DNA of 64,000 nucleotides from Thraustochytrium sp. TN22. Taxonomy: Eukaryota > Sar > Bigyra > Thraustochytrida > Thraustochytriidae. The stretch spans positions 43,189 to 107,188 of the forward strand of contig JABLUY010000124.1 of the NCBI GenBank assembly GCA_013306675.1, in the 5' to 3' direction. Shown here in pieces: positions 1 to 64,000 of this stretch (within the stretch, counting starts at the first letter, position 1; each line of letters opens with the position of its first letter). The notes beneath the pieces were generated by a model, which worked only from the letters and a program-made list of their open reading frames with translations, was not told the DNA's origin and did not search any database. The position numbers were made by a program, and so were the translations under genes.

Positions 1-1319
1 AGCTCGAAGAGCAGGCAGCCTACCTGCCACCAGTCCGTGGTGAGGTTGTGGCCGGTGCCCTTGATCTGCTCGGGGCTCATGTAATAGCGCGTGCCGCAGA
101 GGCTAAAGGTGAAGCCGTAGCGGCGGCGGTCGTCCTCAACGCGCTTGGGCCGCAGCGAGAGCTGCTTGGAGAGGCCAAGGTCAATGAGCTTGATGTGGCC
201 GTCGGTGTCGAGCATGATGTTCTCGAGCTTGATGTCGCGGTGCATGATGCCCTGCGTGTGGAGGCTGCCGACGGCCGCGACGAGCTCTGCGGTGAGCTGC
301 GAGGCGGCGCCGAGACCGAGGCGCTTGCGCGTGCGGATGAGGCTCCAGAGGTCGCCGCGCGGGGCGAACTCCTGCGCGAGCATGATGCGGCCGCGCTCGC
401 GAAAGGCAAAGGCGAGGCGCGCCACCCAGCGGTTGTCGGCGAGCTGGCCGAGCAAGAGGCGCTCGGTGATCTGCTTCTCGAGCTTGAGCTGGCCGATGCC
501 CTTGGGCGCGGCCCTGCTGCCGTGGCCCTTGCCGCGGCGCTTGTTCTCGCGACGGCGCTCGGCCTCGGCGCGCGCCGCGGCGACCTGCTCCTCGCGCATC
601 TCCTTGAGCGCCAGCACCGTGCCGGTGGCCTTGTGCGCGACAAGCGTCACCTTGCCGAAGTGGCCGGCGCCGAGCAGCAGCAGCGGCTCGAAGTCGGCGC
701 GGCGCGCGGGCGCGCGCTGCGAGGCGCGGTCCAGCGCGCGCAGCCAGCGCCCGTGCTGCTCGCGCGAGGCGCAGATGAGCTCCACATGCTGCACACGGTG
801 CTTGTGCTTCTCGCAAACGTACGAGACCTCGAAGGCGTAGCGCGTCCTCTTGGCGGGCCGCTCCTTGCTCGTGTCCATCACGACGGCGCCCTCCAGGTTG
901 ATGACGCGCGCCTTGAGCCCCAGGTCCACGGCGGCGCGCCGCAGCGCCTCGCCGTCGTCCGTGTTCCCTGCTCCCTCGGCACCCCCGCGGTTCGCGGGCG
1001 AGGCGGCCAGAACACCCCCCGCCTTGACCGGCGCCTCCTCCGCCGCTGACGACGCCCGCGAGGAGGCGGGCGAGGCGGCCTCGGAGGACGCCGACGAGGC
1101 GCGGCCGGCCTCGTCCTGCGGCTGCTCGGCCTCGGGCGCGGCCTTGCTCGCGAGCGTCAGCTGCACGCCGTGGGGCGCCTCATCCAGCACGAGGTAGTTG
1201 CCGCGCAGGCGCGCCACCATGGCGCGCTTGCTGTGCCCAGGCAGCGGCAGCGCGCGCCGCCTCCGCTCCACGAGCACGTCCTCCAGCGCGCTCGGCAGCC
1301 GCTCCACCAGCGCCCGCAT
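1..1319 (-). CDS. PH-domain AGC-type serine/threonine kinase (3' end off window)
   Basis: A minus-strand frame is open from an ATG at 1317-1319 to the window edge, so about 439 residues of the N-terminal part are visible. Residues ~35-200 look like a PH domain interrupted by an Ala/Ser-rich loop (~60-125) and ending in a typical PH last helix (RWLRALDRAS). The kinase domain starts at ~210 with glycine loop GAGHFGKV, ATP lysine in LALKEM, catalytic loop HRDIKLEN and activation segment CGTRYYMSPEQ, then DWWQVGCLLFEL. PH plus AGC kinase is the Akt-like order and suggests phosphoinositide-guided membrane recruitment (family knowledge). The metal-binding triplet is DLG instead of DFG, as in some AGC kinases. 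The C-terminal tail, which would settle the subfamily, is missing. No intron is apparent. The start could be further upstream because the frame stays open before this ATG. Confidence 0.8.
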   Translation of the reverse strand, partial: MRALVERLPSALEDVLVERRRRALPLPGHSKRAMVARLRGNYLVLDEAPHGVQLTLASKAAPEAEQPQDEAGRASSASSEAASPASSRASSAAEEAPVKAGGVLAASPANRGGAEGAGNTDDGEALRRAAVDLGLKARVINLEGAVVMDTSKERPAKRTRYAFEVSYVCEKHKHRVQHVELICASREQHGRWLRALDRASQRAPARRADFEPLLLLGAGHFGKVTLVAHKATGTVLALKEMREEQVAAARAEAERRRENKRRGKGHGSRAAPKGIGQLKLEKQITERLLLGQLADNRWVARLAFAFRERGRIMLAQEFAPRGDLWSLIRTRKRLGLGAASQLTAELVAAVGSLHTQGIMHRDIKLENIMLDTDGHIKLIDLGLSKQLSLRPKRVEDDRRRYGFTFSLCGTRYYMSPEQIKGTGHNLTTDWWQVGCLLFE

Positions 1320-1998
1320 CCTGCTCAGCTGCTTCTGCTCTGCTCTGCTCTGCTCTTGCCCTGCTCCGCGCGCGGGCAGGCGCCGCCGTTCCTGATTTGC
1401 TGCTCGCGTCGCGCCACCCGCCCGCCGTCACCGCGCCGTGACCGCGCGCGCCGCTTCGTCGATTCGCCCGAAGACTCCTGCTTCCTCCGTCAACTTCCCT
1501 CCTTCCTCCTTCCCTGCTCAGCAAGGCTTGTGCGTCACCCCAGCCAGGTCCGACAGAACCCCTGCCGCACGCCACTGCGCTGCGCTGCGCTGCGCTCAGC
1601 TGCGCTCAGCGCCCTGGCTGGCTGCCGTCACCGGCGCTGCGGCGCGAGCGGCCGAGGCCGGCCAGCCGGCTCGGAGCCGCGCGGCGCCGAGCGAGGCCGC
1701 GGCGCGGCGCGGCGCTACTGACCTGATACGGCGAGGCGGGTCGCTCGGCGCCGCCGTCTTGGCACGGGCCGGCGTTACTAACGCGCGACCCGCGCTGCGT
1801 CCGCCCCCCTCAATGGGCTAACCGAATGGACGGGAAACTGGCAGCGAGACCGCCGCTGCGGCGCGGCGCCGACAGTGGCTTGGTCGCGCTTGCGCTCGCG
1901 GCGCGCGGCGCGCGGCGTCGAACCTTGACTCGACGGCAGGCGGGCAGTGGCTGCGTGAGTCGAGCGCTGGACACGCGCGCTGTGCTGAGAGAGATCAG
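1320..1998. other. GC-rich spacer with short tandem repeats
   Basis: No gene is supported here. The stretch lies 5' of the kinase gene. It holds a (TGCTC)n tract at about 1334-1357 and a (CTGCG)n tract at about 1575-1609. Any promoter of the kinase would lie here, but no core element stands out. Confidence 0.5.
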
Positions 1999-2995
1999 GA
2001 CTCGGGGTCCACGTCAAAGTCGTTGGGCGCCGCAATGGGCGGGTTGGGCGCGACAGGCGCTGGCGCAGGCTTCACTACTCTGAATCGTCATCGTCAGCCT
2101 GGCTGGCGCAGGTGCAGGCAGTGCGGCGCGGTGCTGCGCGCGCGCGCGTGGACTGGAGGCCGCGGCGAGGGAGGCGGCCACGCCCTCCCAAGGCGGCGGC
2201 AACACGCGTTGAACACGGACAGGACTCAGGCGAGGCGAGCGCGCGAGGGCGCGCGAGCGAGCGAGCGAGGGCGGGCAGAGGCGGCGCGTTGCCAGAAAGC
2301 GCCGCCGGAGCACGGCTTGGTTGCGCCGCGCCCGGTACGTGGGCGGAGCAGGCTTCGCTGTTCCCGGCGCGATGTGCGGGGGAGCTGCGGGCCGTGGGTA
2401 GGCGCAGTTAGGCGCGATGTAGAGGGGCTGGCGAAGCTGCGGGGCGCGGGGATGCTGCGAGGCCCCACCAGCCCACTTCAAAACTGCGCGCGAGAGCATG
2501 GCATCGCCGAAAGCAGGCGGAGCGGAATGAAGAGGACGAATCGGCAACCAAGCTCGCCAAGCAAGCCGAAGCCATTTAGCTACGATGCCCCGGACCGTGG
2601 ACGCCGCCGGCCGCCGGCCGGCCGGCCGCCACCGCCCGCACCTGCGCGGCACGGCGCAGCAGGGGCAACGAGAGCAAGAAGAAGCACAGGCCCGCGACCA
2701 GGCAGGCGCCCAGCACCTTGGAGCGAATGGCCTGGCTACGCAGGCGCCCGCCGCAGACGCAGAGTCGGCCAGCCGCCAGCCACGGACTGCCTGCTCCGGG
2801 ACCTCCTGATGGTGGAGTCGAGATTCCGAAGCAGGCTGCTTGCGCGGCGTGAGCTGGCAGCTTTGCTGTCCCAGAGACGCGCGGCGCCGCGTCACCGCGC
2901 GGCTCGGCGAGGGCGAGCTGAGCCCCGACGGCTCGGTACACCCCGGCGTGACTGGCACTGGCAGTCGGAGCCGCCGACTGCAGGTGGCGAAAAGA
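1999..2995 (-). CDS. Possible spliced gene for a small single-pass membrane protein (model unresolved)
   Basis: Three minus-strand segments have strongly coding-like composition but lie in different frames, as exons would. The first, about 2880-2990, encodes a Ser/Arg-rich stretch. The second, about 2650-2750, encodes one clear hydrophobic segment (LGACLVAGLCFFLLSLPLL) flanked by basic residues, preceded by a plausible AG acceptor and followed by GT candidates. The third, 1999 to ~2072, encodes a Pro/Ala-rich tail ending NDFDVDPES and a TGA at 1999-2001. No ATG could be assigned to the first segment, so exon limits are approximate and the whole may be chance. If real it is a type II or tail-region membrane protein of unknown role. 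Low confidence. Confidence 0.3.
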
Positions 2996-3910
2996 GCGAG
3001 CCGACCTGCGTCCGCCCCGGCGCCGGCGCGTGCCGGGCGTCTTTTGCGTTGCGCACGCCGCGGCGCGGGTTGCGCTGTCGTTAGCTCAGCTCAATGTCTG
3101 TAATCATAAAATACGTGGGTTGGCCCGGGTGTACGGCGGCAGCCGCAGCGTGCGTGCCTGAGCTCTGGCTTGCGCAAGGATAGGCGAGACCCCCGCCTCA
3201 CCATCATCGTAAAGACCTGCGGCACATTTCGGAGGTGCTGGAGAGGACACTCTCCGTGCTTGCGGCTGTTTGCGCTCGTTCTGAGATTTCCAAGCAGTTG
3301 GAGCCTTTCCAAGGCGACTTTCCACGCACCGACGACAGCCGCGCGGCACCCCAAAGACAAGTAATGCACTTGTCTATGTAGCCAGAGGGCTACGGGCTAC
3401 CCCTGCCGCTGGCTGCCGCTGGCGGCCGCTGGCCAGCTGCCACGTAACGTTAGAGCGCGGCGCGTGCGGCGACGCGTGGCGTCCGGCGCGTGTTGCGCAC
3501 GCGCCGCGCGTCACAGTGCCAGTCGCAGACTCGCAGCCAGTGGTAGTAGACTCTTTACCTCACTATCATGCTCGCTGTCACTGCATGGCGTCACTGCCAC
3601 CGGGGATAGCGTGCGGACTCCGAGACCGGCTCGGAGTCCAAGTGCATCAAGCAGAGCACTGCGAGGACAATGGGTAGCTGTAGCTTTGGGTCTCGCTGGT
3701 TTCCTTCCTTTTTTGCAGCCTGTGCATAGCCTGCGACCTCTCCACGACAGTCGGACACCGATCATCTTGAATTCTCGGTCTGCTGTGATTGAAAGCGGTG
3801 TGGCACCGGGGTGCCTGTGCACGAGCTCTAGCTCTAGCTAGCTAGCTAGCTACTAGTAGTCTAACTTATAAGCGAGCGAGCGAGCTGGCGGCAGTTCGAA
3901 ATCATCTGCG
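2996..3910. other. Spacer upstream of paralogue A, with (CTAG)n and a TATA-like site
   Basis: No convincing gene. A CTAG/GCTA tandem tract sits at about 3826-3852 and a TATA-like TTATAA at about 3866-3871, some 40 bases before the ATG of paralogue A. That spacing would fit a core promoter, but this is inference from position only. Confidence 0.45.
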
Positions 3911-6900
3911 ATGCCGACGAGGTGGCTCTCGCGAGAGTCCACCGCGAGAGAGCTGACACCTGCGGCCTCCTCGGCGGAGCGGCAGCAGCTGCACCATCAG
4001 CACCAGCAGCACCAGCACCAGCAGCGCCAGCACCAGCCGCAGCAGCTCCAGAAGAGCGAGGATGAGCACCAACTTGTCGTGCAGGTGTGGTCGGTGCAGC
4101 ATGAGGAGGACGAGCTGTCCATGACTCAGCGCGACGCCGACGAGAAAAAGGTCCGGCGGCACTTCGCGGGCCGCAAGGCGAGCACCGTCGCGCCGTCGTC
4201 CGTTTGGCACGAGCGAGACGCCGAGCATGAGGAGGAGGACTACGAGGACGACGATGAGCATGAGCATGAACATGAACATGTTCATGCTGAGCATGAGCAT
4301 CATGAACATGAACATGAACATGAGGAGGACGGTCATCACGACCCGGACGGTGAACCGGCAGACCGAAAGCGCGTGGCGGTCAACACGACAGCGCCGGAGC
4401 GAGATGACGATGGCACCTTCGGTGTCCGCACATACTACGTGAGTATGCTGCTGTCTGTCGCGTACATTGCCTCCTGCTTGGTACTCGTGGGATACGTCCT
4501 CTTGGACAGCGAGCCGGTGCCACGAAGCACCGGCGAGTGTGACAGCTTGGCAGACCTGGCTGACTACAATCAAACCACGGAGCTCGTCTGGCTCGGGCGC
4601 TGCGTCGACATTGAGGAGATCCGTGGGCTCCTGGACGCCAGCACTGTGCTGGACACGTACGAGTTCTCGTTCCAAGCTGCATATGCGCTGGAGGGCGACT
4701 CGCCGTCGCGCGGCCCAGTGGCAACTCTCTTTACCGACGCCAGCGAGAGCGCGGTCAAGGGCTGCTTCACTGCCTCTGGACAAACGCTTTACTCGGCATG
4801 GCAAATGATCTGGTTCCCGCTTGGGATCTTGGCGAGTGCCTCACTGAGCATCCATCGTGACAGCAAGAAGGCCCGCAAGAACCCACTCGCCATGGTACGC
4901 GCCGCCTGGCTGGCCAAGAAGATCGCCGCAACTGGTGATGTCAACCGCCAGAAAGAGGGTGCTGCGGACGACCGCGCTGGTCTGCGCAAGCATCTCGAGA
5001 ACTTGCAGATACGAGCTGCAGAGGCACAGTCTGATGCGGAGAAGGTCGCACAGGAGCTGGCCAAGTGCGAGTCTGCGCTCAAGATCACCCAGGATCGAGT
5101 CGCGGCGCTTGCGCAGCGCCGCGAAGAGGCGCTCGACCACCGAGAGAACATGCAAGCTAACTTGCGCCACGCGGAGAGCAACCAACGCACCAGCCTGGTG
5201 TTGGCAAGCGTCGTCAGCGAGCAAGAGGTCGCCATTCAAGACGCCGAGGACGCCCTCGGCGCTGCGCAAGAGGCAGCCGAAGTCGCTCAGCAGCAATGGC
5301 GGGCCGCCCTCGCCGAGCTCCGCAGAACGAGAACGCACACGGACGCCAAGCGCAAGGAGCTCCGCGACAAGAGAGATCATGCCTTGCAATACCAAGGTCG
5401 CAGCAGGATGGATCCTCTCGCGGACAGCCTGAGCAAGTCGCTCGACCTGCTCGAAGAAGAGTTCAACCGAAGGAAGCGGCTGGTCGTCCTTCCTTGCGCC
5501 TGGCTGCGCTCCACAGAGGAAACGGAGCCAAGTAGTGCTCCCGACGACGAGGCCCTTGGTGCCGAGCGAATGAAGATTCGCCGTTTACTGAAGCGGAGAG
5601 AGCGAAGGGCGTGGGTCTGGTGGCTTCTGGCGGCATCCACTTTTGTTCTGAGTCTAGCCATTAGCATCTCAGAGGTTGTGCGCATGCAAACTCGAGACGC
5701 CGAGAACCTCGATCTCATGCAGCCATTCCCGGCCTGTCCTCGGCTCTCAGATCTCCTCATCACCTCGCACGTGCTCTTTGGAGGCGAGTGCACGGACTGG
5801 ATGCACGTTCACAAGGTTTTGGTCGCCATCGAGGACGCCGGGGACGCGTTGCAAAAGGGTGGGGAGCTCGCCGACCAAATTGCTGGTGCGGTGGGTATCA
5901 GCAGCCAGATCAGGCAGCTGGCCGTGCAAACCCGCGAATGCCTACGGCGTCTGCCCTCGCTACGCGCCAGCGTGGGCCTCAAGTCGAGCTCGTTGACTGT
6001 GACCTTGCCAAGCTTTGCTCTCTTCATTGGCATCTCTCGCCCCAAGATTCGCTGGAAGTTCGTGCCATCGAGCGTGCGAGACGTGATATGGTACGTGATG
6101 CGCCTCTGCATCACGAGCCTTGACATGGCTCTACTGGTCGTTACCAAGCCCTTTGAGCTTGCCGCCAGGTACTTTTTTCGTGCGCGAGATGCGCAGCATA
6201 AGTGGTGGCGGTGGCTACTGCTTTTCCTCATCCTCGGTTCATCGATCGCGCTCGGCGTTGACTTCGGCACCCGCTCGGCTGATGTCTTCCCTGAAACACC
6301 GGCTTCCACGCCCACTGTGCCGCCAACCTCATATCCGACGCTCGCCCCTACGCTCGCCCCTACGCTCGCCCCAGTGCAGCCCATTGGCCCGCCAGCCCCA
6401 GGACCCACCACGAGCTCGCCGACATCCAACCCGACGGCAAGCCCGACCGGGCCAACGAGTACCCCTGCGCCGCTCACATCTCCGCCAGCAACCCTTCCGA
6501 GTCCAACACCCCCGACCCCAGCCACCATCTCTCCCACAATGCCGCCGCAGCCACTTCCGGTCTGGGCACTGGCAGTGTTGGTCGCTCTGCTCGTCCTGCT
6601 CGTGTTGTTCGGACTGGTAGGCTGTCGGCTCTGGTTCTCGGAGGTGTCGAAGGAGTTGAACTTCAAGGACTTCGATCCTACGTCATGCTTGACCATCGGC
6701 CATTGGCCTAGTTGCGCGACCTTTCGCATGTGGCCAAAGGCGCGGTCGTGCGCACCTACCCTCGCATTTCCCGGCAGCTGGTTCACAGGCGTCTGGCCGC
6801 GGAGCTCAAGTTTCTCTTTCGCGAGCCTGCGCGCCTTCGCGGTTTTCGTTGGACGGGGCTTCAGCACGATAATCATTGGAGGCAGCCTCCTCGCTCTCAT

Positions 6901-9340
6901 GTCGCCCGTGCTCGCTCTTGCGGCCGCGGGCGGTCTCCTCTTCGGAGTCGCTATGGCAGCAGGGAGCATCGTCGCAGCTGCACGCTGGGCCAGCTTCATT
7001 GTGTTTCGTGGTGCAGTCCGCGGTCTACGAGCAAGGCTCCCTCGCTGGGCCTGGTCGGCGCGCCTCCGACGCCGGCCGCAACGAACAGAGCATAGGCCGC
7101 TTCCAGCGCCGGAAGGGCGATGCTTACCACGAGCACCAAGCTGCATTCCGCGATCGCGTACTTGTCCATTGCATCCGTCTGAGCCCCGAAGAGGCTGCTC
7201 CGAGTGCACCTGCCAGGAGCACCATAAGCCCAAGAAGGAGGCTCTTGGTGGCATGTGCCGCGAGTGTTACGAGCGCGACATCTACTGTGTCAGGCACAAT
7301 CGAGTCCGTACGGACGAGGCGGTCTGTCTCGTGTGCAAGGACCCGTGCAAGCGATGCTCGCGCAAGGGCAAGCGCGGCATCAAGCTCCCCGCACGTGAGG
7401 AATGCAAGCGCCACTGGTGCACCTTGCACCGGAGAGAGGCGGCCAACGACAGCGGACGTTGCACCGTTTGTCTCCACGAGCACTGCACATTCCACGACGA
7501 TGACCGCGAGGCCCCTCCGCGTCGCGATTGCAGCAAACATTGGTGCTTCGCAGCGCAGCATCGCGCCGCTGCGCCCGATGGCGGCCTGCCGAAGCCGTGC
7601 GAGGTGTGCCAGGATCCCTGCGGGCTTTGCGAAGACGGCGCCAAACAGCCTCGTACGGCATGCGAGGAGCACTTTTGTCCTCTGCATGGCTGCAGCAAGG
7701 TGGCGCAGGGCATTGACGACCCGTCCTGGGTCTGTGAAGCGTGTGCAGACCCTTGCCGCCGATGCAGTGGGCCACAGCGCCCGAAGCGCGACATGTGCAC
7801 GGAGCACTACTGTCGCCAGCACGATCGCGAGACGCCCTGCCTCATCTGCGATGAACCATGCTCCTGCCATCCAGACACCGCGCTGCAAGAGTGCGCCGAG
7901 TGCTTCTGCGCGCGACACGCGCTTGACCTGTGCTGCCTCTCCGACACGTGCATGCATGGCTACTGCTCAAAGTGTACCTGCGGCACCTGCAAGCGCAAGC
8001 TCGACGAGGGTGAGGAGCTCATGGAGGATGGGCGCTGCGCCCAGTGCCAAAACATGTGCCAGCACGGCATTGAGAGGACTCAGTGCGGCGACTGCTGGTG
8101 CGCTGAGCACAACGAGCCTCGCGAGGAGATGCCCGAGGGCTCCAATGTCACCATGCTGTGCAGGAGCTGTAACACCTGTCGTCACCGCGTTCATCCCCGC
8201 AAGGACTGCCCGTTGTGCTTCTGTCGGGACCATGGTCTCAACAAGCTCATTCTGGACGGCGGAGACCTACTTTACTGCCCCAAGTGTCCGTGCTTTCCGC
8301 TCCCGCTCACGAAGACGCGGTTCTGCAAGCTTGTCGCCAAGCTGTACAATGCCGTGGGCGTGCACATTGGAAAGGCTCCCTTTCCTGGCCACGCACTCGG
8401 CACGAACAGGGCCGAAGAGAAGGCCACTGCTGCTGATGCTGCTGCTGGCTTTGGCGACAATGATATGCTCAGCTGGACGGACGTGTGGAGTCAGGTGAGC
8501 TGTAAGCAATTCGCCCTGCAGCCTCTCTCCTTCATGACCTCTGGTGGGCGGCATGTATCAGAGCCTAAGATGACCGCAAAGACACACCGTTGTGTGCGAG
8601 CCATCTGCGCTACGATCAACGCCATCCAATTGGGGGTGTTGAGGCCGCTCTCGATCGAGGAGGTCAACACACGCCACTCTGAGGCCCGCCGCAGGTCGCA
8701 CCCGGATGCGCATGCGCGCATTCCCTGGATTTGGAAAGGAACGATGCAAGCAGAGCGCATGCCGCCGCCGACTTTTACTACTCGGATGGTGTCCAATTTA
8801 TGGAGGACCCCCCGGGCCGTCGACCCAGGCACCGAGGCGAATGCGCGCTGCTTCGTCAACGAAGAACTTATAGCAGCGCTCGAGTCCGATACACGCTGGT
8901 GGCCGCAAGATGCCACGGACGACTCATCAGGGGTCCTTTCCGGCGCCTCGTTCGAAAATATCACGTCTGACCGCGTCATTACGTCTGACCGCTTCGATCC
9001 AATGCGCGACAAACTCGGAGTCCACGATCGGGAAGGCGACCTCCTCGAGATGGCCTTCTTCGCTGACCTCTGGAGGACAACGCATGCCATGCAGCAACAT
9101 GTGCGGGCCTCCACGCAGCAACATGTGCGGGCCTCCACGCAGCAACAAAGGCGGGCCTCCACGCAGCAACATGTGCTGGCCTCGAAGTTCTTTCAACTCG
9201 AGCGCCTCCACCATTACCTCACCGACCCGAACTTTCGGCGAGTTGAGCAGATGTGCACCGCGATGAGCCACGTAGATAGAAGCCACGACGCTGAAGCTCA
9301 AGATGCTGCCGCAGCCGCCAACGAGGACGAGGACGATGAG

Positions 9341-9384
<44 letters not shown>

Positions 9385-9511
9385 CGACGACGGCGGCGGC
9401 GGTGCTGATGATAGGAGGGCCGACCAGCGTCAAGGCTATCCCACGCGAGTGGAGGCGCTTGCTCTCATGCGCAAGCGAGACAGCGGCCCCGCGCCAAGCA
9501 AAGAAACATAA
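3911..9511 (+). CDS. Giant multi-pass membrane protein with Cys/His module array, paralogue A
   Basis: A 1866-residue single-exon protein; I do not recognise the family. Residues 1-170 are cytosolic-type, Gln/His- then Glu/His-rich (GAGCAT/GAACAT repeats). TM1 is ~175-198, followed by ectodomain 1 (~200-290, with LVWLGRCV) and TM2 (~292-314). A coiled coil runs ~350-520. TM3 is ~567-590, ectodomain 2 ~605-690 (CPRLSD), TM4 ~696-710, and another hydrophobic stretch ~766-782. A Pro/Thr/Ser-rich loop with TLAP repeats (~795-880) precedes a TM at ~883-905 and a hydrophobic hairpin at ~984-1035. Residues ~1070-1465 hold about nine Cys/His modules of the form CxxCxDPCxxC...CxxHWCxxH, likely zinc sites. 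The C-terminal region shares LPLTK, PWIW and WWP motifs with B and C and ends with a four-copy 8-residue repeat (~1728-1760) and poly-Asp. It is the most diverged of the three paralogues and has the shortest Cys/His array. Confidence 0.85.
4255..4325 (+). repeat. GAGCAT/GAACAT hexamer tract in paralogue A
   Basis: Degenerate hexamers encode alternating His-Glu residues (about residues 116-138 of paralogue A). The His/Glu run is cytosolic by the predicted topology. B and C do not have it. Confidence 0.8.
9093..9185 (+). repeat. 24-bp tandem repeat, four copies, in paralogue A
   Basis: Four in-frame copies encode QQHVRAST-type octapeptides. The third copy is changed to QQQRRAST and the fourth to QQHVLASK. 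The repeat is a whole number of codons, so copy number can vary without a frameshift. Confidence 0.85.
9337..9392 (+). repeat. (GAC)n poly-Asp tract
   Basis: A trinucleotide run encodes about 18 consecutive Asp residues near the C-terminus of paralogue A. B and C also end in acidic tails but with shorter DDDED-type runs. Confidence 0.85.
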
Positions 9512-10129
9512 TTATTTTGGAGCACCAACACGAACCGCTCCTGCTGATGGTGAATGAGCAGAAGCCCTTGCGCTCATCTACTTGTGCGCAAGCGCGACCG
9601 GAATTGCGCGCCGAGCAGGGAGCCGCGTTGGACTCAACGAGGGTCGCTTGGGCGGCATGTGTCGAGACAAGCCAGCGAGTGGAAAAGCAGTGGCTATCGA
9701 GTGCTCCGATGAATCGGCAGCGGCGGCCAGGTCAGTGAGGGCAAAAGGGCGCTCGCTGTCAAGCAAAAGAGACACGCATTATGCTTTAGACTCTGGGGCA
9801 AGGCATGGCGCGGTGGGACTGTCTGCGCAACTTGAACTTCCGGATGGGGAATGCTGTGGGTGGAGGGCTTCGGTGTTGATGGAGAGGTCATTGTCTGATG
9901 GACCGTGACTACCACGCGCAAATCATGTGGCCGATTTCGCCACTCTGGAACCTTGGGCCCTCGCGGCAGCTTTTCACCGCGCTTCTCCTGGCCAGGGGTG
10001 TACATGACGTTGGGCGGCCGCCCGTCTCGGATCTCCCACACACACCACGCGCATTGCAGCGGGGCGGGCTCGTCCCATTGGCCTAAAAGACCAGCGCGCG
10101 GTCGAATCTCGTGACGGCCTCATGGCTGC

Positions 10130-10600
10130 CGCTTGTCAAAATGCGTTCGCGCAGCTCCTTTGTGCCGGGAGAAGGTTGGCGAGAAGCGCCTGGTTCGCGC
10201 AGAAGACATCGAGCCATACAAAGACCTTCTGCGAGTACTGGTCGTTGAATTGCTTGACGAGCGCCCCGTACAAACCGCGTGCGGCAAGAAGACGTGCTCG
10301 GCAACGTCCTCAAAACTCTATTCCTCGCACAGCTTGAATTCTGGCCCAAGATCACGCAGAGGTCCTCGTTCACTCAAACAGCTCTCACTTGGGCGAGGTT
10401 GCCGCCCAGTTCTGCCACGGGTCGCCATGTGGAACCCAGGTTCAACTTGTCGCCGAGCTCATGGAACGCCACAACAAGCACGACGTCCTATGCGAGCCTG
10501 CTGTCCACTCTGCCCTGGAGCACATTCTGCAGCGCGTCAAGCTGTTGCTTCGACGACGCGCCGCTGCTCTGTCTCGTACGCCGAGGCCCTGCGCGCGCGC
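10130..10600 (+). pseudogene. Coding-like fragment spread over three frames (possible decayed gene)
   Basis: Three adjoining plus-strand pieces read like one protein but in successive frames: about 10170-10275 (ends DLLRVLVVELLDERPVQT), about 10279-10350 (DVLGNVLKTLFLAQLEFW) and about 10360-10560 (VAAQFCHGSPCGTQV then LVAELMERHNKHDVL). The frame changes occur without convincing GT-AG borders, so frameshift decay is more likely than introns. The family is not recognised. On the other strand, 9890-10050 has another coding-like piece with a CAWC motif, so the A-B spacer may contain remnants of more than one sequence. Confidence 0.35.
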
Positions 10601-11782
10601 GCCGTCAGGCACATGATGCCGCCCCCGCGCGGGCAGATCTTCAGCCAGGAGCCGGCTCCGAGTCAGCGCCGGCCACCACCTCGCGCTCGTTCCCAGCCGT
10701 CGCCGCTTCTTCCATGCTCGTCGCGGCGCGTGCAGCAAAAGTAGAAGCAAAACTCCTCAGCTCACGCAGTGTCGGAGGCTGTCGGAGGGCGCCTGACACG
10801 TGCTCAAGAGCGCTTGAGAGCGCCTGCGGGAGCGCTTGAGAGCGCCTGAAAACGCTCGAGAGCGCCAAGCGCGGCCAAGCGCGCCAGGCAAGGCGGGCAT
10901 CAAGAGAAGCGCCTCTGCGCGTCTGCTCGCGCGAGCTTGCGGCGCAGCGGGCCGGCCGCCAGGCACGACGACCGGCATGCGCTGCGCAGGCTGCACTGCG
11001 CACGCTTCACCGCTCACGTCTCAGGTGGTGCGATGCCAAGGAGGCTGCACTCATCAACGCGAGGACCGGACAAATATTGCGTGCAGCACGGCACTGCACA
11101 GCAGCCGCCACTGCGGACCCTGCTGGCTGAGAGCGCCGCGCCGTGCGGAGCGGAGTTTGCCAATGTGCAGAAGCGATCTCGGCCACTTGCCCTTGAAGGT
11201 TTAGTTAGACGCCGCGCAGGCCTGCCGCGGCCTTTCCAGGCGGGCAGCAAGGCTGCCAGCCCGACGCCCGGACGCCGTCGCCAGCCCTCGCGAAGACCGG
11301 GGGGTTGGAGCAAGCCTTGACAGCGACCCGAGGCCGCGCCACGACGGCAAGCCTCGCACGCCCGCCTTCCACCGCCTGCTGCGATCAAGACGCGGGTTGC
11401 GCGTGCAGTGCGCTGCAAAGTTGTCGCGAGTAGGGTGTACAAGTTTTCCATACATCCATGTCCTGCGGGGACGGGGTCGCCGCGCGCCACTGCACTGGAG
11501 GGAGCGCGAGCGCCCGGCCCCGGAGGCTGGGCCGGGCCGGGCGGCGGCTCGCGGATCGGGCTCGCCCGGAGGCCGCCCGAGTCGGCGCCGCGAACAGGAA
11601 ATACGGCGGGAGCGGCGGCGCGCGCGGCTCCAGTTCGTCCGATCTGAACAACTTGAAGGGCTGACTCAAGCAGCGAGCTCGAGCTCTTGTCACCTGGCTG
11701 GCGCGATCGGCGGCCGGGACGCCCGCCTGCAAGCGCTGGGAGGCTGGCTAGCGCTGCCGACAGGGCCTGAGCAGGCAGCAGC

Positions 11783-11840
11783 AGCAGCCTGCAGGCTGCT
11801 CGCGGCTGGAAGCAGGCTGCTCGCGGCTGGAAGCAGGAGG
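11783..11840 (+). repeat. 21-bp tandem repeat
   Basis: About two and a half copies of a 21-base unit containing GGCTGCTCGCGGCTGGAAGC, upstream of paralogue B. No function is evident. Confidence 0.7.
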
Positions 11841-12188
11841 GGTGAAATGCGATGCGTCAATCCTTCTTGCTCTCAGGCCAAGAGGAGCTTGCTGCCAACT
11901 TGCCTATTCGACTCGAACTGTTGGAGAGCAGAGGTTGAATGGGAGAAGGCCGCTGGTCGGTGGCTGCGAGGCAGTGCGAGCACTCAGGCTGGCTGCTGGC
12001 GACTGCTGGCGTGCACAAGGGCGTGCACAAGCAAGCCTTTGGAAGTTGCTCGGAGCGCCACCACCAGACTCGGCCGGGAGGCGCGGCCCGGGGCAGGCGC
12101 GGGCTCAGGGCTGGCGCGGCGGCGGCAGCTCGCCCCGGCCTTGGAGCCTGAGCTCGAGCAGACCAGGAACGCGAAGCAGGCGCCGAAG

Positions 12189-15100
12189 ATGAGCGGGTTG
12201 TTTCCGCGCGGCGACGGCGGTGCACGCCGTCGTGGCGGCCCGAGAAGCGACCAGCTTGGCCACAGGACCACGGACGAGGGGGGCCGCGAAGAGCACCGCC
12301 CGGACCGCCGAGACGAGGACTCGAGGGTCGCGACGCACGTGCAGGGCGCTGACGAGCTGGACGGCGACTGGAGCGACGAGGAGGAGAAGGATGAATGGCC
12401 GATGAGCATGCGCCAGCTGGGCACGGTGGTGGATGGCAGAGTGGTGAGCCGCGCCGCGAGCTTTGGCCAAGGGGAGGCCGCCTACTCCGCGCGAGGAGGT
12501 GGTCTGCGGCGGCGCATTGGATGGAGCTCACGGCACAGTGAGGGCCAAGTCGTGACAGTGCTCGCGCCTCAAGGAGATGCAGATGACGAGGACGCGATCA
12601 GCGCCCGAGGCAACGGGACGGGCGTCTCTTCGGTCACCAGGAAGACCCTCGGCAGCATCGCGACTCGCAAGTCGAGTCCGCCGCGGAATCGCTGCCCCAC
12701 ATTCGTGCAAAGCGTGATCCGCATGGCATGGCTGAAGTGGCACGCCGCAGCCTCGGCGGTTAGCGTCCTCTTCGGCGCCTTTTGGGCCTGGTTCGCGTAT
12801 TCCGTGTTCCTGGAGTGCTCCGAGGTCTTCCTCCCTGCGCAGGCGTGTCCGGACCTGGAGCAGGTCGCTGAGGGGATGGGTTCATCCACCGTCCTGTGGC
12901 TCGGCCGATGCGTTGCCCTGGACGAGGTGCGCTGGCTTTTGGGCCGGAGTGCGAGTCGAGACGCCTTCGGATTCGCCCACGACATCGTCGACGCTGGCTG
13001 GAGCGAGGCAGGTCAGACGGCCATGACGACAACCTTCGCGGCCACTCAAAGTGCGGAGGGCTGCTATAGTGGGCCAGTTCGAATCGCCTACATCCTGACC
13101 CAGATCAGCTGGATCGTGATCGCCTTCCTTCTCGGCTGGCTCGGGAAGTTCTATCACGAGGAAAAGGAAGCGCAGCTCCAAGGTCCCATCATCCTCAAGG
13201 TGGTGAACTTCCTCGGCTGGAACAAGCTCTTGGTTGAGAGTACATCAAAGGAGAAGCCCCCCGGCGGCGAGGGTGGGTCTGGCGGCGGCCAGGCTGGTCG
13301 TCGCGACGGCGACGCCGGGTCCGGCGGCGGCCGGGCTGGTGAGCTTCCGGACTATCCCTTGCACAGACGGCCCGAGCTCGACAAGGCCCTCACGAGCTTG
13401 CGCAGGGAGACCAGCGGCCAAAATAACGCTCAAGAGGGTCTCAGGGAGCCTGAGAGGCTGCAAAGAAGGGTTGACAACCTCACGCACAGGCGTTCGACCA
13501 AAGAGCGGGGCCTGAGGGTCGCCAAGGAAAACGTGGCGACGTCGTTAGAGGAGTTGGGGAAGGCTCGTGAAGAGGTTGAGCGTGTGGGCGCCGAGCTCAA
13601 CGAGCTTTACGAGCAGGCCCTCGCCAGCGCCGGTGACGCGCGTCGCTCATCGTCTCGGGCCGCCCATTTGCCACCAAGTGGGACGGATCTTTCTGGCGAA
13701 ATCAGTGGAGTCAAGGAGCAGCTGGAAGCAGCAAAGGCGAGGCAGCGGAAAGCTGAAGTAGCCTACGAGACTTGTCAAGAGAACCTCAAAAAGGCGAGAA
13801 AAGAGTTCGACGAGCTTGACAAGAAACTCGTCCGCGCGCAGGATATGGCGGACAGCGCGCTGAAAAAGGCGACCGACTTCGCCGGGCTGCTCCTCTACGT
13901 CGTCGTGGATCAAATTTCCGCGGAAACCAAGAAGCGGGAGAGGCGCAACGCGAAGCGCAAGGCCGCCATGGACAAGGCGTTGGTAAAAGTGGCACTTTTC
14001 GCCAGGTGGAGCAGCGGCACGATCATGGACTCGGCCTTGATGTTAGGATCTAAACTTTCCAGAGCTCGGAGCGACCCAAGCGAAGCGTCGGCCGCAGCGC
14101 CAGGAGACGGGCCCACCCCAAGCCCAACCGGAGAGGTGGAACCCCCCACTGAAGGATCGAAGGCCACGAGGTCTCGCCTGCAGGCGGCAGGTCAGCGCCT
14201 TGGCCACATGCGCGGATTCTTCTCCTTGGGGTCGGGATCCAAGTCATCCAGAGCCGGGAGAGTGTCGACCGCACCGCTCGGAGACGAAGCGTCGGCCGCA
14301 GCGCCAGGAGACGGGCCCACCCCAAGCCCAACCGGAGAGTCGGAACCCCACACTGAAGACTCCAAGGCCACGAGGTCTCGCCTGCAGGCGGCAAGTCAGC
14401 GCCTTGCTCACTTCCCCGGATATTTCGCCATGGCCATGCCGAACCGAGTCGACATAAAGGCCGCGCCGTCTGCTGCCTGGGTGAAGGTGAAGACGATTGG
14501 TTCGCACGCTGGGAGCGTCTCGAAAGGGGTGCGCGCGGCGTTTGCCGGCCTGCGCGGGATGTTCTCGTCCGATGAGTCCGGCGATTTTGCCAACGAGGTG
14601 TATCGCAACGAGAAAATGCTCAGTCCCGCGGAGAGAAAGGTGGCCCTCGAGGTCAAGAAATACGTGGCTTCCGTACACCGACACTGGGAGATCTGGGCAT
14701 GGATTTGGTGGATTCCGTCGCTCCTCAGCTCACTCGTCGCACTCGCGTTGACCATCACGACGCTTGTGGCCGTGTACCAGAGCTCGGACGAGACAGTCGA
14801 CCCTCAGAGTGGCTGTCCACGCCTCTCAGATGCGGTTCTCGCCTCGTCTGTGTCTCTCGGCGGAAGTTGCGTCTTTGGGTCCGACCTGAGCCGCGTTCTG
14901 CGTGTCATCGAGGACTCGGCCAGCCTCCTGGACTCAGTTGCAGACTTTGCCGATGCTGCCAGCGTCATTGACCTCGATAACACCCCGGACGTCCCTGGAC
15001 TGCGCACGATGAGACGAGTCGTGACTCAATCGAGACTTTGCTACCGGCGCTCTGCCGGGATGCGAATGGCTCAGGTGGGTCGGGTGGGCGTGGTGAGCAT

Positions 15101-18100
15101 CAGTCTGCCGGCCATCTTCGGCTTCTACATCTTTTCCAGGCCCGACATTCGCTGGGTATATACACCAGCGCTCATCAAGAATGCCGTCCGGAGAGCTTTC
15201 GACAAGACCAAGGAATTTGCCTCTCTCATTTGGTCCGTCGTGGTTTTTATTATTCGCGTCATGGTGTTTCCATGCATGCGGATGATTGAGGAAGTGCATG
15301 AGATTGCAGAGCCCAAGACTGACAGCCCAGCGACCTCGGGAAGTCAAGAAGGTCCCACAAGGAAAGGGATCGAGCCAACCCGCAAAGTGAGCAAGCCAGC
15401 CCCAAGAGACCCAGACGGTCCTCCGGGCGTCCCGGGCACGCCGGATGACGGCGGCAAGAGCAACACCTCGGGAGGTCAAGACGGTCCCAGAAGGAAAGGG
15501 AGCAGGCCAACCCTCGAAAAGAGCAAGCCATCCCTAATAGACCCAGACGATCGTACGGGTGGCAGGGGCACGCCAACCCCGAGAAACCACGACAAGAGCA
15601 CGTTGACCCCGAAGGATAACGACAGGAGCACACCAATCCCGGGAGCCCGCGACGGTCCAAAGAGCAACAGGAGCACACTGACCCTGAGACGCCTCGCCAT
15701 TTTCGCAAGCGTGGTCGTCTTGCCTGCCGGTGTGGCGATTGCCGTCGCCTGGGCTCTCACGAAGCCTTGGCCCCAGCCTGCGGGCCCCGTCGCTCTCTCG
15801 CCAACGCCGTCGCCGTCCACCATTGTCGCGACACTGGTGCCGACCCCGGTGCCATCGGCAGGCGGCCCGACCCCATCGCCGACGCCAGGCTGTACGGGCC
15901 TGAACTGCGAGTGGGCGCTGTGGATCGTGGTGATCATCGCCGTTGCAGTCGCAGCAGGGCTGTCCGTCCTTGGCATGCTGGTGGTAATTGCCGTCGCTGG
16001 CAAGCTGAGGCCGGAGGACTTCTTCGACGTCCTTCGGCGCTGGTGCAGCGAAGTTCCTCGCGTCGTGGCTTCTAGTTGCCCACGCCCACGACTTCCAGCT
16101 CTGCCCGAGCTCCCAAGGCCGCGCGGCACGTGTCGGGCGTGCGCATACGTTGCCTACATGTTTTCTCTCTTCACCACGATGATGGGGTGGCTGCTAGAGG
16201 GTTTGCTGCTCGTCGTATTTGCATCGCCGCTTCTTGCCATCGCCGCGGCCTGCGCCGCCGTCCTCGCTGCAGTCGTAGTCGCGCTCCTCGCTGTTGCTCT
16301 CGTACTCGGGCTGGCGCTCGGCGTGCTCTTCGTGCTGTACAGGCTGGCCTTTGGGCTCTACAGGCTGGCCAAGCTCGCGGCCGGGGTGCTGTGGATGCTC
16401 TTCGTGCGGTGCTTCCCTGGCCACTGCCCATCGTGCGCGAGGGACCGCCGACTGCGGATCTGGCGATTCTGCGACGACCACCACTGCCGGAAGCACCACT
16501 ACTTTTGGCGCGACGGCGAGGACCCATGTCCGGTGTGCTACGCGGACGCCGAAGTCTGCGAGTGCTCGCGCTCGCGTGTGCTCGAGCGCTGTCAGCGCTG
16601 CTATTGCTCGCGACACGAGAGAAAAGTCATGCCGGGCGGGACCCACACCTTTCGTCTGTGCAGCTGCAGATCCTACGGCCAGTGTCTGGTCTGCCTCGAC
16701 CCTTGTCCGAACCACATTGACTGCGCGCGCACCGAGTGCCCCGACTGCTTCTGCCAGCGCCACAACAAGCCCAAGGACCTCTCGCGGGGCGGCTGCGAGG
16801 ACTGCTTCTGCGCAATCCACTACGACGTACGCGTGGATGGCAACGGCAACTGCCCGCACTGCAGGTGCGCGCACCGCTCGCAGCGCCAGGAGTGCGACAG
16901 GTGCTGGTGCCAGGTCCACGCGTGTAGCCTCCGCTTGCGACGGTGTCAAGACGGCGCGTGCTCGGGCTTCGCCGAGGTGGGCGCTGTCGAGGACGACGAC
17001 CACTTCTCGGAGCGCCTCGACCACGCCACGATCGACATGAACGCGTGCCCGCAGTGTGCCGGTCCGCTTGCGAAGCGGCTGGAGTGCATCCACTGCGCAT
17101 TTCCGTGCGGGCCATGCCAGGACGCCGGCGTGGCGCCGGCGTACTACGAGCGCGAGTGCAAGGACCACTGGTGCACAACTCACGAGAGGAGCGACGCGGA
17201 CGGTGTCGAAGAGCCGCCGGCGCGCAAGTGCATCGTCTGCCGCGACCCGTGCGAAGTGTGCCGCGACGCTGGCGTGCAGAGCCCGAGCCTCCCGGCGCGG
17301 GAAGAGTGCCCGCATTGGTGCTCCACGCACGCGCGCAAGGCCGTCGACTTCGAGGCGGTCGAGGACGGCGACAAGTGCGAGGTGTGCAAGGACGGGTGCG
17401 ACAGCCACGATCACGACGCCGACGAGACGCGGCGCCCCACGCGTCACAACTGTCTCAGGCACTGGTGCTTCGACCCGCAGCACGAGCACAACGGCGAGCA
17501 GGACGGCTACGAGCAGCCTTGCAGGGTCTGCGCCGACCCGTGCAGGTTCTGCGCGCACGGGACCAAGATCGCTCGGCAGGACTGCGAGGAGCACTTTTGC
17601 GCGCCACACGATCGCTACAAGGAGCTGCTTCCGGACGGCTCCGGCTGGGCGTGCGACGTGTGTGCCGACCCGTGCGAGGAATGCGCTCTGGCGTTCCCGC
17701 CGAAGCGGACGGACTGCTACCGCCACTACTGCAAGCGGCACGACCGGCCCGTGAACGAGAACCGCGCGGCCGACGACCCGATGCGGGACAGCGGCGAGTG
17801 CCTCATCTGCTCCGATCCGTGCTCGTGCCACCCTCGACTCGCGCGCATTGAGTGCGCGGAATGTTACTGCACGATCCACGCTCGCGACCTCTGCACGACC
17901 AGCGACTGCGCGCGAGGGCGCTGCTCGAAATGCACGTGCGTCAACTGCGGCCACCGCTTCGACCTCGACGCCGGCGAAGGGCCGCTGGCGGATCAACCTG
18001 ACCGCTGCGACGTCTGCAAGAACTGGTGCCATCACAGGCGCGACATTCACACGTGCTTGGCCTGCTGGTGCACTCAGCACGATCAGCCGCGCATCATCCC

Positions 18101-19364
18101 CTCCGCGCACGCGGACGAGGACTTCCAGCCCGGCACCAGAGAGCATTGGCCCTGCGACACGTGCCGCAGGTGCATCCACGGCGTGCTGCTGACATCGGAG
18201 TGCACAAAGTGCATGAGCTGCGAGCATGACGTGTACCCGCGGGAGAAGTGCGCCTTGTGCTACTGTCGCAGGCACCAGCGGTTCAAGGACATCACCGAGA
18301 CTGGGGTCCGAGTCTGCCGCCAGTGCATCTTCATCCCGCTCCCTCTCACCAAGAAGCGTTTCTGCAAGTTCGCGGCCAGGCTCCACAACGTCATCGGGGA
18401 GATCACCGGGAAAGAGCCCGTTCCGGGTGGGTCCATGGAAAAGAACGATCGGCTTCTCGACAGCTGGGACACGGGGTCTGCGGCCAGGTGGGAACCGGCT
18501 TCCATGCGCCTGCACTGGTTCAAGGACATTTGGCCTCAGGTCATGTGGTACGACCCGGGCCTACATCGCCAAGGCAACGAGGTCGCTCCAGGACTCACGA
18601 GCGGTTACAAGGGGTCGCAGACTCTGGGGAAGGAGAAACAGCGGCGAGCGGCGCGGGCCATCATGGGCGCGATCCGGGCGGTGCGAGACCTGCAGTTCTT
18701 CTCGCTCCGCAGCGGAGAGGTCGTGACTCCTCCGCAGGTTCTCGAGGCTGACCAGCCCATCCCGTGGATCTGGCGCTCGCCTTTCGCCTTCCACCCTGGC
18801 CACACCATGTCCTGGGAGTACCGCATCACGCAGCTTCGTCTTGCCTCCGCCGTGCAGGAGGACCCTCCGAAGTGGTGGCCGGACAGGGAAATGAGGGATC
18901 ATGATCCCCTACATGACCGGCTGTGCGTTTTCGAGCCTTGCGGCACGGACGCCAGCGAGCTGGCTCTTCTCGCACAGCTCTTCGAGGAATCGCTCGGCGC
19001 AACCAACGCCTTCTACTTTTGCTCGCTGGAGAGTCCAGGCCTGCGTCCTCCAGGCCATCATCCACCCTTGCGAGAGTTGGAGAGCCACCTCACACCAGAG
19101 CAGCTGCAGGTCGTCGAACAGATCAAGGACACGGCCCATGCGGAGCTGCGCGAAGAAGTCATTCGCGACGGCCGGGTCGAGGTACGTGGAGGGGTGGCGC
19201 ACGGCCCCAAGCTTGACGAGGATCGTGCCGTGCTCGCGCAGTGGCGAGCCGAGCACTCAGCCCACGAGGACGATGAGCCCTTTGTCGAGGAACAGCACCT
19301 CGACGTCCATCCTCATCATGGCGACGACGACGAAGATGATGAAGACGAGCAGGCCCAGCCCTAA
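12189..19364 (+). CDS. Giant multi-pass membrane protein with Cys/His module array, paralogue B
   Basis: A 2391-residue single-exon protein. The start at 12189 (MSGLFPRG) is chosen because residues from there align with paralogue C (DQLGH/DQVGH; GLRRR); the open extension back to 11397 does not. Order: charged N-terminus; TM1 ~184-208; ectodomain 1 ~210-295 (ACPDLEQ, VLWLGRCV); TM2 ~299-318; coiled coil ~395-600; a tandem duplication (~632-748); TM3 ~835-862; ectodomain 2 ~875-960 (GCPRLSD, LGGSCV); TM4 ~966-983; a hydrophobic segment ~1012-1030; Lys/Pro-rich degenerate repeats ~1050-1165; a TM pair (~1168-1190, ~1242-1270) around a Pro/Thr loop; and further hydrophobic segments ~1322-1405. 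About 13 Cys/His modules fill ~1408-2060. The C-terminal region (PWIW ~2190, WWP) is conserved with A and C and ends in an acidic tail. Cytosolic placement of the Cys/His array is inferred from likely reducing conditions and basic flanks. Confidence 0.88.
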   Translation: MSGLFPRGDGGARRRGGPRSDQLGHRTTDEGGREEHRPDRRDEDSRVATHVQGADELDGDWSDEEEKDEWPMSMRQLGTVVDGRVVSRAASFGQGEAAYSARGGGLRRRIGWSSRHSEGQVVTVLAPQGDADDEDAISARGNGTGVSSVTRKTLGSIATRKSSPPRNRCPTFVQSVIRMAWLKWHAAASAVSVLFGAFWAWFAYSVFLECSEVFLPAQACPDLEQVAEGMGSSTVLWLGRCVALDEVRWLLGRSASRDAFGFAHDIVDAGWSEAGQTAMTTTFAATQSAEGCYSGPVRIAYILTQISWIVIAFLLGWLGKFYHEEKEAQLQGPIILKVVNFLGWNKLLVESTSKEKPPGGEGGSGGGQAGRRDGDAGSGGGRAGELPDYPLHRRPELDKALTSLRRETSGQNNAQEGLREPERLQRRVDNLTHRRSTKERGLRVAKENVATSLEELGKAREEVERVGAELNELYEQALASAGDARRSSSRAAHLPPSGTDLSGEISGVKEQLEAAKARQRKAEVAYETCQENLKKARKEFDELDKKLVRAQDMADSALKKATDFAGLLLYVVVDQISAETKKRERRNAKRKAAMDKALVKVALFARWSSGTIMDSALMLGSKLSRARSDPSEASAAAPGDGPTPSPTGEVEPPTEGSKATRSRLQAAGQRLGHMRGFFSLGSGSKSSRAGRVSTAPLGDEASAAAPGDGPTPSPTGESEPHTEDSKATRSRLQAASQRLAHFPGYFAMAMPNRVDIKAAPSAAWVKVKTIGSHAGSVSKGVRAAFAGLRGMFSSDESGDFANEVYRNEKMLSPAERKVALEVKKYVASVHRHWEIWAWIWWIPSLLSSLVALALTITTLVAVYQSSDETVDPQSGCPRLSDAVLASSVSLGGSCVFGSDLSRVLRVIEDSASLLDSVADFADAASVIDLDNTPDVPGLRTMRRVVTQSRLCYRRSAGMRMAQVGRVGVVSISLPAIFGFYIFSRPDIRWVYTPALIKNAVRRAFDKTKEFASLIWSVVVFIIRVMVFPCMRMIEEVHEIAEPKTDSPATSGSQEGPTRKGIEPTRKVSKPAPRDPDGPPGVPGTPDDGGKSNTSGGQDGPRRKGSRPTLEKSKPSLIDPDDRTGGRGTPTPRNHDKSTLTPKDNDRSTPIPGARDGPKSNRSTLTLRRLAIFASVVVLPAGVAIAVAWALTKPWPQPAGPVALSPTPSPSTIVATLVPTPVPSAGGPTPSPTPGCTGLNCEWALWIVVIIAVAVAAGLSVLGMLVVIAVAGKLRPEDFFDVLRRWCSEVPRVVASSCPRPRLPALPELPRPRGTCRACAYVAYMFSLFTTMMGWLLEGLLLVVFASPLLAIAAACAAVLAAVVVALLAVALVLGLALGVLFVLYRLAFGLYRLAKLAAGVLWMLFVRCFPGHCPSCARDRRLRIWRFCDDHHCRKHHYFWRDGEDPCPVCYADAEVCECSRSRVLERCQRCYCSRHERKVMPGGTHTFRLCSCRSYGQCLVCLDPCPNHIDCARTECPDCFCQRHNKPKDLSRGGCEDCFCAIHYDVRVDGNGNCPHCRCAHRSQRQECDRCWCQVHACSLRLRRCQDGACSGFAEVGAVEDDDHFSERLDHATIDMNACPQCAGPLAKRLECIHCAFPCGPCQDAGVAPAYYERECKDHWCTTHERSDADGVEEPPARKCIVCRDPCEVCRDAGVQSPSLPAREECPHWCSTHARKAVDFEAVEDGDKCEVCKDGCDSHDHDADETRRPTRHNCLRHWCFDPQHEHNGEQDGYEQPCRVCADPCRFCAHGTKIARQDCEEHFCAPHDRYKELLPDGSGWACDVCADPCEECALAFPPKRTDCYRHYCKRHDRPVNENRAADDPMRDSGECLICSDPCSCHPRLARIECAECYCTIHARDLCTTSDCARGRCSKCTCVNCGHRFDLDAGEGPLADQPDRCDVCKNWCHHRRDIHTCLACWCTQHDQPRIIPSAHADEDFQPGTREHWPCDTCRRCIHGVLLTSECTKCMSCEHDVYPREKCALCYCRRHQRFKDITETGVRVCRQCIFIPLPLTKKRFCKFAARLHNVIGEITGKEPVPGGSMEKNDRLLDSWDTGSAARWEPASMRLHWFKDIWPQVMWYDPGLHRQGNEVAPGLTSGYKGSQTLGKEKQRRAARAIMGAIRAVRDLQFFSLRSGEVVTPPQVLEADQPIPWIWRSPFAFHPGHTMSWEYRITQLRLASAVQEDPPKWWPDREMRDHDPLHDRLCVFEPCGTDASELALLAQLFEESLGATNAFYFCSLESPGLRPPGHHPPLRELESHLTPEQLQVVEQIKDTAHAELREEVIRDGRVEVRGGVAHGPKLDEDRAVLAQWRAEHSAHEDDEPFVEEQHLDVHPHHGDDDEDDEDEQAQP
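14079..14400 (+). repeat. Tandem duplication inside paralogue B
   Basis: Two in-frame copies of a ~58-75 residue unit lie head to tail. Both contain ASAAAPGDGPTPSPTGE and KATRSRLQAA. The unit sits between the coiled coil and TM3 and is absent from C, so it arose after B and C separated or was lost in C. Confidence 0.85.
16249..18456 (+). repeat. Near-identical tract shared with paralogue C (copy in B)
   Basis: This segment matches 23316-25513 almost base for base over long runs, covering the last hydrophobic segments and the whole Cys/His array. Just upstream (about 16200-16248) the two genes differ at many sites. One visible difference inside is a 6-base CTCGCG-type duplication in B (EVCECSRSRVL versus EVCECSRVL). 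The part around 17965-18055 is more diverged than its surroundings. Confidence 0.85.
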
Positions 19365-20463
19365 GAGCAAGAAGTTTTGTTTCTCTCAATGCCGCCTTGT
19401 GCGCTCAAGTGGCTGGCGAAAAGAAAGGACCGTGCAGGTTCTCGTATGCTTACTACCGTTGGGGTGGCGCCAGGTACCACCGCCACTCGGCGGTGGTCAA
19501 GCTGTCGCCCGCGCTGGCTCAGGCTCCTTCGAAGTCCGGGTGTCACCGAGATCGGGTCAAGGGCGTCCAGGCCCGGGCGGCTCGTTCTGAAGCTGCTCTC
19601 AAGAGTTTCAAGGAACAGCAGGAGAGATCAAGGACTGCGAACGCTGGATGCGCGATACATCTCGTGCGACACCGCCACGAGCAAGGTCTGCCAGACAGAT
19701 CCTCGGAGGGAGGGCACGATGAGCTACAGCTGCACTTCGACTCAGCCTGTCTGTCACGGTCTGCACTCCGGCGCACTCCACCCCGACCCCAGGTGATCGT
19801 CGTACATGAGTGTCCGTACTGCGCTCACCGAGCACAGGCTGCGCAGCGTCCACCGCGCGACACATTGTGGCAGCGCAGAGCGTAGAGATCGAGGACGTCT
19901 CCGGCGGCGTCATAGTGATCTCCCAGTGCCTCTAAAGCGTTCGACGCGGCTACTTGCAGGCGGCGCGGGAAAGCAGTGCGAGGAGGCGCAGGTGACGAGC
20001 AGGCGCCCCGGAGTCATGTCGAACTCTCTCAGGCTGAAACACTGGCTTGCCAGTCTTGCAATGATGTGAACATGAATGCGGGCTGTGTAGAGTCGCCACG
20101 TGTTTGTCACTGGCAATGCAGCCACCACCCTGCACGGTGCACCGCCGGCGGGCCGGCTGGCGGCGGCTGGCGGCTGCGGCCGCCGCGGCCGCCAGGCCTG
20201 GCCAGTCAGCTGTGATCATAGCTCCGGGGACTGGTGCAAAGATCGGGCCTGCCTCGGGCAGGGGAGACTGGAGGTACGAACGCCATGTATCATGCACACG
20301 CCATGCCTCGCCATGCACACGCCGCGCAAGAAGGCAAGGGGCGGCAAGAGGCGCGAGTAAGGATCTCGGCGGCTCTCAGGGTCGATACATTTCACGGTCG
20401 AGCTCGCCTCCACCACTGACAGGCTTGGGCAGATCGAAATCGCGGAGGCTCGTGCAGCAAGCG
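19365..20463. other. Spacer between paralogues B and C
   Basis: No intact gene seen. Minus-strand pieces around 19800-19960 look weakly coding but without a consistent frame. The frame of C is open back to 20104 but the extension is low-complexity. A short motif (CAG, then A or T, then TCGAAATC) before the ATG of C at about 20431 resembles one before A at about 3892, a possible shared 5' element. Confidence 0.45.
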
Positions 20464-23400
20464 ATGAGCAGGCGGCTCTCCCGCGGCCGCGGCCGCGGCG
20501 GCGGCCGTGGAGGCCGCGACGACCAGGTCGGGCATACGATCGGGGCTGTAGAAGAGGAGCCCTGGGCCTATGGTTCTTGGGAGGAGCGCCCCCATCGCCA
20601 AGGCGAGAATGCCGCTCTTGCGCTAAGCGTGCGACGCATGCCTCCCGACGAGCAGGATGGCGAGTCGAGCGACGAGGAGAGGCACGACTCGCCAATCGGC
20701 GGGCGCCAAGTTGGCGGGCTCGTACATCACATGCAGCACGATGAGCCGGGATCGGAGCCGAGAGACGAGGACGGGCAGGCCAACAGCAGCCATTCTGACA
20801 TGCGGGAGATCACCGCAGCAAGCCTCGACCAGGCGGGGGGCAGTTCCCTTCAAGGCGGGCTGAGGCGGCGTCTCTGCTTCCCTTCGAGGACCAGCAAGCC
20901 CCACAAGCCAGAGGATCCTCCCAAACAGAGGGACGAGGAGACGAGTGGCGGGACTGGCGCCAAAAAGCCATCCACCGACGAGAGCCACGAGAACACCTGG
21001 TGGAAAGCTTTGCGCGACGCTGCATACTATAGGCTGCACTTCGCCGCTTCGGCCGTCAGCGCCCTCTTCGCCGTGTTCTGGGTCTGGTTTGCGTACTCCG
21101 TGTTCCTGGAGTGCTCAGACGTTTTCCTGCCCGCGCAAGCATGCCCAGACCTGGAGCAGATCGCTGACAGCATGGGCTCATCTTCCGTGCTTTGGCTCGG
21201 CCGTTGCGTTGTCCTGGACGAGGTGAGATGGATCCTGGGCAGGAGTGCAAGTCGGGACGCTTTCGGCTTCGCCAACGACATTGTGGATGCTGGCTGGGGA
21301 GAATTGGCTGGATCCTACACGCAGTTCGAGCTTGCAATCGGCCGTGGCACAGATCGGTGCTTTAGCGGAGCGGTGGAAGTCGTCTACGTCATTGCGCAGG
21401 TGAGCTGGCTCCTGATCGCTGCACTCCTCAGCTGGCTCGGGTCTTTTTATCATGAAGAAAAGGAGGCCCAGCTCCGAGGCCCGATCATTGTCGAGATGAG
21501 CAGGACTATTGGATGGGTCAGTAAAGACGGCGAGCCCGAGTATGTATATAAGCGACATAGACGGCCCGCACTCACCGAGGCTTTACAAAAACTTCACGAT
21601 GAGACCGGATCAAGAAGTCTGGCGGAGCAGAAAGAGAAGCTGGAGGAGCAGAAAAGGATGCTCACAAAAGAGGTCGATGAGCTCGAGGAAGCCTGCAGGT
21701 CCGTAGGAAAAGACCTTCAAACTGAACTCTCCAACGAGATAGGGACAGCCAAGAATTTGAAGACGGCGATGGAGAACGTGCGGCGCGCGGTGGATGATCT
21801 TAATGCGTTGCAGGAAGAGGCGCTCGCTAACAATGCGCGCCAGTCGCTGCCTCCGCTTGCGCCCGTCCAGGACGGAGAGGCTCTCGAAAGCGCCGAGCGC
21901 CGATCAGTGCCTCGGTCTGCCATTGTATTCAGCGGAAGATACCTGCATGGTGAGATTCGCCGAGCGAAGTCTGCTGTCCAAGAAGCTTTTCAACGTCAGC
22001 AGGAATGTGAGACGGCGCACAAGCTCCAACAAGACAAGGTTCGTGCATACAGGGAGGAACTCCGCCTGAAGACGATCGACGTCAGAAATGCACGGATAAG
22101 AAGCGCAGAAGTGTCAGAAGAGAGCGCAAAAGTGGTAGATGAGAAAGCCACATTTGCTGGGAAGCTTCTCGAGACCATTGAGAATGCGGTGACCGCGGAG
22201 GCCGAAAGGAGGCAAGCTCAGAAGAAAAGACGCAAAGTGGCCCTTCAAAAATTCGTCAAGAGAGCTCTGTGCATTAACTACGATGACAGCGGCAAACAGG
22301 ACAGCGGGTCTCAAGAGCAACAAGAAAAAGCTTCGGAAAATTACTCTGGCGCGCGGGCAGACGTAATTCGCGAAGTGGAAAACTACGTCGTGTCTGTGCA
22401 TCAGCATTGGGAGAGATGGGCATGGATTTGGTGGGTCCTCTTCTGCCTGAGCTCGCTCCTCGCGCTCCTTCTGACAGTCTCGACCCTGGCAGGCCTCTCA
22501 CCTACCTTTGACGCCGCAAGCGTAGTCCAGGGTGGCTGCCCACGCCTCTCGGATGCTGTTCCTGCAGCGCACGTATCTCTCGGGGGGAGCTGCGTGTCCG
22601 GAGCCGAAGTCAGCCGCATCCTGCGTGTTGTCGAGGACTCGTACGACCTGCTCGAGTCGGTCGCAGATTTTGCCGATGCTGCGGACTTCGTTGACTACGG
22701 GAGAAGTTCGAACGACGCTACTCTCCCCACACTACGGCGACTCGCGAAGCAAACGCAACTCTGCTACAAACGCTCGGCTGGTTTGCGCTGGACGCAGCTG
22801 GCTCGTGTGGTTCTGGTCAGCATTAGCTTGCCGACCGTATTCGGCTTCTTCATCTTTCGAAGGGAGGTAAAGGAGGTAAAGAAGGTAAAGAAGCGGGATC
22901 AAGATCAAGAGAATGAAAAGGAGCCGAAGCCAGAGAATCCAGAGGAGCCAGAGAATCCAGAGGAGCCAGAGAATCCAGAGGAAGGTTTCAACGGCCGCCG
23001 ACGCTCGTGCAGCGAAGCTTCTCGCCCCGTGGCTCGTAGTTGCACACGCCCACGGCTTCCAGCTCTGCCCGATATCAACGACTCCCGACGCTGGTGCAGC
23101 GAAGCTTCTCGCGCCGTGGCTCGAAGATGCACACGCCCACGATGCACACGCCCACGGCTTCCAGCTCTGCCCGAGCTCCCGAGACCGACCGGCACGTGCC
23201 GAGCGTGCGACTACATCGCGTATCTCTTTTCTCTCGTCTCCGCAGTGGGCGCTTGGCTGCTGGACGGTCTGCTGTTTGTCATCGTCGGGATGCCACTTTT
23301 AACCCTTGCCGCAGCCTGCGCCGCCGTCTTCGCTGCAGTCGTAGTCGCGCTCCTCGCTGTTGCTCTCGTACTCGGGCTGGCGCTCGGCGTGCTCTTCGTG

Positions 23401-26400
23401 CTGTACAGGCTGGCCTTTGGGCTCTACAGGCTGGCCAAGCTCGCGGCCGGGGTGCTGTGGATGCTCTTCGTGCGGTGCTTCCCTGGCCATTGCCCATCGT
23501 GCGCGAGGGACCGCCGACTGCGGATCTGGCGATTCTGCGACGACCACCACTGCCGGAAGCACCACTACTTCTGGCGCGACGGCGAGGACCCATGTCCGGC
23601 ATGCTACGCGGACGCCGAGGTCTGCGAGTGCTCGCGTGTGCTCGAGCGCTGTCAGCGCTGCTATTGCTCGACACATGAGAGGAAAGTCATGCCGGGCGGG
23701 ACCCACACCTTTCGCCTGTGCAGCTGCAGATCCTACGGCCAGTGCCTGGTCTGCCTCGACCCTTGTCCGAACCACATTGACCGCGCGCGCCCCGAATGCC
23801 CCGACTGCTTCTGCCAGCGCCACAACAAGCCCAAGGACCTCTCGCGGGGCGGCTGCGAGGACTGCTTCTGCGCAATCCACCACGACGTTCGCGTGGATGG
23901 CAACGGCAACTGCCCGCACTGCAGGTGCGCGCACCGCTCGCAGCGCCAGGAGTGCGACAGGTGCTGGTGCCAGATCCACGCGTGCAGCCTCCGCTTGCGA
24001 CGGTGTCAAGACGGAGCGTGCTCGGGCTTTGCCGAGGTGGGCGCGGTCGAGGACGACGACCACTTCTCGGAGCGCCTCGACCACGCCACGATCGACATGA
24101 ACGCGTGCCCGCAGTGTGCCGGTCCGCTTGCGAAGCGGCTGGAGTGCATCCACTGCGCATTTCCGTGCGGGCCATGCCAGGACGCCGGCGTGGCACCGGC
24201 GTACTACGAGCGCGAGTGCAAGGACCACTGGTGCGGCAAGCACAAGAGGAGTGACGCCGACGGTACCGACGAGCCGCCGGCGCGCAAGTGCATCGTCTGC
24301 CGCGACCCGTGCGAAGTGTGCCGCGACGCTGGCGTGCAGGGCCCGAGCCTCCCGGCGCGGGAAGAGTGCCCGCATTGGTGCTCCACGCACTCGCGCAAGG
24401 CCGTCGACTTCGAGGCGGTCGAGGACGGCGACAAGTGCGAGGTGTGCAGGGACGGGTGCGACAGCCACGATCACGACGCCGACGAGACGCGGCGCCCCAC
24501 GCGTCACAACTGTCTCAGGCACTGGTGCTTCGACCCGCAGCACGAGCACAACGGCGAGCAGGACGGCTACGAGCAGCCTTGCATGGTCTGCGCCGACCCA
24601 TGCAGGTTCTGCGCGCACGGGACCAAGATCGCTCGGCAGGACTGCGAGGAGCACTTTTGCGCGCCACACGATCGCTACAAGGAGCTGCTTCCGGACGGCT
24701 CCGGCTGGGCGTGCGACGTGTGTGCCGACCCGTGCGAGGAATGCGCTCTGGCGTTCCCGCCGAAGCGGACGGACTGCTACCGACACTACTGCAAGCGGCA
24801 CGACCGGCCCGTGAACGAGAACCGCGCGGCCGACGACCCGATGCGGGACAGCGGCGAGTGCCTCATCTGCTCCGATCCGTGCTCGTGCCACCCTCGACTC
24901 GCGCGCATTGAGTGCGCGGACTGTTACTGCACGATCCACGCTCGCGACCTCTGCACGACCAGCGACTGCGCGCGAGGGCGCTGCTCGAAATGCACGTGCG
25001 TCAACTGCGGCCACCGCTTCGATCTCGACGACGGCGAAGGGCCGCTTGAGGACAACCCGGCCCAATGCAACGCCTGCAAGAACTGGTGTCGCCACCGGCG
25101 CGACGTTCATGCGTGCTTGGCCTGCTGGTGCACTCAGCACGATCAGCCGCGCATCATCCCTTCCGCGCACGCAGACGAGGACTTCCAGCCTGGCACCAAG
25201 GAGCATTGGCCCTGCGACACGTGCCGCAGGTGCATCCACGGCGTGCTGCTGACATCGGAGTGCACAAAGTGCATGAGCTGCGAGCATGACGTGTACCCGC
25301 GGGAGAAGTGCGCCTCGTGCTACTGTCGCAGGCACCAGCGGTTCAAGGACATCACCGAGACTGGGGTCCGAGTCTGCCGCCAGTGCATCTTCATCCCGCT
25401 CCCTCTCACCAAGAAGCGCTTCTGCAAGTTCGCGGCCAAGCTTCACAACGTCATCGGGGAAATCACCGGGAAAGAGCCCGTTCCGGGTGGGTCCATGGAA
25501 AAGAACGATTGGCTCCTCGATCACTGGGAACCGAAGTTAGCCTGGAACCCAGGTTCCATGCGCCTGCACTGGTTCAAGGACATTTGGCCGCAGGTCGCCT
25601 GGTTTGATCCATTTCGCCAAGGCAATGAGGTCGCTCCGGGACTCACGAGTGGCTACCAGGGCTCGCAGACTCTGAGGAAGGAAGAGCAGCGACGAGCGGC
25701 GCGGGCCATCATGGGCGCGATCCGGGCGGTGCGGGACCTGCAGTTCTTCTCGCTCCGCAGCGGCGAGGTCGTGGCTTCGCCGCAAGTTCTGGATGCCGAC
25801 CAGCCCATCCCGTGGATCTGGCGCTCGCCGTACGTTTTCCATCATGGACTCACCATGTCCTGGGAGTACCGCGTCACGCAGCTTCGCGTCGCCTCCAGCG
25901 TGCAGGAGAACCCTCCAAACTGGTGGCCGGACAGGGAGGACATGAGGGATCACGATCCCCTGCACGACCGGCTGTGCATCTTCGAGCCACACGGCACGGA
26001 CGCCAGCGAGCTGGCGCTTCTCGCCCAGCTCTTCGAGGAATCGCTCGGCGCAACCAACGCCTTCTACTTCTGCTCTCTTGAGAGCCCAGGCCTGCGTCGG
26101 CAAGATGACCCCCCCCTGCGAGAACTGGAGAAGCACCTTACCCCAGAGCAGCTGCAGGTCGTTGAGCACCTCAAGGATACTGAGGGCACTATGAGCCTTC
26201 GCCAGAAGGTCAGGCGCGACGGCCGGGTCGAAGAGCGTCAAAAGGTTGTTTCCGGAGGGCCCAAGCTCGACGAGGATCAGGAGATGATGAGGATGTGGCG
26301 CGCCGAACACTCAGCCCGCGACGACGAGGAGCAGCACCTGCACTCCCATTCCCTTGCTGGGAACATCGATGGCGACGAAGACGACGAGGATGAGCAAGCC

Positions 26401-26409
26401 CAGCCATAA
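20464..26409 (+). CDS. Giant multi-pass membrane protein with Cys/His module array, paralogue C
   Basis: A 1981-residue single-exon protein; start at 20464 (MSRRLSRG) chosen by alignment with B. It has an Arg/Gly-rich then acidic N-terminus, TM1 ~187-216, ectodomain 1 (~217-300, ACPDLEQ, VLWLGRCV), TM2 ~305-328, coiled coil ~375-620, TM3 ~650-678, ectodomain 2 (~688-775, GCPRLSD, LGGSCV) and TM4 ~780-799. It then differs from A and B: the TM pair with the Pro/Thr-rich loop is missing and is replaced by a basic stretch, PENPEE repeats and a duplicated WCSEASR...RPRLPALP unit. Hydrophobic segments ~916-1000 lead into ~13 Cys/His modules (~1004-1655) nearly identical to those of B. The C-terminal region and acidic tail follow. 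C is therefore a two-hairpin version of the B architecture. Confidence 0.88.
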   Translation: MSRRLSRGRGRGGGRGGRDDQVGHTIGAVEEEPWAYGSWEERPHRQGENAALALSVRRMPPDEQDGESSDEERHDSPIGGRQVGGLVHHMQHDEPGSEPRDEDGQANSSHSDMREITAASLDQAGGSSLQGGLRRRLCFPSRTSKPHKPEDPPKQRDEETSGGTGAKKPSTDESHENTWWKALRDAAYYRLHFAASAVSALFAVFWVWFAYSVFLECSDVFLPAQACPDLEQIADSMGSSSVLWLGRCVVLDEVRWILGRSASRDAFGFANDIVDAGWGELAGSYTQFELAIGRGTDRCFSGAVEVVYVIAQVSWLLIAALLSWLGSFYHEEKEAQLRGPIIVEMSRTIGWVSKDGEPEYVYKRHRRPALTEALQKLHDETGSRSLAEQKEKLEEQKRMLTKEVDELEEACRSVGKDLQTELSNEIGTAKNLKTAMENVRRAVDDLNALQEEALANNARQSLPPLAPVQDGEALESAERRSVPRSAIVFSGRYLHGEIRRAKSAVQEAFQRQQECETAHKLQQDKVRAYREELRLKTIDVRNARIRSAEVSEESAKVVDEKATFAGKLLETIENAVTAEAERRQAQKKRRKVALQKFVKRALCINYDDSGKQDSGSQEQQEKASENYSGARADVIREVENYVVSVHQHWERWAWIWWVLFCLSSLLALLLTVSTLAGLSPTFDAASVVQGGCPRLSDAVPAAHVSLGGSCVSGAEVSRILRVVEDSYDLLESVADFADAADFVDYGRSSNDATLPTLRRLAKQTQLCYKRSAGLRWTQLARVVLVSISLPTVFGFFIFRREVKEVKKVKKRDQDQENEKEPKPENPEEPENPEEPENPEEGFNGRRRSCSEASRPVARSCTRPRLPALPDINDSRRWCSEASRAVARRCTRPRCTRPRLPALPELPRPTGTCRACDYIAYLFSLVSAVGAWLLDGLLFVIVGMPLLTLAAACAAVFAAVVVALLAVALVLGLALGVLFVLYRLAFGLYRLAKLAAGVLWMLFVRCFPGHCPSCARDRRLRIWRFCDDHHCRKHHYFWRDGEDPCPACYADAEVCECSRVLERCQRCYCSTHERKVMPGGTHTFRLCSCRSYGQCLVCLDPCPNHIDRARPECPDCFCQRHNKPKDLSRGGCEDCFCAIHHDVRVDGNGNCPHCRCAHRSQRQECDRCWCQIHACSLRLRRCQDGACSGFAEVGAVEDDDHFSERLDHATIDMNACPQCAGPLAKRLECIHCAFPCGPCQDAGVAPAYYERECKDHWCGKHKRSDADGTDEPPARKCIVCRDPCEVCRDAGVQGPSLPAREECPHWCSTHSRKAVDFEAVEDGDKCEVCRDGCDSHDHDADETRRPTRHNCLRHWCFDPQHEHNGEQDGYEQPCMVCADPCRFCAHGTKIARQDCEEHFCAPHDRYKELLPDGSGWACDVCADPCEECALAFPPKRTDCYRHYCKRHDRPVNENRAADDPMRDSGECLICSDPCSCHPRLARIECADCYCTIHARDLCTTSDCARGRCSKCTCVNCGHRFDLDDGEGPLEDNPAQCNACKNWCRHRRDVHACLACWCTQHDQPRIIPSAHADEDFQPGTKEHWPCDTCRRCIHGVLLTSECTKCMSCEHDVYPREKCASCYCRRHQRFKDITETGVRVCRQCIFIPLPLTKKRFCKFAAKLHNVIGEITGKEPVPGGSMEKNDWLLDHWEPKLAWNPGSMRLHWFKDIWPQVAWFDPFRQGNEVAPGLTSGYQGSQTLRKEEQRRAARAIMGAIRAVRDLQFFSLRSGEVVASPQVLDADQPIPWIWRSPYVFHHGLTMSWEYRVTQLRVASSVQENPPNWWPDREDMRDHDPLHDRLCIFEPHGTDASELALLAQLFEESLGATNAFYFCSLESPGLRRQDDPPLRELEKHLTPEQLQVVEHLKDTEGTMSLRQKVRRDGRVEERQKVVSGGPKLDEDQEMMRMWRAEHSARDDEEQHLHSHSLAGNIDGDEDDEDEQAQP
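22927..22982 (+). repeat. 18-bp tandem repeat (PENPEE) in paralogue C
   Basis: Three in-frame copies of an 18-base unit (GAGAATCCAGAGGAGCCA type) encode PENPEE hexapeptides in the cytosolic segment following TM4. Confidence 0.85.
23003..23180 (+). repeat. ~85-bp tandem duplication in paralogue C
   Basis: Two head-to-tail copies encode CSEASR(P/A)VAR..CTRPRLPALP. The second also contains a small inner duplication (RCTRPRCTRPR). B has one copy of the equivalent unit at about 16030-16110. Confidence 0.85.
23316..25513 (+). repeat. Near-identical tract shared with paralogue B (copy in C)
   Basis: Partner of 16249-18456. The match begins abruptly at the hydrophobic segment before the Cys/His array and fades after the codons for KEPVPGGSMEKND. 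Beyond it the C-terminal region is still similar but with many more differences. Confidence 0.85.
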
Positions 26410-27623
26410 GATTTCAAGATTACTCCCTTTCGCCTCTTGTGCTCGTGAAACAAGCCCTGCGCCCTGCGGCTCGTCTCTGCAACGCGCCGCCCGGGTCGTC
26501 TTCCTCATCCCTGATCCTCCCGCGTCTTCAGCGCATCCTTCAACTTGTGCGCCTCACAACCAGCTCCTCTCACTCCTCCGCTGCGCGTCCTTGCTCGCCC
26601 CTTCCCGTCCCCGCGCCAGCCTGCTCTTCCACTTCCTACGGGCCTCCCGCGGCCCGCTCGTCCCCGCGCTCCTCGTCCGCCCCCTCCTCGCCGTCCTCCC
26701 CGTCGCCCCGCGCCTCCCCGGGCCGCTCGTACGCGGCGCCTGCCGCTTTGCGTTGCGCAGCCTGTTTTGCGTTGCGCAGCTTGTTTTGCGTTGCGCAAAT
26801 TTGCGTTGCGCAGCTTGTCCCCGCTCGCGCCCAGCCGCGCCGCCCGTACGGCCAAGCGGCCGCCCCCGCTCGGCCGGCCGCCAGCGCGCGCGGGGCGCGG
26901 GGCGCGCGGCGCGGCGCGGCGCGGGCGGGGCGCGCGGCGCGGCGCGCGCGCGGCGCCCCCCGCCGGCAGCGCGGCGGCGCGCCCGCGGCCAGCGCGGCAC
27001 GCGCCGGCCGCGAGGCAGCAGCGGGCATGGCGCGACGGGGAGTGATGAATGATGTGAGCGAGAAGCAGCAGTGAACCTGAATCTCTCAGTGAGCGGCCAG
27101 CACTGCAGACCGCGGTCGCCGGGCGCGCGCGCGGCGGCGGCGGGCGGGCGGCGCGCGGGCTGCGCGGCGCGGCGCGGCGGCGGCGGCGGGCGCGGCTGCC
27201 TCGCTCGCGCGGCGCGCGGCGCGGCGCCGGCGCGCGCAGCGCGGCGCAGCGCGGCGAGCCCAGCCGGCTGGCGGCGCTCGCGCGCACGCGCTTGCTTGCT
27301 CGCTCTCGCTCGCTTGCCAAGTAGTAGCGCGCGGCGCGCGCGGGAGCGGCGGCGGCGCGCGCGCGCGCGCGCGCGGCGCGGCGCGCGCGGCGCGGTGCGA
27401 GGCGAGGCGAGGCGCGGCGCGGCGAGGCGCGGCGAGGCGAGGCGCGGCGAGGCGCGGCGAGGAGCGGCGAGGAGCGGCGGCCCGCCCGCGGCCGAGGCGG
27501 CGGCACGCGCCGGCGCACGCGTGGTGTGCGCGCTCTTTCCTGCCTGCCCCCTTTTCGGGTTGGAGGCGGCCGCGGCGGGCGGGAGCTTCGCCTGCTGGAG
27601 GACCGGAGCAGGGCGGCGGCAGG
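26410..27623. other. Extremely GC-rich spacer with repeats
   Basis: No gene supported. About 26750-26816 holds tandem GTTGCGCAGCTTGTTTTGC-type units. About 26870-27010 and 27120-27480 are almost pure G+C, including an alternating (GC)n run at about 27355-27378 and GGCGAGGCGC-type repeats at 27400-27475. The alternating run could adopt left-handed DNA and the region may be the promoter island of the GRK-like gene; both are inference. Confidence 0.6.
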
Positions 27624-30326
27624 ATGGACGACCTCTCGAGCGTGCTGCATGAGGCCAAGTACAAGCAGGCGATGCTGGACATGAAGCGGCGGCCGGCGCG
27701 GCGCATCCCGGAGCTGTCGCGGACGATGTCGTCGCGCAAGCTGCTGGACGAGCACGATGTGGAGCTCAAGACGCTGCTCAAGGAGCCCGTGGGCGTGTGG
27801 TTCCTGCGGCGGTTCGCGGACCTGGAGTTCAAGCGCGTGTTGCTGGAGGAGACCCCGGGGCTGGCGCGGGTCAACTCGCACGAGAGCTTCGACGACGACT
27901 CGTCGGTGCTGCAGGATCTGCCGACGCAGAACGAGACGACCTTTCTCAAGTTCGTGAACGCGTTCTACGCGCGCAAGCGAGCGGACCCTGCGCGCGCCGT
28001 GCCGCGCGACGTGGTCCTCATCCTGATCCAGCGCTACGGCCTGACGGACCTCGACACGGTGTGGAGCCGGCTGACCTGTCTGGAACCGGCCACCTACGAG
28101 GTGCTCGGCGCGGCGCTCGACGAGGCCGCGGCGCACGACTACCTGCGGTCTTCCTCGCTTGGGTCCGTCACGGACGACGGCGAGGACGAGGAGGGCGCGT
28201 CGCGCCGCCCTCGCGGCGGCCGCGCCAGCTCGGGCGCCATCACGAGCCTGCGCAACCTGGGCAACCGGGCGGCCGGCGGCGATGTGCCGTCTCAGGCGGC
28301 CATGGTGGGCATGCGGCGGCGGCGCGTGACCGGCACCGAGGGCGGAGACGCGCAGGAGGACGCGGACGCCGTGACGGTCCCCCTTCGCATGCTGCTCAAG
28401 AAGAACAGCACCATCGTCGACCAGACGTCCGAGGAGTACGCGCGGCCCCGCTACGTGATGGGCAGCGTGGGCTCCATCGGGTCCTTGGACTTTGGCTCAC
28501 CGCAGGAGGACGAGATTGGCGTGCATGCCGAGGACGAGGGCCTGCATCGGCCCACGGTGGTGAACATGTTCGACGATGACGAGGAGGCGCGCGGTGTCGA
28601 CGACTTGGACGACCTCGGTCTCGATGCAGCTCTCGTGGACGACGATGACGGCCGCGTCGCCGACGACGAGCCGGAGGGGGACGAGGGCCGGGAGGACGAC
28701 GACGACGACGTCGACGATGACGATGGCGATGACGCCGCGCACGACGACGACCGCGGCGTCGACGAGCCGGAGCCGGAGAGCCCGGAGGGAGAGGACCGCG
28801 GCGACGGCGTGATGCCCCTGGGCGGCGGCGGTGGCAGCGGCAGGCTGCGCCGGCCGCCTCGGCGCAACCTGACGCGGGCTAGTGCCAATGTGGACGACCC
28901 ATCCATCGCTCGCATCCAGAGCCAGCTCACGCGCGTCAACTCGGCCCAGACGCACGCCACCGAGCGCCGCAAGCAGATCAGCTCGCTGCGCAAGCTGCAC
29001 TCAGAGCGCACCATGGGGCTCAACGACGCGGTGGAGGTCCTCATCGAGGAGGTGTGCGAGCCCATCTTCCAGCGCTTCATTGCGCACAAGAACGCCGTTC
29101 GCCAGTACCTGCGCGTCAAGGCCTTCTTGCAGCGCCCCGTGCACGACGGCTGCTTCCAGCAGTTGCGCGTGCTGGGCCGTGGCGCCACGGGCCGCGTGTA
29201 TGCCGTCATCCATCAGCACACGGGCCGCCCCCTCGCCATGAAGGTCATGCCCAAGAAGCTCGTCAAGTTCCGCCGCACCGGCCTGCAGGTCAAAGCGGAG
29301 CGCCGCGTGCTGGAGTCGCTCTCGCGCAAGCCTTCGCCCTACTGCATGCGCCTAATCTATGCGTACCAGACGCGCGAATCCTTCCACTTCATCATTCCGC
29401 TCGCCACGGCCGGCGATCTGCGCTTCCACCTCAACAAGGGCCCGCTCGGCCGCCGTCGCGCGGAGACCTACGCAGCAGAGGTCGCCTGCGGCCTCGGCCA
29501 CGTGCACTCGCTTGGCTACGTGATCCGCGACCTCAAGCCGCGCAACATCCTGCTCGACTCCCACGGCCGCTGCCGCATCTCCGACTTTGGCCTCGCCGTC
29601 AACGTCGGCGACGGCACCCTTATTCGCGGCCGCGCTGGCACCGTCGGCTACTGGGCTCCGCAGGTCCTCAACGGCGAGCGCTACGGCCAGGACGCCGACT
29701 GGTGGAGCTACGGCGTTTGCGTCTATGAGTTCTTTGCCGGCTTCAACCCTTTCTCGCGCCGCTTCACCAACTTCTCCTCGCGCAACGAGGCCACGCTCTA
29801 TGCGCCCATCAACTTCCCGCCCAACTTCCCACCCACCGCGCAGAAATTCGTCCTCGCGCTCCTCGAGCGCGATGTTTCCAGGCGTCTTGGTTGCCAGGGC
29901 GGCGGCGCCAACGAGGTCCTCGATGCCGCCGCGCATCCCATGTGGACGCCGCTCGATCTCGAGGCCATCCGCAACGCCACGCACCAGGCGCCCTGGCGGC
30001 CGCAGTCCGGCGAGATCTACGCCGACTCCGAAAGCGACATCGCTGCCAACGAGGAGCGCAAGCTCCCGGACGTGCACAAGGTCAAGGTCAATCCGGCCGA
30101 CATGCCTCCCTTTGAAGACTATGTCGCTCGCCACGACCACATGTCTGACCTCGCTCGCGTCCTCGCCTTCCACGTCGACATGCACCAGCTCGAGGCCGAC
30201 ATCGTATCCAAGTTCAGCCGCGGCAAGCTTGCCACCTCCAACCCGCCTCGCCCGCCTTCCGGCGCCTTTCCTTCCCGGCCAGCTCCGCTCGCGCGCAACC
30301 CCAGCTCCAAGTGCTTGCTCATGTGA
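27624..30326 (+). CDS. GRK-like kinase: RGS-homology domain, AGC kinase, CaaX end
   Basis: A 900-residue protein with the order of G-protein-coupled-receptor kinases, which phosphorylate active receptors at the membrane. Residues ~35-170 resemble the first part of the RGS-homology domain (LLKEPVGVWFLRRFADLEF) and ~465-510 its last helices before the kinase. Between them lies a ~240-residue low-complexity acidic insert (~180-420). The kinase (~513-775) has GRGATGRV, lysine in LAMKVM, catalytic loop IRDLKPRN (His of HRD replaced by Ile, where GRKs have Tyr), DFGLAV, and the GRK-like IRGRAGTVGYWAP and NGERYGQDADWW. The Glu of APE is Gln. An AGC-type tail follows. The last four residues CLLM fit a CaaX prenylation box, as in GRK1/GRK7, implying lipid anchoring; Met as last residue favours farnesylation. 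Start ATG is the first after the GC-rich leader. Confidence 0.85.
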   Translation: MDDLSSVLHEAKYKQAMLDMKRRPARRIPELSRTMSSRKLLDEHDVELKTLLKEPVGVWFLRRFADLEFKRVLLEETPGLARVNSHESFDDDSSVLQDLPTQNETTFLKFVNAFYARKRADPARAVPRDVVLILIQRYGLTDLDTVWSRLTCLEPATYEVLGAALDEAAAHDYLRSSSLGSVTDDGEDEEGASRRPRGGRASSGAITSLRNLGNRAAGGDVPSQAAMVGMRRRRVTGTEGGDAQEDADAVTVPLRMLLKKNSTIVDQTSEEYARPRYVMGSVGSIGSLDFGSPQEDEIGVHAEDEGLHRPTVVNMFDDDEEARGVDDLDDLGLDAALVDDDDGRVADDEPEGDEGREDDDDDVDDDDGDDAAHDDDRGVDEPEPESPEGEDRGDGVMPLGGGGGSGRLRRPPRRNLTRASANVDDPSIARIQSQLTRVNSAQTHATERRKQISSLRKLHSERTMGLNDAVEVLIEEVCEPIFQRFIAHKNAVRQYLRVKAFLQRPVHDGCFQQLRVLGRGATGRVYAVIHQHTGRPLAMKVMPKKLVKFRRTGLQVKAERRVLESLSRKPSPYCMRLIYAYQTRESFHFIIPLATAGDLRFHLNKGPLGRRRAETYAAEVACGLGHVHSLGYVIRDLKPRNILLDSHGRCRISDFGLAVNVGDGTLIRGRAGTVGYWAPQVLNGERYGQDADWWSYGVCVYEFFAGFNPFSRRFTNFSSRNEATLYAPINFPPNFPPTAQKFVLALLERDVSRRLGCQGGGANEVLDAAAHPMWTPLDLEAIRNATHQAPWRPQSGEIYADSESDIAANEERKLPDVHKVKVNPADMPPFEDYVARHDHMSDLARVLAFHVDMHQLEADIVSKFSRGKLATSNPPRPPSGAFPSRPAPLARNPSSKCLLM

Positions 30327-31176
30327 ACAAGCCCTGCGCTCGCACCAGTTGATAAATAAGCCTGTTGTTGTTTTTCTCCTTTCTTTTCAAGTTGCTTGCA
30401 GCCTTCCTCCGGCTGCTTCGTGTGCTGACTGTGAGGCTTCACAGCGGCGCGACCATCGGATCGGAGCGGCGCTGCGCTTGCTGACCTCAGTGGAACTTAT
30501 GATTTCGCATACTTGCTTCTCCTTCTCCTTCTCCTTCTTCCTCTCCTTCTTCTCAGGAAGTCAGCAGCTTGCATTGCTCATAACCTTAGCCAGCCGCCGC
30601 CTCGTGCGCTTGCACGACGCCGCCCGCCCACCGCCGGGCCCGCCTCTTTCCCGTCGTTAACTGTAAGTTAGTGCATCAACCACCAGACGCAAGCTCGTCT
30701 CTTTCCTCTCTCAACGAGTCGCCGACATGTGAAAGCCGCGTGGTGAGATCAGAGCCAAGGCCCCGAGGCCTCCGCGCTGGGCCTTCGCCTCGATCTCCGC
30801 GCTGGGCCTTTGCCTCTCCTGCAGTGCCGAGCCGCGCAAAATGCAAGCGATCGCGAGCGAGCCCTGGTCCACCGACCTGTCAGAGAAGAGCACCACCAAC
30901 GACGACTTCTCGAGCTGATGAGTTGAAGATCTCAGCGCGCACGGGACCCGGGGCGCGGGGCCGTGGCGAAGCATGGCGCCGCGCGCGGGTCCGGTGGGAG
31001 CGAGCGACGCGGCCTGAGCGTCTCGCGAGAAGAAGCCTCGCCAAATCAAACCGTCATCGTTTGGAGCGCAGGCGGCGGCGGCGGCGGCGGCGGCGCGGGC
31101 GGCGGCACGGCGCGGCGCGGCGCGGCGCGGCGCGGACGGCAGCAGCGCGAGGCAGCGCGCGCGCGCGCAGGCCAGC
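30327..31176. other. Spacer with pyrimidine-rich tract
   Basis: No gene seen. Around 30510-30555 there is a CTCCTT-type polypyrimidine stretch, and 31065-31135 is (GGC)/(GCGGC)-rich immediately upstream of the chromodomain gene. Confidence 0.55.
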
Positions 31177-32556
31177 ATGGGCGAGGAGGAAGAGGATGAG
31201 GACTACAAGATCGAGGTGATTTTGGCGCGCCGCGAACTTGCGGACGGCTCCGGGCTGCTCGAGTACCACATCAAGTGGGAGGGCTACGGCGACGAGGACA
31301 ACACGTGGCAGACGCGGGAGGACCTGCTCGCCGACGGCTACCACGCCGAGGTGGAGGCCTTTGACAGGGAGCAGAACACACGCCGCGGTGGCAAGGTCAA
31401 GCGCGCCCGCTCCAAGACGCCGAACGCGCGCAAGCCCAAGGAGGAAGAGGACGAGGAGGACGAGGACGAGGACGAGGAGGATGAGGAGGCCGCCGGCGAG
31501 GATGAGCAGGAGGTCGAGGACGAGGACGAGGACGAAGAGGAGGAGGAGGAGGAGGAAAAGGACGAGGAGGCCGCCGATGCCACGGACGCCTCGCCCGAGG
31601 ACGGCGCGGCGCTCGCCGCGGAGCTCGCCACGCCGGACGTCGCCAAGGCGTACGAGAGCAACTTCGTGGGCCGCTTCCTTTTCTTCTTCCTGAGCTCGTG
31701 CCTGCTGAGCATCACCTGGAAGGCCATGAAGCTGCAGCTCGAGTACCAGGAGAAGAACAGGTTCAACAACATGACGGTCGACAAGCAGCGCCTCGACATC
31801 CTCTCGCTCATCACCGACCCCATGCCTGTGCTTATCTGCACCATCTACACGCTCTACTACGCGCCCAGCAACGACTTCACCAACCGCACCTGCGCCATGA
31901 TGATGTGGATCGCCATGACCTTCTTCACTGAGGCCATGGCGCACATCTTCCCGGATGAGAAGCCCAGGTCGCCCGTGCCCACCATTGTCGTCACAACCGT
32001 GCTCTGGCAGCTCTTCCAGCTCCTCGCACTTTACTCTCAGGACGAGGAGGACGAGGAGGACGAGGACGAGGAGGAAGAGGCCGGGGCCAAGTCTGCGTCC
32101 GCCAGCTCCATCGACTTCATCGCCAACATGCTCTCCCTGGCCGGCTACGGCGCCATCGCCGCTGCAGCCTACTACCAGTTCGACAAGGACGACGATAAGC
32201 ACCCGTACCTCTACCTGCCCGTGGTCGCGGCGCTCTTCTCCGTCTGCCGCGCCACGGCGCGCCTGCTGGCGCACCTCGTTGGCACGCGCGGCTCGCTTCC
32301 GGTCGCCTTCACGCTCGAGCTCGCTGGCGCCATCTGCGGCGCGCTCTTCGTCATCTTCGCCATGGCCAGGCTGCACCCGGTTCACAGCAAGAAGCTGCCG
32401 AGCCTCCAGGTCATGAAGCTCTTCGACATGCAGAACCCCAGCGGCGGCCAGATCGGCGTCAAGATCAACCACTTTGACCTGCTCCACACTTTCCTCGCGC
32501 TCTTCAACGCCGTCACCTTCATGTGCTCCTCCATCGTCTTCCACCGTACCGCCTAA
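31177..32556 (+). CDS. Chromodomain fused to a multi-pass membrane domain
   Basis: 459 residues, single exon, ATG at 31177. Residues ~8-60 form a chromodomain: YKIEVILARR, then YHIKWEGYGDEDNTW. The three aromatic-cage positions of HP1 (Tyr, Trp, Phe/Tyr) correspond to Tyr10, Trp34 and Tyr37, so methyl-lysine binding is plausible. Residues ~85-135 are nearly all Glu/Asp. From ~160 to 459 there are about seven hydrophobic segments (~163-180, ~212-229, ~238-256, ~267-286, ~313-332, ~345-365, ~376-397, and a last one ~434-452), with a second acidic loop at ~288-301. This resembles in principle a nuclear-envelope chromatin tether such as lamin B receptor (which uses a Tudor domain), but the membrane part shows no sterol-reductase motif that I can recognise. 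Inner nuclear membrane location is inference. Confidence 0.82.
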   Translation: MGEEEEDEDYKIEVILARRELADGSGLLEYHIKWEGYGDEDNTWQTREDLLADGYHAEVEAFDREQNTRRGGKVKRARSKTPNARKPKEEEDEEDEDEDEEDEEAAGEDEQEVEDEDEDEEEEEEEEKDEEAADATDASPEDGAALAAELATPDVAKAYESNFVGRFLFFFLSSCLLSITWKAMKLQLEYQEKNRFNNMTVDKQRLDILSLITDPMPVLICTIYTLYYAPSNDFTNRTCAMMMWIAMTFFTEAMAHIFPDEKPRSPVPTIVVTTVLWQLFQLLALYSQDEEDEEDEDEEEEAGAKSASASSIDFIANMLSLAGYGAIAAAAYYQFDKDDDKHPYLYLPVVAALFSVCRATARLLAHLVGTRGSLPVAFTLELAGAICGALFVIFAMARLHPVHSKKLPSLQVMKLFDMQNPSGGQIGVKINHFDLLHTFLALFNAVTFMCSSIVFHRTA

Positions 32557-32992
32557 TCCTCGCACAGTCAGTCAGTCTCACTGTCGGGCACGTATGCGCA
32601 AGACAAGGGAGGCCAGTCGAGCTTGATTTGGATCCCGGGGCCGAGCTCGGGCCGCTCCTGCCCCGGCTGGCGCCGTCGAGCGGGCGAGCAGGCGAACGAG
32701 GACTTGGGCTTCCCAAGCAAACAAAGGTGAACATCGCGAGCGAGCAAAGGCAGAGCGTGTGAAGGCGCGCAAAGGCAGAGCGTGTGAAGGCGCGAACACA
32801 AGACAAACGTCGCTTGCATGGCAAGATCGTCTCGGGCGCCTATAGCCCGGCCCACCTCTCGCCATTTCTAAAAGAAAAGGTAAGCCTCTGCTTCATTCAT
32901 TCATTCTTTCTTTCTTACGTTTGTACGACCACCACCACCTCCACCGCGCTTGCGCGCTCGCCTCCTCCTTTTTGTTGTTGTTATAACTGCTG
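32557..32992. other. Convergent spacer with 25-bp tandem repeat
   Basis: Tail-to-tail spacer. Two copies of a ~25-base unit (GCAAAGGCAGAGCGTGTGAA followed by GGCGC) lie at about 32745-32795. No gene seen. Confidence 0.6.
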
Positions 32993-33439
32993 TCAGTGGG
33001 CCTTGATCTCGAGTTCTGCCCGCCGCGTCGACACCATGTGCTTGTGCATGCGAAAGTGCGCGTAGTGATGGTCCAGCACGAGCTGCGTCAGTTGCGCCGC
33101 CTGCTCCGGCGTGTACAGCCCCACGGTCCACGGTGGCCGCTCGCAGCTCAGCACCACCAAGAGCTGCTTGAACTTCTCGAAGCTCTGCTGCATCGTGCAC
33201 AGCGGTTCGCGCCGCTCGAACGCCAGCAGCTCAAGCAGCACGCAGAACGCCTCGCGCGCGCACGCCCACGACCAGCTCTCCCGCCTCGCTAGGCACAGCG
33301 CCTCGAAGAGCAGCTCTGACGGCACCGCAGACGCCGTTTCCTCGGCTGCCGGGCCCGCGGCACTCGCCCCCGCGGCCTCCTCCAGGTGCCTCCTGCACCA
33401 TGCCACGTCCCGCGATGTCAGCAGCGCCTCGTCGAACAT
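32993..33439 (-). CDS. CLAMP / C1a-32-like flagellar protein
   Basis: 148 residues from the ATG at 33437-33439; the frame stays open upstream (to 33658) but that part is unlike a protein. The C-terminal half has FEKFKQLLVVLSCERPPWTV, then GLYTPEQ and a final HYAHFRMHKHM segment, which matches the pattern of the CLAMP family (flagellar C1a complex subunit C1a-32; the CFAP119/CCDC189 relatives have ..RPP.S.G.F...Q...I..Y...TYFRHYKLY). Members sit on the central-pair C1a projection of motile axonemes or bind calmodulin-linked partners. The N-terminal half is helical with an Ala-rich loop. The assignment is by recognised motif only, but it fits well and implies a flagellated life stage. Confidence 0.65.
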   Translation of the reverse strand: MFDEALLTSRDVAWCRRHLEEAAGASAAGPAAEETASAVPSELLFEALCLARRESWSWACAREAFCVLLELLAFERREPLCTMQQSFEKFKQLLVVLSCERPPWTVGLYTPEQAAQLTQLVLDHHYAHFRMHKHMVSTRRAELEIKAH

Positions 33440-33820
33440 CGTGGCGCCCCTCTCCGCCGTCCTCTTTTGGCGCCGCCGCCCGCAAGCGGCTGCGCCGACT
33501 CGGACAGGAACATGATGCAGTCCGTTACGACATAGATGAGTGATGGTGGGTTCGGAAAATGCGCAAAACGGGTCAAATGCGACCGACCCTCGCCGCAGCG
33601 GCGCGCGCCAGTGCCTGCCAGCACAACATGCAATGCAATGCTTGAAAAGCATGACCATGCCCTGCTTGAAAAGCGCGGCCTCTCCACCTCGCCAAGCTAC
33701 TTGTGAAGAATGATCAAGTTGCTACCAGTGACACAAAAGAGGTTTCATGATGGTTGGGTCGCGAGTACAGTCACGCGTTCACGCGACGGGGATAGCATCT
33801 CGGCGTCGCGCCATGCGCGC
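33440..33820. other. Spacer between two minus-strand genes
   Basis: About 380 bases with nothing recognisable; would hold the promoter of the CLAMP-like gene and the 3' end of the next gene. Confidence 0.5.
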
Positions 33821-34676
33821 TCATTCGTCGTGGTTGCCCACTGACAGATGGTTGTTGTTGAAGAAGGCGGCCGTGGACGTGCTTCGTCGGTTGCCGCTCG
33901 ACGTATTGGGCTGCTCGCAATCCATGCCGTAGTTTGTGTTGGTCGTCCGCAGCGAACCGAACTTCTGCTCTCCCGCATACTTGGTCAGTCTCCGCTCCCT
34001 CTTTCTCTCCTCCTCCTTCACAGCCTCCTCCTCTTTGCCGCGCCGCGCGCAGATGCAAAATAAAAACAAAAACGGAAACGTACCATGGGCTTCCACGAGC
34101 GCACCTTGCCAATCTCGTCCGGCTGCACCGAGTAGGCCTGATCGTACTCGAAAAACTCCTCCTTGCTCTCCTCTTGTTTCGCCTCCGCGTCCGGAAGCGC
34201 CTCATCACCGGCCAGAGCCTGCTTCTCCTTCAGAAGCTTGAGCGCCATCTTGGCTTGCGAGTTGTTCACCGCGCGGATCGCCTCGCGATACTGCTCAATG
34301 GCGATCGTGTTGGAAAACTCGTCGCGCTTGGGCGGGTCGCTCGACCCGAACCCGTGCTTGCGCTCCACCTTGGCGTAGCCTGCGTCGCGAAGAGTGGCAA
34401 GGTCAAGGTCAGCTCACGCGCCGCAAAGCCCTCAAAAGACCAAGACACCAACTTACTCGGCCGCCCCGCGTACGGGTCGCTCTTGCCATCCTTGTAGAAA
34501 GGGAAGGTGCTAAAGAACTCGTTCTTGTGCGGCACCGAGATCTGCTTGCCCTCGTAGCGGCTGTTCTTGTCGCGCATGCTCACGTAGGCATTCTTGTCCT
34601 TCTCGGACCGCGAGATGTTGATCGAGAGGTGACCAAGGTCCGCCTTCGGGTTCACGCTGTACTTGGTGCGGTACAT
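33821..34676 (-). CDS. Unrecognised three-exon protein (possible axonemal/cytoskeletal small protein)
   Basis: Spliced minus-strand gene. Exon 1 is 34676-34457 (ATG MYRTKYSVNPK). Intron 1 is 34456-34380 (77 bases, perfect GTAAGT donor, CAG acceptor) and joins GRP to SYAKVERKHG in frame. Exon 2 is 34379-34084. Intron 2 begins at 34083 (GTACGT donor); its acceptor is uncertain, most likely near 33995, giving exon 3 of ~33994-33821 ending HLSVGNHDE. The protein (~230 residues) has no membrane segment. It is Lys/Ser/Asn-rich, has short aromatic motifs (NEFFSTFPFY) and a helical middle (AIEQYREAIRAVNN..). I do not recognise the family. Its neighbour is the CLAMP-like gene and its composition resembles small ciliary microtubule-associated proteins, but this is only suggestive. 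Single-frame prediction would split it into three pieces. Confidence 0.7.
34380..34456 (-). other. GT-AG intron 1 of the gene at complement(33821..34676)
   Basis: A 77-base intron with consensus donor GTAAGT and acceptor GCAG. Removing it joins two coding-like frames. It shows the organism uses ordinary spliceosomal introns, though they are rare in this window. Confidence 0.85.
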
Positions 34677-35416
34677 CTTGCTCGCCTCGCTCTGCGCGCG
34701 CGCGACCTCCGCCCTTTTTCCCGCCCTCCTGATTTGGTCTTCTTCGAGCGCGCCAGCCTCAGGCAGGCGGGCGGCGCGGGGTCCGCGCCATGGCAGCGAT
34801 CCGTTGCACGTGTGCGCCGCCGCCTATCAGGCTACTAGCGAGAGAGAGGAAAAGTACTGGCACTGCACGGCGTTCGACTTTGAGCACTGCATACGTGCCA
34901 TGGTACATGGCACTTGCCAGAAGAGTCTTGCGCTTTGCTGGCGTCACTGTGACCCCGTCAGAGGAGGAATTGTTTTCATCCTCGGCCTTGGGTCACTCTG
35001 CGAGTTCACCCTCCCGAGCACACCTTTCTGGCTTCCGCGTCCGAGTCCATGTTGAGCAAGGCAATAGATCGAAACGGAGCCCTGTCGATCAACCAGGCGC
35101 GATCGATCGGCAGCGCCAGGCAGCCAGCCCGTCTGCTCTGCTCGGCTGCGCCTGTCTAGCTAGCTGACGGACTGCCTTGCCTGCTGACTCACGCTGCGTG
35201 CCGAAAGGGCCGAAAGCGCCGCGCCGGCTCGTGGCCCAGGTTCGACAGCATCGGGTTCGACTACGCCGGATTCGACGGCGCCAGGCGGCAGCGAAGAAGC
35301 GCGCGGTGAGCAAAGCCGCTCGCTTGGGTTGGCTTGGCTTGGCTTGGCCTCGCCTGGCCTCGCCTGGCTTCGCCTGGCCTGGCCTGTCCTAGCTCCGCTC
35401 CGTCGAGCGAGAGACG
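34677..35416. other. Divergent spacer with hairpin and GGCTT repeats
   Basis: Shared 5' region of two divergent genes. It holds a perfect 8-bp inverted repeat with a 3-base loop at 34895-34913 (GTGCCATG and its complement), a short CTAGCTAG tract at about 35157-35164, and a (GGCTT/GGCCT)n tract at about 35330-35395. No gene seen. Confidence 0.55.
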
Positions 35417-37315
35417 ATGTCCGAGCGCGCGCTGCAGGACGTGGCGCTCTGCGAGTCCGTGACAGCGGTTGACGAGGGGGACTTGGATGAGCCAGAGGAT
35501 CTGGCGCTGCTCGTGGCGGCAGACAGCGGCTTCCAGTCGGACGACATGAGCGTGACGGTCCTGGCACCCGTGGAATTGGACCTCCTTGTGCCGCCCGGCG
35601 CCTGGAAGCTTGACGCCTGGCTGCCACAGACGGGCCAGGGACCCACCAAGACGCATCGCATCGTGGGACGCTTCACCGGCAACGTCATTCGCCAGCTCGC
35701 CGTACACGTTGAGACCGTGGATGATGCAGACGAAGCAGGCGAAGCTGCTGACACAACCGGCGTCGCAACGAGGCTTCAAGCGAGTATGCTTGTGCGCACC
35801 ACCAAGGCGAGGGTCTCGCTCGACCTCGAGGTGCCGCCGGGCCTTGGCGGCCCGCAGGCCTCGCGACGGCTGCGCCTGAGGTTCGAGACAAGGGCGCTCT
35901 TCATGCCACTCGTCTTTCGATTTGCGCTCCGGGGCGCAATGCAGGGCATGAGTGGAGGAGCCACCGCCAAGTCCCTGATTGTCGAGGGCGAGGGCGAGGG
36001 TGAGGGCGAGGGCGAGGGCGAATCAGAGCCAGAGCGCTACACCCTGGCGTGGCTCGAGACACGCTTCGAAAAGCTACCGATTGAGGACACCATCAGGTTC
36101 GCCGAGGTCGTGGCGGCCGCCCAGCGGAGCGGATGGCCGTCGCTTCACGGTGCCTGCGCCGCCACCTTCGACAACACCATGGGTGTGCACAGCATGGCGC
36201 GGAGCAGCACGTACAAGACCAAGGCTCGCGAGCTAGGCCTTATTCGCCCCTTTTTGCTTCTCGTGTCCATGCACCCAGGCCGCAGGGCGGGCTGGGCGCT
36301 CTCGCTCAACATCAACATTTTGCGCGACACAGAACGCTACGGCGATCCGCACTGGGAAGCGCTTGCCATTTTGACGCACCCGCGCAACGGCGTTTTGGCC
36401 CGGGCGCGTCGCACTTTCCGCGAGAAGCTCAACCCACTGTCCAAGGACCTCGACTGGCACCAGCTCCTGCACCGCGTGCTGACTCGTCTCATGTCGACGC
36501 GCCGCAAGGGCCCCATCAAGCTGTTGCAGAAGGAAGGCATGGATCTCGGCGTGCGGCAGGAGCTCAGCGCTGCCAAGGTGAGCAAGGATGTCTCCATGGC
36601 CCTTTGCAGCAACATCGACCTCGCCCAGGAGGCTGCCGGCCCAGCTCACCTCGAAAATCTCTTCGCGCGCCAATTTTTCTCCGCCAAGGCAGAAGACATC
36701 TTTCCCGACGGCCTCCTTCGTGTGCCTTCGCGCTCCGACGAGGCGGAGGAGGATGAGGGAGAGGCGACCGTGACCATCACGCAGGACGCCTTTTGCGAGT
36801 ACGCCTTGGAGGTCGTCTCGCAGGACCCGGATCTCGCGGCGCGGGCCGCGCTGCTCCGCAAGCACGGCTTCACTGACAACAAACTCATCGCGCTCGCCGT
36901 GCTCTCCTCGTTGCGGCGCGCCGCGGTCGCCTACAACGACGAGGCGGATGCGCCCCAGGACGCGTCGGCTTCCGCGGACAGCCGTGCCAAGGCCACGACC
37001 TGGAACAAGCGTTGGGGCTCGCAGAGCCACCTGTACGACGAGGAGTTCCGCGTGGTGGTGGAGACCAAGATGCGCCAGGAGGCTACCGCCATGAACATCC
37101 AGGCTACACTCTGCAGCGCCGTGCCGCTTGTCCTCTGCTCCTTGGCCATTACGCCTGCGCCGGTCGCCGCACTGATGCTTACGCGAACGGCAGTCAAGCG
37201 CGTCTACCGCGACCTCCCGTCTAGCTTGGGCGCCATCCTCTCTGGCCTCGTCATGCAGCGCCTCTGGCTCGCCGTGCAGGACATTGGCCTCGAGCCGTAC
37301 TACGACTCCATGTGA
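35417..37315 (+). CDS. Unrecognised 632-residue protein with C-terminal hydrophobic segment
   Basis: Single-exon frame with good coding composition; ATG at 35417 gives MSERALQDV. Family not recognised. Residues ~45-180 look like a beta-rich domain (VTVLAPVELDLLVPPG). A Gly-Glu dipeptide run (~191-202, from GAGGGC repeats at 35985-36020) links to a mostly helical region (~205-450). An acidic loop (~448-455) follows. The C-terminal ~60 residues contain a hydrophobic segment (~557-585, LCSAVPLVLCSLAITPAPVA) that could be one or two membrane passes or a buried hairpin. No signal peptide is seen. The short unusual motif HPRNGVLARARR (~325) lies in the helical part. A membrane-tethered cytosolic protein is possible. 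The stop lies within an imperfect inverted repeat (37309-37336). Confidence 0.75.
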   Translation: MSERALQDVALCESVTAVDEGDLDEPEDLALLVAADSGFQSDDMSVTVLAPVELDLLVPPGAWKLDAWLPQTGQGPTKTHRIVGRFTGNVIRQLAVHVETVDDADEAGEAADTTGVATRLQASMLVRTTKARVSLDLEVPPGLGGPQASRRLRLRFETRALFMPLVFRFALRGAMQGMSGGATAKSLIVEGEGEGEGEGEGESEPERYTLAWLETRFEKLPIEDTIRFAEVVAAAQRSGWPSLHGACAATFDNTMGVHSMARSSTYKTKARELGLIRPFLLLVSMHPGRRAGWALSLNINILRDTERYGDPHWEALAILTHPRNGVLARARRTFREKLNPLSKDLDWHQLLHRVLTRLMSTRRKGPIKLLQKEGMDLGVRQELSAAKVSKDVSMALCSNIDLAQEAAGPAHLENLFARQFFSAKAEDIFPDGLLRVPSRSDEAEEDEGEATVTITQDAFCEYALEVVSQDPDLAARAALLRKHGFTDNKLIALAVLSSLRRAAVAYNDEADAPQDASASADSRAKATTWNKRWGSQSHLYDEEFRVVVETKMRQEATAMNIQATLCSAVPLVLCSLAITPAPVAALMLTRTAVKRVYRDLPSSLGAILSGLVMQRLWLAVQDIGLEPYYDSM

Positions 37316-37336
37316 TGTGGAATACCACATGTCATG
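37309..37336 (+). terminator. Imperfect inverted repeat spanning the stop codon
   Basis: The sequence around the TGA (37313-37315) can fold into a ~12-bp stem with about two mismatches and a 4-base loop (left arm CATGTGATGTGG, right arm CCACATGTCATG). It may be a 3'-end processing or stability element; no other gene here shows one, so it may be chance. Confidence 0.35.
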
Positions 37337-37756
37337 ACAACAGGACGGTCAGGGAAGCGGCGGGTGCGAGCCCGTCGGCTTCGCTTGCTCGGAATGACCA
37401 TGTCCGGCGAGCGCTGCGAGCAGCTCCTCGTTCAGGTTTACCCCTTTTCATAGTAGCTGCTCTACCAGAGCAAGTACGAGGAAAATGCAGCTGCCAGATG
37501 TCGTGCGACGAAATTGCACCTCGATGATGCTTGTGTATGGTGACGAGATGACGCGGCTGCGGCTAGCTAGCTAGCTAGCTAGCTGGAGCGAAGTGCCGGG
37601 ATCATGATGCACGGCGTGTCGTGGTCGTTCCGAAGATGAGCGGCGGCTACCACGGGCTCCAAGCAAGTCGGCGAGCACAGGCAGATCGCGAAGCGGAGCG
37701 TGGCAGGCCACGCACGCGAGCGGGAGCGGCGCGGCGCGAGGAGAGGAGAGGAGAGG
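37316..37756. other. Spacer upstream of the ASCC3-like gene
   Basis: Holds a (CTAG)n tract at about 37564-37584, 170 bases before the ATG, and GGAGA repeats immediately before it. No gene seen. Confidence 0.55.
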
Positions 37757-40700
37757 ATGGACGTGAGCCTGGACGACCAGCGCGCGCCGCGGCTGACGTG
37801 CTTTTTGCGCGCCAGGGAGGCGGCAGCCGGCGGCCATGGGCGCATGACGCAGTCCGAGGTGGTCCTGGCGCGGCGCGAGCGGCTGCGTGCGGCGCTGGCG
37901 GAGGTGCGGGCCGGCGAGGCACCGCACGGGTTCTCCTGGGAAGCTCTGCTGCGTGGGCGGCCGAACAAGGCCGGCATGCGCAGCAAGTTCACGCGCTTTG
38001 TGGAGCTGTGCGCCAACTTCGCCGGTGATGAGGAGCAGGCCGTGGGCGACCGGCTCGAGGCTATCGCGCAGGACCTCTTTGTGGGCTTCAACAGCCCGAC
38101 AGGGCTCAGGAAGCTAGACATTGAGCTCAAGCTCGGGAACCCTGGCGTGAAAAAGGGCGACGTCGTGGAGGCACGCGACCTGGCGCTCGAGCTCCATGCC
38201 TGGGCCAGCGAACCCGGCGGCTCCGAGACGTCGACCCGTGGCAAGGCTGGCAAGCCGGAGCTCGCCGCGCGCAGGTACGCCATCCCATCCGAAGAGCAGT
38301 ACGAGCACTTTGGCGAGGACCGCGACCCCGCGGCGGAAGACGATTTTCCGGAAGAAGCGTTCGGCGATGACGAGTATGGCGAGGAGGGCGAGAGCGGCGC
38401 GGCCGGGGCATCCGCGGCACAGGACATGGGGCCCAACCTGACACTCTGGCTCGAGGAGCAGTGCGTGCTGCACGTGTCCAAGTTGGACCAGGGCAACGCC
38501 ATGAGCGGCGCGGACCTGGCGGCGTCCATCCGCGCGCTGCTGGCCAGCAAGGCCAGCGACGAGGAGCTCCAGGGCCAGCTCTTCGACTTGCTCGGCATGA
38601 GCGACGGCACTTTTGAGCTCATCGCGGACCTGCTTGCCAAGCGCGCCGCCATTTGCGCGCCGCTGCGGCCGGCCTTTGGTGCTGGTGCTGGTGCTGGTGC
38701 TGCTGGTGCTGGTGCTGCTGGTGCTGCTCCGCGAGCGCCAGCCGCTGGCACCGGAGCAGACGCCGGCGGCTTTGTGATGCCAACTTTTGCGCCTGCCTCA
38801 CGTGGCCCCGCCGAGGGCGGGCGCAACGTAATGGTACGCATGGACGCGAGCGACCCTGCCGAGCGCGGCGCACGCAAGGTGGCGCTCCCGGTGCTCAAGA
38901 GCGGCATGCGCCCGGCCGGCACGCGTGAGGAGCACATGACCATGGAGCGGCTGACCGGGCCCGGCGCCGGCGCGAGCGGCGAGGAGGGCAAGGGCCGCTA
39001 TGTGGAGGTGCAGGTGCCGGCGCCGAAGAAGAAGTTTCGCGCCGATGAAGATGTGCGCGTGCCCATCTCGGCCTTTGGCAGTCTGGCGCAGACCGCCTTC
39101 GAAGGCATCCCGAAGCTGAATCGCCTGCAGTCCGCCGTCTTCACCATGGCATACCACACCAACCACAACCTGCTGGTGTGCGCGCCAACCGGCGCAGGCA
39201 AGACGAACGTGGCCATGACGGCCGTCGTTCGCGAAATTGAGCAGCACGCGGATGACATCCACGCAGTCAAGATCATCTATGTGGCGCCCATGAAGGCGCT
39301 CGCGCAGGAGGTCGTGGACAAGTTCGGCCAGCGGCTCAAGCCGCTTGGCATCAAGGTGCGCGAGTTGACCGGCGACATGCAGCTGACGCGCGCCGAGATT
39401 GAGAAGACACAGGTGATCGTGACGACACCCGAAAAATGGGACGTCATCACGCGCAAGTCTGGCGACGGCACGCTCGTCGAGGCTGTCGGCCTGCTCATTA
39501 TTGACGAAGTGCACCTGGTGGGCGAGGACCGCGGCCCAGTCATCGAGGCGCTCGTGGCGCGCACGCTGCGCCTCGTGGAGCAGAAGCAGAAGATGGTGCG
39601 CATCGTGGGTCTCTCCGCGACACTGCCCAACTACCGCGACGCCGCCGAGTTTCTGCGCGTCGACCCGCACAACGGCCTCTTCTTCTTTGACAACTCCTTC
39701 CGGCCCGTGCCGCTGGACCAGACCTTTATTGGCGTCATCGAAAAGAACGTGCAGAAGCGCCTGTCCATGTACAACGACCTGGCCTTCGAGAAGGCGGTCG
39801 ACTCAATCCGCCGCGGCCACCAGGTGATGATCTTCGTGCACTCGCGCAAGGACACGGGCAAGACGGCGCGCGCACTGCTGGAGGCGGCGGGTATCAAGAG
39901 CCCACGCATCTTCGAGTCAGCGGAGCATGTCATCAACACGCGCAATCGCGACTTCTTTGCCAAGGATGTGGCCAAGTCCAAGTCCGGCGAGCTTCGCGAG
40001 CTCTTCCAGTCCGGCATCGGCGTGCACCACGCCGGCATGCTGCGCGCCGACCGCTCGCTCACCGAGAAGATGTTTGCGCAGCAGGCCATCTCCGTGCTGG
40101 TGTGCACGGCCACGCTTGCTTGGGGCGTCAACCTGCCGGTACACACCGTCATCATCAAGGGGACGCAAATCTATGTGCCGGAGAAGGGCGGCCTCGTGGA
40201 GCTCAACATGCAGGACGTCTTTCAGTGCTTCGGCCGCGCCGGCCGCCCGCAGTATGACACGCGTGGCGAGGCGGTCCTCATCACCGAGAAGGACCAGCTC
40301 AATCGATACCTGAGCATGCTCAACCACGCGCTGCCGCTTGAGTCGCACCTGGACAAGCATCTGCCGGACGCGCTCAACGCCGAAATCGTCTCGGGCACCG
40401 TGACGAACCTGGAGGAGGCGGCGGAATGGCTCTCGTACACGTTCCTGCACATCCGCATGATGCGCAACCCGGTGCGCTACGGCATCACGCATAAGGAGCA
40501 GCAGGAGGATCCGACGCTGCTGAAACGGCGCGCCGAGCTCATCGTATCGGCGGCGCGAGAGCTAGACCGCGCCAAGATGTCGCGCTTTGCGCTCGGCCCG
40601 CGCGCCGCCGGTGTCGGCATGACGCTCCCGGATTTGCAGGCGCCCTTTGGCGTCACAGACCTGGGACGCGTCGCGTCGCACTTTTACATCGGCCACGGCA

Positions 40701-43700
40701 CCATCGAGGAATTCAACACCAAGCTGCGCCCCGGGCTCACGGATGCCCAGGTCTTCGACGTGCTATGCCACGCGTCCGAGTTCGACCAGCTCAAGGTGCG
40801 TGAGGAGGAGGTCTCGGAGCTCGCCAAGCTGCGCAAGGCGGCCTGCGCCGTCGACGTCATCTCGCCGGCCGACTCGCCGCGCGGCAAGGCCTGCATCCTC
40901 TTCCAGGCTTACATCACGCGCGCCTTCGTGCGCTCCTTCACGCTGTCATCGGACATGAGCTACATCTCGCAGAACATGGGACGCATTGCGCGCGCCGTCT
41001 TCGAGATCGCCCTCAAGAAGCGCTGGTCCGGGATGGCCGGCCGCATGCTGGCCATCTGCACGGCGCTCGACCAGCGCTGCTGGTGGCCGCCCTATTCACA
41101 CCCGCTGCGCCAGTTTGTCCCTCGCTTCTTCGCGGCCGATATGGTGCAGAAGCTCGAGGACCGCGGCACCTCGTGCGAGCTGGAGAGTCTCATCGAGATG
41201 AGGCCCGCTGAGATTGACAGCATGCTGCGCCACCAGCAGATCGGCGGCAAGATCCTGCGCGTCGCGCGCAACATCCCCTACCTGCAGGTCGACGCCTACT
41301 TGCAGCCGCTCACGCGCAGCATCCTGCGCGTCTCGCTCGATATCTTTCCGGACTTTGACTGGAACGACCGCGTGCACGGCGCGGCGCAGACGTTTTGGTT
41401 CTGGGTCGATGACCAGAACTCGGAGTGGATCTACCACGCGGAGCGGTTCACGCTGCGCAAGGCTGACTGGAAGGCCGCCCGCCGCCAGCACGAGGACGAC
41501 GAGGCGGACGGCGAGGCTGAAGGCGAGGACGACGACGCGGGCGGCGCCTCGGCGGCCGCGCAGCAGCCCAAGATGCATCCGGCGCTAGCGGCGCTAGCGC
41601 TGCAGCGCAGCAGCTCCACGCGTCGCGAGTTCACCATCCCCATCTTCGAGCCGCTCCCGCCCCAGTACTACCTGCACATTTACAGCGACACGTGGTTCGG
41701 CGGCGAGGCCGTGGTCCCACTCACCCTCGACAAGCTGGTGCTGCCGGCCAAGGTAAAGCAGCACACCGACCTGCTGGCGCTCTCGCCGCTGCCGCGCACC
41801 GCGCTGCACGACGACACCTTCGAGCACATGTACGCGCGCAAGTTCACGCACTTCAACCCGATTCAGACGCAGATCTTCCACGTCATGTACCACACGGACG
41901 AGAACGTGCTGCTGGGCGCGCCCACGGGCTCTGGCAAAACCATCTCCTCGGAACTCGCGCTTCTGCGCGTCTTCAAGGAGTACCCGACCCAAAAGGTCGT
42001 CTACATCGCACCGCTCAAGGCCCTCGTGGCGGAACGCTCCAAGGAGTGGCAGCAGACGCTGGGTCGCCAGCTCGGCAAGCGCGTCGTCGAGTTCACGGGC
42101 GACGTGACGCCAGACCCAGGCGTTCTGCGCCGCGCGGACGTCCTCATTACAACGCCCGAGAAGTGGGACGGCGCCTCGCGCATGTGGCAGAACCGTGACT
42201 ACGTCAAGCAGGTGCGCCTTGTCATCATTGACGAGATCCATCTGCTCGGCGAGGAGCGCGGTGCGGTGCTCGAGGTCATCGTCACGCGAATGCGCTACAT
42301 CGCTGAGACCACGGGCCACCCGGTCCGCATCGTCGGCCTGTCCACGGCGCTCGCCAACGCGCACGACCTCGCCAGCTGGCTTGGCATTCGCAACGAGGTC
42401 GGCCTTTACAACTTCCGCCCTGCTGTTCGGCCCGTGCCGCTCGAGGCGCACATCCACGGCTTCCCGGGCAAGCACTACTGCCCGCGCATGGCCACCATGA
42501 CGAAGCCGGCGTACCAGGCCATCCTTACGCACTCGCCGTCCAAGCCCGTGCTCATCTTCGTCGCCTCGCGCCGCCAGACGCGCATCACCTCCATGGACCT
42601 CATCGCGCACTGCGCCTCCTCGGACAGCCCGCGCCGCTTCCTGCACATGGACTCGCAGGACATGGAGGCCATTATCCAGTCCGGCGTCGATGACGAGACG
42701 CTGCGCCACACGCTCGCCTTTGGCATCGGCATTCACCACGCCGGTTTGTCGGCGCGGGACCGCGAGATCGTCGAGGAGCTCTTCGTGAACGGCAAGATCC
42801 AGGTGCTCGTGTGCACGTCAACGCTCGCCTGGGGCGTCAACTTCCCGGCGCACCTCGTCATCATCAAGGGCACCGAGTACTACGACGCCAAGACCAAGCG
42901 GTATCAACCCTTCCCGGTCACCGACGTGCTGCAGATGATGGGGCGCGCCGGCCGCCCACAGTTCGACCAGGAGGGCGTCGCCATGATCTTCGTCGAGGAG
43001 TCGCTCAAGGACTTTTACAAAAAGTTCCTCTACGAGCCCTTCCCCGTCGAGAGCCACCTGCCGGAGTTCTTGCACAACCACCTCAACGCCGAGATCGCCG
43101 CGGGCTCCATCAACAGCGAGCGCGAGGCGCTCGACTACCTGTCGTGGACCTACTTCTTCCGCCGCCTGCCGGCCAACCCGTCCTACTACGGGCTCGACAG
43201 CGCCGATACTGACGCCGTCGCGCTCTTCCTGATCCGCCTCGTGCGCCACATTCTTGGCGACCTGGAGCGCACCGGCTGCATCGACATGCGGGAGCGGCGT
43301 AGCGTCGGCGCCGGCGCTGGCGCCCTCTCTCAACAGGCCAAGACTGGCGGCACTTGGAACAACGAGACCTCGGTCACCTCCAAGACCGACAAAGAGGTCC
43401 TGGACAAGAATCTCAAGAACGTCCTGGTCGCGCCTACGCGCGCTGGTAAGGTGGCCGCCTTTTACTACCTCGACTATCGCACCGTGGACCTCTTCTGCGG
43501 CTTCGTAGAGAACCGCGATGAGAACCTGCGCTCGACGGCGCTGCTGCGCGAGGTCTTGCAGGTCGTCGCCGGTGCGCACGAGTTCGCCGAGGTTCCCGTG
43601 CGCCACAACGAGGACCTGCTCAACCGCGACTTCGCGGCGCTCCTCCCGTGGGACCCCTTCGGCACGTGGAACTCGGACGACCCGCACTGTAAGGCGTACC

Positions 43701-44491
43701 TGCTGCTTCAGGCGCATTGCAAGGGCGTGCCCATGCCCATCAAGGACTATGTTGGCGACCTGCGCTCCGTGCTGGACCAGGCGCCGCGCGTGCTCTCGGC
43801 GCTCATTGAGATTGCTGCCGACCTCGGCGACCTCCCGGTCGTCCTGGCCGCCATGCGCGTCTCGCAGAGTCTCACCCAGGCGCACTGGCTCACCGACTCG
43901 CCGCTGGCGCAGCTCCCGGCAGTGAGGCGCTCCCAGGCACAGGACCTCGACCCGCGGGCCGCTTCTTCGTCTCGGCGCGGCGGCCGCGGCGGCGGCAAGA
44001 AGAGGGCGCCGACAGACCAGGCCGACGCCGCCGACGGCGGCGAGGATAAGGACGACCAGCTCCGTCTTGCGGCGCAGGGCAACTTGCGCCTCCCGCCGCA
44101 GGCCTCGGCCGCGCTCAAGGCGCTGCCTGTTTTCGCGGCGTCCGTCGAACTGCAGGACGGCGGCAGCCTGCTGCACGTCGCACTTGACGTGACCAACGCG
44201 GGCTCCGCCACAGCCGCGCCGCCCTCGGTGGCGCCCTTCATCAAGCACCGCCAGCACGCCTGGTGGGTCGTCGTCTCGGCCGCCGACGGCCGCGTGCTGC
44301 ACGTCAAACACCTCATCGGCCTGCCTAAGCGCACCGTCACCATGCGCTTCCTCTGCAAGCCCGAAGTGCCGCCCGCCCACATCCGCCTCGTATCAGGCGC
44401 CATGATGGGCCTCACGCAAACCTTTGACTGCCCAAAGAGCCCGAGCCCGCTTGTCCCAGTGGACAAGCCAGGTGCCGAGGCCTCGGCATGA
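37757..44491 (+). CDS. ASCC3: ASCC3/Slh1-like Ski2-family helicase with two helicase cassettes
   Basis: 2244 residues, single exon; ATG at 37757 is the first in frame (the frame is open slightly further up from a GTG). ASCC3/Slh1 is the large helicase of the ASC-1/RQT complex that splits collided ribosomes and assists alkylation repair. The N-terminal ~430 residues include a helical region with ELQGQLFDLLGM, as in ASCC3. Cassette 1 has Walker A APTGAGKT (~476), DEVH and GLSATLPN, followed by winged-helix and Sec63 regions (FDQLKVREEE). Cassette 2 has APTGSGKT (~1388), DEIH and the ASCC3-type GLSTALAN, then a second Sec63-like domain. The closest relative, Brr2, is less similar at FDLLG and GLSTALAN. 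A Gly/Ala run (~306-325) comes from GGTGCT repeats at 38671-38730. Both Walker motifs are intact, so both cassettes may be active. Length matches the family. Confidence 0.93.
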   Translation: MDVSLDDQRAPRLTCFLRAREAAAGGHGRMTQSEVVLARRERLRAALAEVRAGEAPHGFSWEALLRGRPNKAGMRSKFTRFVELCANFAGDEEQAVGDRLEAIAQDLFVGFNSPTGLRKLDIELKLGNPGVKKGDVVEARDLALELHAWASEPGGSETSTRGKAGKPELAARRYAIPSEEQYEHFGEDRDPAAEDDFPEEAFGDDEYGEEGESGAAGASAAQDMGPNLTLWLEEQCVLHVSKLDQGNAMSGADLAASIRALLASKASDEELQGQLFDLLGMSDGTFELIADLLAKRAAICAPLRPAFGAGAGAGAAGAGAAGAAPRAPAAGTGADAGGFVMPTFAPASRGPAEGGRNVMVRMDASDPAERGARKVALPVLKSGMRPAGTREEHMTMERLTGPGAGASGEEGKGRYVEVQVPAPKKKFRADEDVRVPISAFGSLAQTAFEGIPKLNRLQSAVFTMAYHTNHNLLVCAPTGAGKTNVAMTAVVREIEQHADDIHAVKIIYVAPMKALAQEVVDKFGQRLKPLGIKVRELTGDMQLTRAEIEKTQVIVTTPEKWDVITRKSGDGTLVEAVGLLIIDEVHLVGEDRGPVIEALVARTLRLVEQKQKMVRIVGLSATLPNYRDAAEFLRVDPHNGLFFFDNSFRPVPLDQTFIGVIEKNVQKRLSMYNDLAFEKAVDSIRRGHQVMIFVHSRKDTGKTARALLEAAGIKSPRIFESAEHVINTRNRDFFAKDVAKSKSGELRELFQSGIGVHHAGMLRADRSLTEKMFAQQAISVLVCTATLAWGVNLPVHTVIIKGTQIYVPEKGGLVELNMQDVFQCFGRAGRPQYDTRGEAVLITEKDQLNRYLSMLNHALPLESHLDKHLPDALNAEIVSGTVTNLEEAAEWLSYTFLHIRMMRNPVRYGITHKEQQEDPTLLKRRAELIVSAARELDRAKMSRFALGPRAAGVGMTLPDLQAPFGVTDLGRVASHFYIGHGTIEEFNTKLRPGLTDAQVFDVLCHASEFDQLKVREEEVSELAKLRKAACAVDVISPADSPRGKACILFQAYITRAFVRSFTLSSDMSYISQNMGRIARAVFEIALKKRWSGMAGRMLAICTALDQRCWWPPYSHPLRQFVPRFFAADMVQKLEDRGTSCELESLIEMRPAEIDSMLRHQQIGGKILRVARNIPYLQVDAYLQPLTRSILRVSLDIFPDFDWNDRVHGAAQTFWFWVDDQNSEWIYHAERFTLRKADWKAARRQHEDDEADGEAEGEDDDAGGASAAAQQPKMHPALAALALQRSSSTRREFTIPIFEPLPPQYYLHIYSDTWFGGEAVVPLTLDKLVLPAKVKQHTDLLALSPLPRTALHDDTFEHMYARKFTHFNPIQTQIFHVMYHTDENVLLGAPTGSGKTISSELALLRVFKEYPTQKVVYIAPLKALVAERSKEWQQTLGRQLGKRVVEFTGDVTPDPGVLRRADVLITTPEKWDGASRMWQNRDYVKQVRLVIIDEIHLLGEERGAVLEVIVTRMRYIAETTGHPVRIVGLSTALANAHDLASWLGIRNEVGLYNFRPAVRPVPLEAHIHGFPGKHYCPRMATMTKPAYQAILTHSPSKPVLIFVASRRQTRITSMDLIAHCASSDSPRRFLHMDSQDMEAIIQSGVDDETLRHTLAFGIGIHHAGLSARDREIVEELFVNGKIQVLVCTSTLAWGVNFPAHLVIIKGTEYYDAKTKRYQPFPVTDVLQMMGRAGRPQFDQEGVAMIFVEESLKDFYKKFLYEPFPVESHLPEFLHNHLNAEIAAGSINSEREALDYLSWTYFFRRLPANPSYYGLDSADTDAVALFLIRLVRHILGDLERTGCIDMRERRSVGAGAGALSQQAKTGGTWNNETSVTSKTDKEVLDKNLKNVLVAPTRAGKVAAFYYLDYRTVDLFCGFVENRDENLRSTALLREVLQVVAGAHEFAEVPVRHNEDLLNRDFAALLPWDPFGTWNSDDPHCKAYLLLQAHCKGVPMPIKDYVGDLRSVLDQAPRVLSALIEIAADLGDLPVVLAAMRVSQSLTQAHWLTDSPLAQLPAVRRSQAQDLDPRAASSSRRGGRGGGKKRAPTDQADAADGGEDKDDQLRLAAQGNLRLPPQASAALKALPVFAASVELQDGGSLLHVALDVTNAGSATAAPPSVAPFIKHRQHAWWVVVSAADGRVLHVKHLIGLPKRTVTMRFLCKPEVPPAHIRLVSGAMMGLTQTFDCPKSPSPLVPVDKPGAEASA

Positions 44492-44689
44492 TCAGGCCTG
44501 AGTATCTTTTGCTTTTATAGAACAGTATGCACTTGAGAAGCTTGACTCTTTTGCCAGGTTCAGATTGACGGCAGCGGTGGCGTTGCGGCGGCGCGGTATC
44601 GCAGCGCTGCGCCCTTCATGTCCTTCTCCATGTAGCCTTAGCTAGGTGACCGTTGGGACTGAGATCACTTGTCCTGACGCTTTCTTTCG

Positions 44690-44736
44690 ATGTTGATCCC
44701 GATTGGCGGCGCCCCGGCGGCGACGGCGGCGACGGC

Positions 44737-44771
<35 letters not shown>

Positions 44772-45592
44772 AAGAGACGAGACGCAGCGGCGCGCAAGAG
44801 AGCGCCGGCATGAATGTGCGTAGCTCCATCGAGCTTGTGGCTCGGGAGAGCGAGCTCAAGGAGCTTTGCAAGAAGGAGCCGCTTCTGGGCGTGTACTTTT
44901 TCGAGGACTGCAGCGCTTGCCACAAGCTGGCGCCGGGCCTCGAGCGGCTGGCCACGAGCAAGGAGTACAGCAAAGTCAAGTTCGTCCGTGTCGATGTGGC
45001 GGCAAGCGAAGACATCAAGGAGGCGTTCGAGGTGAAATGCGCTCCGAGCTTTATGTTCTTCAAGGACAAAGGGCGTGTGGACCACATCATGGAGGAGGAC
45101 GTCAACGCCGTGCGGTCCTCGCTGGAGAAGCTGACAAAGCGTGTGCGTCGCATCACCAGTCTCGAGGAGTACGACACCCTCAAGACGGTGCACGAGCGCC
45201 TCATCATCCACTTCTTCTCTGTCTGGGCGTTAGATTGCGAAGTGCTGAGCGAGACGCTGGAAGAGGCTGCCGCTACAGAGCGCGAGCCCCCCGTGAAGTT
45301 CGCGCGCGTCGACATCAACGAGTGCGAGCCCCTGGCGCGCGAGTTTCACATCCTCACTGTCCCAACCTTTGTGCTTGTGCGCAATGGGATGGTCCTGGAG
45401 CAGTTCCTCGGCGTGCCGACGCGTGATGACATTGAAACCGCAGTCGCTCTCGTCTCTCGCGACCTTCGGCCCGTCACAAAGGACGAGGACGCGGACGCAG
45501 ACAGGGACGAAGGCAAGACCGAGAACAGAGACTCGAAGAGGCGAGCCAGCGCGGCGGAGGCCCCAGCCCCAACCGCGCTGGCCACATCGTGA
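44690..45592 (+). CDS. Double-thioredoxin-domain protein
   Basis: 300 residues. The N-terminus has a poly-Ala run from a GGC/GCG tract (44700-44775); Met41 at 44810 is an alternative start that removes it. Domain 1 (~47-150) has the redox motif CSAC in YFFEDCSACHKLAP, the strand VKFVRVDV and the cis-Pro segment APSFMFF. Domain 2 (~155-262) has the same fold (VKFARVDI, VPTFVLV) but WALDC in place of the active CxxC, so only one cysteine remains and it is probably not redox active. There is no signal peptide or KDEL-type end, which argues against an ER disulfide isomerase and for a cytosolic or nuclear protein. The C-terminal tail is charged. It lies 198 bases after ASCC3 and only 54 bases from the end of the convergent importin gene. 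Confidence 0.8.
44697..44775 (+). repeat. (GGC)n-type tract encoding poly-Ala
   Basis: Imperfect GGC/GAC triplets in the first codons of the thioredoxin-like gene encode a run of Ala. Length variation would change only the poly-Ala run. Confidence 0.8.
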
Positions 45593-45646
45593 CAGGACAC
45601 GAAGGATCTTGCTGGTTCTTCTCCGTCAGAATGTGTCGGTCAGGGG

Positions 45647-48600
45647 TTAGGAAAAGAGCGAGGAGACGACGGCGTCGGCGGACACGAGGGGACGCAGCAC
45701 ATGCTCCGGCATGGAGCGCGAGCAGTCGCGAACAGCGTCGCGCATGACATCGTCGAGTGAACATGATACGACCTGGTCGGCCCAAAAGGCTTCCTCTTTG
45801 CGCAAGTCAAGGTTGGAGGGTGGCGTGCCGTCCTGCGGTCGCGGCGCGAGGTCCTGAAGGAGCTGCTTCGCGGCGACTTCGCGCTGTTTGTCGGTGGCGA
45901 GGTCGGAGCGCACATCAGACCAGACGCTGAGGATGGCGGTGAAGCGCGCCTGGTCGGCCTGGAGGCTCGACGGGTCCTCCGAGGTCCAGGGACGCGACGC
46001 CAGGCTGGCGCGCAGCTCGCCGCAGAGCACGACGGCCCAGAGCTTGCGGCGCCAGACACTCATGGCGTTACCGTCAATGTCCTTGTAGTTGCCGAGCCAG
46101 GCATCGACGAGCGTGAGCGTGGACAGGCCGGGCAGCGCCGCGGAGAGGCCTGGCGCGCCATACTCGAGGTCCAGGCGCGCCAGCACATTCAGATACATGA
46201 TGCGTAGCTGGCGGTCGAGCGAGGGCGCTCCCGCGCCGACGGTGATCGTGGCGACGCGCTGCAGAACGGGCGCAAGGACGGAGGGCACAGCGGGCGCGCG
46301 CGTGCGCAGGACCATCTCGAGCGAGCGCAGGAGGCGCGTCTCCTGCTGTTCCTTGAGCTCGCCGCGTGCCACGTAGGCGTCGAAGAGCGGGAGCAGGGTG
46401 TCGGCGCCAAAGTCGCGCACGATGTCGTTGGCGGCGGAGAGCAGGTGTGCCTCAAAGATGTCGAGGATGCGGCCGAAGAAGCTAACGTCCGTGCCGAGGC
46501 GCGTGAGCAGCGCTGGCAGGCGCTTGGTGAGCGCGTGCATGCCCGGGGTGTAGCGCGAGGTGGACCGCGCGATGGAGGCCCAGAGGTCGACGGCCGGCTC
46601 GCCGAGGTAGACAAAGTCAGGGTTCTGGACGTCGGTGCAGGCTGCGACGAGGGGAAGCAGGAGCTCCTGCAGCTCGAAGATGATCTGCGCCTTGCGGTCC
46701 GGCTCGATGCGCTCGGCCTCGCCCATCTTCTCTGCGACCTTTTGCAGGAGCTGCAGGACGCCCATCTTCCACAGGCTCCAGTCCGGGCCATCGTGGCGGC
46801 CCCAGAGCGAGGCGATGGGCTGCAGGAGGTCCGGCAGGCTGCGCAGAATGCCCTCCTCAACGCGCGTGACGAGCACCGAGAGCGTGGTGATAATGCCGAG
46901 GTGCGTGGAGCTAAGCTCGCAGGCGCCGCTGAGCTGCATGGCGGCGCGAATGGCACGCGTCTGAAAGGGCTCGAAGCAGGACGGCTCGAACGCCCACGAC
47001 TCCAGGAGGCGCTGCACGGCGCGCAGCGCCTGGATGCGCACGACCAGGTCGGTGCGCGTGCTCTCCGTGAGCGAGAGCAGGAACTCAAAGAGGGCGCCCT
47101 GCTCGCTCTCGTACGCCTCGGGAGGGATGCAGCCAATGAGCCACAGCACGCGGCTGCGCAGCACGTTGATGGCCAGACCGTCGCGCGGGTCGCCCAAGAG
47201 CGGGAAGAGGCTGCGCTCCACCCAGGCGCGAAACGGGAGGCGCTCGTGCAGCCAGTAGGCACAGATGCCTACGGCGCCATAGACGGCCTCGCGCAGCGCC
47301 ACAGACTCGGGAATGCCCGGGCCGGCGGCCAGCTCGGCCTTCTCGGTCTCCTCCAGGAGCTCGAGCAGCGCCGCTGTGGTGGGCTGCGGGTGCGTATCGA
47401 TGAGGGTGACGAGCAAGTTCTCGCAGGCGGGACGGAAGACGCGCGACGCGCTCTGCTCCTCCTCGCGCAGCGCAAACTCCTCGGGCGACTCGGTCCACTC
47501 GTCCACATCCTGCTCGCTCAGGACCATGGCGCGCAGCACGATGCCACGCACCGTGTCGCGCACGCGCGCGGGCGTCCAGAAGCGCGCCAGAATGGCGTGC
47601 GCGGCGCGCGCCGACTGTTCCGTGCCAGCGCCGTCCACGTCGCCCTGCGCGGTGATGAGCTTGCCAGAGCCGCCGCGCGGCTCCTCTGCATCGCTGGTGA
47701 GCTTGTACTCGTTACAGTTGAGCACGTTTCCCAGCAAGGTGACGCTCAGCACGCCGAGCTTTTCGTCGAAGAAGCCGCCGTGCTGTGGGTCGGCGCCGCC
47801 CACGATGCATGGCACAGTACGCATAAAGAAGAGGCTGTTGCTGTAGACCTTGTCCAAGAAGGCCTCCAGGTAGGGCACGAACCCCAGCGGTTTCTTCTCC
47901 TGTGCGTCATTGACGAGGCGCAACATCGCGCGCAGGGTCTTGGTGGCGGACTCTCCCAGAGGGCGCGCGTAGGTGTCGAGCTGGAGGTTGCGACCGCGCG
48001 TGGGGGCTCCGCGGCAGAGCCCGAGCAGCTGCGCCTCGACGCTGGAGCTGCAAAGCTCCTGCAGCAGCAGCCGCGGCTGGGGGCCGGTCGCGAAGGTTTC
48101 CTCGGACCACCCGTAGGCCACCAGTAGGTGCAGCAGCTTGCTGGCGGCCAGCACAACCTCTCCTCGCTCGCGAACCTCGGCGGTGTCCTCGGCGGCGCCC
48201 GCCGCCAGCATACGCGTCACATGCTGGGTCCACTGCGCATAGATGCCGTCCATGAGCTGCGCGCAAAGCTCGCGGAAGTTCTGCTTGTCAGCCGGCATGC
48301 GCTTGGTGTTGAGCTCCTTGAGCACGGCCAGGGTTGCCTGCAGGCCGCGCCGCGTCGAGAGCAGGTCACCTTCGCGCACGAAGCCGGACAGACCGGAGAA
48401 GAGGTCCGGCCAGCGGCGCGGCCAGTCCCCGCGCGCCGCCTGCGCTAGCGCCAGGTGCAGCTGCGGCGCCACCTGCTGGCTGGGCTCCGCCACGCTCTGC
48501 AGAAGCATTGCGCGCACCACGGCGCGCCGCTCCTCGCTGATGGCATTCTTGCGCGGCCATTCTTTATTGATGGTGTTCTTGAGCAAGATCGCAGCAAGCG

Positions 48601-48994
48601 CGCGGACGTGCTCCGGCACCTGGTCGCGCGCGTGCGCCGTCGCCGCCAGCGCCTCCAGGAAGCCCTCCGCCGCGCCGGCGCGCTCCAGCTCCTGCGTCGC
48701 GGCCTTGCGCGTCTGCGTGGACTTCTCGTTAGCCTCTTCTGCTCTTCACGACCCTTTTCCGAGGAGTCGCCGCGGTCGCGGCGCGCGCGAGGTCCGCCAC
48801 GCAGCCCCCTGCTCCACGTTCGCGCTCCTCGTGTTGTCGCGCCGCGTCAGGACGGACGCCCTGGCCTGCCTGGCTTGCCCTGCCCTGCCCTGCCCTGCGC
48901 TGCGCTGCTCAGATGTCGTCACGCCTGGCCAACGTACTGCCTCGTCCTGCGCGAGCGTGGCCTCCAGCACGCGCGCCAGCGCCGCTGCATCCAT
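45647..48994 (-). CDS. IPO11: Importin-11-like karyopherin (two exons)
   Basis: A nuclear transport receptor of the importin-beta family (Kap120/importin-11 group), carrying cargo through the nuclear pore with Ran. Exon 1 is 48994-48938 (MDAAALARVLEATLAQDEA) with donor GTACGT. A 204-base intron (48937-48734) ends in GAAGAG, and exon 2 is 48733-45647 (begins ANEKSTQTRKAATQELE). The join restores the importin-beta N-terminal HEAT repeat; without it the start is lost because an in-frame TGA precedes exon 2. The product is ~1047 residues. Diagnostic stretches are LAAILLKNTINKEW, the importin-11-like DWPRRWPDL and STRRGLQATLAVLKELNTKR, and WLIGCIPPE further down. All-helical throughout, length as expected for the family (~1000). 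Confidence 0.88.
48734..48937 (-). other. GT-AG intron of the importin-11-like gene
   Basis: 204 bases with GTACGT donor and AG acceptor. Contains TGCCC/TGCCT short repeats. Removal joins exon 1 and exon 2 in phase 0. Confidence 0.75.
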
Positions 48995-49434
48995 CGCGCC
49001 GCCGCCGCCGTCCCGCGCCGCTGGCCAAGCTCGAAGACTGCCGCGACAGTGCCTGCCTGACTGGTGGACCCAAGCGGCGCGGCGGACTCGGAGTACAAGT
49101 TAGCAGCTCGCCATCGCTACTAAGTAGTAGAACGGGGACTCCCACGACCCCGACGGCGATCACGAGGCCCGGGGCGCTGACCTGACTGCTGCAATGCTGC
49201 ACTGCAGTCGTGATGATGCCTGCTGATGAGCAGAACGTGAGCAGCGTCGCGAGTAGGCAGCTGCGCTGTTGTTGGTGCTGGTGCTCCTCCGCGCTGCAGG
49301 CTCGTGGACTGGCAACCACGCCATTCATCAGAGCCGCCCTCTCTTATTACGAAGAAAACTTGGAAAGGAGGACGGCAGTGACAACTCGAAAGGGGCAAAG
49401 CAACATCTCAAGAGAAAATGGTGTCCGTGGACAA
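48995..49434. other. Spacer between two minus-strand genes
   Basis: No gene seen. It contains the 5' flank of the importin gene and the 3' flank of the acyl-CoA synthetase gene. Confidence 0.55.
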
Positions 49435-51720
49435 CTACATGGTCTTCATGCCGTCAAGGTTGTCGTGGTACTTGACAAAGGGTACATAGACGGCGCTGGA
49501 AGCATACATATCGTCGATGTTGGCAGAGTACATGCCCTCGACGACGCTCCGCTTGAGCTTGAGCGTGGGCGTGAGCTCGTTGGTCGTGACAGAGAAGTCG
49601 TGCGGGAGGATGGTGAACTTCTGGATCTTGGCAGCGTTGGACGGCACAACGTCGCCGTCCTTGTTGACGCGAGTAATGGCCTGGATGATGTGGTCCACGA
49701 AGGCATCGGAAGCGCAGGCAGCAGAAATGGTGTTCACCTCAGGCACGAGATCGCGCGCGGCACCGTCGAGGTCGTCATTGCCAGGGAACTCGCCCGTGGC
49801 ACCGACAGCCTTGAGCGTGATGAGCGCGACGTTGAACTTGCGTTTGTCACCAACCATCATGATGTTGGCGATCGCCGGGCAGGCGGCAAGGATAGCGTTC
49901 TCGATGGGCACGGGCGCAATGTTCTCGCCGCCCGCGCCGATGATGAGCTCCTTGTAGCGGCCGGTGATGCACAGCATGCCATTCTTGTCCAGACAGCCCT
50001 TGTCGCCCGAGTGCAGCCAGCCGCGAGCGTCGATAGCCTCTCGGTTTTTTTGCATGATCTCCTCCACGTGGGCGTCGCCGAGGCGCGGGTTGGCCATGTA
50101 TCCGAGCATAACGTTGCGTCCTCGGAAGCAGATCTCGCCTTCCTCCTCGGGCTTTGGCTTGAAGAGGTCCTCGGCAGGTGGGCATGTGACTGCCGGGCCG
50201 CCAGGCGCCTCGGGCGGGCGCAGAATCGCAACTTCGACGCCTGGCAGCGCGTACCCGGCACTACCCCAGATGTGCGTCTTGGGCGTGTTGAGGGTACTAA
50301 CGCCAGTGCACTCGGACATGCCATAGACCTCGTTGATGTTGATGTTGATGGAGGCAAAGTACTCGAGCGTGTGCCGCTTCATGGGCGCGGCGCCGGTGAT
50401 GCCGAGCTTGCAACAGTCAAGGCCGAGCGCGGACTTGATCTTGCTTAGCAGGTGAGACGCCGCGCCGTAGCCGACCGGGATCTTGCCCTTGCCCCCGAGC
50501 TGCTGATCTTGGCGATACGTGAGCGCCTTGCCCTTGGCCCAGTCGGCCACCTTGCGCTTGGAGCCCTTGACGCGGGCGCCGATCTGAAGCATGCGCTCGT
50601 GGATTTTCTCCCAGACTCGGGGCACTCCCATGAAGACGGTGGGGCGTGTGAGCAAGAGGCGGTCCTTGAGCGAGCCGGCTTTGAGGTCGTACGGGCGCGC
50701 CACCGTGAGCTCCCAGGAGAAGCCGAGCGAGCCGTAATCGTGCACGGCGACGAGCGGGCTGAAGATATCGTTGAGCGAGCCGGCGATGTGGGAGAGCGGC
50801 AGGTAGGAGAGCGAGCGCTGAACGGCTGTGTTGCCCAGGTAGGGCTCCATGCGGCTATTTATGGCGCGGCAGTTGAAGATGAGGTTGTCGTGGCTGATCA
50901 TGACGGCCTTGGGACGGCCCGTCGTGCCGCTGGTGAAGATTAGATCGCAGCAGTCCGTGGGCTTGACGGCGGCAGAGCGCTGCTTGACCTCATCTTGCTT
51001 GTCGGCACCCAGCGCGACAACGTCGTTCCATCCCAAAAGACGAACCTCTGTACCGTCGGACCGCGCGTGCGGCGTCCCGGCGCTCGCTTGATCCTCGCCC
51101 CAAATCACGACGGCGCGGAGGTATGGAAGGTCGTCGGCAACCTTGAGGAATTTTTGCGCAGTCAAGAGTGAGTCCGCGAAGGCCACGGAGGAGTTGGTTA
51201 GCGAGGCTTTCCACTGGACCTGTTCCGGTGTGTCGCTCGGATAGATGCCCGTGAAGGCGCCGCCAGCGAACATGGCCGCCATCGAGGCCATGTTCCACTC
51301 GGGCGCGTTGAAGCCGAAAATGCAGACAGCATCGTGGCTTTGAAAGCCGAGCGCCACCAGGCCGCCCGCGACCTGCTTGGCCTCGCGCAGGTACTCCGCA
51401 AAGGTCCACGTGGTCAGCTCGCGCGGCTTGAGCGGCGGGGGTACTTCCTTGGTGATCAAGTCCTGCGGCGGACAAGGCCTCTCGACACGCATCGCACAGC
51501 GGTCCTTGCCACGGCCCTCGCCGACGGCCTCAAAGATGGCCACCAGTGTGGTAGCAGGTGTCCTCTCCTCGGACGCCACGCCCGACTTGGCAAAGCGAAT
51601 CGGGCGCTCCTCATGAATGAGCGTCACAAAGGGCGCCGCCTCGTGTTCCACGTACGACCCGAGGAGCTGGCTGCTTCTCCTCTCTGGCGGCGCCAGCGGC
51701 CTCGAGACGCCGCCTCCCAT
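49435..51720 (-). CDS. Long-chain acyl-CoA synthetase, bubblegum (ACSBG) type
   Basis: 761 residues, single exon. It activates fatty acids to acyl-CoA with ATP through an acyl-adenylate, feeding lipid synthesis or beta-oxidation. The AMP-binding motif is TSGTTGRPKAVMISHDNL (~270), followed by SYLPLSHIAG, and the A5-type motif NEVYGMSECTG (~472), which resembles the bubblegum pattern (ELYGMSE.TG). GWLHSGDKG and ITGRYKELIIGAGGENIAP are the hinge and C-terminal domain motifs. The C-terminal catalytic Lys region (LTPTLKLKR) is present. The very N-terminus MGGGVSRP fits an N-myristoylation signal (Gly2, Ser6), and there is no transmembrane segment, so membrane association through a lipid is likely (inference). 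The bubblegum assignment is by motif resemblance, not a tree. Confidence 0.9.
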   Translation of the reverse strand: MGGGVSRPLAPPERRSSQLLGSYVEHEAAPFVTLIHEERPIRFAKSGVASEERTPATTLVAIFEAVGEGRGKDRCAMRVERPCPPQDLITKEVPPPLKPRELTTWTFAEYLREAKQVAGGLVALGFQSHDAVCIFGFNAPEWNMASMAAMFAGGAFTGIYPSDTPEQVQWKASLTNSSVAFADSLLTAQKFLKVADDLPYLRAVVIWGEDQASAGTPHARSDGTEVRLLGWNDVVALGADKQDEVKQRSAAVKPTDCCDLIFTSGTTGRPKAVMISHDNLIFNCRAINSRMEPYLGNTAVQRSLSYLPLSHIAGSLNDIFSPLVAVHDYGSLGFSWELTVARPYDLKAGSLKDRLLLTRPTVFMGVPRVWEKIHERMLQIGARVKGSKRKVADWAKGKALTYRQDQQLGGKGKIPVGYGAASHLLSKIKSALGLDCCKLGITGAAPMKRHTLEYFASINININEVYGMSECTGVSTLNTPKTHIWGSAGYALPGVEVAILRPPEAPGGPAVTCPPAEDLFKPKPEEEGEICFRGRNVMLGYMANPRLGDAHVEEIMQKNREAIDARGWLHSGDKGCLDKNGMLCITGRYKELIIGAGGENIAPVPIENAILAACPAIANIMMVGDKRKFNVALITLKAVGATGEFPGNDDLDGAARDLVPEVNTISAACASDAFVDHIIQAITRVNKDGDVVPSNAAKIQKFTILPHDFSVTTNELTPTLKLKRSVVEGMYSANIDDMYASSAVYVPFVKYHDNLDGMKTM

Positions 51721-52355
51721 GGCGTCCAGGCTCTTCGCAGCACGGCGATAGGGACCTGCTTGTCTGCGCGAACCGCGTCCACTGATGCGGGCCGATCCGC
51801 AGAATGCCTCGTGGGCAAGTTCGCCATGTCGACTGGACCGTCTGGCGAGTCCACTATGGCAATCTGGACCCCCCTTCCCCTCCCTTCTACGTGCGTATCC
51901 TCAACTGGCCTGGCGAACCTCCGCGCTGCAGGAAATGGACACCGCGGCTGAGCTCGCGATCACTCTCTCAGCTCCTGGCGAATGCCAGGCTCGCGACTGG
52001 GTCTGGTCGCTCACGTTAACATCGAATCAAGCTTCCGAGGTGGTCACGCCGCCTGCGGCCGCGGCGGTCGCGAGATGAAAGAGCGCCGTGCACTGTGCCG
52101 CGGCGCCCCGCCGCTTCGAGGTCGCCCTTGACCACGGGCAGAGCACAAGACTAGCCGGTAACCTGTGAGTTGCTATCGGGCAGGCTGCGCGGGCTGGGAC
52201 GAGCGTCCCACGATCGAAGCGTCGATCAAAGCGCTCACTCGCTTTCCTTGGCACGTGTATCGGCGCTGGCAAGATCTCGGGCAAGCGCTATCCGAGGTTT
52301 TGCTCGTACTCAGGTTTTGCTCGTACTCGCGGAGAGTCCGCAGCTCCGCCTTGCC
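51721..52355. other. Divergent spacer with 16-bp direct repeat
   Basis: Shared 5' flank of the acyl-CoA synthetase and EF-hand/ankyrin genes. A direct repeat, GGTTTTGCTCGTACTC twice, lies at about 52293-52328, ~30 bases before the ATG of the latter. No gene seen. Confidence 0.55.
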
Positions 52356-53873
52356 ATGAGCGGGCGGCGGCCCGACGACGGCGCGGAGGGCAAGGAGGAG
52401 GAGAAGGAGGACGTGGAGGACGTGGAGAATGACGACTACGGGAGCTACGAGCAGGAAGGGCAGGGCGGCGGCGATCTAGACCAGGCGCTGGCGGCCTCGG
52501 ACCCGGTGGCTGTGAGCGCTGCCTTCCGCAAGTTCGACCGCGACGGGTCCGGCAGCATCTCGGCAGATGAGCTGGGCGCGCTGTGCGAGGAGCTGGGCGC
52601 CCCGCTCGAGCCAGCGGAACTGCAGAGCACGCTGCGCAGGCTGGATGTGGATGGATCGGGCGCGATCGAGGCGAGTGAGTTCGAGGCATGGTGGAGCGGG
52701 CGCGCCGATCACGTGGTGGGCGCCGCGCTGAGCGCGCTCGCGGCGCGCGGGCGGCGCGAGAACCATGCTGACATCTTCACGGCATGCTGGAACGGGCATC
52801 GCGCAATGGTGGAGGAGTTTCTTACTATGGACGCGAGCCTCGCGAAGCTCGTGGACGACTCGGACCTGGGCTGCGGCTACACCCCATTGCACTATGCCGC
52901 ATACGCGGGCCACGCCGACATTGTGGAGGTGCTGGCGGGCCGATATCGTGCGGTGGTGGACGCGCGGAATGAGGCTGGGTGCACATCGCTCTTCTTGGCA
53001 AGCCAGCAAGGGCACCTGGAAGTCGTACGGCTCCTCTTGCAGCGGGGAGCGCGCACGAACGAGACCGAGCCGGAGCACGGGTACTCGCCGATTGACGTCG
53101 CGGCGACGCCGGAGATCCGCGAGGCGCTCATGGGCGAGTGCGAAGGCGGGCCACCTGGGGCCGTGCAGGAGGCGCCGAGGGCGACATGCAACAAGTTTGG
53201 GACGCTGGACGTCTCGTGGAGACCGCCGCGCCAAGCGTCGTCGCGGGCGCTGCCCATTCAACACTTCGTGGTTGAGCTGCAGCGTGCCTCGCCAGGCGAC
53301 GAGGAGAGCATGAGCGAATCAGAGAGGAGTGAGGGCGAGGGTCCGCCGGGAAGCGGGCGAGACAGCTTCTTCCGCGAAGTGGTGGTTCCCGGGTCAAGCA
53401 GCGCCAGCACGGTGGTGACCGGATTGACGAACCTCCCGTTCCGGCTCAAGGCGCGCGTGGCGGCGGAGAACGCGGGCGGACGCGCAGACTTTAGTCCGTG
53501 GAGCGAGCCCATCATGTGCGTGCATGTGCCGACGGTCCGGCAGGCGCCTGAGGTGCAGAGCTTGAGCAAGCGGTCCGTGGAGGTGCGCTGGGACAAGGCG
53601 GCGGCGAATGGCTGCAAGCTGACGGCGTACCGGCTCGAGGGCGCTGTGCTTTCCGGGTCAGCACTTCGGCGTGCCTCGTCCTTTGAGGGCAAGCATCAGG
53701 TTCCGAGTGAGGAGACGGTGGAATGGGACGTGGTTGCCGTGGTGCCTGCAAAGACGACGAGCAAGGTGATTGAGCAAATGCAGGCGGGCGCATATATTTT
53801 CCGAGTGGTGGCCGCTAATGCCGTGGGCAAGTCCAGGCCCGGGCCCACAAGTTTGCCGGTGCGCGTTGGTTAG
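52356..53873 (+). CDS. EF-hand, ankyrin-repeat and fibronectin-III protein
   Basis: 505 residues from ATG 52356 (MSGRRPDDG); the frame is open to 52170 but that part is unlike protein. After an acidic N-terminus come two EF-hands with canonical calcium loops: DRDGSGSISADE (~61-72) and DVDGSGAIEASE (~97-108). Three to four ankyrin repeats follow (~130-270: TPLHYAAYAGHADIVEVL, TSLFLASQQGHLEVVRLLL). Two fibronectin type III-like domains occupy ~272-395 and ~400-505 (VEVRWDKAAANG, YIFRVVAANAVGKSRPG). There is no signal peptide or membrane segment, so it is presumably a cytosolic calcium-responsive scaffold. Domain order ANK-FN3 occurs in animals (ANKFN1-like proteins); adding an EF-hand pair at the front is uncommon as far as I know. 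Confidence 0.85.
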   Translation: MSGRRPDDGAEGKEEEKEDVEDVENDDYGSYEQEGQGGGDLDQALAASDPVAVSAAFRKFDRDGSGSISADELGALCEELGAPLEPAELQSTLRRLDVDGSGAIEASEFEAWWSGRADHVVGAALSALAARGRRENHADIFTACWNGHRAMVEEFLTMDASLAKLVDDSDLGCGYTPLHYAAYAGHADIVEVLAGRYRAVVDARNEAGCTSLFLASQQGHLEVVRLLLQRGARTNETEPEHGYSPIDVAATPEIREALMGECEGGPPGAVQEAPRATCNKFGTLDVSWRPPRQASSRALPIQHFVVELQRASPGDEESMSESERSEGEGPPGSGRDSFFREVVVPGSSSASTVVTGLTNLPFRLKARVAAENAGGRADFSPWSEPIMCVHVPTVRQAPEVQSLSKRSVEVRWDKAAANGCKLTAYRLEGAVLSGSALRRASSFEGKHQVPSEETVEWDVVAVVPAKTTSKVIEQMQAGAYIFRVVAANAVGKSRPGPTSLPVRVG

Positions 53874-54503
53874 TCATCGCAGAAGCAAGAAGAGAAGATT
53901 TTGAAGCACCAGGACGCTTTCGACATCGCGCCTCGTTGTTCGGATGTAAAAAATCATCGTGAAACTTCGCGTAGTGATGCTCCAAATCCAGGTGAACAGC
54001 ATGCTCGATGATCTGAATCATGATCTGAAATTTTGATTGTGAACGTGGGTGTCAAAGAGGGCGAGAGTGTGCGGTGAGGCCGGCCTGGGCCTGGGGGAAC
54101 CCTGTTCGGGCTCGTAATGTTAGCGTGCGCGCAAGACATCCTTTAGGATGACGGTCTACTCGTGCAGGCCTGTGGGACTCCCAAGGCTCTCCGTACACTC
54201 CAGAATGGGTTCCTCGCCCTACTCATCCGCCGCGCCATCGTCGGACTCGGCATACGAGACCCCAGCGTCTCCTGCTTTTCATTTTCTGCGCTGCGACTTG
54301 GGGCTGGTGATCTTGTTGCAGAGCTGGCGGTGGCTTGGATACGCATCGTGCGGCTGCTTCGTCTGCCAAGCCTTCGTGTCGTGGCCCCACTGGGCACGGA
54401 AGTGGGCGATGACGCCGGCATGCATCATGAGGGCTTGGCCACTTGTACTGCCCGTGAGCCAGAGAACTTGGGGCTCGGGGACCCGCGGCCCGCGAGAAAG
54501 TCC
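53874..54503. other. Convergent spacer; coding-like minus-strand sequence after a stop
   Basis: Between two genes that end toward each other. On the minus strand, directly after the TGA of the DNA-binding gene (54504), the same frame continues coding-like for 73 codons (contains MHAGVIAHFRAQWGHDTKAW), stops, and continues again past further stops. It is described as a separate finding. The remainder (53874-54130) shows nothing. Confidence 0.5.
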
Positions 54504-55691
54504 TCAATCATCTGTTTCAGCAGCAGTCCTGCGAGCGCGTTTTGCTGGAGGCGTCGCCGTCCCACTGCGCGCGTCCTCGTTGAAATCTTCCAGGACCACC
54601 GCCTTGTGCTCGTTCCGTTTCATGAATCCCCAGTACCAGCCCGGGCTTGCCCCAAATGTGTGGTTACCCGCGCTCCGCGCGAGCTTCCGCGCGAGCTCCT
54701 GCACCTCGATCCTTCTGTAGGCAAAGCCCTTCGCGGCGGCGTCCTTGATATGGGCGGACAGGAAGTCTTCGCATCTCTCCGAGAGGATCGCTCTACGCGT
54801 CGAGACCTCTCCATCGTTGGCTTTGGCCCGCTTGACTTGATTGTGCAACGTTGATTTTTTCACATTGAATTTCATGCACGCCTCGCGGTACGACAACGGG
54901 GCCGAGCCTTGAAATCGGCCCTGCGCAAGCACTGCGTCGACCGCGCTCTGCATGCGCTTGCGGTGTACGGGGTCCGACGCAGACGACTGGTACGAGCCCC
55001 GCGGCTTGAGCTCGTCCACGCGCACGTCGGCGACCTCATCGTCCACGAGAACGTCGTCCATCTCCGATTCCTTTTCGCTTAGCCCGAGTGAGTGGCACTC
55101 GTCTACGAGAGAGCTACCGGCATCGCTCTCCACGCCGTGGGGCCTTGACGCGGTGGATGGAGGCACCGAAGGGCTGCCTGTGATCTCAAGGCCGCCCAGC
55201 CGGGCAGACCTGCGCTCACCCATGGTGGCGGGTGGCCAACCACGAGAGGTCGACGCACGACTTCCTTTCGGTCGCCCTCGCCCACGCGGAGCGTGCTCCG
55301 TCTCCTCCCTGACCTTCGTCTCCTCCCTGTCGAGGCCAGCCAAGGTCAGGGGCGGTGGTGCAGCTTGAGGTGGCGGAGAGGTCGAAGCACGACTTCCTTT
55401 CGGTCGCCCTCGCCCACGCGGAGCGTGCTCCGTCTCCTCCCTGACCTTCGTCTCCTCCCTGTCGAGGCCAGCCAAGGCCAGGGGCGGTGGTGCAGCTTGA
55501 GGTGGCGGAGAGGTCGAAGCACGACTTCCTTTCGGTCGCCCTCGCCCTCGCGGAGCGTGCTCCGTCTCCTCCCTGACCTTCGTCTCCTCCCTGACAAGGC
55601 GAGCAAAGGTCATGCGCGGTGGCGCACCTTGAGACGGCGGTGGTCCGTCCACCTTCTTGTGGCCCCACATGTGAGCCAGCGTCTTCTGCAT
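54504..55691 (-). CDS. psq/CENPB-type DNA-binding protein with three AT-hook repeats
   Basis: 395 residues from the first ATG (55689-55691, MQKTLAHMWG). The N-terminal third has three 44-residue repeats, each with an AT-hook core RGRGRPKGSR and a REETKVREETEH segment, so it should bind the minor groove of AT-rich DNA. After a linker with acidic stretches comes a pipsqueak-like helix-turn-helix (~235-270, SYREACMKFNVKKSTLHNQV), then a CENPB-type HTH (~275-345, RAILSERCEDFLSAHI to GWYWGFMKRNEH). This pair is the DNA-binding half of pogo/Tc5-type transposases. The DDE nuclease half is absent. The C-terminus has a basic PPAKRARR nuclear-signal-like motif. It is either a domesticated transposase-derived factor or a truncated element. 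Confidence 0.75.
   Translation of the reverse strand: MQKTLAHMWGHKKVDGPPPSQGAPPRMTFARLVREETKVREETEHAPRGRGRPKGSRASTSPPPQAAPPPLALAGLDREETKVREETEHAPRGRGRPKGSRASTSPPPQAAPPPLTLAGLDREETKVREETEHAPRGRGRPKGSRASTSRGWPPATMGERRSARLGGLEITGSPSVPPSTASRPHGVESDAGSSLVDECHSLGLSEKESEMDDVLVDDEVADVRVDELKPRGSYQSSASDPVHRKRMQSAVDAVLAQGRFQGSAPLSYREACMKFNVKKSTLHNQVKRAKANDGEVSTRRAILSERCEDFLSAHIKDAAAKGFAYRRIEVQELARKLARSAGNHTFGASPGWYWGFMKRNEHKAVVLEDFNEDARSGTATPPAKRARRTAAETDD
55240..55635 (-). repeat. 132-bp tandem repeats encoding AT-hooks
   Basis: Three nearly identical in-frame units of 132 bases (44 codons). The high nucleotide identity, including synonymous sites, points to recent expansion or homogenisation. Confidence 0.85.
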
Positions 55692-56107
55692 GGCGGCGGG
55701 CTCTCCCTCCACGTCCCGCTGCTCGCGCCCCAGGCGCGCCCTCCCGATCGCGTGCGCAGCCTTGGCGCTTTGCCACGATGCGCCGCGATCAGCTCTGCCA
55801 CCGTGACATGACAGTTAGTCCATGTGAACCATCATGATCACGTTACTTTCCCTGTCGGCAGCGGAGTCGATGACGTTGTTCGCTTTCTACTACGAGCTCG
55901 TCCTTGTACTGTTCCAAACGTCTTGACACAGAAAGAGAGTGATCAGGTACTTGGTAAGCGCCAGGAGGCGAACGAAAGAGATCAAGAGGAGAAAGGAAAG
56001 TTGAAATTCATCGTGTGCACCCAAGCACGCTTTGCCACAAGACTTAACGAGTGAATCCGCTCGCTAGCTTGTTGACGGTCAAGAACCCGACGCATCGAGC
56101 ACTAGAC
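55692..56107. other. Spacer between two minus-strand genes
   Basis: No gene seen. Relatively AT-richer than the rest of the window around 55820-56050. Confidence 0.5.
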
Positions 56108-56921
56108 TTAGTAGCGGTACGTGTCCGGCTTGCACGGCTCGGTGTCCGGGTCAATGCCGAGGTAGTCCTTCTGCTCCTGGGTCATCTTGACGAGCTTGGC
56201 GCCGAGCTTGGCAAGGTGCAGGCGGGCGACCTCCTCGTCGAGCTTCTTGGGGAGCACGTAGACGGACTTCTTGTACTTGCCCGAGTTGCGCTCGGTCCAG
56301 AGCTCGACCTGGGCGAGGGTCTGGTTGGAGAAGGAGTTGGACATGACAAAGGAGGGGTGGCCAGTGGCGCAGCCCAGGTTGACGAGGCGGCCCTCGGCGA
56401 GGATGATGACGGCGTGGCCGTCCTCGAAGATGAAGCGGTCGACCTGGGGCTTGATGTTCTCGCGCTTGCACTTGGCCTGGAGGGTGTTGTACTCGATCTC
56501 GTTGTCGAAGTGGCCAATGTTGCAGACGATGGCGTTGTTCTTCATCTTGGACATCATGTCGAAGGTGCAGACGCCCTTGTTGCCGGTGGCGGTCACGAGA
56601 ATGTCAATGTCGCCAATGACGTCCATGGGGTCGACGACCTGGAGGCCCTCCATGCAGGCCTGGAGCGCGCAGATGGGGTCGATCTCGGACACGTAGACGA
56701 TGGCCGAGTTGGACTTCATGGCCTTGGCGCAGCCCTTGCCGACGTCACCGTAGCCGCAGACGAGCACCTTCTTGCCGCAGAGCATGACGTCCGTGGCGCG
56801 CATGATGCCGTCCGGCAGCGAGTGCTGGCAGCCGTAGAGGTTGTCGAACTTGGACTTGGTGACCGAGTCGTTGACGTTGATGGCCGGGAAGAGCAGCTTG
56901 CCCTCCTTCTCCATCTGGTAC

Positions 56922-56959
<38 letters not shown>

Positions 56960-57556
56960 CACGATGCGGTCGATGATCTTGTGCCAGCGGCGCGGGTCGC
57001 GCTCGAGCTCGCGCTTGAGGATGGTGAGCACGCACTTGAACTCGGCGTTGTCGGTGCTCTCCGGGTCCGGCAGGGTGCCGTCCGCGGCGAACTTCTTCTC
57101 GGCCTCAATGCCCTGGTGGATGAGCAGGGTGATGTCGCCACCGTCGTCGACGATGACGTCCGGGCCGTCGCCCTTGCCGTCGTCCTCCGGCCACGTGAGC
57201 GCGGCCAGCGAGCACTCCCAGTACTCCTCGAGCGACTCGCCCTTCCAGGCGTACACGGCCGCCGTGCCGGACACGGCGATGGCCGCCGCGGCCTGGTCCT
57301 GGGTCGAGAAGATGTTGCACGAGCACCAGCGCACGTCGGAGCCCAGGGCGTGCAGGGTCTCGATCAGCACGGCCGTCTGGATGGTCATGTGCAGCGAGCC
57401 GGCGATGCGCGCGCCCTTGAGCGGCTGGTCCTTGAACTTCTCGCGAATCGCCATCAGGCCCGGCATCTCCACCTCGGCCAGGTTGATCTCCTTGCGGCCG
57501 AAGTCCGCCAGCGACTCGTCCGCGATGTTGTACGGCATCTTCGCGTACTCCGCCAT
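56108..57556 (-). CDS. AHCY: Adenosylhomocysteinase (S-adenosylhomocysteine hydrolase)
   Basis: 482 residues, ATG at 57554-57556 ([10 protein letters not shown]). It reversibly splits S-adenosylhomocysteine into adenosine and homocysteine with bound NAD, keeping methyltransferases active. Visible family features are [30 protein letters not shown], the substrate-site [14 protein letters not shown], the Rossmann loop [17 protein letters not shown], and the conserved C-terminus KPDTYRY. It carries the ~40-residue insertion after YAWKG ([20 protein letters not shown]) found in plants, many protists and bacteria but not in animals or fungi. Sequence is full length with no missing catalytic residue that I can see. 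The frame is open upstream to 57997 but that part is Ala/Arg-rich noise. Confidence 0.97.
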
Positions 57557-58863
57557 CTTGCTCTTGCCTTCCGCGCGCTGCACGCTCGTACCTCTCCGCC
57601 GCCTGCTCCCAATCCGTGTCTGCCGCGCCGCAGCCAATCTTTCCCGCCTGCGCGGCGCTCCCTCCCGCCTCCTGTCCCCTCTGCGCGCGCGCTCCCGCCG
57701 CGCCCCCCTCCCCACTGCCCCCCGCCACTGGCGTCCTTCCGGTCGGCCTTCCCTCGCGGGGGCCTGCGCTCTCCTCCGGCCGCCCCAGTGCTCGAGTCTG
57801 CGTGCGGGCCCCTCGCCGGCGCTGCCGCGGGGGGGCGCCACTGGCGCCGCCGCCGCGCGCCGGGGGGCTGCTGCGGGCAGAGGCGCGGGGGGGGGCCGCG
57901 CGGGAGCTGGTGCGAAGATTCGACGGCGCCTCCCCTCACAGGCGCCAGCCTGGGGTCGGCGCCCGACGCTGACTCGGCCTCTGTCAGCAGCCATCATGAT
58001 TCCTCATTGATTCGTGATGGATGGCAGGTTACTGACAGCGCCGAGTCCGAGTCCGAGTCCAGGTCAAGAGGCGAGGCGAGTGACGCCATCATCGCCGCCG
58101 CGTCGCGAAGGAACTTGAAGAAGCCTGCCACGCAGCCAACGTCACGGTTATTATGGGCAGGGGTGGTACAACCGGCTGCTGCCGCTGCGCATAGCGGTCG
58201 CCCCCACTGGTGGCAGCCGTGCGGCCGCCGGCGGCCTCCGAGGCGCGAGGTCGCGCAGCCGCGCGCCATCATCGGCGGCGAGGTCACGGCGGCCGGGCGT
58301 CACGGCGGCGACCGGCGCGGGAGCCTGAGGACTGATCGGAGGAGGTCCGAGTCAGCGCTGGATTCGATCTCGATGCAGGCTGCGGGTGCGGTGCCCTCGC
58401 AGGTGATGGTGACGCCAACAGGGGGGCGCGGACACACCGGTGTGCGGGAGGGAGAGTGGCGGCGGAGGTGGCGAGGGGAAGGGGACGGGGGACGCGCTGT
58501 GTTTCGCGCCGCGAGCGCGCCCGCAATGTACGGCGAACCAGCGAGAGAGGTGGTCGTGGTGAGGCTCAAGCCAGGCTCGAGAGCTTGACGAAGCTTGACG
58601 GGAGGGGGCCTGCGATGGCGGGGCGAGGCAGAGCTTTTTGAGCTTTGCGCGACGCCCGGCGGCGTCTGCCAGGACTTGCCTGCAGGCCAGGCCCTGACGC
58701 AAGCCGAGCTGCGCCAGAAGCGGAACTGGCGGCAGGTGAGCGTGGCGGGCGGGCAGGCGGGCGGGCGGGCGGGCGGCGAGCGTCGCTCGTGAAAGTCTCG
58801 CCGGCGACGCCCACCTTTGTCAGCCTCTCTTCGCTCTCTTTTGCTCGCTCCCGTTCAAGGGAG
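57557..58863. other. Divergent GC-rich spacer between AHCY and the NYN gene
   Basis: 1.3 kb with no supported gene. A (GGGC)n tract lies at about 58747-58783 and short GAGTCC repeats at about 58040-58060. Long open frames here have the Ala/Arg/Pro-rich composition expected of GC-rich noise. Confidence 0.55.
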
Positions 58864-60047
58864 ATGATGACGGACGACCCAGTCACGCCGCAAGAGACCA
58901 TGGCGCAGGAGCCCATGCCGCGGCTTACCATGCCACAGCTGGCCATGCCGCAGCAGGCCATGCCACAACCGCTGTCGCCGACGCTGTCGCCGACGCTGTC
59001 GCCAGCACTGGCCGTGCAGCTGCAGGAGCAGCAGCGGCAGCTGCAGGAGCAACTGCGGCAGCTGCAGCTGTCGCCGCAAGCCTCGGTGTCGCCGCTGGAC
59101 TCAGTGTCGGGGTCGACCAGCTCGAGCGAGCCGGCGATGCCACGTCTGCGCGACCGCACGGTGGCCATCTTTTGGGACATTGAGAACCTGCAAATCCCGG
59201 CCAACATGGACGCGGCGAGCCTGGGCACGGCGCTGCAGGACCTGGCGCGCGGACTCTCGCCGACGGAGGACTTGGCGTTCTTCAACGCGTACATCGACAC
59301 GAGCCGACTGGGCTCACTCAACGCGAACAAGCTGGCGCAGATCGGCGCGAGTCTTATCCACAGCCCGACGGCCAAGGAGGCCGCCGACAAGGCCATCATC
59401 GTGGACCTGCTGCTGTGGCTGCTCATTTTCGAGCGCAACAAGCTGCACGGAGGCGCAGCGTCCGTGGCCGCTGCCCCCGAGCCCTGCGTGGTGCTCGTCA
59501 CGCGCGACCACGACTTCGAGCCCATGCTGCACAAGCTGCGCAATCAGCGCGGCATCCACGTTGTGCTCGTCACGGACTTCGCCCTCGCCCAGCCGCACTT
59601 CCTCAGCTCCGCATCCGAGGCCTTTGACTGGCGGGATATCCTCGCCGAGGTTGGCGAGCAGAACGTACGCGCACCGGGGTCGCCCTCGCTCTCCCCGCGT
59701 GGTCGCCGCGGGAGCCTGTCCGCGTCCCCTGGTGGCCGCGGCCGCTCTGCCGGCAGGAGACCCCGCTCGGACGACAAGAAGCTTGGCGAGGACGCGGACG
59801 AGGACGAGGAGCCATACGTCGCGGACGAGGAATCGACCTCGGCGCCGGTGGCGCCCGCGCCGCCCAAGGTCAAGGCTCCAAGCATCGCATCGCGGTCCAA
59901 GAGTCCGGCCAGGGCAGCAAGACGGTCCAAGAGCCCCGCCTCGGCGAGTCGCCGGTCCAAGAGCCCCGCCAAGACGTCGCGCAGGTCCAGGAGCGCAGCG
60001 TCCAAGCTGGCGCTGGATTCGTCCAGAGAGGAGCGCGGCCCCGATGC

Positions 60048-60081
<34 letters not shown>

Positions 60082-60570
60082 TTGTCATTGTCATTGTCAT
60101 CGGCACCGCCGTCTTCGCCGCCCTCGCCCCGACCGCAGCGCAAATTCATGCCCAAGCGCTACGAGTCGTTCTGCGCGGCCACAGACTACACGATCGAGGA
60201 TGAGATCGCGGACGTGGCGCTCCGCGTGCTGCGCAGCAAGGGCCGCGTCACAGCCGACGTGCTGTTGAGCACCATGAAGAACCCGGCCACGGGCGGTTCC
60301 GCCGACATGCACCACCTCGCGTCGCAAGACTTCGGCAAGCGCCTCGAGTCCATCCTGCAGGCCTACCCAGACCGCTTCCAGCTTTGCCCCAACAAGCGCT
60401 CGCAAAAGGTCTGGATCCGCCTTGTCCCCGGCAACCACGCGCTGCTCTGCTGCAGCGAGGAGAAAGTCGCCCCGGCCGAGTCGGCGTCCGGGCCGACGAC
60501 CATGCGGCGCTCGCCCTCGAACTGGGACTTCGCCCTGCACCACAGCACGGACTCCGACAGCGACGAATAA
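58864..60570 (+). CDS. NYN-domain (PIN-like) RNA-binding/nuclease protein with RS-type linker
   Basis: 568 residues; ATG at 58864 (MMTDDPVTP). The N-terminus has Met-Pro-Gln and Gln-rich repeats (~20-80). The NYN domain covers ~98-260: TVAIFWDIENLQIP (first Asp, D104 region), DLAFFNAYID, KAIIVDLLLWLL and VVLVTRDHDFEPMLHKL give the acidic residues of the PIN-like site. The linker (~285-430) contains basic-Ser repeats (SRSKSPAR, RRSKSPAS) and a poly-Ser run from TCG triplets (60052-60100). The C-terminal ~450-530 could be a winged-helix of the OST-HTH/LOTUS type (EIADVALRVLRSKGRVTADV). NYN plus LOTUS is the MARF1/limkain arrangement linked to RNA decay. The LOTUS call is tentative; the NYN call is firm. 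Confidence 0.82.
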
Positions 60571-61384
60571 CCCCCAGGGCCGGCGAGCCGCCGGCAGCGC
60601 TCCGCCCGCCGGTCGACATCATGTAGTAGCTCGCTTGCGCCAAAAGAGACAGCAGGAGACGTAGTTCTGCTCGTGCGACACGGCCGGCAGGCCCGCCGCC
60701 GCGCCCCCGATTCGCCGCTCGTCCTCGACGAGCTTGCCTCGCTTCGCTTCCCTGTGCTGTGCTTCGCTCTACGCTCTGATTCGTTTTGGTTTGCTTTGCT
60801 TTGGTTTGCTTTGCTTTGCTTGGAATTGCTTTGCGCAGCGCGTGCCGCACACGTGTCGGCGACCGTGACTCCTTGTGGTCGTGGCACGACAAGCCGCCGG
60901 CGTTCAGAGTCTTCTGCTGCCTGCCTCGCCTGCCTGCTTCGGCCGGTGCCTGGCCTCGGCGCCCGCGCGCCGGCGGCGGCAGACCCGCAGCCCCCGCGCC
61001 GCGCGGGCCCACGCCGCGCCGGCCAGGGCCGCGCCTCGCGCGCTCTGCCAGGAGCGCGTCGAAGGCGGCCGACGGCGCGGCGGTGTCCAGCCTGATCAGA
61101 GCAACTTGGGGCGGCCGGGGTCCATCCAGCCCGGTCACCCGCCGCCGGCCATCCGGCGAACTCGTGCCGCCGCCGGCGTCGCGGCGCGGCGCGGCGCGTC
61201 GCGGCCGTCGCGTCGGCCGCGGCGCGGCCGGTCGGCCGCCCGCCGCGGTCCCGCCGCGCAGCGCAGGGCAGCGCAGGAGGAGGTGGCCGGCGAGGCCTTG
61301 GACAAGGACTCGGACCCGCCCGCGCAGAGCGACGCCGACGAGGGGGACGCGAGCAGCGCGAGCGACTCCGACGCGCGCGGGAAG
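60571..61384. other. Spacer with TTTGC repeats and an open frame into the next gene
   Basis: A (TTTGC/TTTGG)n tract lies at about 60780-60832. The frame of the next gene is open back to 60875 with no ATG. The last ~40 codons before its ATG are acidic and coding-like (ALDKDSDPPAQSDADEG), so an upstream exon with the true start may exist. Confidence 0.5.
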
Positions 61385-63367
61385 ATGGAGCAGCAGCAGC
61401 GGCAGCAGCAGCAGCAGCAACCACTACAAGAAAAGACGCCACATAACACGCACAACATGCCGAGGAGGCGGCAGAGCTTGAACGATGCCGGCAGCCTGCC
61501 GTCGCTGGAGTCGGGGTCGGGCAGCTCGAGGCTCGGGGCCGGTGACCTGGCGTCCGACGAGTCGTCGTCTGTGGCCTCCTCGTACCGCGTGCCGCACATG
61601 GCGCCACTGCACGAGATCAAGACGGCGGCCATGAACACGGCGAGCGCGCCGAGGCTCGCCAAGGTGGACGACGCGGAGGAGGGCGACATGGCGCGGTTCG
61701 GCAACAAGGGCAAGCCGGGCCATAAGCGGGCGCGGTCTGGCGGCGAGCGTGACCGGCCTTCGTCGCTGCTGACGCTGGCGTGCCGCGGGCGGCCGAGCGT
61801 GGCGCGCCTACTGCTGCGCGGCAGCCCGTGTGCATTCCGGCTGCTGCTCCAGCGCCCCGCGGGGGAGGAGCGCTCCCAGTTCCAGACGCTCTGGCGCGCG
61901 ATGCGCAAGCACAAGCCAAGCTCCATGGTGATGGAGCGCCTTTTTAGCGGCACGCCCTCGGCCATGCAGGTCTTCTTCGGATATTACGGGCGCAATGTGC
62001 GCGCGCGGCCGAGCCTGGCGCAGCTGCTGCTCGCCCCGCGTGTGCAAGACCAGACTGGCGGCCAGGTGGCCCTGCTGCAGCTGCTGCTTTCCGGATTGCA
62101 ACGCGAGCATGCGACTGCGCGCGACATTGCGGACCGCGAGGCCGTGGTGCTGCGCCTGGCGAGCGGCGGTCCGCAAGAGGAGGTTTCTCTGGTCGACCTC
62201 ATGCTACGCGGCGAGGAGGCGGCGTCGCCGAATTCGCCCCTGCGGCTCATGCTCAGCGGCGCGCCGCCAGTGGCGGCCCTCGTCATGCGCCGCCGCGAGG
62301 CGCGTCCGCGCCTGGCGCTGTCCATACTGCGGCTGCTCGTGGAGGGCGAGCTGGAGGAGGGCGACTCGCTGGCGCGCATGATTTTGACCGAGTCCAACGC
62401 GGGCGCTGTGGGCGCTGGCCCGAGCCCCGGCGGCCTGGTGCGCTTTATCCTGCTCGGCGAGGCCGAGGGCAAACCTTCGCTGCTTCGGCTCTTTCTGGAG
62501 GCCACGAACTCACGCGAGGAGGAAGACTGGTTCCTCGTGCCGACGAGTTTGGCGGCCGGCCTGGAGGCCAAGCTGACGGCCACAGAGGCCGTCGACGCGG
62601 CGCGCCCGCTGCGGCGCTGGCTGCGCGAGAACGAGGTGCTCTCGGCAGGTTTCGCTGAGCTCTTCGAGGTGGTCCTGCAGCTCTTCTGTGAGATCGTCTT
62701 TGAGCTCGCATTGCCGGACGCGGACCGCACGGCGCACGGCCGTGCGCTCCGCCTGCTGTGCCTGGGCAACAGCACGACTGTGGAGCCACTCTACCGCGTC
62801 CTCTTCTCGCGCAGCGAGAATGGCCTGTACGAGATCCCCACCGTCGCCTTTGCTGGCGTCGCCGCCGGCCTGCGCATCAAGTCGGCCTCCGCCGCTGAGC
62901 AGCACAAGCTCTTGCGCTGGTGGCAGGACACGCTGTGCGGGACGGCCGCCCTATTGCGCGGCACAGCGCACGAGTCTTCTGACTGGGCACGCTTCGTCAT
63001 CCGCACCGCGCAGTCGCTCTCGCCCGGGGGCGCCCTCGAGATGCGCTTTATCGAAGTTGCCAACGCTGTTGCAACGCCTGGGCTTCCCGGCCGCACGCGC
63101 GCGCTCCGCCTTGCGCGCGAGCTCCTCGTCAGCCTCGACACGGACCCCTTGCTCGCGGCGCGCTGGGACGCGCACCTCGCCTCCGTCCTCAACGAAGTTT
63201 CGGACCCTGCCGTCCAGGCCTTGCTCCTGGCTGCGCGCGTGCACGACTGGGCCGCCTCCATCGACTGCCTCTTCGCGCTCAACGTCGCCTCGCTGCCGAC
63301 CTTGGACGCGGCCTTCGGCGACCTCGAGTCGCTCGCCTCGCACGCCCTCGAGTTCTTCACCCTGTAG
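61385..63367 (+). CDS. Unrecognised leucine-repeat helical protein
   Basis: 660 residues from the first ATG (61385, MEQQQRQQQQ); the true start may lie in an upstream exon. After a Gln-rich and Ser-rich N-terminus (~1-120), the region ~125-375 contains about ten irregular copies of an L-x-R-L-[LMI]-L-x-G motif: VARLLLRG, FRLLLQ, LAQLLLAP, LQLLLSG, LVDLMLRG, LRLMLSG, LARMIL, VRFILLGE, LLRLFLE. The rest (~380-660) is all-helical and HEAT/armadillo-like in feel (LFEVVLQLFCEIVFELAL; LALQ/LLL runs), ending LASHALEFFTL. No membrane segment is convincing because the hydrophobic stretches are amphipathic. The family is not recognised; a solenoid scaffold is a guess. Confidence 0.7.
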   Translation: MEQQQRQQQQQQPLQEKTPHNTHNMPRRRQSLNDAGSLPSLESGSGSSRLGAGDLASDESSSVASSYRVPHMAPLHEIKTAAMNTASAPRLAKVDDAEEGDMARFGNKGKPGHKRARSGGERDRPSSLLTLACRGRPSVARLLLRGSPCAFRLLLQRPAGEERSQFQTLWRAMRKHKPSSMVMERLFSGTPSAMQVFFGYYGRNVRARPSLAQLLLAPRVQDQTGGQVALLQLLLSGLQREHATARDIADREAVVLRLASGGPQEEVSLVDLMLRGEEAASPNSPLRLMLSGAPPVAALVMRRREARPRLALSILRLLVEGELEEGDSLARMILTESNAGAVGAGPSPGGLVRFILLGEAEGKPSLLRLFLEATNSREEEDWFLVPTSLAAGLEAKLTATEAVDAARPLRRWLRENEVLSAGFAELFEVVLQLFCEIVFELALPDADRTAHGRALRLLCLGNSTTVEPLYRVLFSRSENGLYEIPTVAFAGVAAGLRIKSASAAEQHKLLRWWQDTLCGTAALLRGTAHESSDWARFVIRTAQSLSPGGALEMRFIEVANAVATPGLPGRTRALRLARELLVSLDTDPLLAARWDAHLASVLNEVSDPAVQALLLAARVHDWAASIDCLFALNVASLPTLDAAFGDLESLASHALEFFTL

Positions 63368-63930
63368 CTGCTCCAATGATGCCGAGGCCCTTGGTCGCGC
63401 ACGCGAAGCAGTTCGCTGACAGACGTGAGGTGCAGCAAGCTTTCGGGCGTGCGGCCTCGTTCACCATGACTCTGATCTAGCTAGAGGCTGAGGCTTTTAC
63501 TCTAAAGTAAGGAATCGTCTCGCCAGTCGCCGCTGCTGCCCTGTACTCGCATCCGCGCTGTCCCCACGTCTTGCGCTCCTCCTTGGGGACCTTGACCGAA
63601 GGCACTGCAAGCAAGCCCCGGCATTTTCTGCGGCATCCTCCTTGTCTGCAGCTGCAGCGAGCCAGGAAGCGAGCCAAGGCTTTCCCACCGCTACTCGCCT
63701 CCAGAGAACGCCTCCGCCCCCGTGGCGCGCGGCGTGCGGCGTGCGGCGTGCGCGACGCGGCGCCCAGCTCTCCGCGCTCGGGCTCTCCGCGCAGCAGCAG
63801 CAGCAGCCGCAACAGCAGCATCGTGCACATTTCCACGGTCCATGATGTTTTGCCGGGGTGGTGGAGGTACTGGTACCACTCTACCTGCGCCGCCGGGGCG
63901 TTCTCCGCGGCTAGGTGACGCGGCAAAGTC
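63368..63930. other. 3' spacer with weak coding-like minus-strand segments
   Basis: The minus strand at about 63480-63600 encodes a plausible tail (VKVPKEERKTWGQRGCEYRA..), and about 63850-63910 another short piece followed by a GT donor-like site. They may be exons of a minus-strand gene that begins beyond the window, but no model can be completed. Confidence 0.3.
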
Positions 63931-63938
63931 CGGTCGAG

Positions 63939-64000
<62 letters not shown>
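63931..64000 (+). repeat. (ACCGAG)n hexanucleotide microsatellite at the window edge
   Basis: About eleven perfect GAGACC/ACCGAG hexamers run off the end of the window. The unit differs from known telomere repeats (TTAGGG, TTTAGGG), so this is taken as a microsatellite. Confidence 0.9.

Follow-up and report, generated by a model that had tools for sequence, protein, structure and literature searches.

Three very long open reading frames follow one another in the genome of Thraustochytrium sp. TN22, a marine, single-celled thraustochytrid close to Hondaea. Thraustochytrids are an industrial source of omega-3 oils. Judged by GC content (45%; PMC7073664), strain SZU445 is a different genome. The frames lie in a stretch of 64,000 nucleotides (the window), and an initial annotation of it had proposed a tandem array of giant multi-pass membrane proteins of no recognised family. 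The locus raises the question of what these proteins are, and what they may do.

A family of long membrane proteins

The tandem array is confirmed: three intact frames of 1866, 2391 and 1981 residues lie on the plus strand (Table 1). Genes 1 and 2 are 34% identical over 673 aligned positions, genes 2 and 3 are 87% identical over 1104, and all three are homologous to a pair of proteins from a second organism (32-33% identity). Conservation in that organism, together with the dN/dS values given below, rules out a pseudogene or chance frame. Single exons of this size had been taken as a sign of lineage-specific expansion. They are no argument for it, because the neighbouring helicase of 2244 residues is likewise a single frame.

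Table 1. Features of the three genes in the window
Feature	Position	Strand	Basis
Gene 1, family member, 1866 aa	3911..9511	+	frame, hydropathy, homology
Gene 1 hairpin 1 (TM-ectodomain-TM)	4424..4855	+	hydropathy, alignment
Gene 1 hairpin 2	5594..6046	+	hydropathy, alignment
Gene 1 third hairpin, Ser/Thr/Pro-rich (mucin-like) ectodomain	6203..6649	+	sequence, hydropathy
Gene 1 last TM cluster	6836..7003	+	hydropathy
Gene 1 Cys/His array	7163..8287	+	composition, repeat profile, pair pattern
Gene 1 C-terminal conserved region (PLPLTK to end), acidic tail	8297..9508	+	family conservation
Gene 2, 2391 aa, start ATG matching that of gene 3 by homology; frame open since 11397	12189..19364	+	
Gene 2 hairpin 1	12729..13151	+	hydropathy, alignment
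Gene 2 hairpin 2	14682..15146	+	hydropathy, alignment
Gene 2 mucin-like hairpin	15684..16010	+	sequence, hydropathy
Gene 2 last TM cluster	16158..16367	+	hydropathy
Gene 2 tract near-identical to gene 3 (recombination tract)	16276..18425	+	gene 2/3 comparison
Gene 2 Cys/His array	16425..18326	+	repeat profile, pair pattern
Gene 2 C-terminal conserved region	18336..19361	+	family conservation
Gene 3, 1981 aa from ATG at 20464; open frame from 20104	20464..26409	+	
Gene 3 hairpin 1	21025..21453	+	hydropathy, alignment, genome search
Gene 3 hairpin 2	22405..22869	+	hydropathy, alignment
Gene 3 last TM cluster	23215..23433	+	hydropathy
Gene 3 tract near-identical to gene 2	23342..25485	+	gene 2/3 comparison
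Gene 3 Cys/His array	23491..25386	+	repeat profile, pair pattern
Gene 3 C-terminal conserved region	25396..26406	+	family conservation

The single architecture proposed for the three proteins holds for the paired hairpins, the Cys/His array and the conserved C-terminal region, the motifs LPLTK, PWIW and WWP being present in all three genes, but not for the coiled coil, the mucin-like hairpin and the last TM cluster, which vary. The mucin-like third hairpin is found in genes 1 and 2, but not in gene 3. A clear coiled coil occurs in genes 1 and 2 and a borderline one in gene 3, and none was seen in the relative G5: the best-scoring window exceeds every one of 100 shuffles in P0001, P0002 and P0005, is matched by 5, 3 and 4 of 100 in P0003, G4 and P0004, and by 74 of 100 in G5. 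The coiled coil was therefore dropped as a defining part of the family. The 9-13 Cys/His modules claimed per protein agree roughly with the 8, 12 and 12 stretches that a profile of the G4 repeat finds in genes 1, 2 and 3 (8, 10 and 9 with i-E ≤ 1; 2, 5 and 4 at i-E 1e-3), while no stretch appeared in 14 decoys, shuffled or reversed.

A search of the 37.9-Mb assembly detected at least five family genes on two contigs (three in the window, G4 and G5 on contig C428), along with a single decayed relic. Hairpin 1 matches all five genes, and beyond them the hairpin query found nothing in the assembly at E ≤ 0.1. Among 5.8 billion proteins, the only two relatives were P0004 and P0005 of the other organism, which are probably a tandem pair, neighbours on one contig, because both list the same longest contig of 18,478 bases. 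The family proteins span 1331-2391 residues. In all seven members, the Cys/His array is followed by a region with the motif LT[KR][KT]R[FL]CK; this C-terminal region comprises 308-404 residues including the tail, and contains residues invariant in 7/7 members.

The family is characterised by two TM-ectodomain-TM hairpins, in each of which three ectodomain cysteines are conserved. Both hairpins could be aligned in five members; in G4 and P0005, the fourth TM falls under the hydropathy cut-off. Since hhalign aligns hairpin 1 with hairpin 2 (probability 84, P 7e-6, with no control run), they are apparently copies of one unit. The hairpins would anchor the protein with both termini in the cytosol. 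Sequons are denser in the predicted ectodomains (11 per 1253 residues versus 38 per 13,230; Fisher p 0.0026), an excess that rests mainly on P0004 and P0005, the ectodomains of genes 2 and 3 having none. The charges flanking TM4 in genes 2 and 3 speak against a topology with both ends inside, and those flanking TM1 are weak in P0004.

The view that the proteins belong to no recognised family was upheld. Pfam, NCBIfam, PHROGs and PDB sequences gave sub-threshold or weak matches only, and no credible match to a characterised family was obtained from Pfam, NCBIfam or PDB sequences. Matches of the TM part to curated receptor, channel and tetraspanin families (Pfam, NCBIfam) were all below the curated cut-offs, as was the match of the Pfam family RNA_pol_3_Rpc31 to the acidic tail of gene 1 (E 0.0088), which was set aside. 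A viral origin was discarded, as there was no match among viral contigs, or in PHROGs for the three proteins queried there; prokaryotic relatives were likewise absent among GTDB contigs. No Hondaea relative was found, though the database does include Hondaea, with one protein or more from four sources. Family trees had long branches and weak forks, and no conclusion is built on them. Sequence comparison sets these proteins apart as a family for which no description was found in the open-licence PMC literature.

The Cys/His repeat and its predicted zinc pairing

The clean case of the repeat is G4, in which 21 units, C-x2-C-x3-C-x2-H-x7-C-x2-C-x-C-x2-H, follow head to tail at an exact spacing of 32 residues. 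All predicted ligands are kept (168/168), and 207 of the 210 unit pairs are just 53-80% identical in DNA. Because non-ligand positions are also conserved (V/I at position 5 and an aromatic residue at 25 in 21/21 units, P9 in 20/21, E20 in 19/21), the pattern points to a folded unit more than to loose chelation. Distinct modules also keep their order between organisms. In composition, the arrays of five members have about 14% Cys and 6% His. The number of ligand pairs varies widely, from 22 in G5 to 108 in G4, and the G4 array bears a recent duplication.

We infer that the cytosolic stalk would be a chain of C3H zinc knuckles built from the pairs p1 (CxxC), p2, p3 and p4 (CxxH), with one zinc shared by p2 and p3, another by p4 and the next p1, and links of 3 residues and of 1 residue alternating along the chain. 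Among the 54 modules of the admitted pattern (p1-p2 gap of 3 or 4, p3-p4 gap of 1, His in p4), the final residues of p2 and p3 are H,C in 31, C,H in 19, H,H in 4 and C,C in none; without the 21 G4 units the Fisher p is 1e-5, for modules that are related by descent. Sites with short links on both sides have exactly one His in 59/59 cases outside G4 and in 48/49 within it. Counted from the first pair, G4 has 52 one-His sites out of 54, which none of 2000 shuffles reaches. The corresponding counts (with the shuffles of 2000 that reach them) are 9/16 (887), 12/24 (1303) and 12/24 (1318) in genes 1, 2 and 3, 6/11 (1354) in G5, 19/29 (59) in P0004 and 16/23 (115) in P0005. A single unbroken zinc register in every array was thus rejected: it holds in G4 only, and the other six arrays, counted from the first pair, do not keep one register, either because the regular expression missed irregular pairs or because the chain is broken. 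A chain of C3H zinc sites accommodates the ligand pairs of G4 throughout and those of the six other arrays locally.

Candidate roles

Our leading reading, still tentative and somewhat less likely than an even chance, is that the proteins are thraustochytrid membrane-anchored scaffolds or receptors. The zinc stalk, unbroken over 21 units in G4 and with irregular stretches in the other arrays, would display the conserved C-terminal region, which presumably binds a partner. The receptor, sensor or organising role proposed at first is a guess.

If the array were instead a string of domains resembling RING or B-box fingers, the family would be membrane ubiquitin-ligase receptors, with ectodomains that sense and an array that recruits E2 or substrates. 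A four-unit profile run against the PDB matches MDM2 RING chains only (13/13 rows, E 0.003 to 1.5), and the printed alignment with this C2H2C4-type RING shares a KPCPVC-like knuckle, the order CxxC, CxxH, CxxC and the 10-residue spacing between two CxxC pairs. The match, if real, would favour cross-brace pairing. However, no RING other than that of MDM2 was matched, the HMMER bias correction on the match is about 6 bits, and a Pfam RING family is absent at E ≤ 10 for 5/5 array rows and 5/5 members of alignment A1. Curated RING or B-box profiles of Pfam were not found in whole G4 or G5 up to E 1; in the PDB, a single-sequence search reached a solved RING at E 0.13, and the A1 profile found none up to E 10. 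The family also differs from MDM2 in the 3-residue p1-p2 link, in the extra CxxH pair per unit and in the unbroken chain of G4, and the ends of the G4 array misfit cross-brace pairing. We consider this reading unlikely. In tandem zinc-finger proteins such as the NF-X1 type, short Cys/His fingers that contain CxxHxC motifs are likewise arrayed; the family differs from them in having TM hairpins and no Pfam match.

It is also unlikely that these are structural proteins, specific to labyrinthulomycetes, of the bothrosome or the ectoplasmic net, in which the stalk would bridge the membrane and dense material. The family was found only in this thraustochytrid and one other source. Candidate net proteins have been sought among such lineage-specific genes, and the accessible part of a report on Aurantiochytrium limacinum lists labyrinthulomycete-restricted unknowns, some of them membrane-associated (PMC12221091). 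However, that part does not describe its 18 candidates in this way, or a multi-pass protein with a Cys/His array, and, if the proteins were central to an organelle that both organisms share, it would be surprising that no Hondaea relative was found.

By analogy with metallothionein gene amplification, the stalk could store or sense zinc while tethered to the membrane, with many sites that buffer metal or report on it and a copy number set by duplication. The ligands kept in 21/21 G4 units, the varying pair number and the recent G4 duplication would agree with this. The conserved non-ligand positions and module order, however, are unneeded for mere storage, and the hairpins and C-terminal region are left unexplained, which makes the proposal quite unlikely. 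Metallothioneins are small and Cys-dense, with few aromatic residues or His. They share the many cysteines and the growth in copy number, but the Cys and His content, the aromatic residue of every G4 unit and the setting in long membrane proteins exclude the family from their ranks.

Homogenisation of the stalk and its length

Because genes 2 and 3 are nearly identical over the array, at silent sites too, but not over the hairpins (silent-site identity 0.96 versus 0.43-0.46), their comparison indicates that recombination has homogenised the Cys/His stalk and not the hairpins. Plain segmental duplication does not account for the pair, as the near-identity ends within the genes and the hairpin stretches are just 68-74% identical in DNA. 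Repeats of at least 30 bases are lacking in the intergenic stretches 9512-12188 and 19365-20463; at 26410-27620, there are GC-rich ones only.

Selection at the protein level is visible between genes 2 and 3 in both parts (NG86): dN is 0.279 and dS 1.044 over 330 hairpin codons, and 0.059 and 0.204 over 1067 codons of the C-terminal half. Diversifying ectodomains are thus unsupported (hairpin dN/dS about 0.27). Proteins for recognition or adhesion at the cell surface, as in allorecognition, with divergent outer and homogenised inner parts, would suit the silent-site contrast, but are improbable with hairpins under purifying selection and only five genes.

For the membrane-anchored scaffolds or receptors that we favour, stalk length would be altered by tandem unit duplication, and neighbours homogenised by recombination. 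A more specific version, possible though on the doubtful side, is a polyzinc rod, its C3H sites alternately linked by one and three residues and its length set by duplication of the 96-bp unit, which would keep the conserved domain a set distance away from the membrane and so serve as ruler or tether in a structure specific to labyrinthulomycetes. If true, this would be a protein family with relatives found in two organisms only, and with metal sites that in G4 would run uninterrupted for about 670 residues. Structural biologists would gain a simple repeat for a metal-stapled rod, and thraustochytrid cell biologists concrete candidates for unexplained membrane structures.

Members of the family in the genome and in other organisms

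The three giant frames were reread in the window sequence and lie where the initial annotation had placed them. The lengths that it gave for genes 2 and 3 match ATGs at 12189 and 20464, which are similarly placed (MSG... and MSRR...) upstream of sequence common to both genes. The window (C27:43189-107188, in an assembly of 37,891,866 bases and 453 contigs) has a GC content of 60-73% in 2-kb steps, and long single-exon frames are present.

Segments of genes 3 and 1 were searched against the assembly, with match counts that are lower bounds. Beyond the window genes, they identified two frames on contig C428, termed G4 and G5 and located on the same strand, and a short stretch on contig C71. Both G4 and G5 retain the hairpins, the Cys/His array and the conserved C-terminal region, and carry low-complexity linkers in place of the last transmembrane (TM) cluster. 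With hairpin 1 as the query, the genome yielded five matches at E <= 0.1, one each in genes 1-3, G4 and G5. The frames flanking the C71 stretch have relatives upstream of G4 (32-44% in parts), and the stretch is therefore probably the relic of a segmental copy.

Residues 1130-2000 of the gene 3 frame were compared with 5.8 billion proteins, with candidates limited to about 1155-3676 aa. Two of the 3060 candidates matched: P0004, with 2214 aa, and P0005, with 2115 aa. Both come from another organism and are 32-33% identical to the query. Their genes appear to lie side by side, as the same longest contig (18,478 bases) is listed for both. The profile A1, built from family members, had no matches among 2470 candidates of about 336-1070 aa, and neither viral nor GTDB contigs contained a family match. 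As a control, residues 900-1800 of the neighbouring helicase were used. Among the best 120 of 6918 matches, the top one was ASCC3 of Hondaea fermentalgiana, a member of the Thraustochytriidae, Labyrinthulomycetes (88%), followed by JGI and MMETSP proteins at 72-76%, and then by proteins nearly all at 51-54%. The database contains at least one Hondaea protein from four sources, so that the Hondaea proteome is presumably included, and an orthologue of the searched lengths should have appeared. Alternatively, it may be masked by a fragmented gene model or by strong divergence, because candidates need exact five-residue words in common with the query.

Features in the window (C27) and on contigs C428 and C71
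Feature	Contig or stretch	Position	Remarks
Gene 1	window	3911-9511	1866 aa, plus strand
Gene 2	window	12189-19364	2391 aa, plus strand
Duplication in gene 2	window	14081-14433	149 bp, 89%
Duplication in gene 2	window	15333-15574	132-bp unit, about 1.8 copies
Gene 3	window	20464-26409	1981 aa, plus strand
Chromodomain frame	window	31177-32556	N-terminal chromodomain (E 5.6e-11); by eye, a long acidic region and multiple hydrophobic segments; unusual chromodomain, on a likely membrane protein
Helicase	window	37757-44491	control query
HTH protein	window	54504-55691	Tc5-transposase-type and Psq-type HTH matches, the latter under its cut-off
Repeat in HTH protein	window	55244-55640	132 bp x3, 94% matches; encodes a repeated GRGRPKGS-containing unit
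Hexamer CGAGAC x11	window	63935-64000	exactly at the end of the contig (107,188 bases)
G4	C428	97229-103834	2201 aa
G5	C428	107070-111065	1331 aa
719-aa frame	L041 (from C428)	233-2392	sole other long plus-strand frame between G4 and G5; no Pfam match up to E 1
Module fragment	L042 (from C71)	4758-5084	decayed, in-frame stop inside

Repeat units and predicted metal sites of the Cys/His array

Residues 1079-1750 of G4 consist of 21 units, each exactly 32 residues long, with the pattern C-x2-C-x3-C-x2-H-x7-C-x2-C-x-C-x2-H, and the eight predicted ligands are retained in all of them (168/168). The units are 53-80% identical at the DNA level in 207 of 210 pairs. The pairs 2-6, 3-7 and 4-8 reach 90, 99 and 97%, and units 2-4 and 6-8 are a recent duplication, offset by 384 bp. 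With a profile of the unit, stretches were detected in every family member, and none in 14 decoys (7 shuffled and 7 reversed). The last canonical module scored 1.7e-8 or better in 7/7 members, which suggests that the G4 array probably grew from that module.

Unit-profile stretches, Cxx[CH] pairs and one-His sites in the seven arrays (last column: shuffles, out of 2000, that reach the one-His count)
Array	Stretches	i-E <= 1	i-E <= 1e-3	Pairs	One-His sites	Shuffles
Gene 1	8	8	2	33	9/16	887
Gene 2	12	10	5	48	12/24	1303
Gene 3	12	9	4	48	12/24	1318
G4	25	25	23	108	52/54	0
G5	6	6	2	22	6/11	1354
P0004	12	11	4	59	19/29	59
P0005	12	11	2	46	16/23	115

To collect modules, each with four successive ligand pairs (p1 to p4), a regular expression was used in which p1 and p2 are separated by 3 or 4 residues, p3 and p4 by a single residue, and p4 has to contain His. 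It retrieved 54 modules, of which 52 have three residues between p1 and p2; between p2 and p3 there are 6 to 18. Classified by the final residues of p2 and p3, 31 modules are of the H,C type, 19 are C,H, 4 are H,H and none is C,C; without the 21 G4 units, the counts are 10, 19, 4 and 0. In lists of Cxx[CH] pairs with hand-set bounds, 7/7 arrays begin with a p2- or p4-like pair and end with a CxxC pair. Both observations suit a predicted pairing in which p2 and p3 would share one metal, and p4 and the next p1 another.

The register set by the first pair of G4 gives sites with exactly one His nearly throughout; no short gap spans any site, and the links between sites are short in 51/53 cases. 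A single register fails in the other six arrays, each tested against 2000 shuffles. Among sites with short links on both sides, exactly one His is present in 59/59 outside G4 and in 48/49 in G4. Judged by these counts, which like the end-residue counts are non-independent because the modules are related to each other, the predicted C3H chain runs cleanly through the G4 array and in patches through the others. Outside G4, it is interrupted by irregular pairs, which are either missed by the regular expression or true breaks. Halving the pair counts would give roughly 11 to 54 predicted sites per array, a rough figure outside G4.

Homogenisation and local duplication

Genes 2 and 3 have identical four-fold silent sites in 218/226 codons of the array, compared with 24/52 in hairpin 1, 16/52 in the loop and 22/51 in hairpin 2; the hairpin stretches are 68-74% identical in DNA. 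Scanned in 50-column blocks, identity is 0.30-0.48 at 15701-16040 on the gene 2 side and 0.58-0.84 from there to 16275. It climbs near 16276/23342 and stays at 0.78-1.0 until about 18425/25485. Further 3', values of 0.5-0.96 extend towards the stop codons, past which they drop below 0.5. The tract is the product of gene conversion or of partial unequal exchange, which are indistinguishable here. Growth through local duplication also occurs in non-array parts, as the two internal duplications of gene 2 fall in the loop and linker.

Membrane part and relation to known families

According to hydropathy, the family core has four TMs arranged as two hairpins, with the fourth TM of G4 and of P0005 under the cut-offs used. 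An hhalign comparison without a control run (probability 84, P 7e-6) suggests that the predicted ectodomains 1 and 2 are duplicates of a single unit, and three Cys per ectodomain are invariant across five aligned members. An extra, Ser/Thr/Pro-rich hairpin is present in genes 1, 2 and P0005, and absent from gene 3, P0004, G4 and G5. As a whole, the ectodomains have an excess of sequons, which genes 2 and 3, counted with their long open frames, do not share. In 7/7 members, net charge places the side N-terminal to TM1 inside (in P0004 by a single charge), but for TM4 of genes 2 and 3 it points the opposite way, so that the predicted topology is only likely.

Searches of Pfam, NCBIfam, PHROGs and PDB sequences did not identify a credible family match. 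The one lead, the MDM2 RING (E 0.003, PDB sequences), is a weak match that is subject to a bias correction. No published description of the family was found in the literature searched. The family is real and, at the sequence level, appears new; it may have a hidden kinship to a known zinc fold. Among several readings, a role as scaffold or receptor is the most likely one, and is put forward tentatively.
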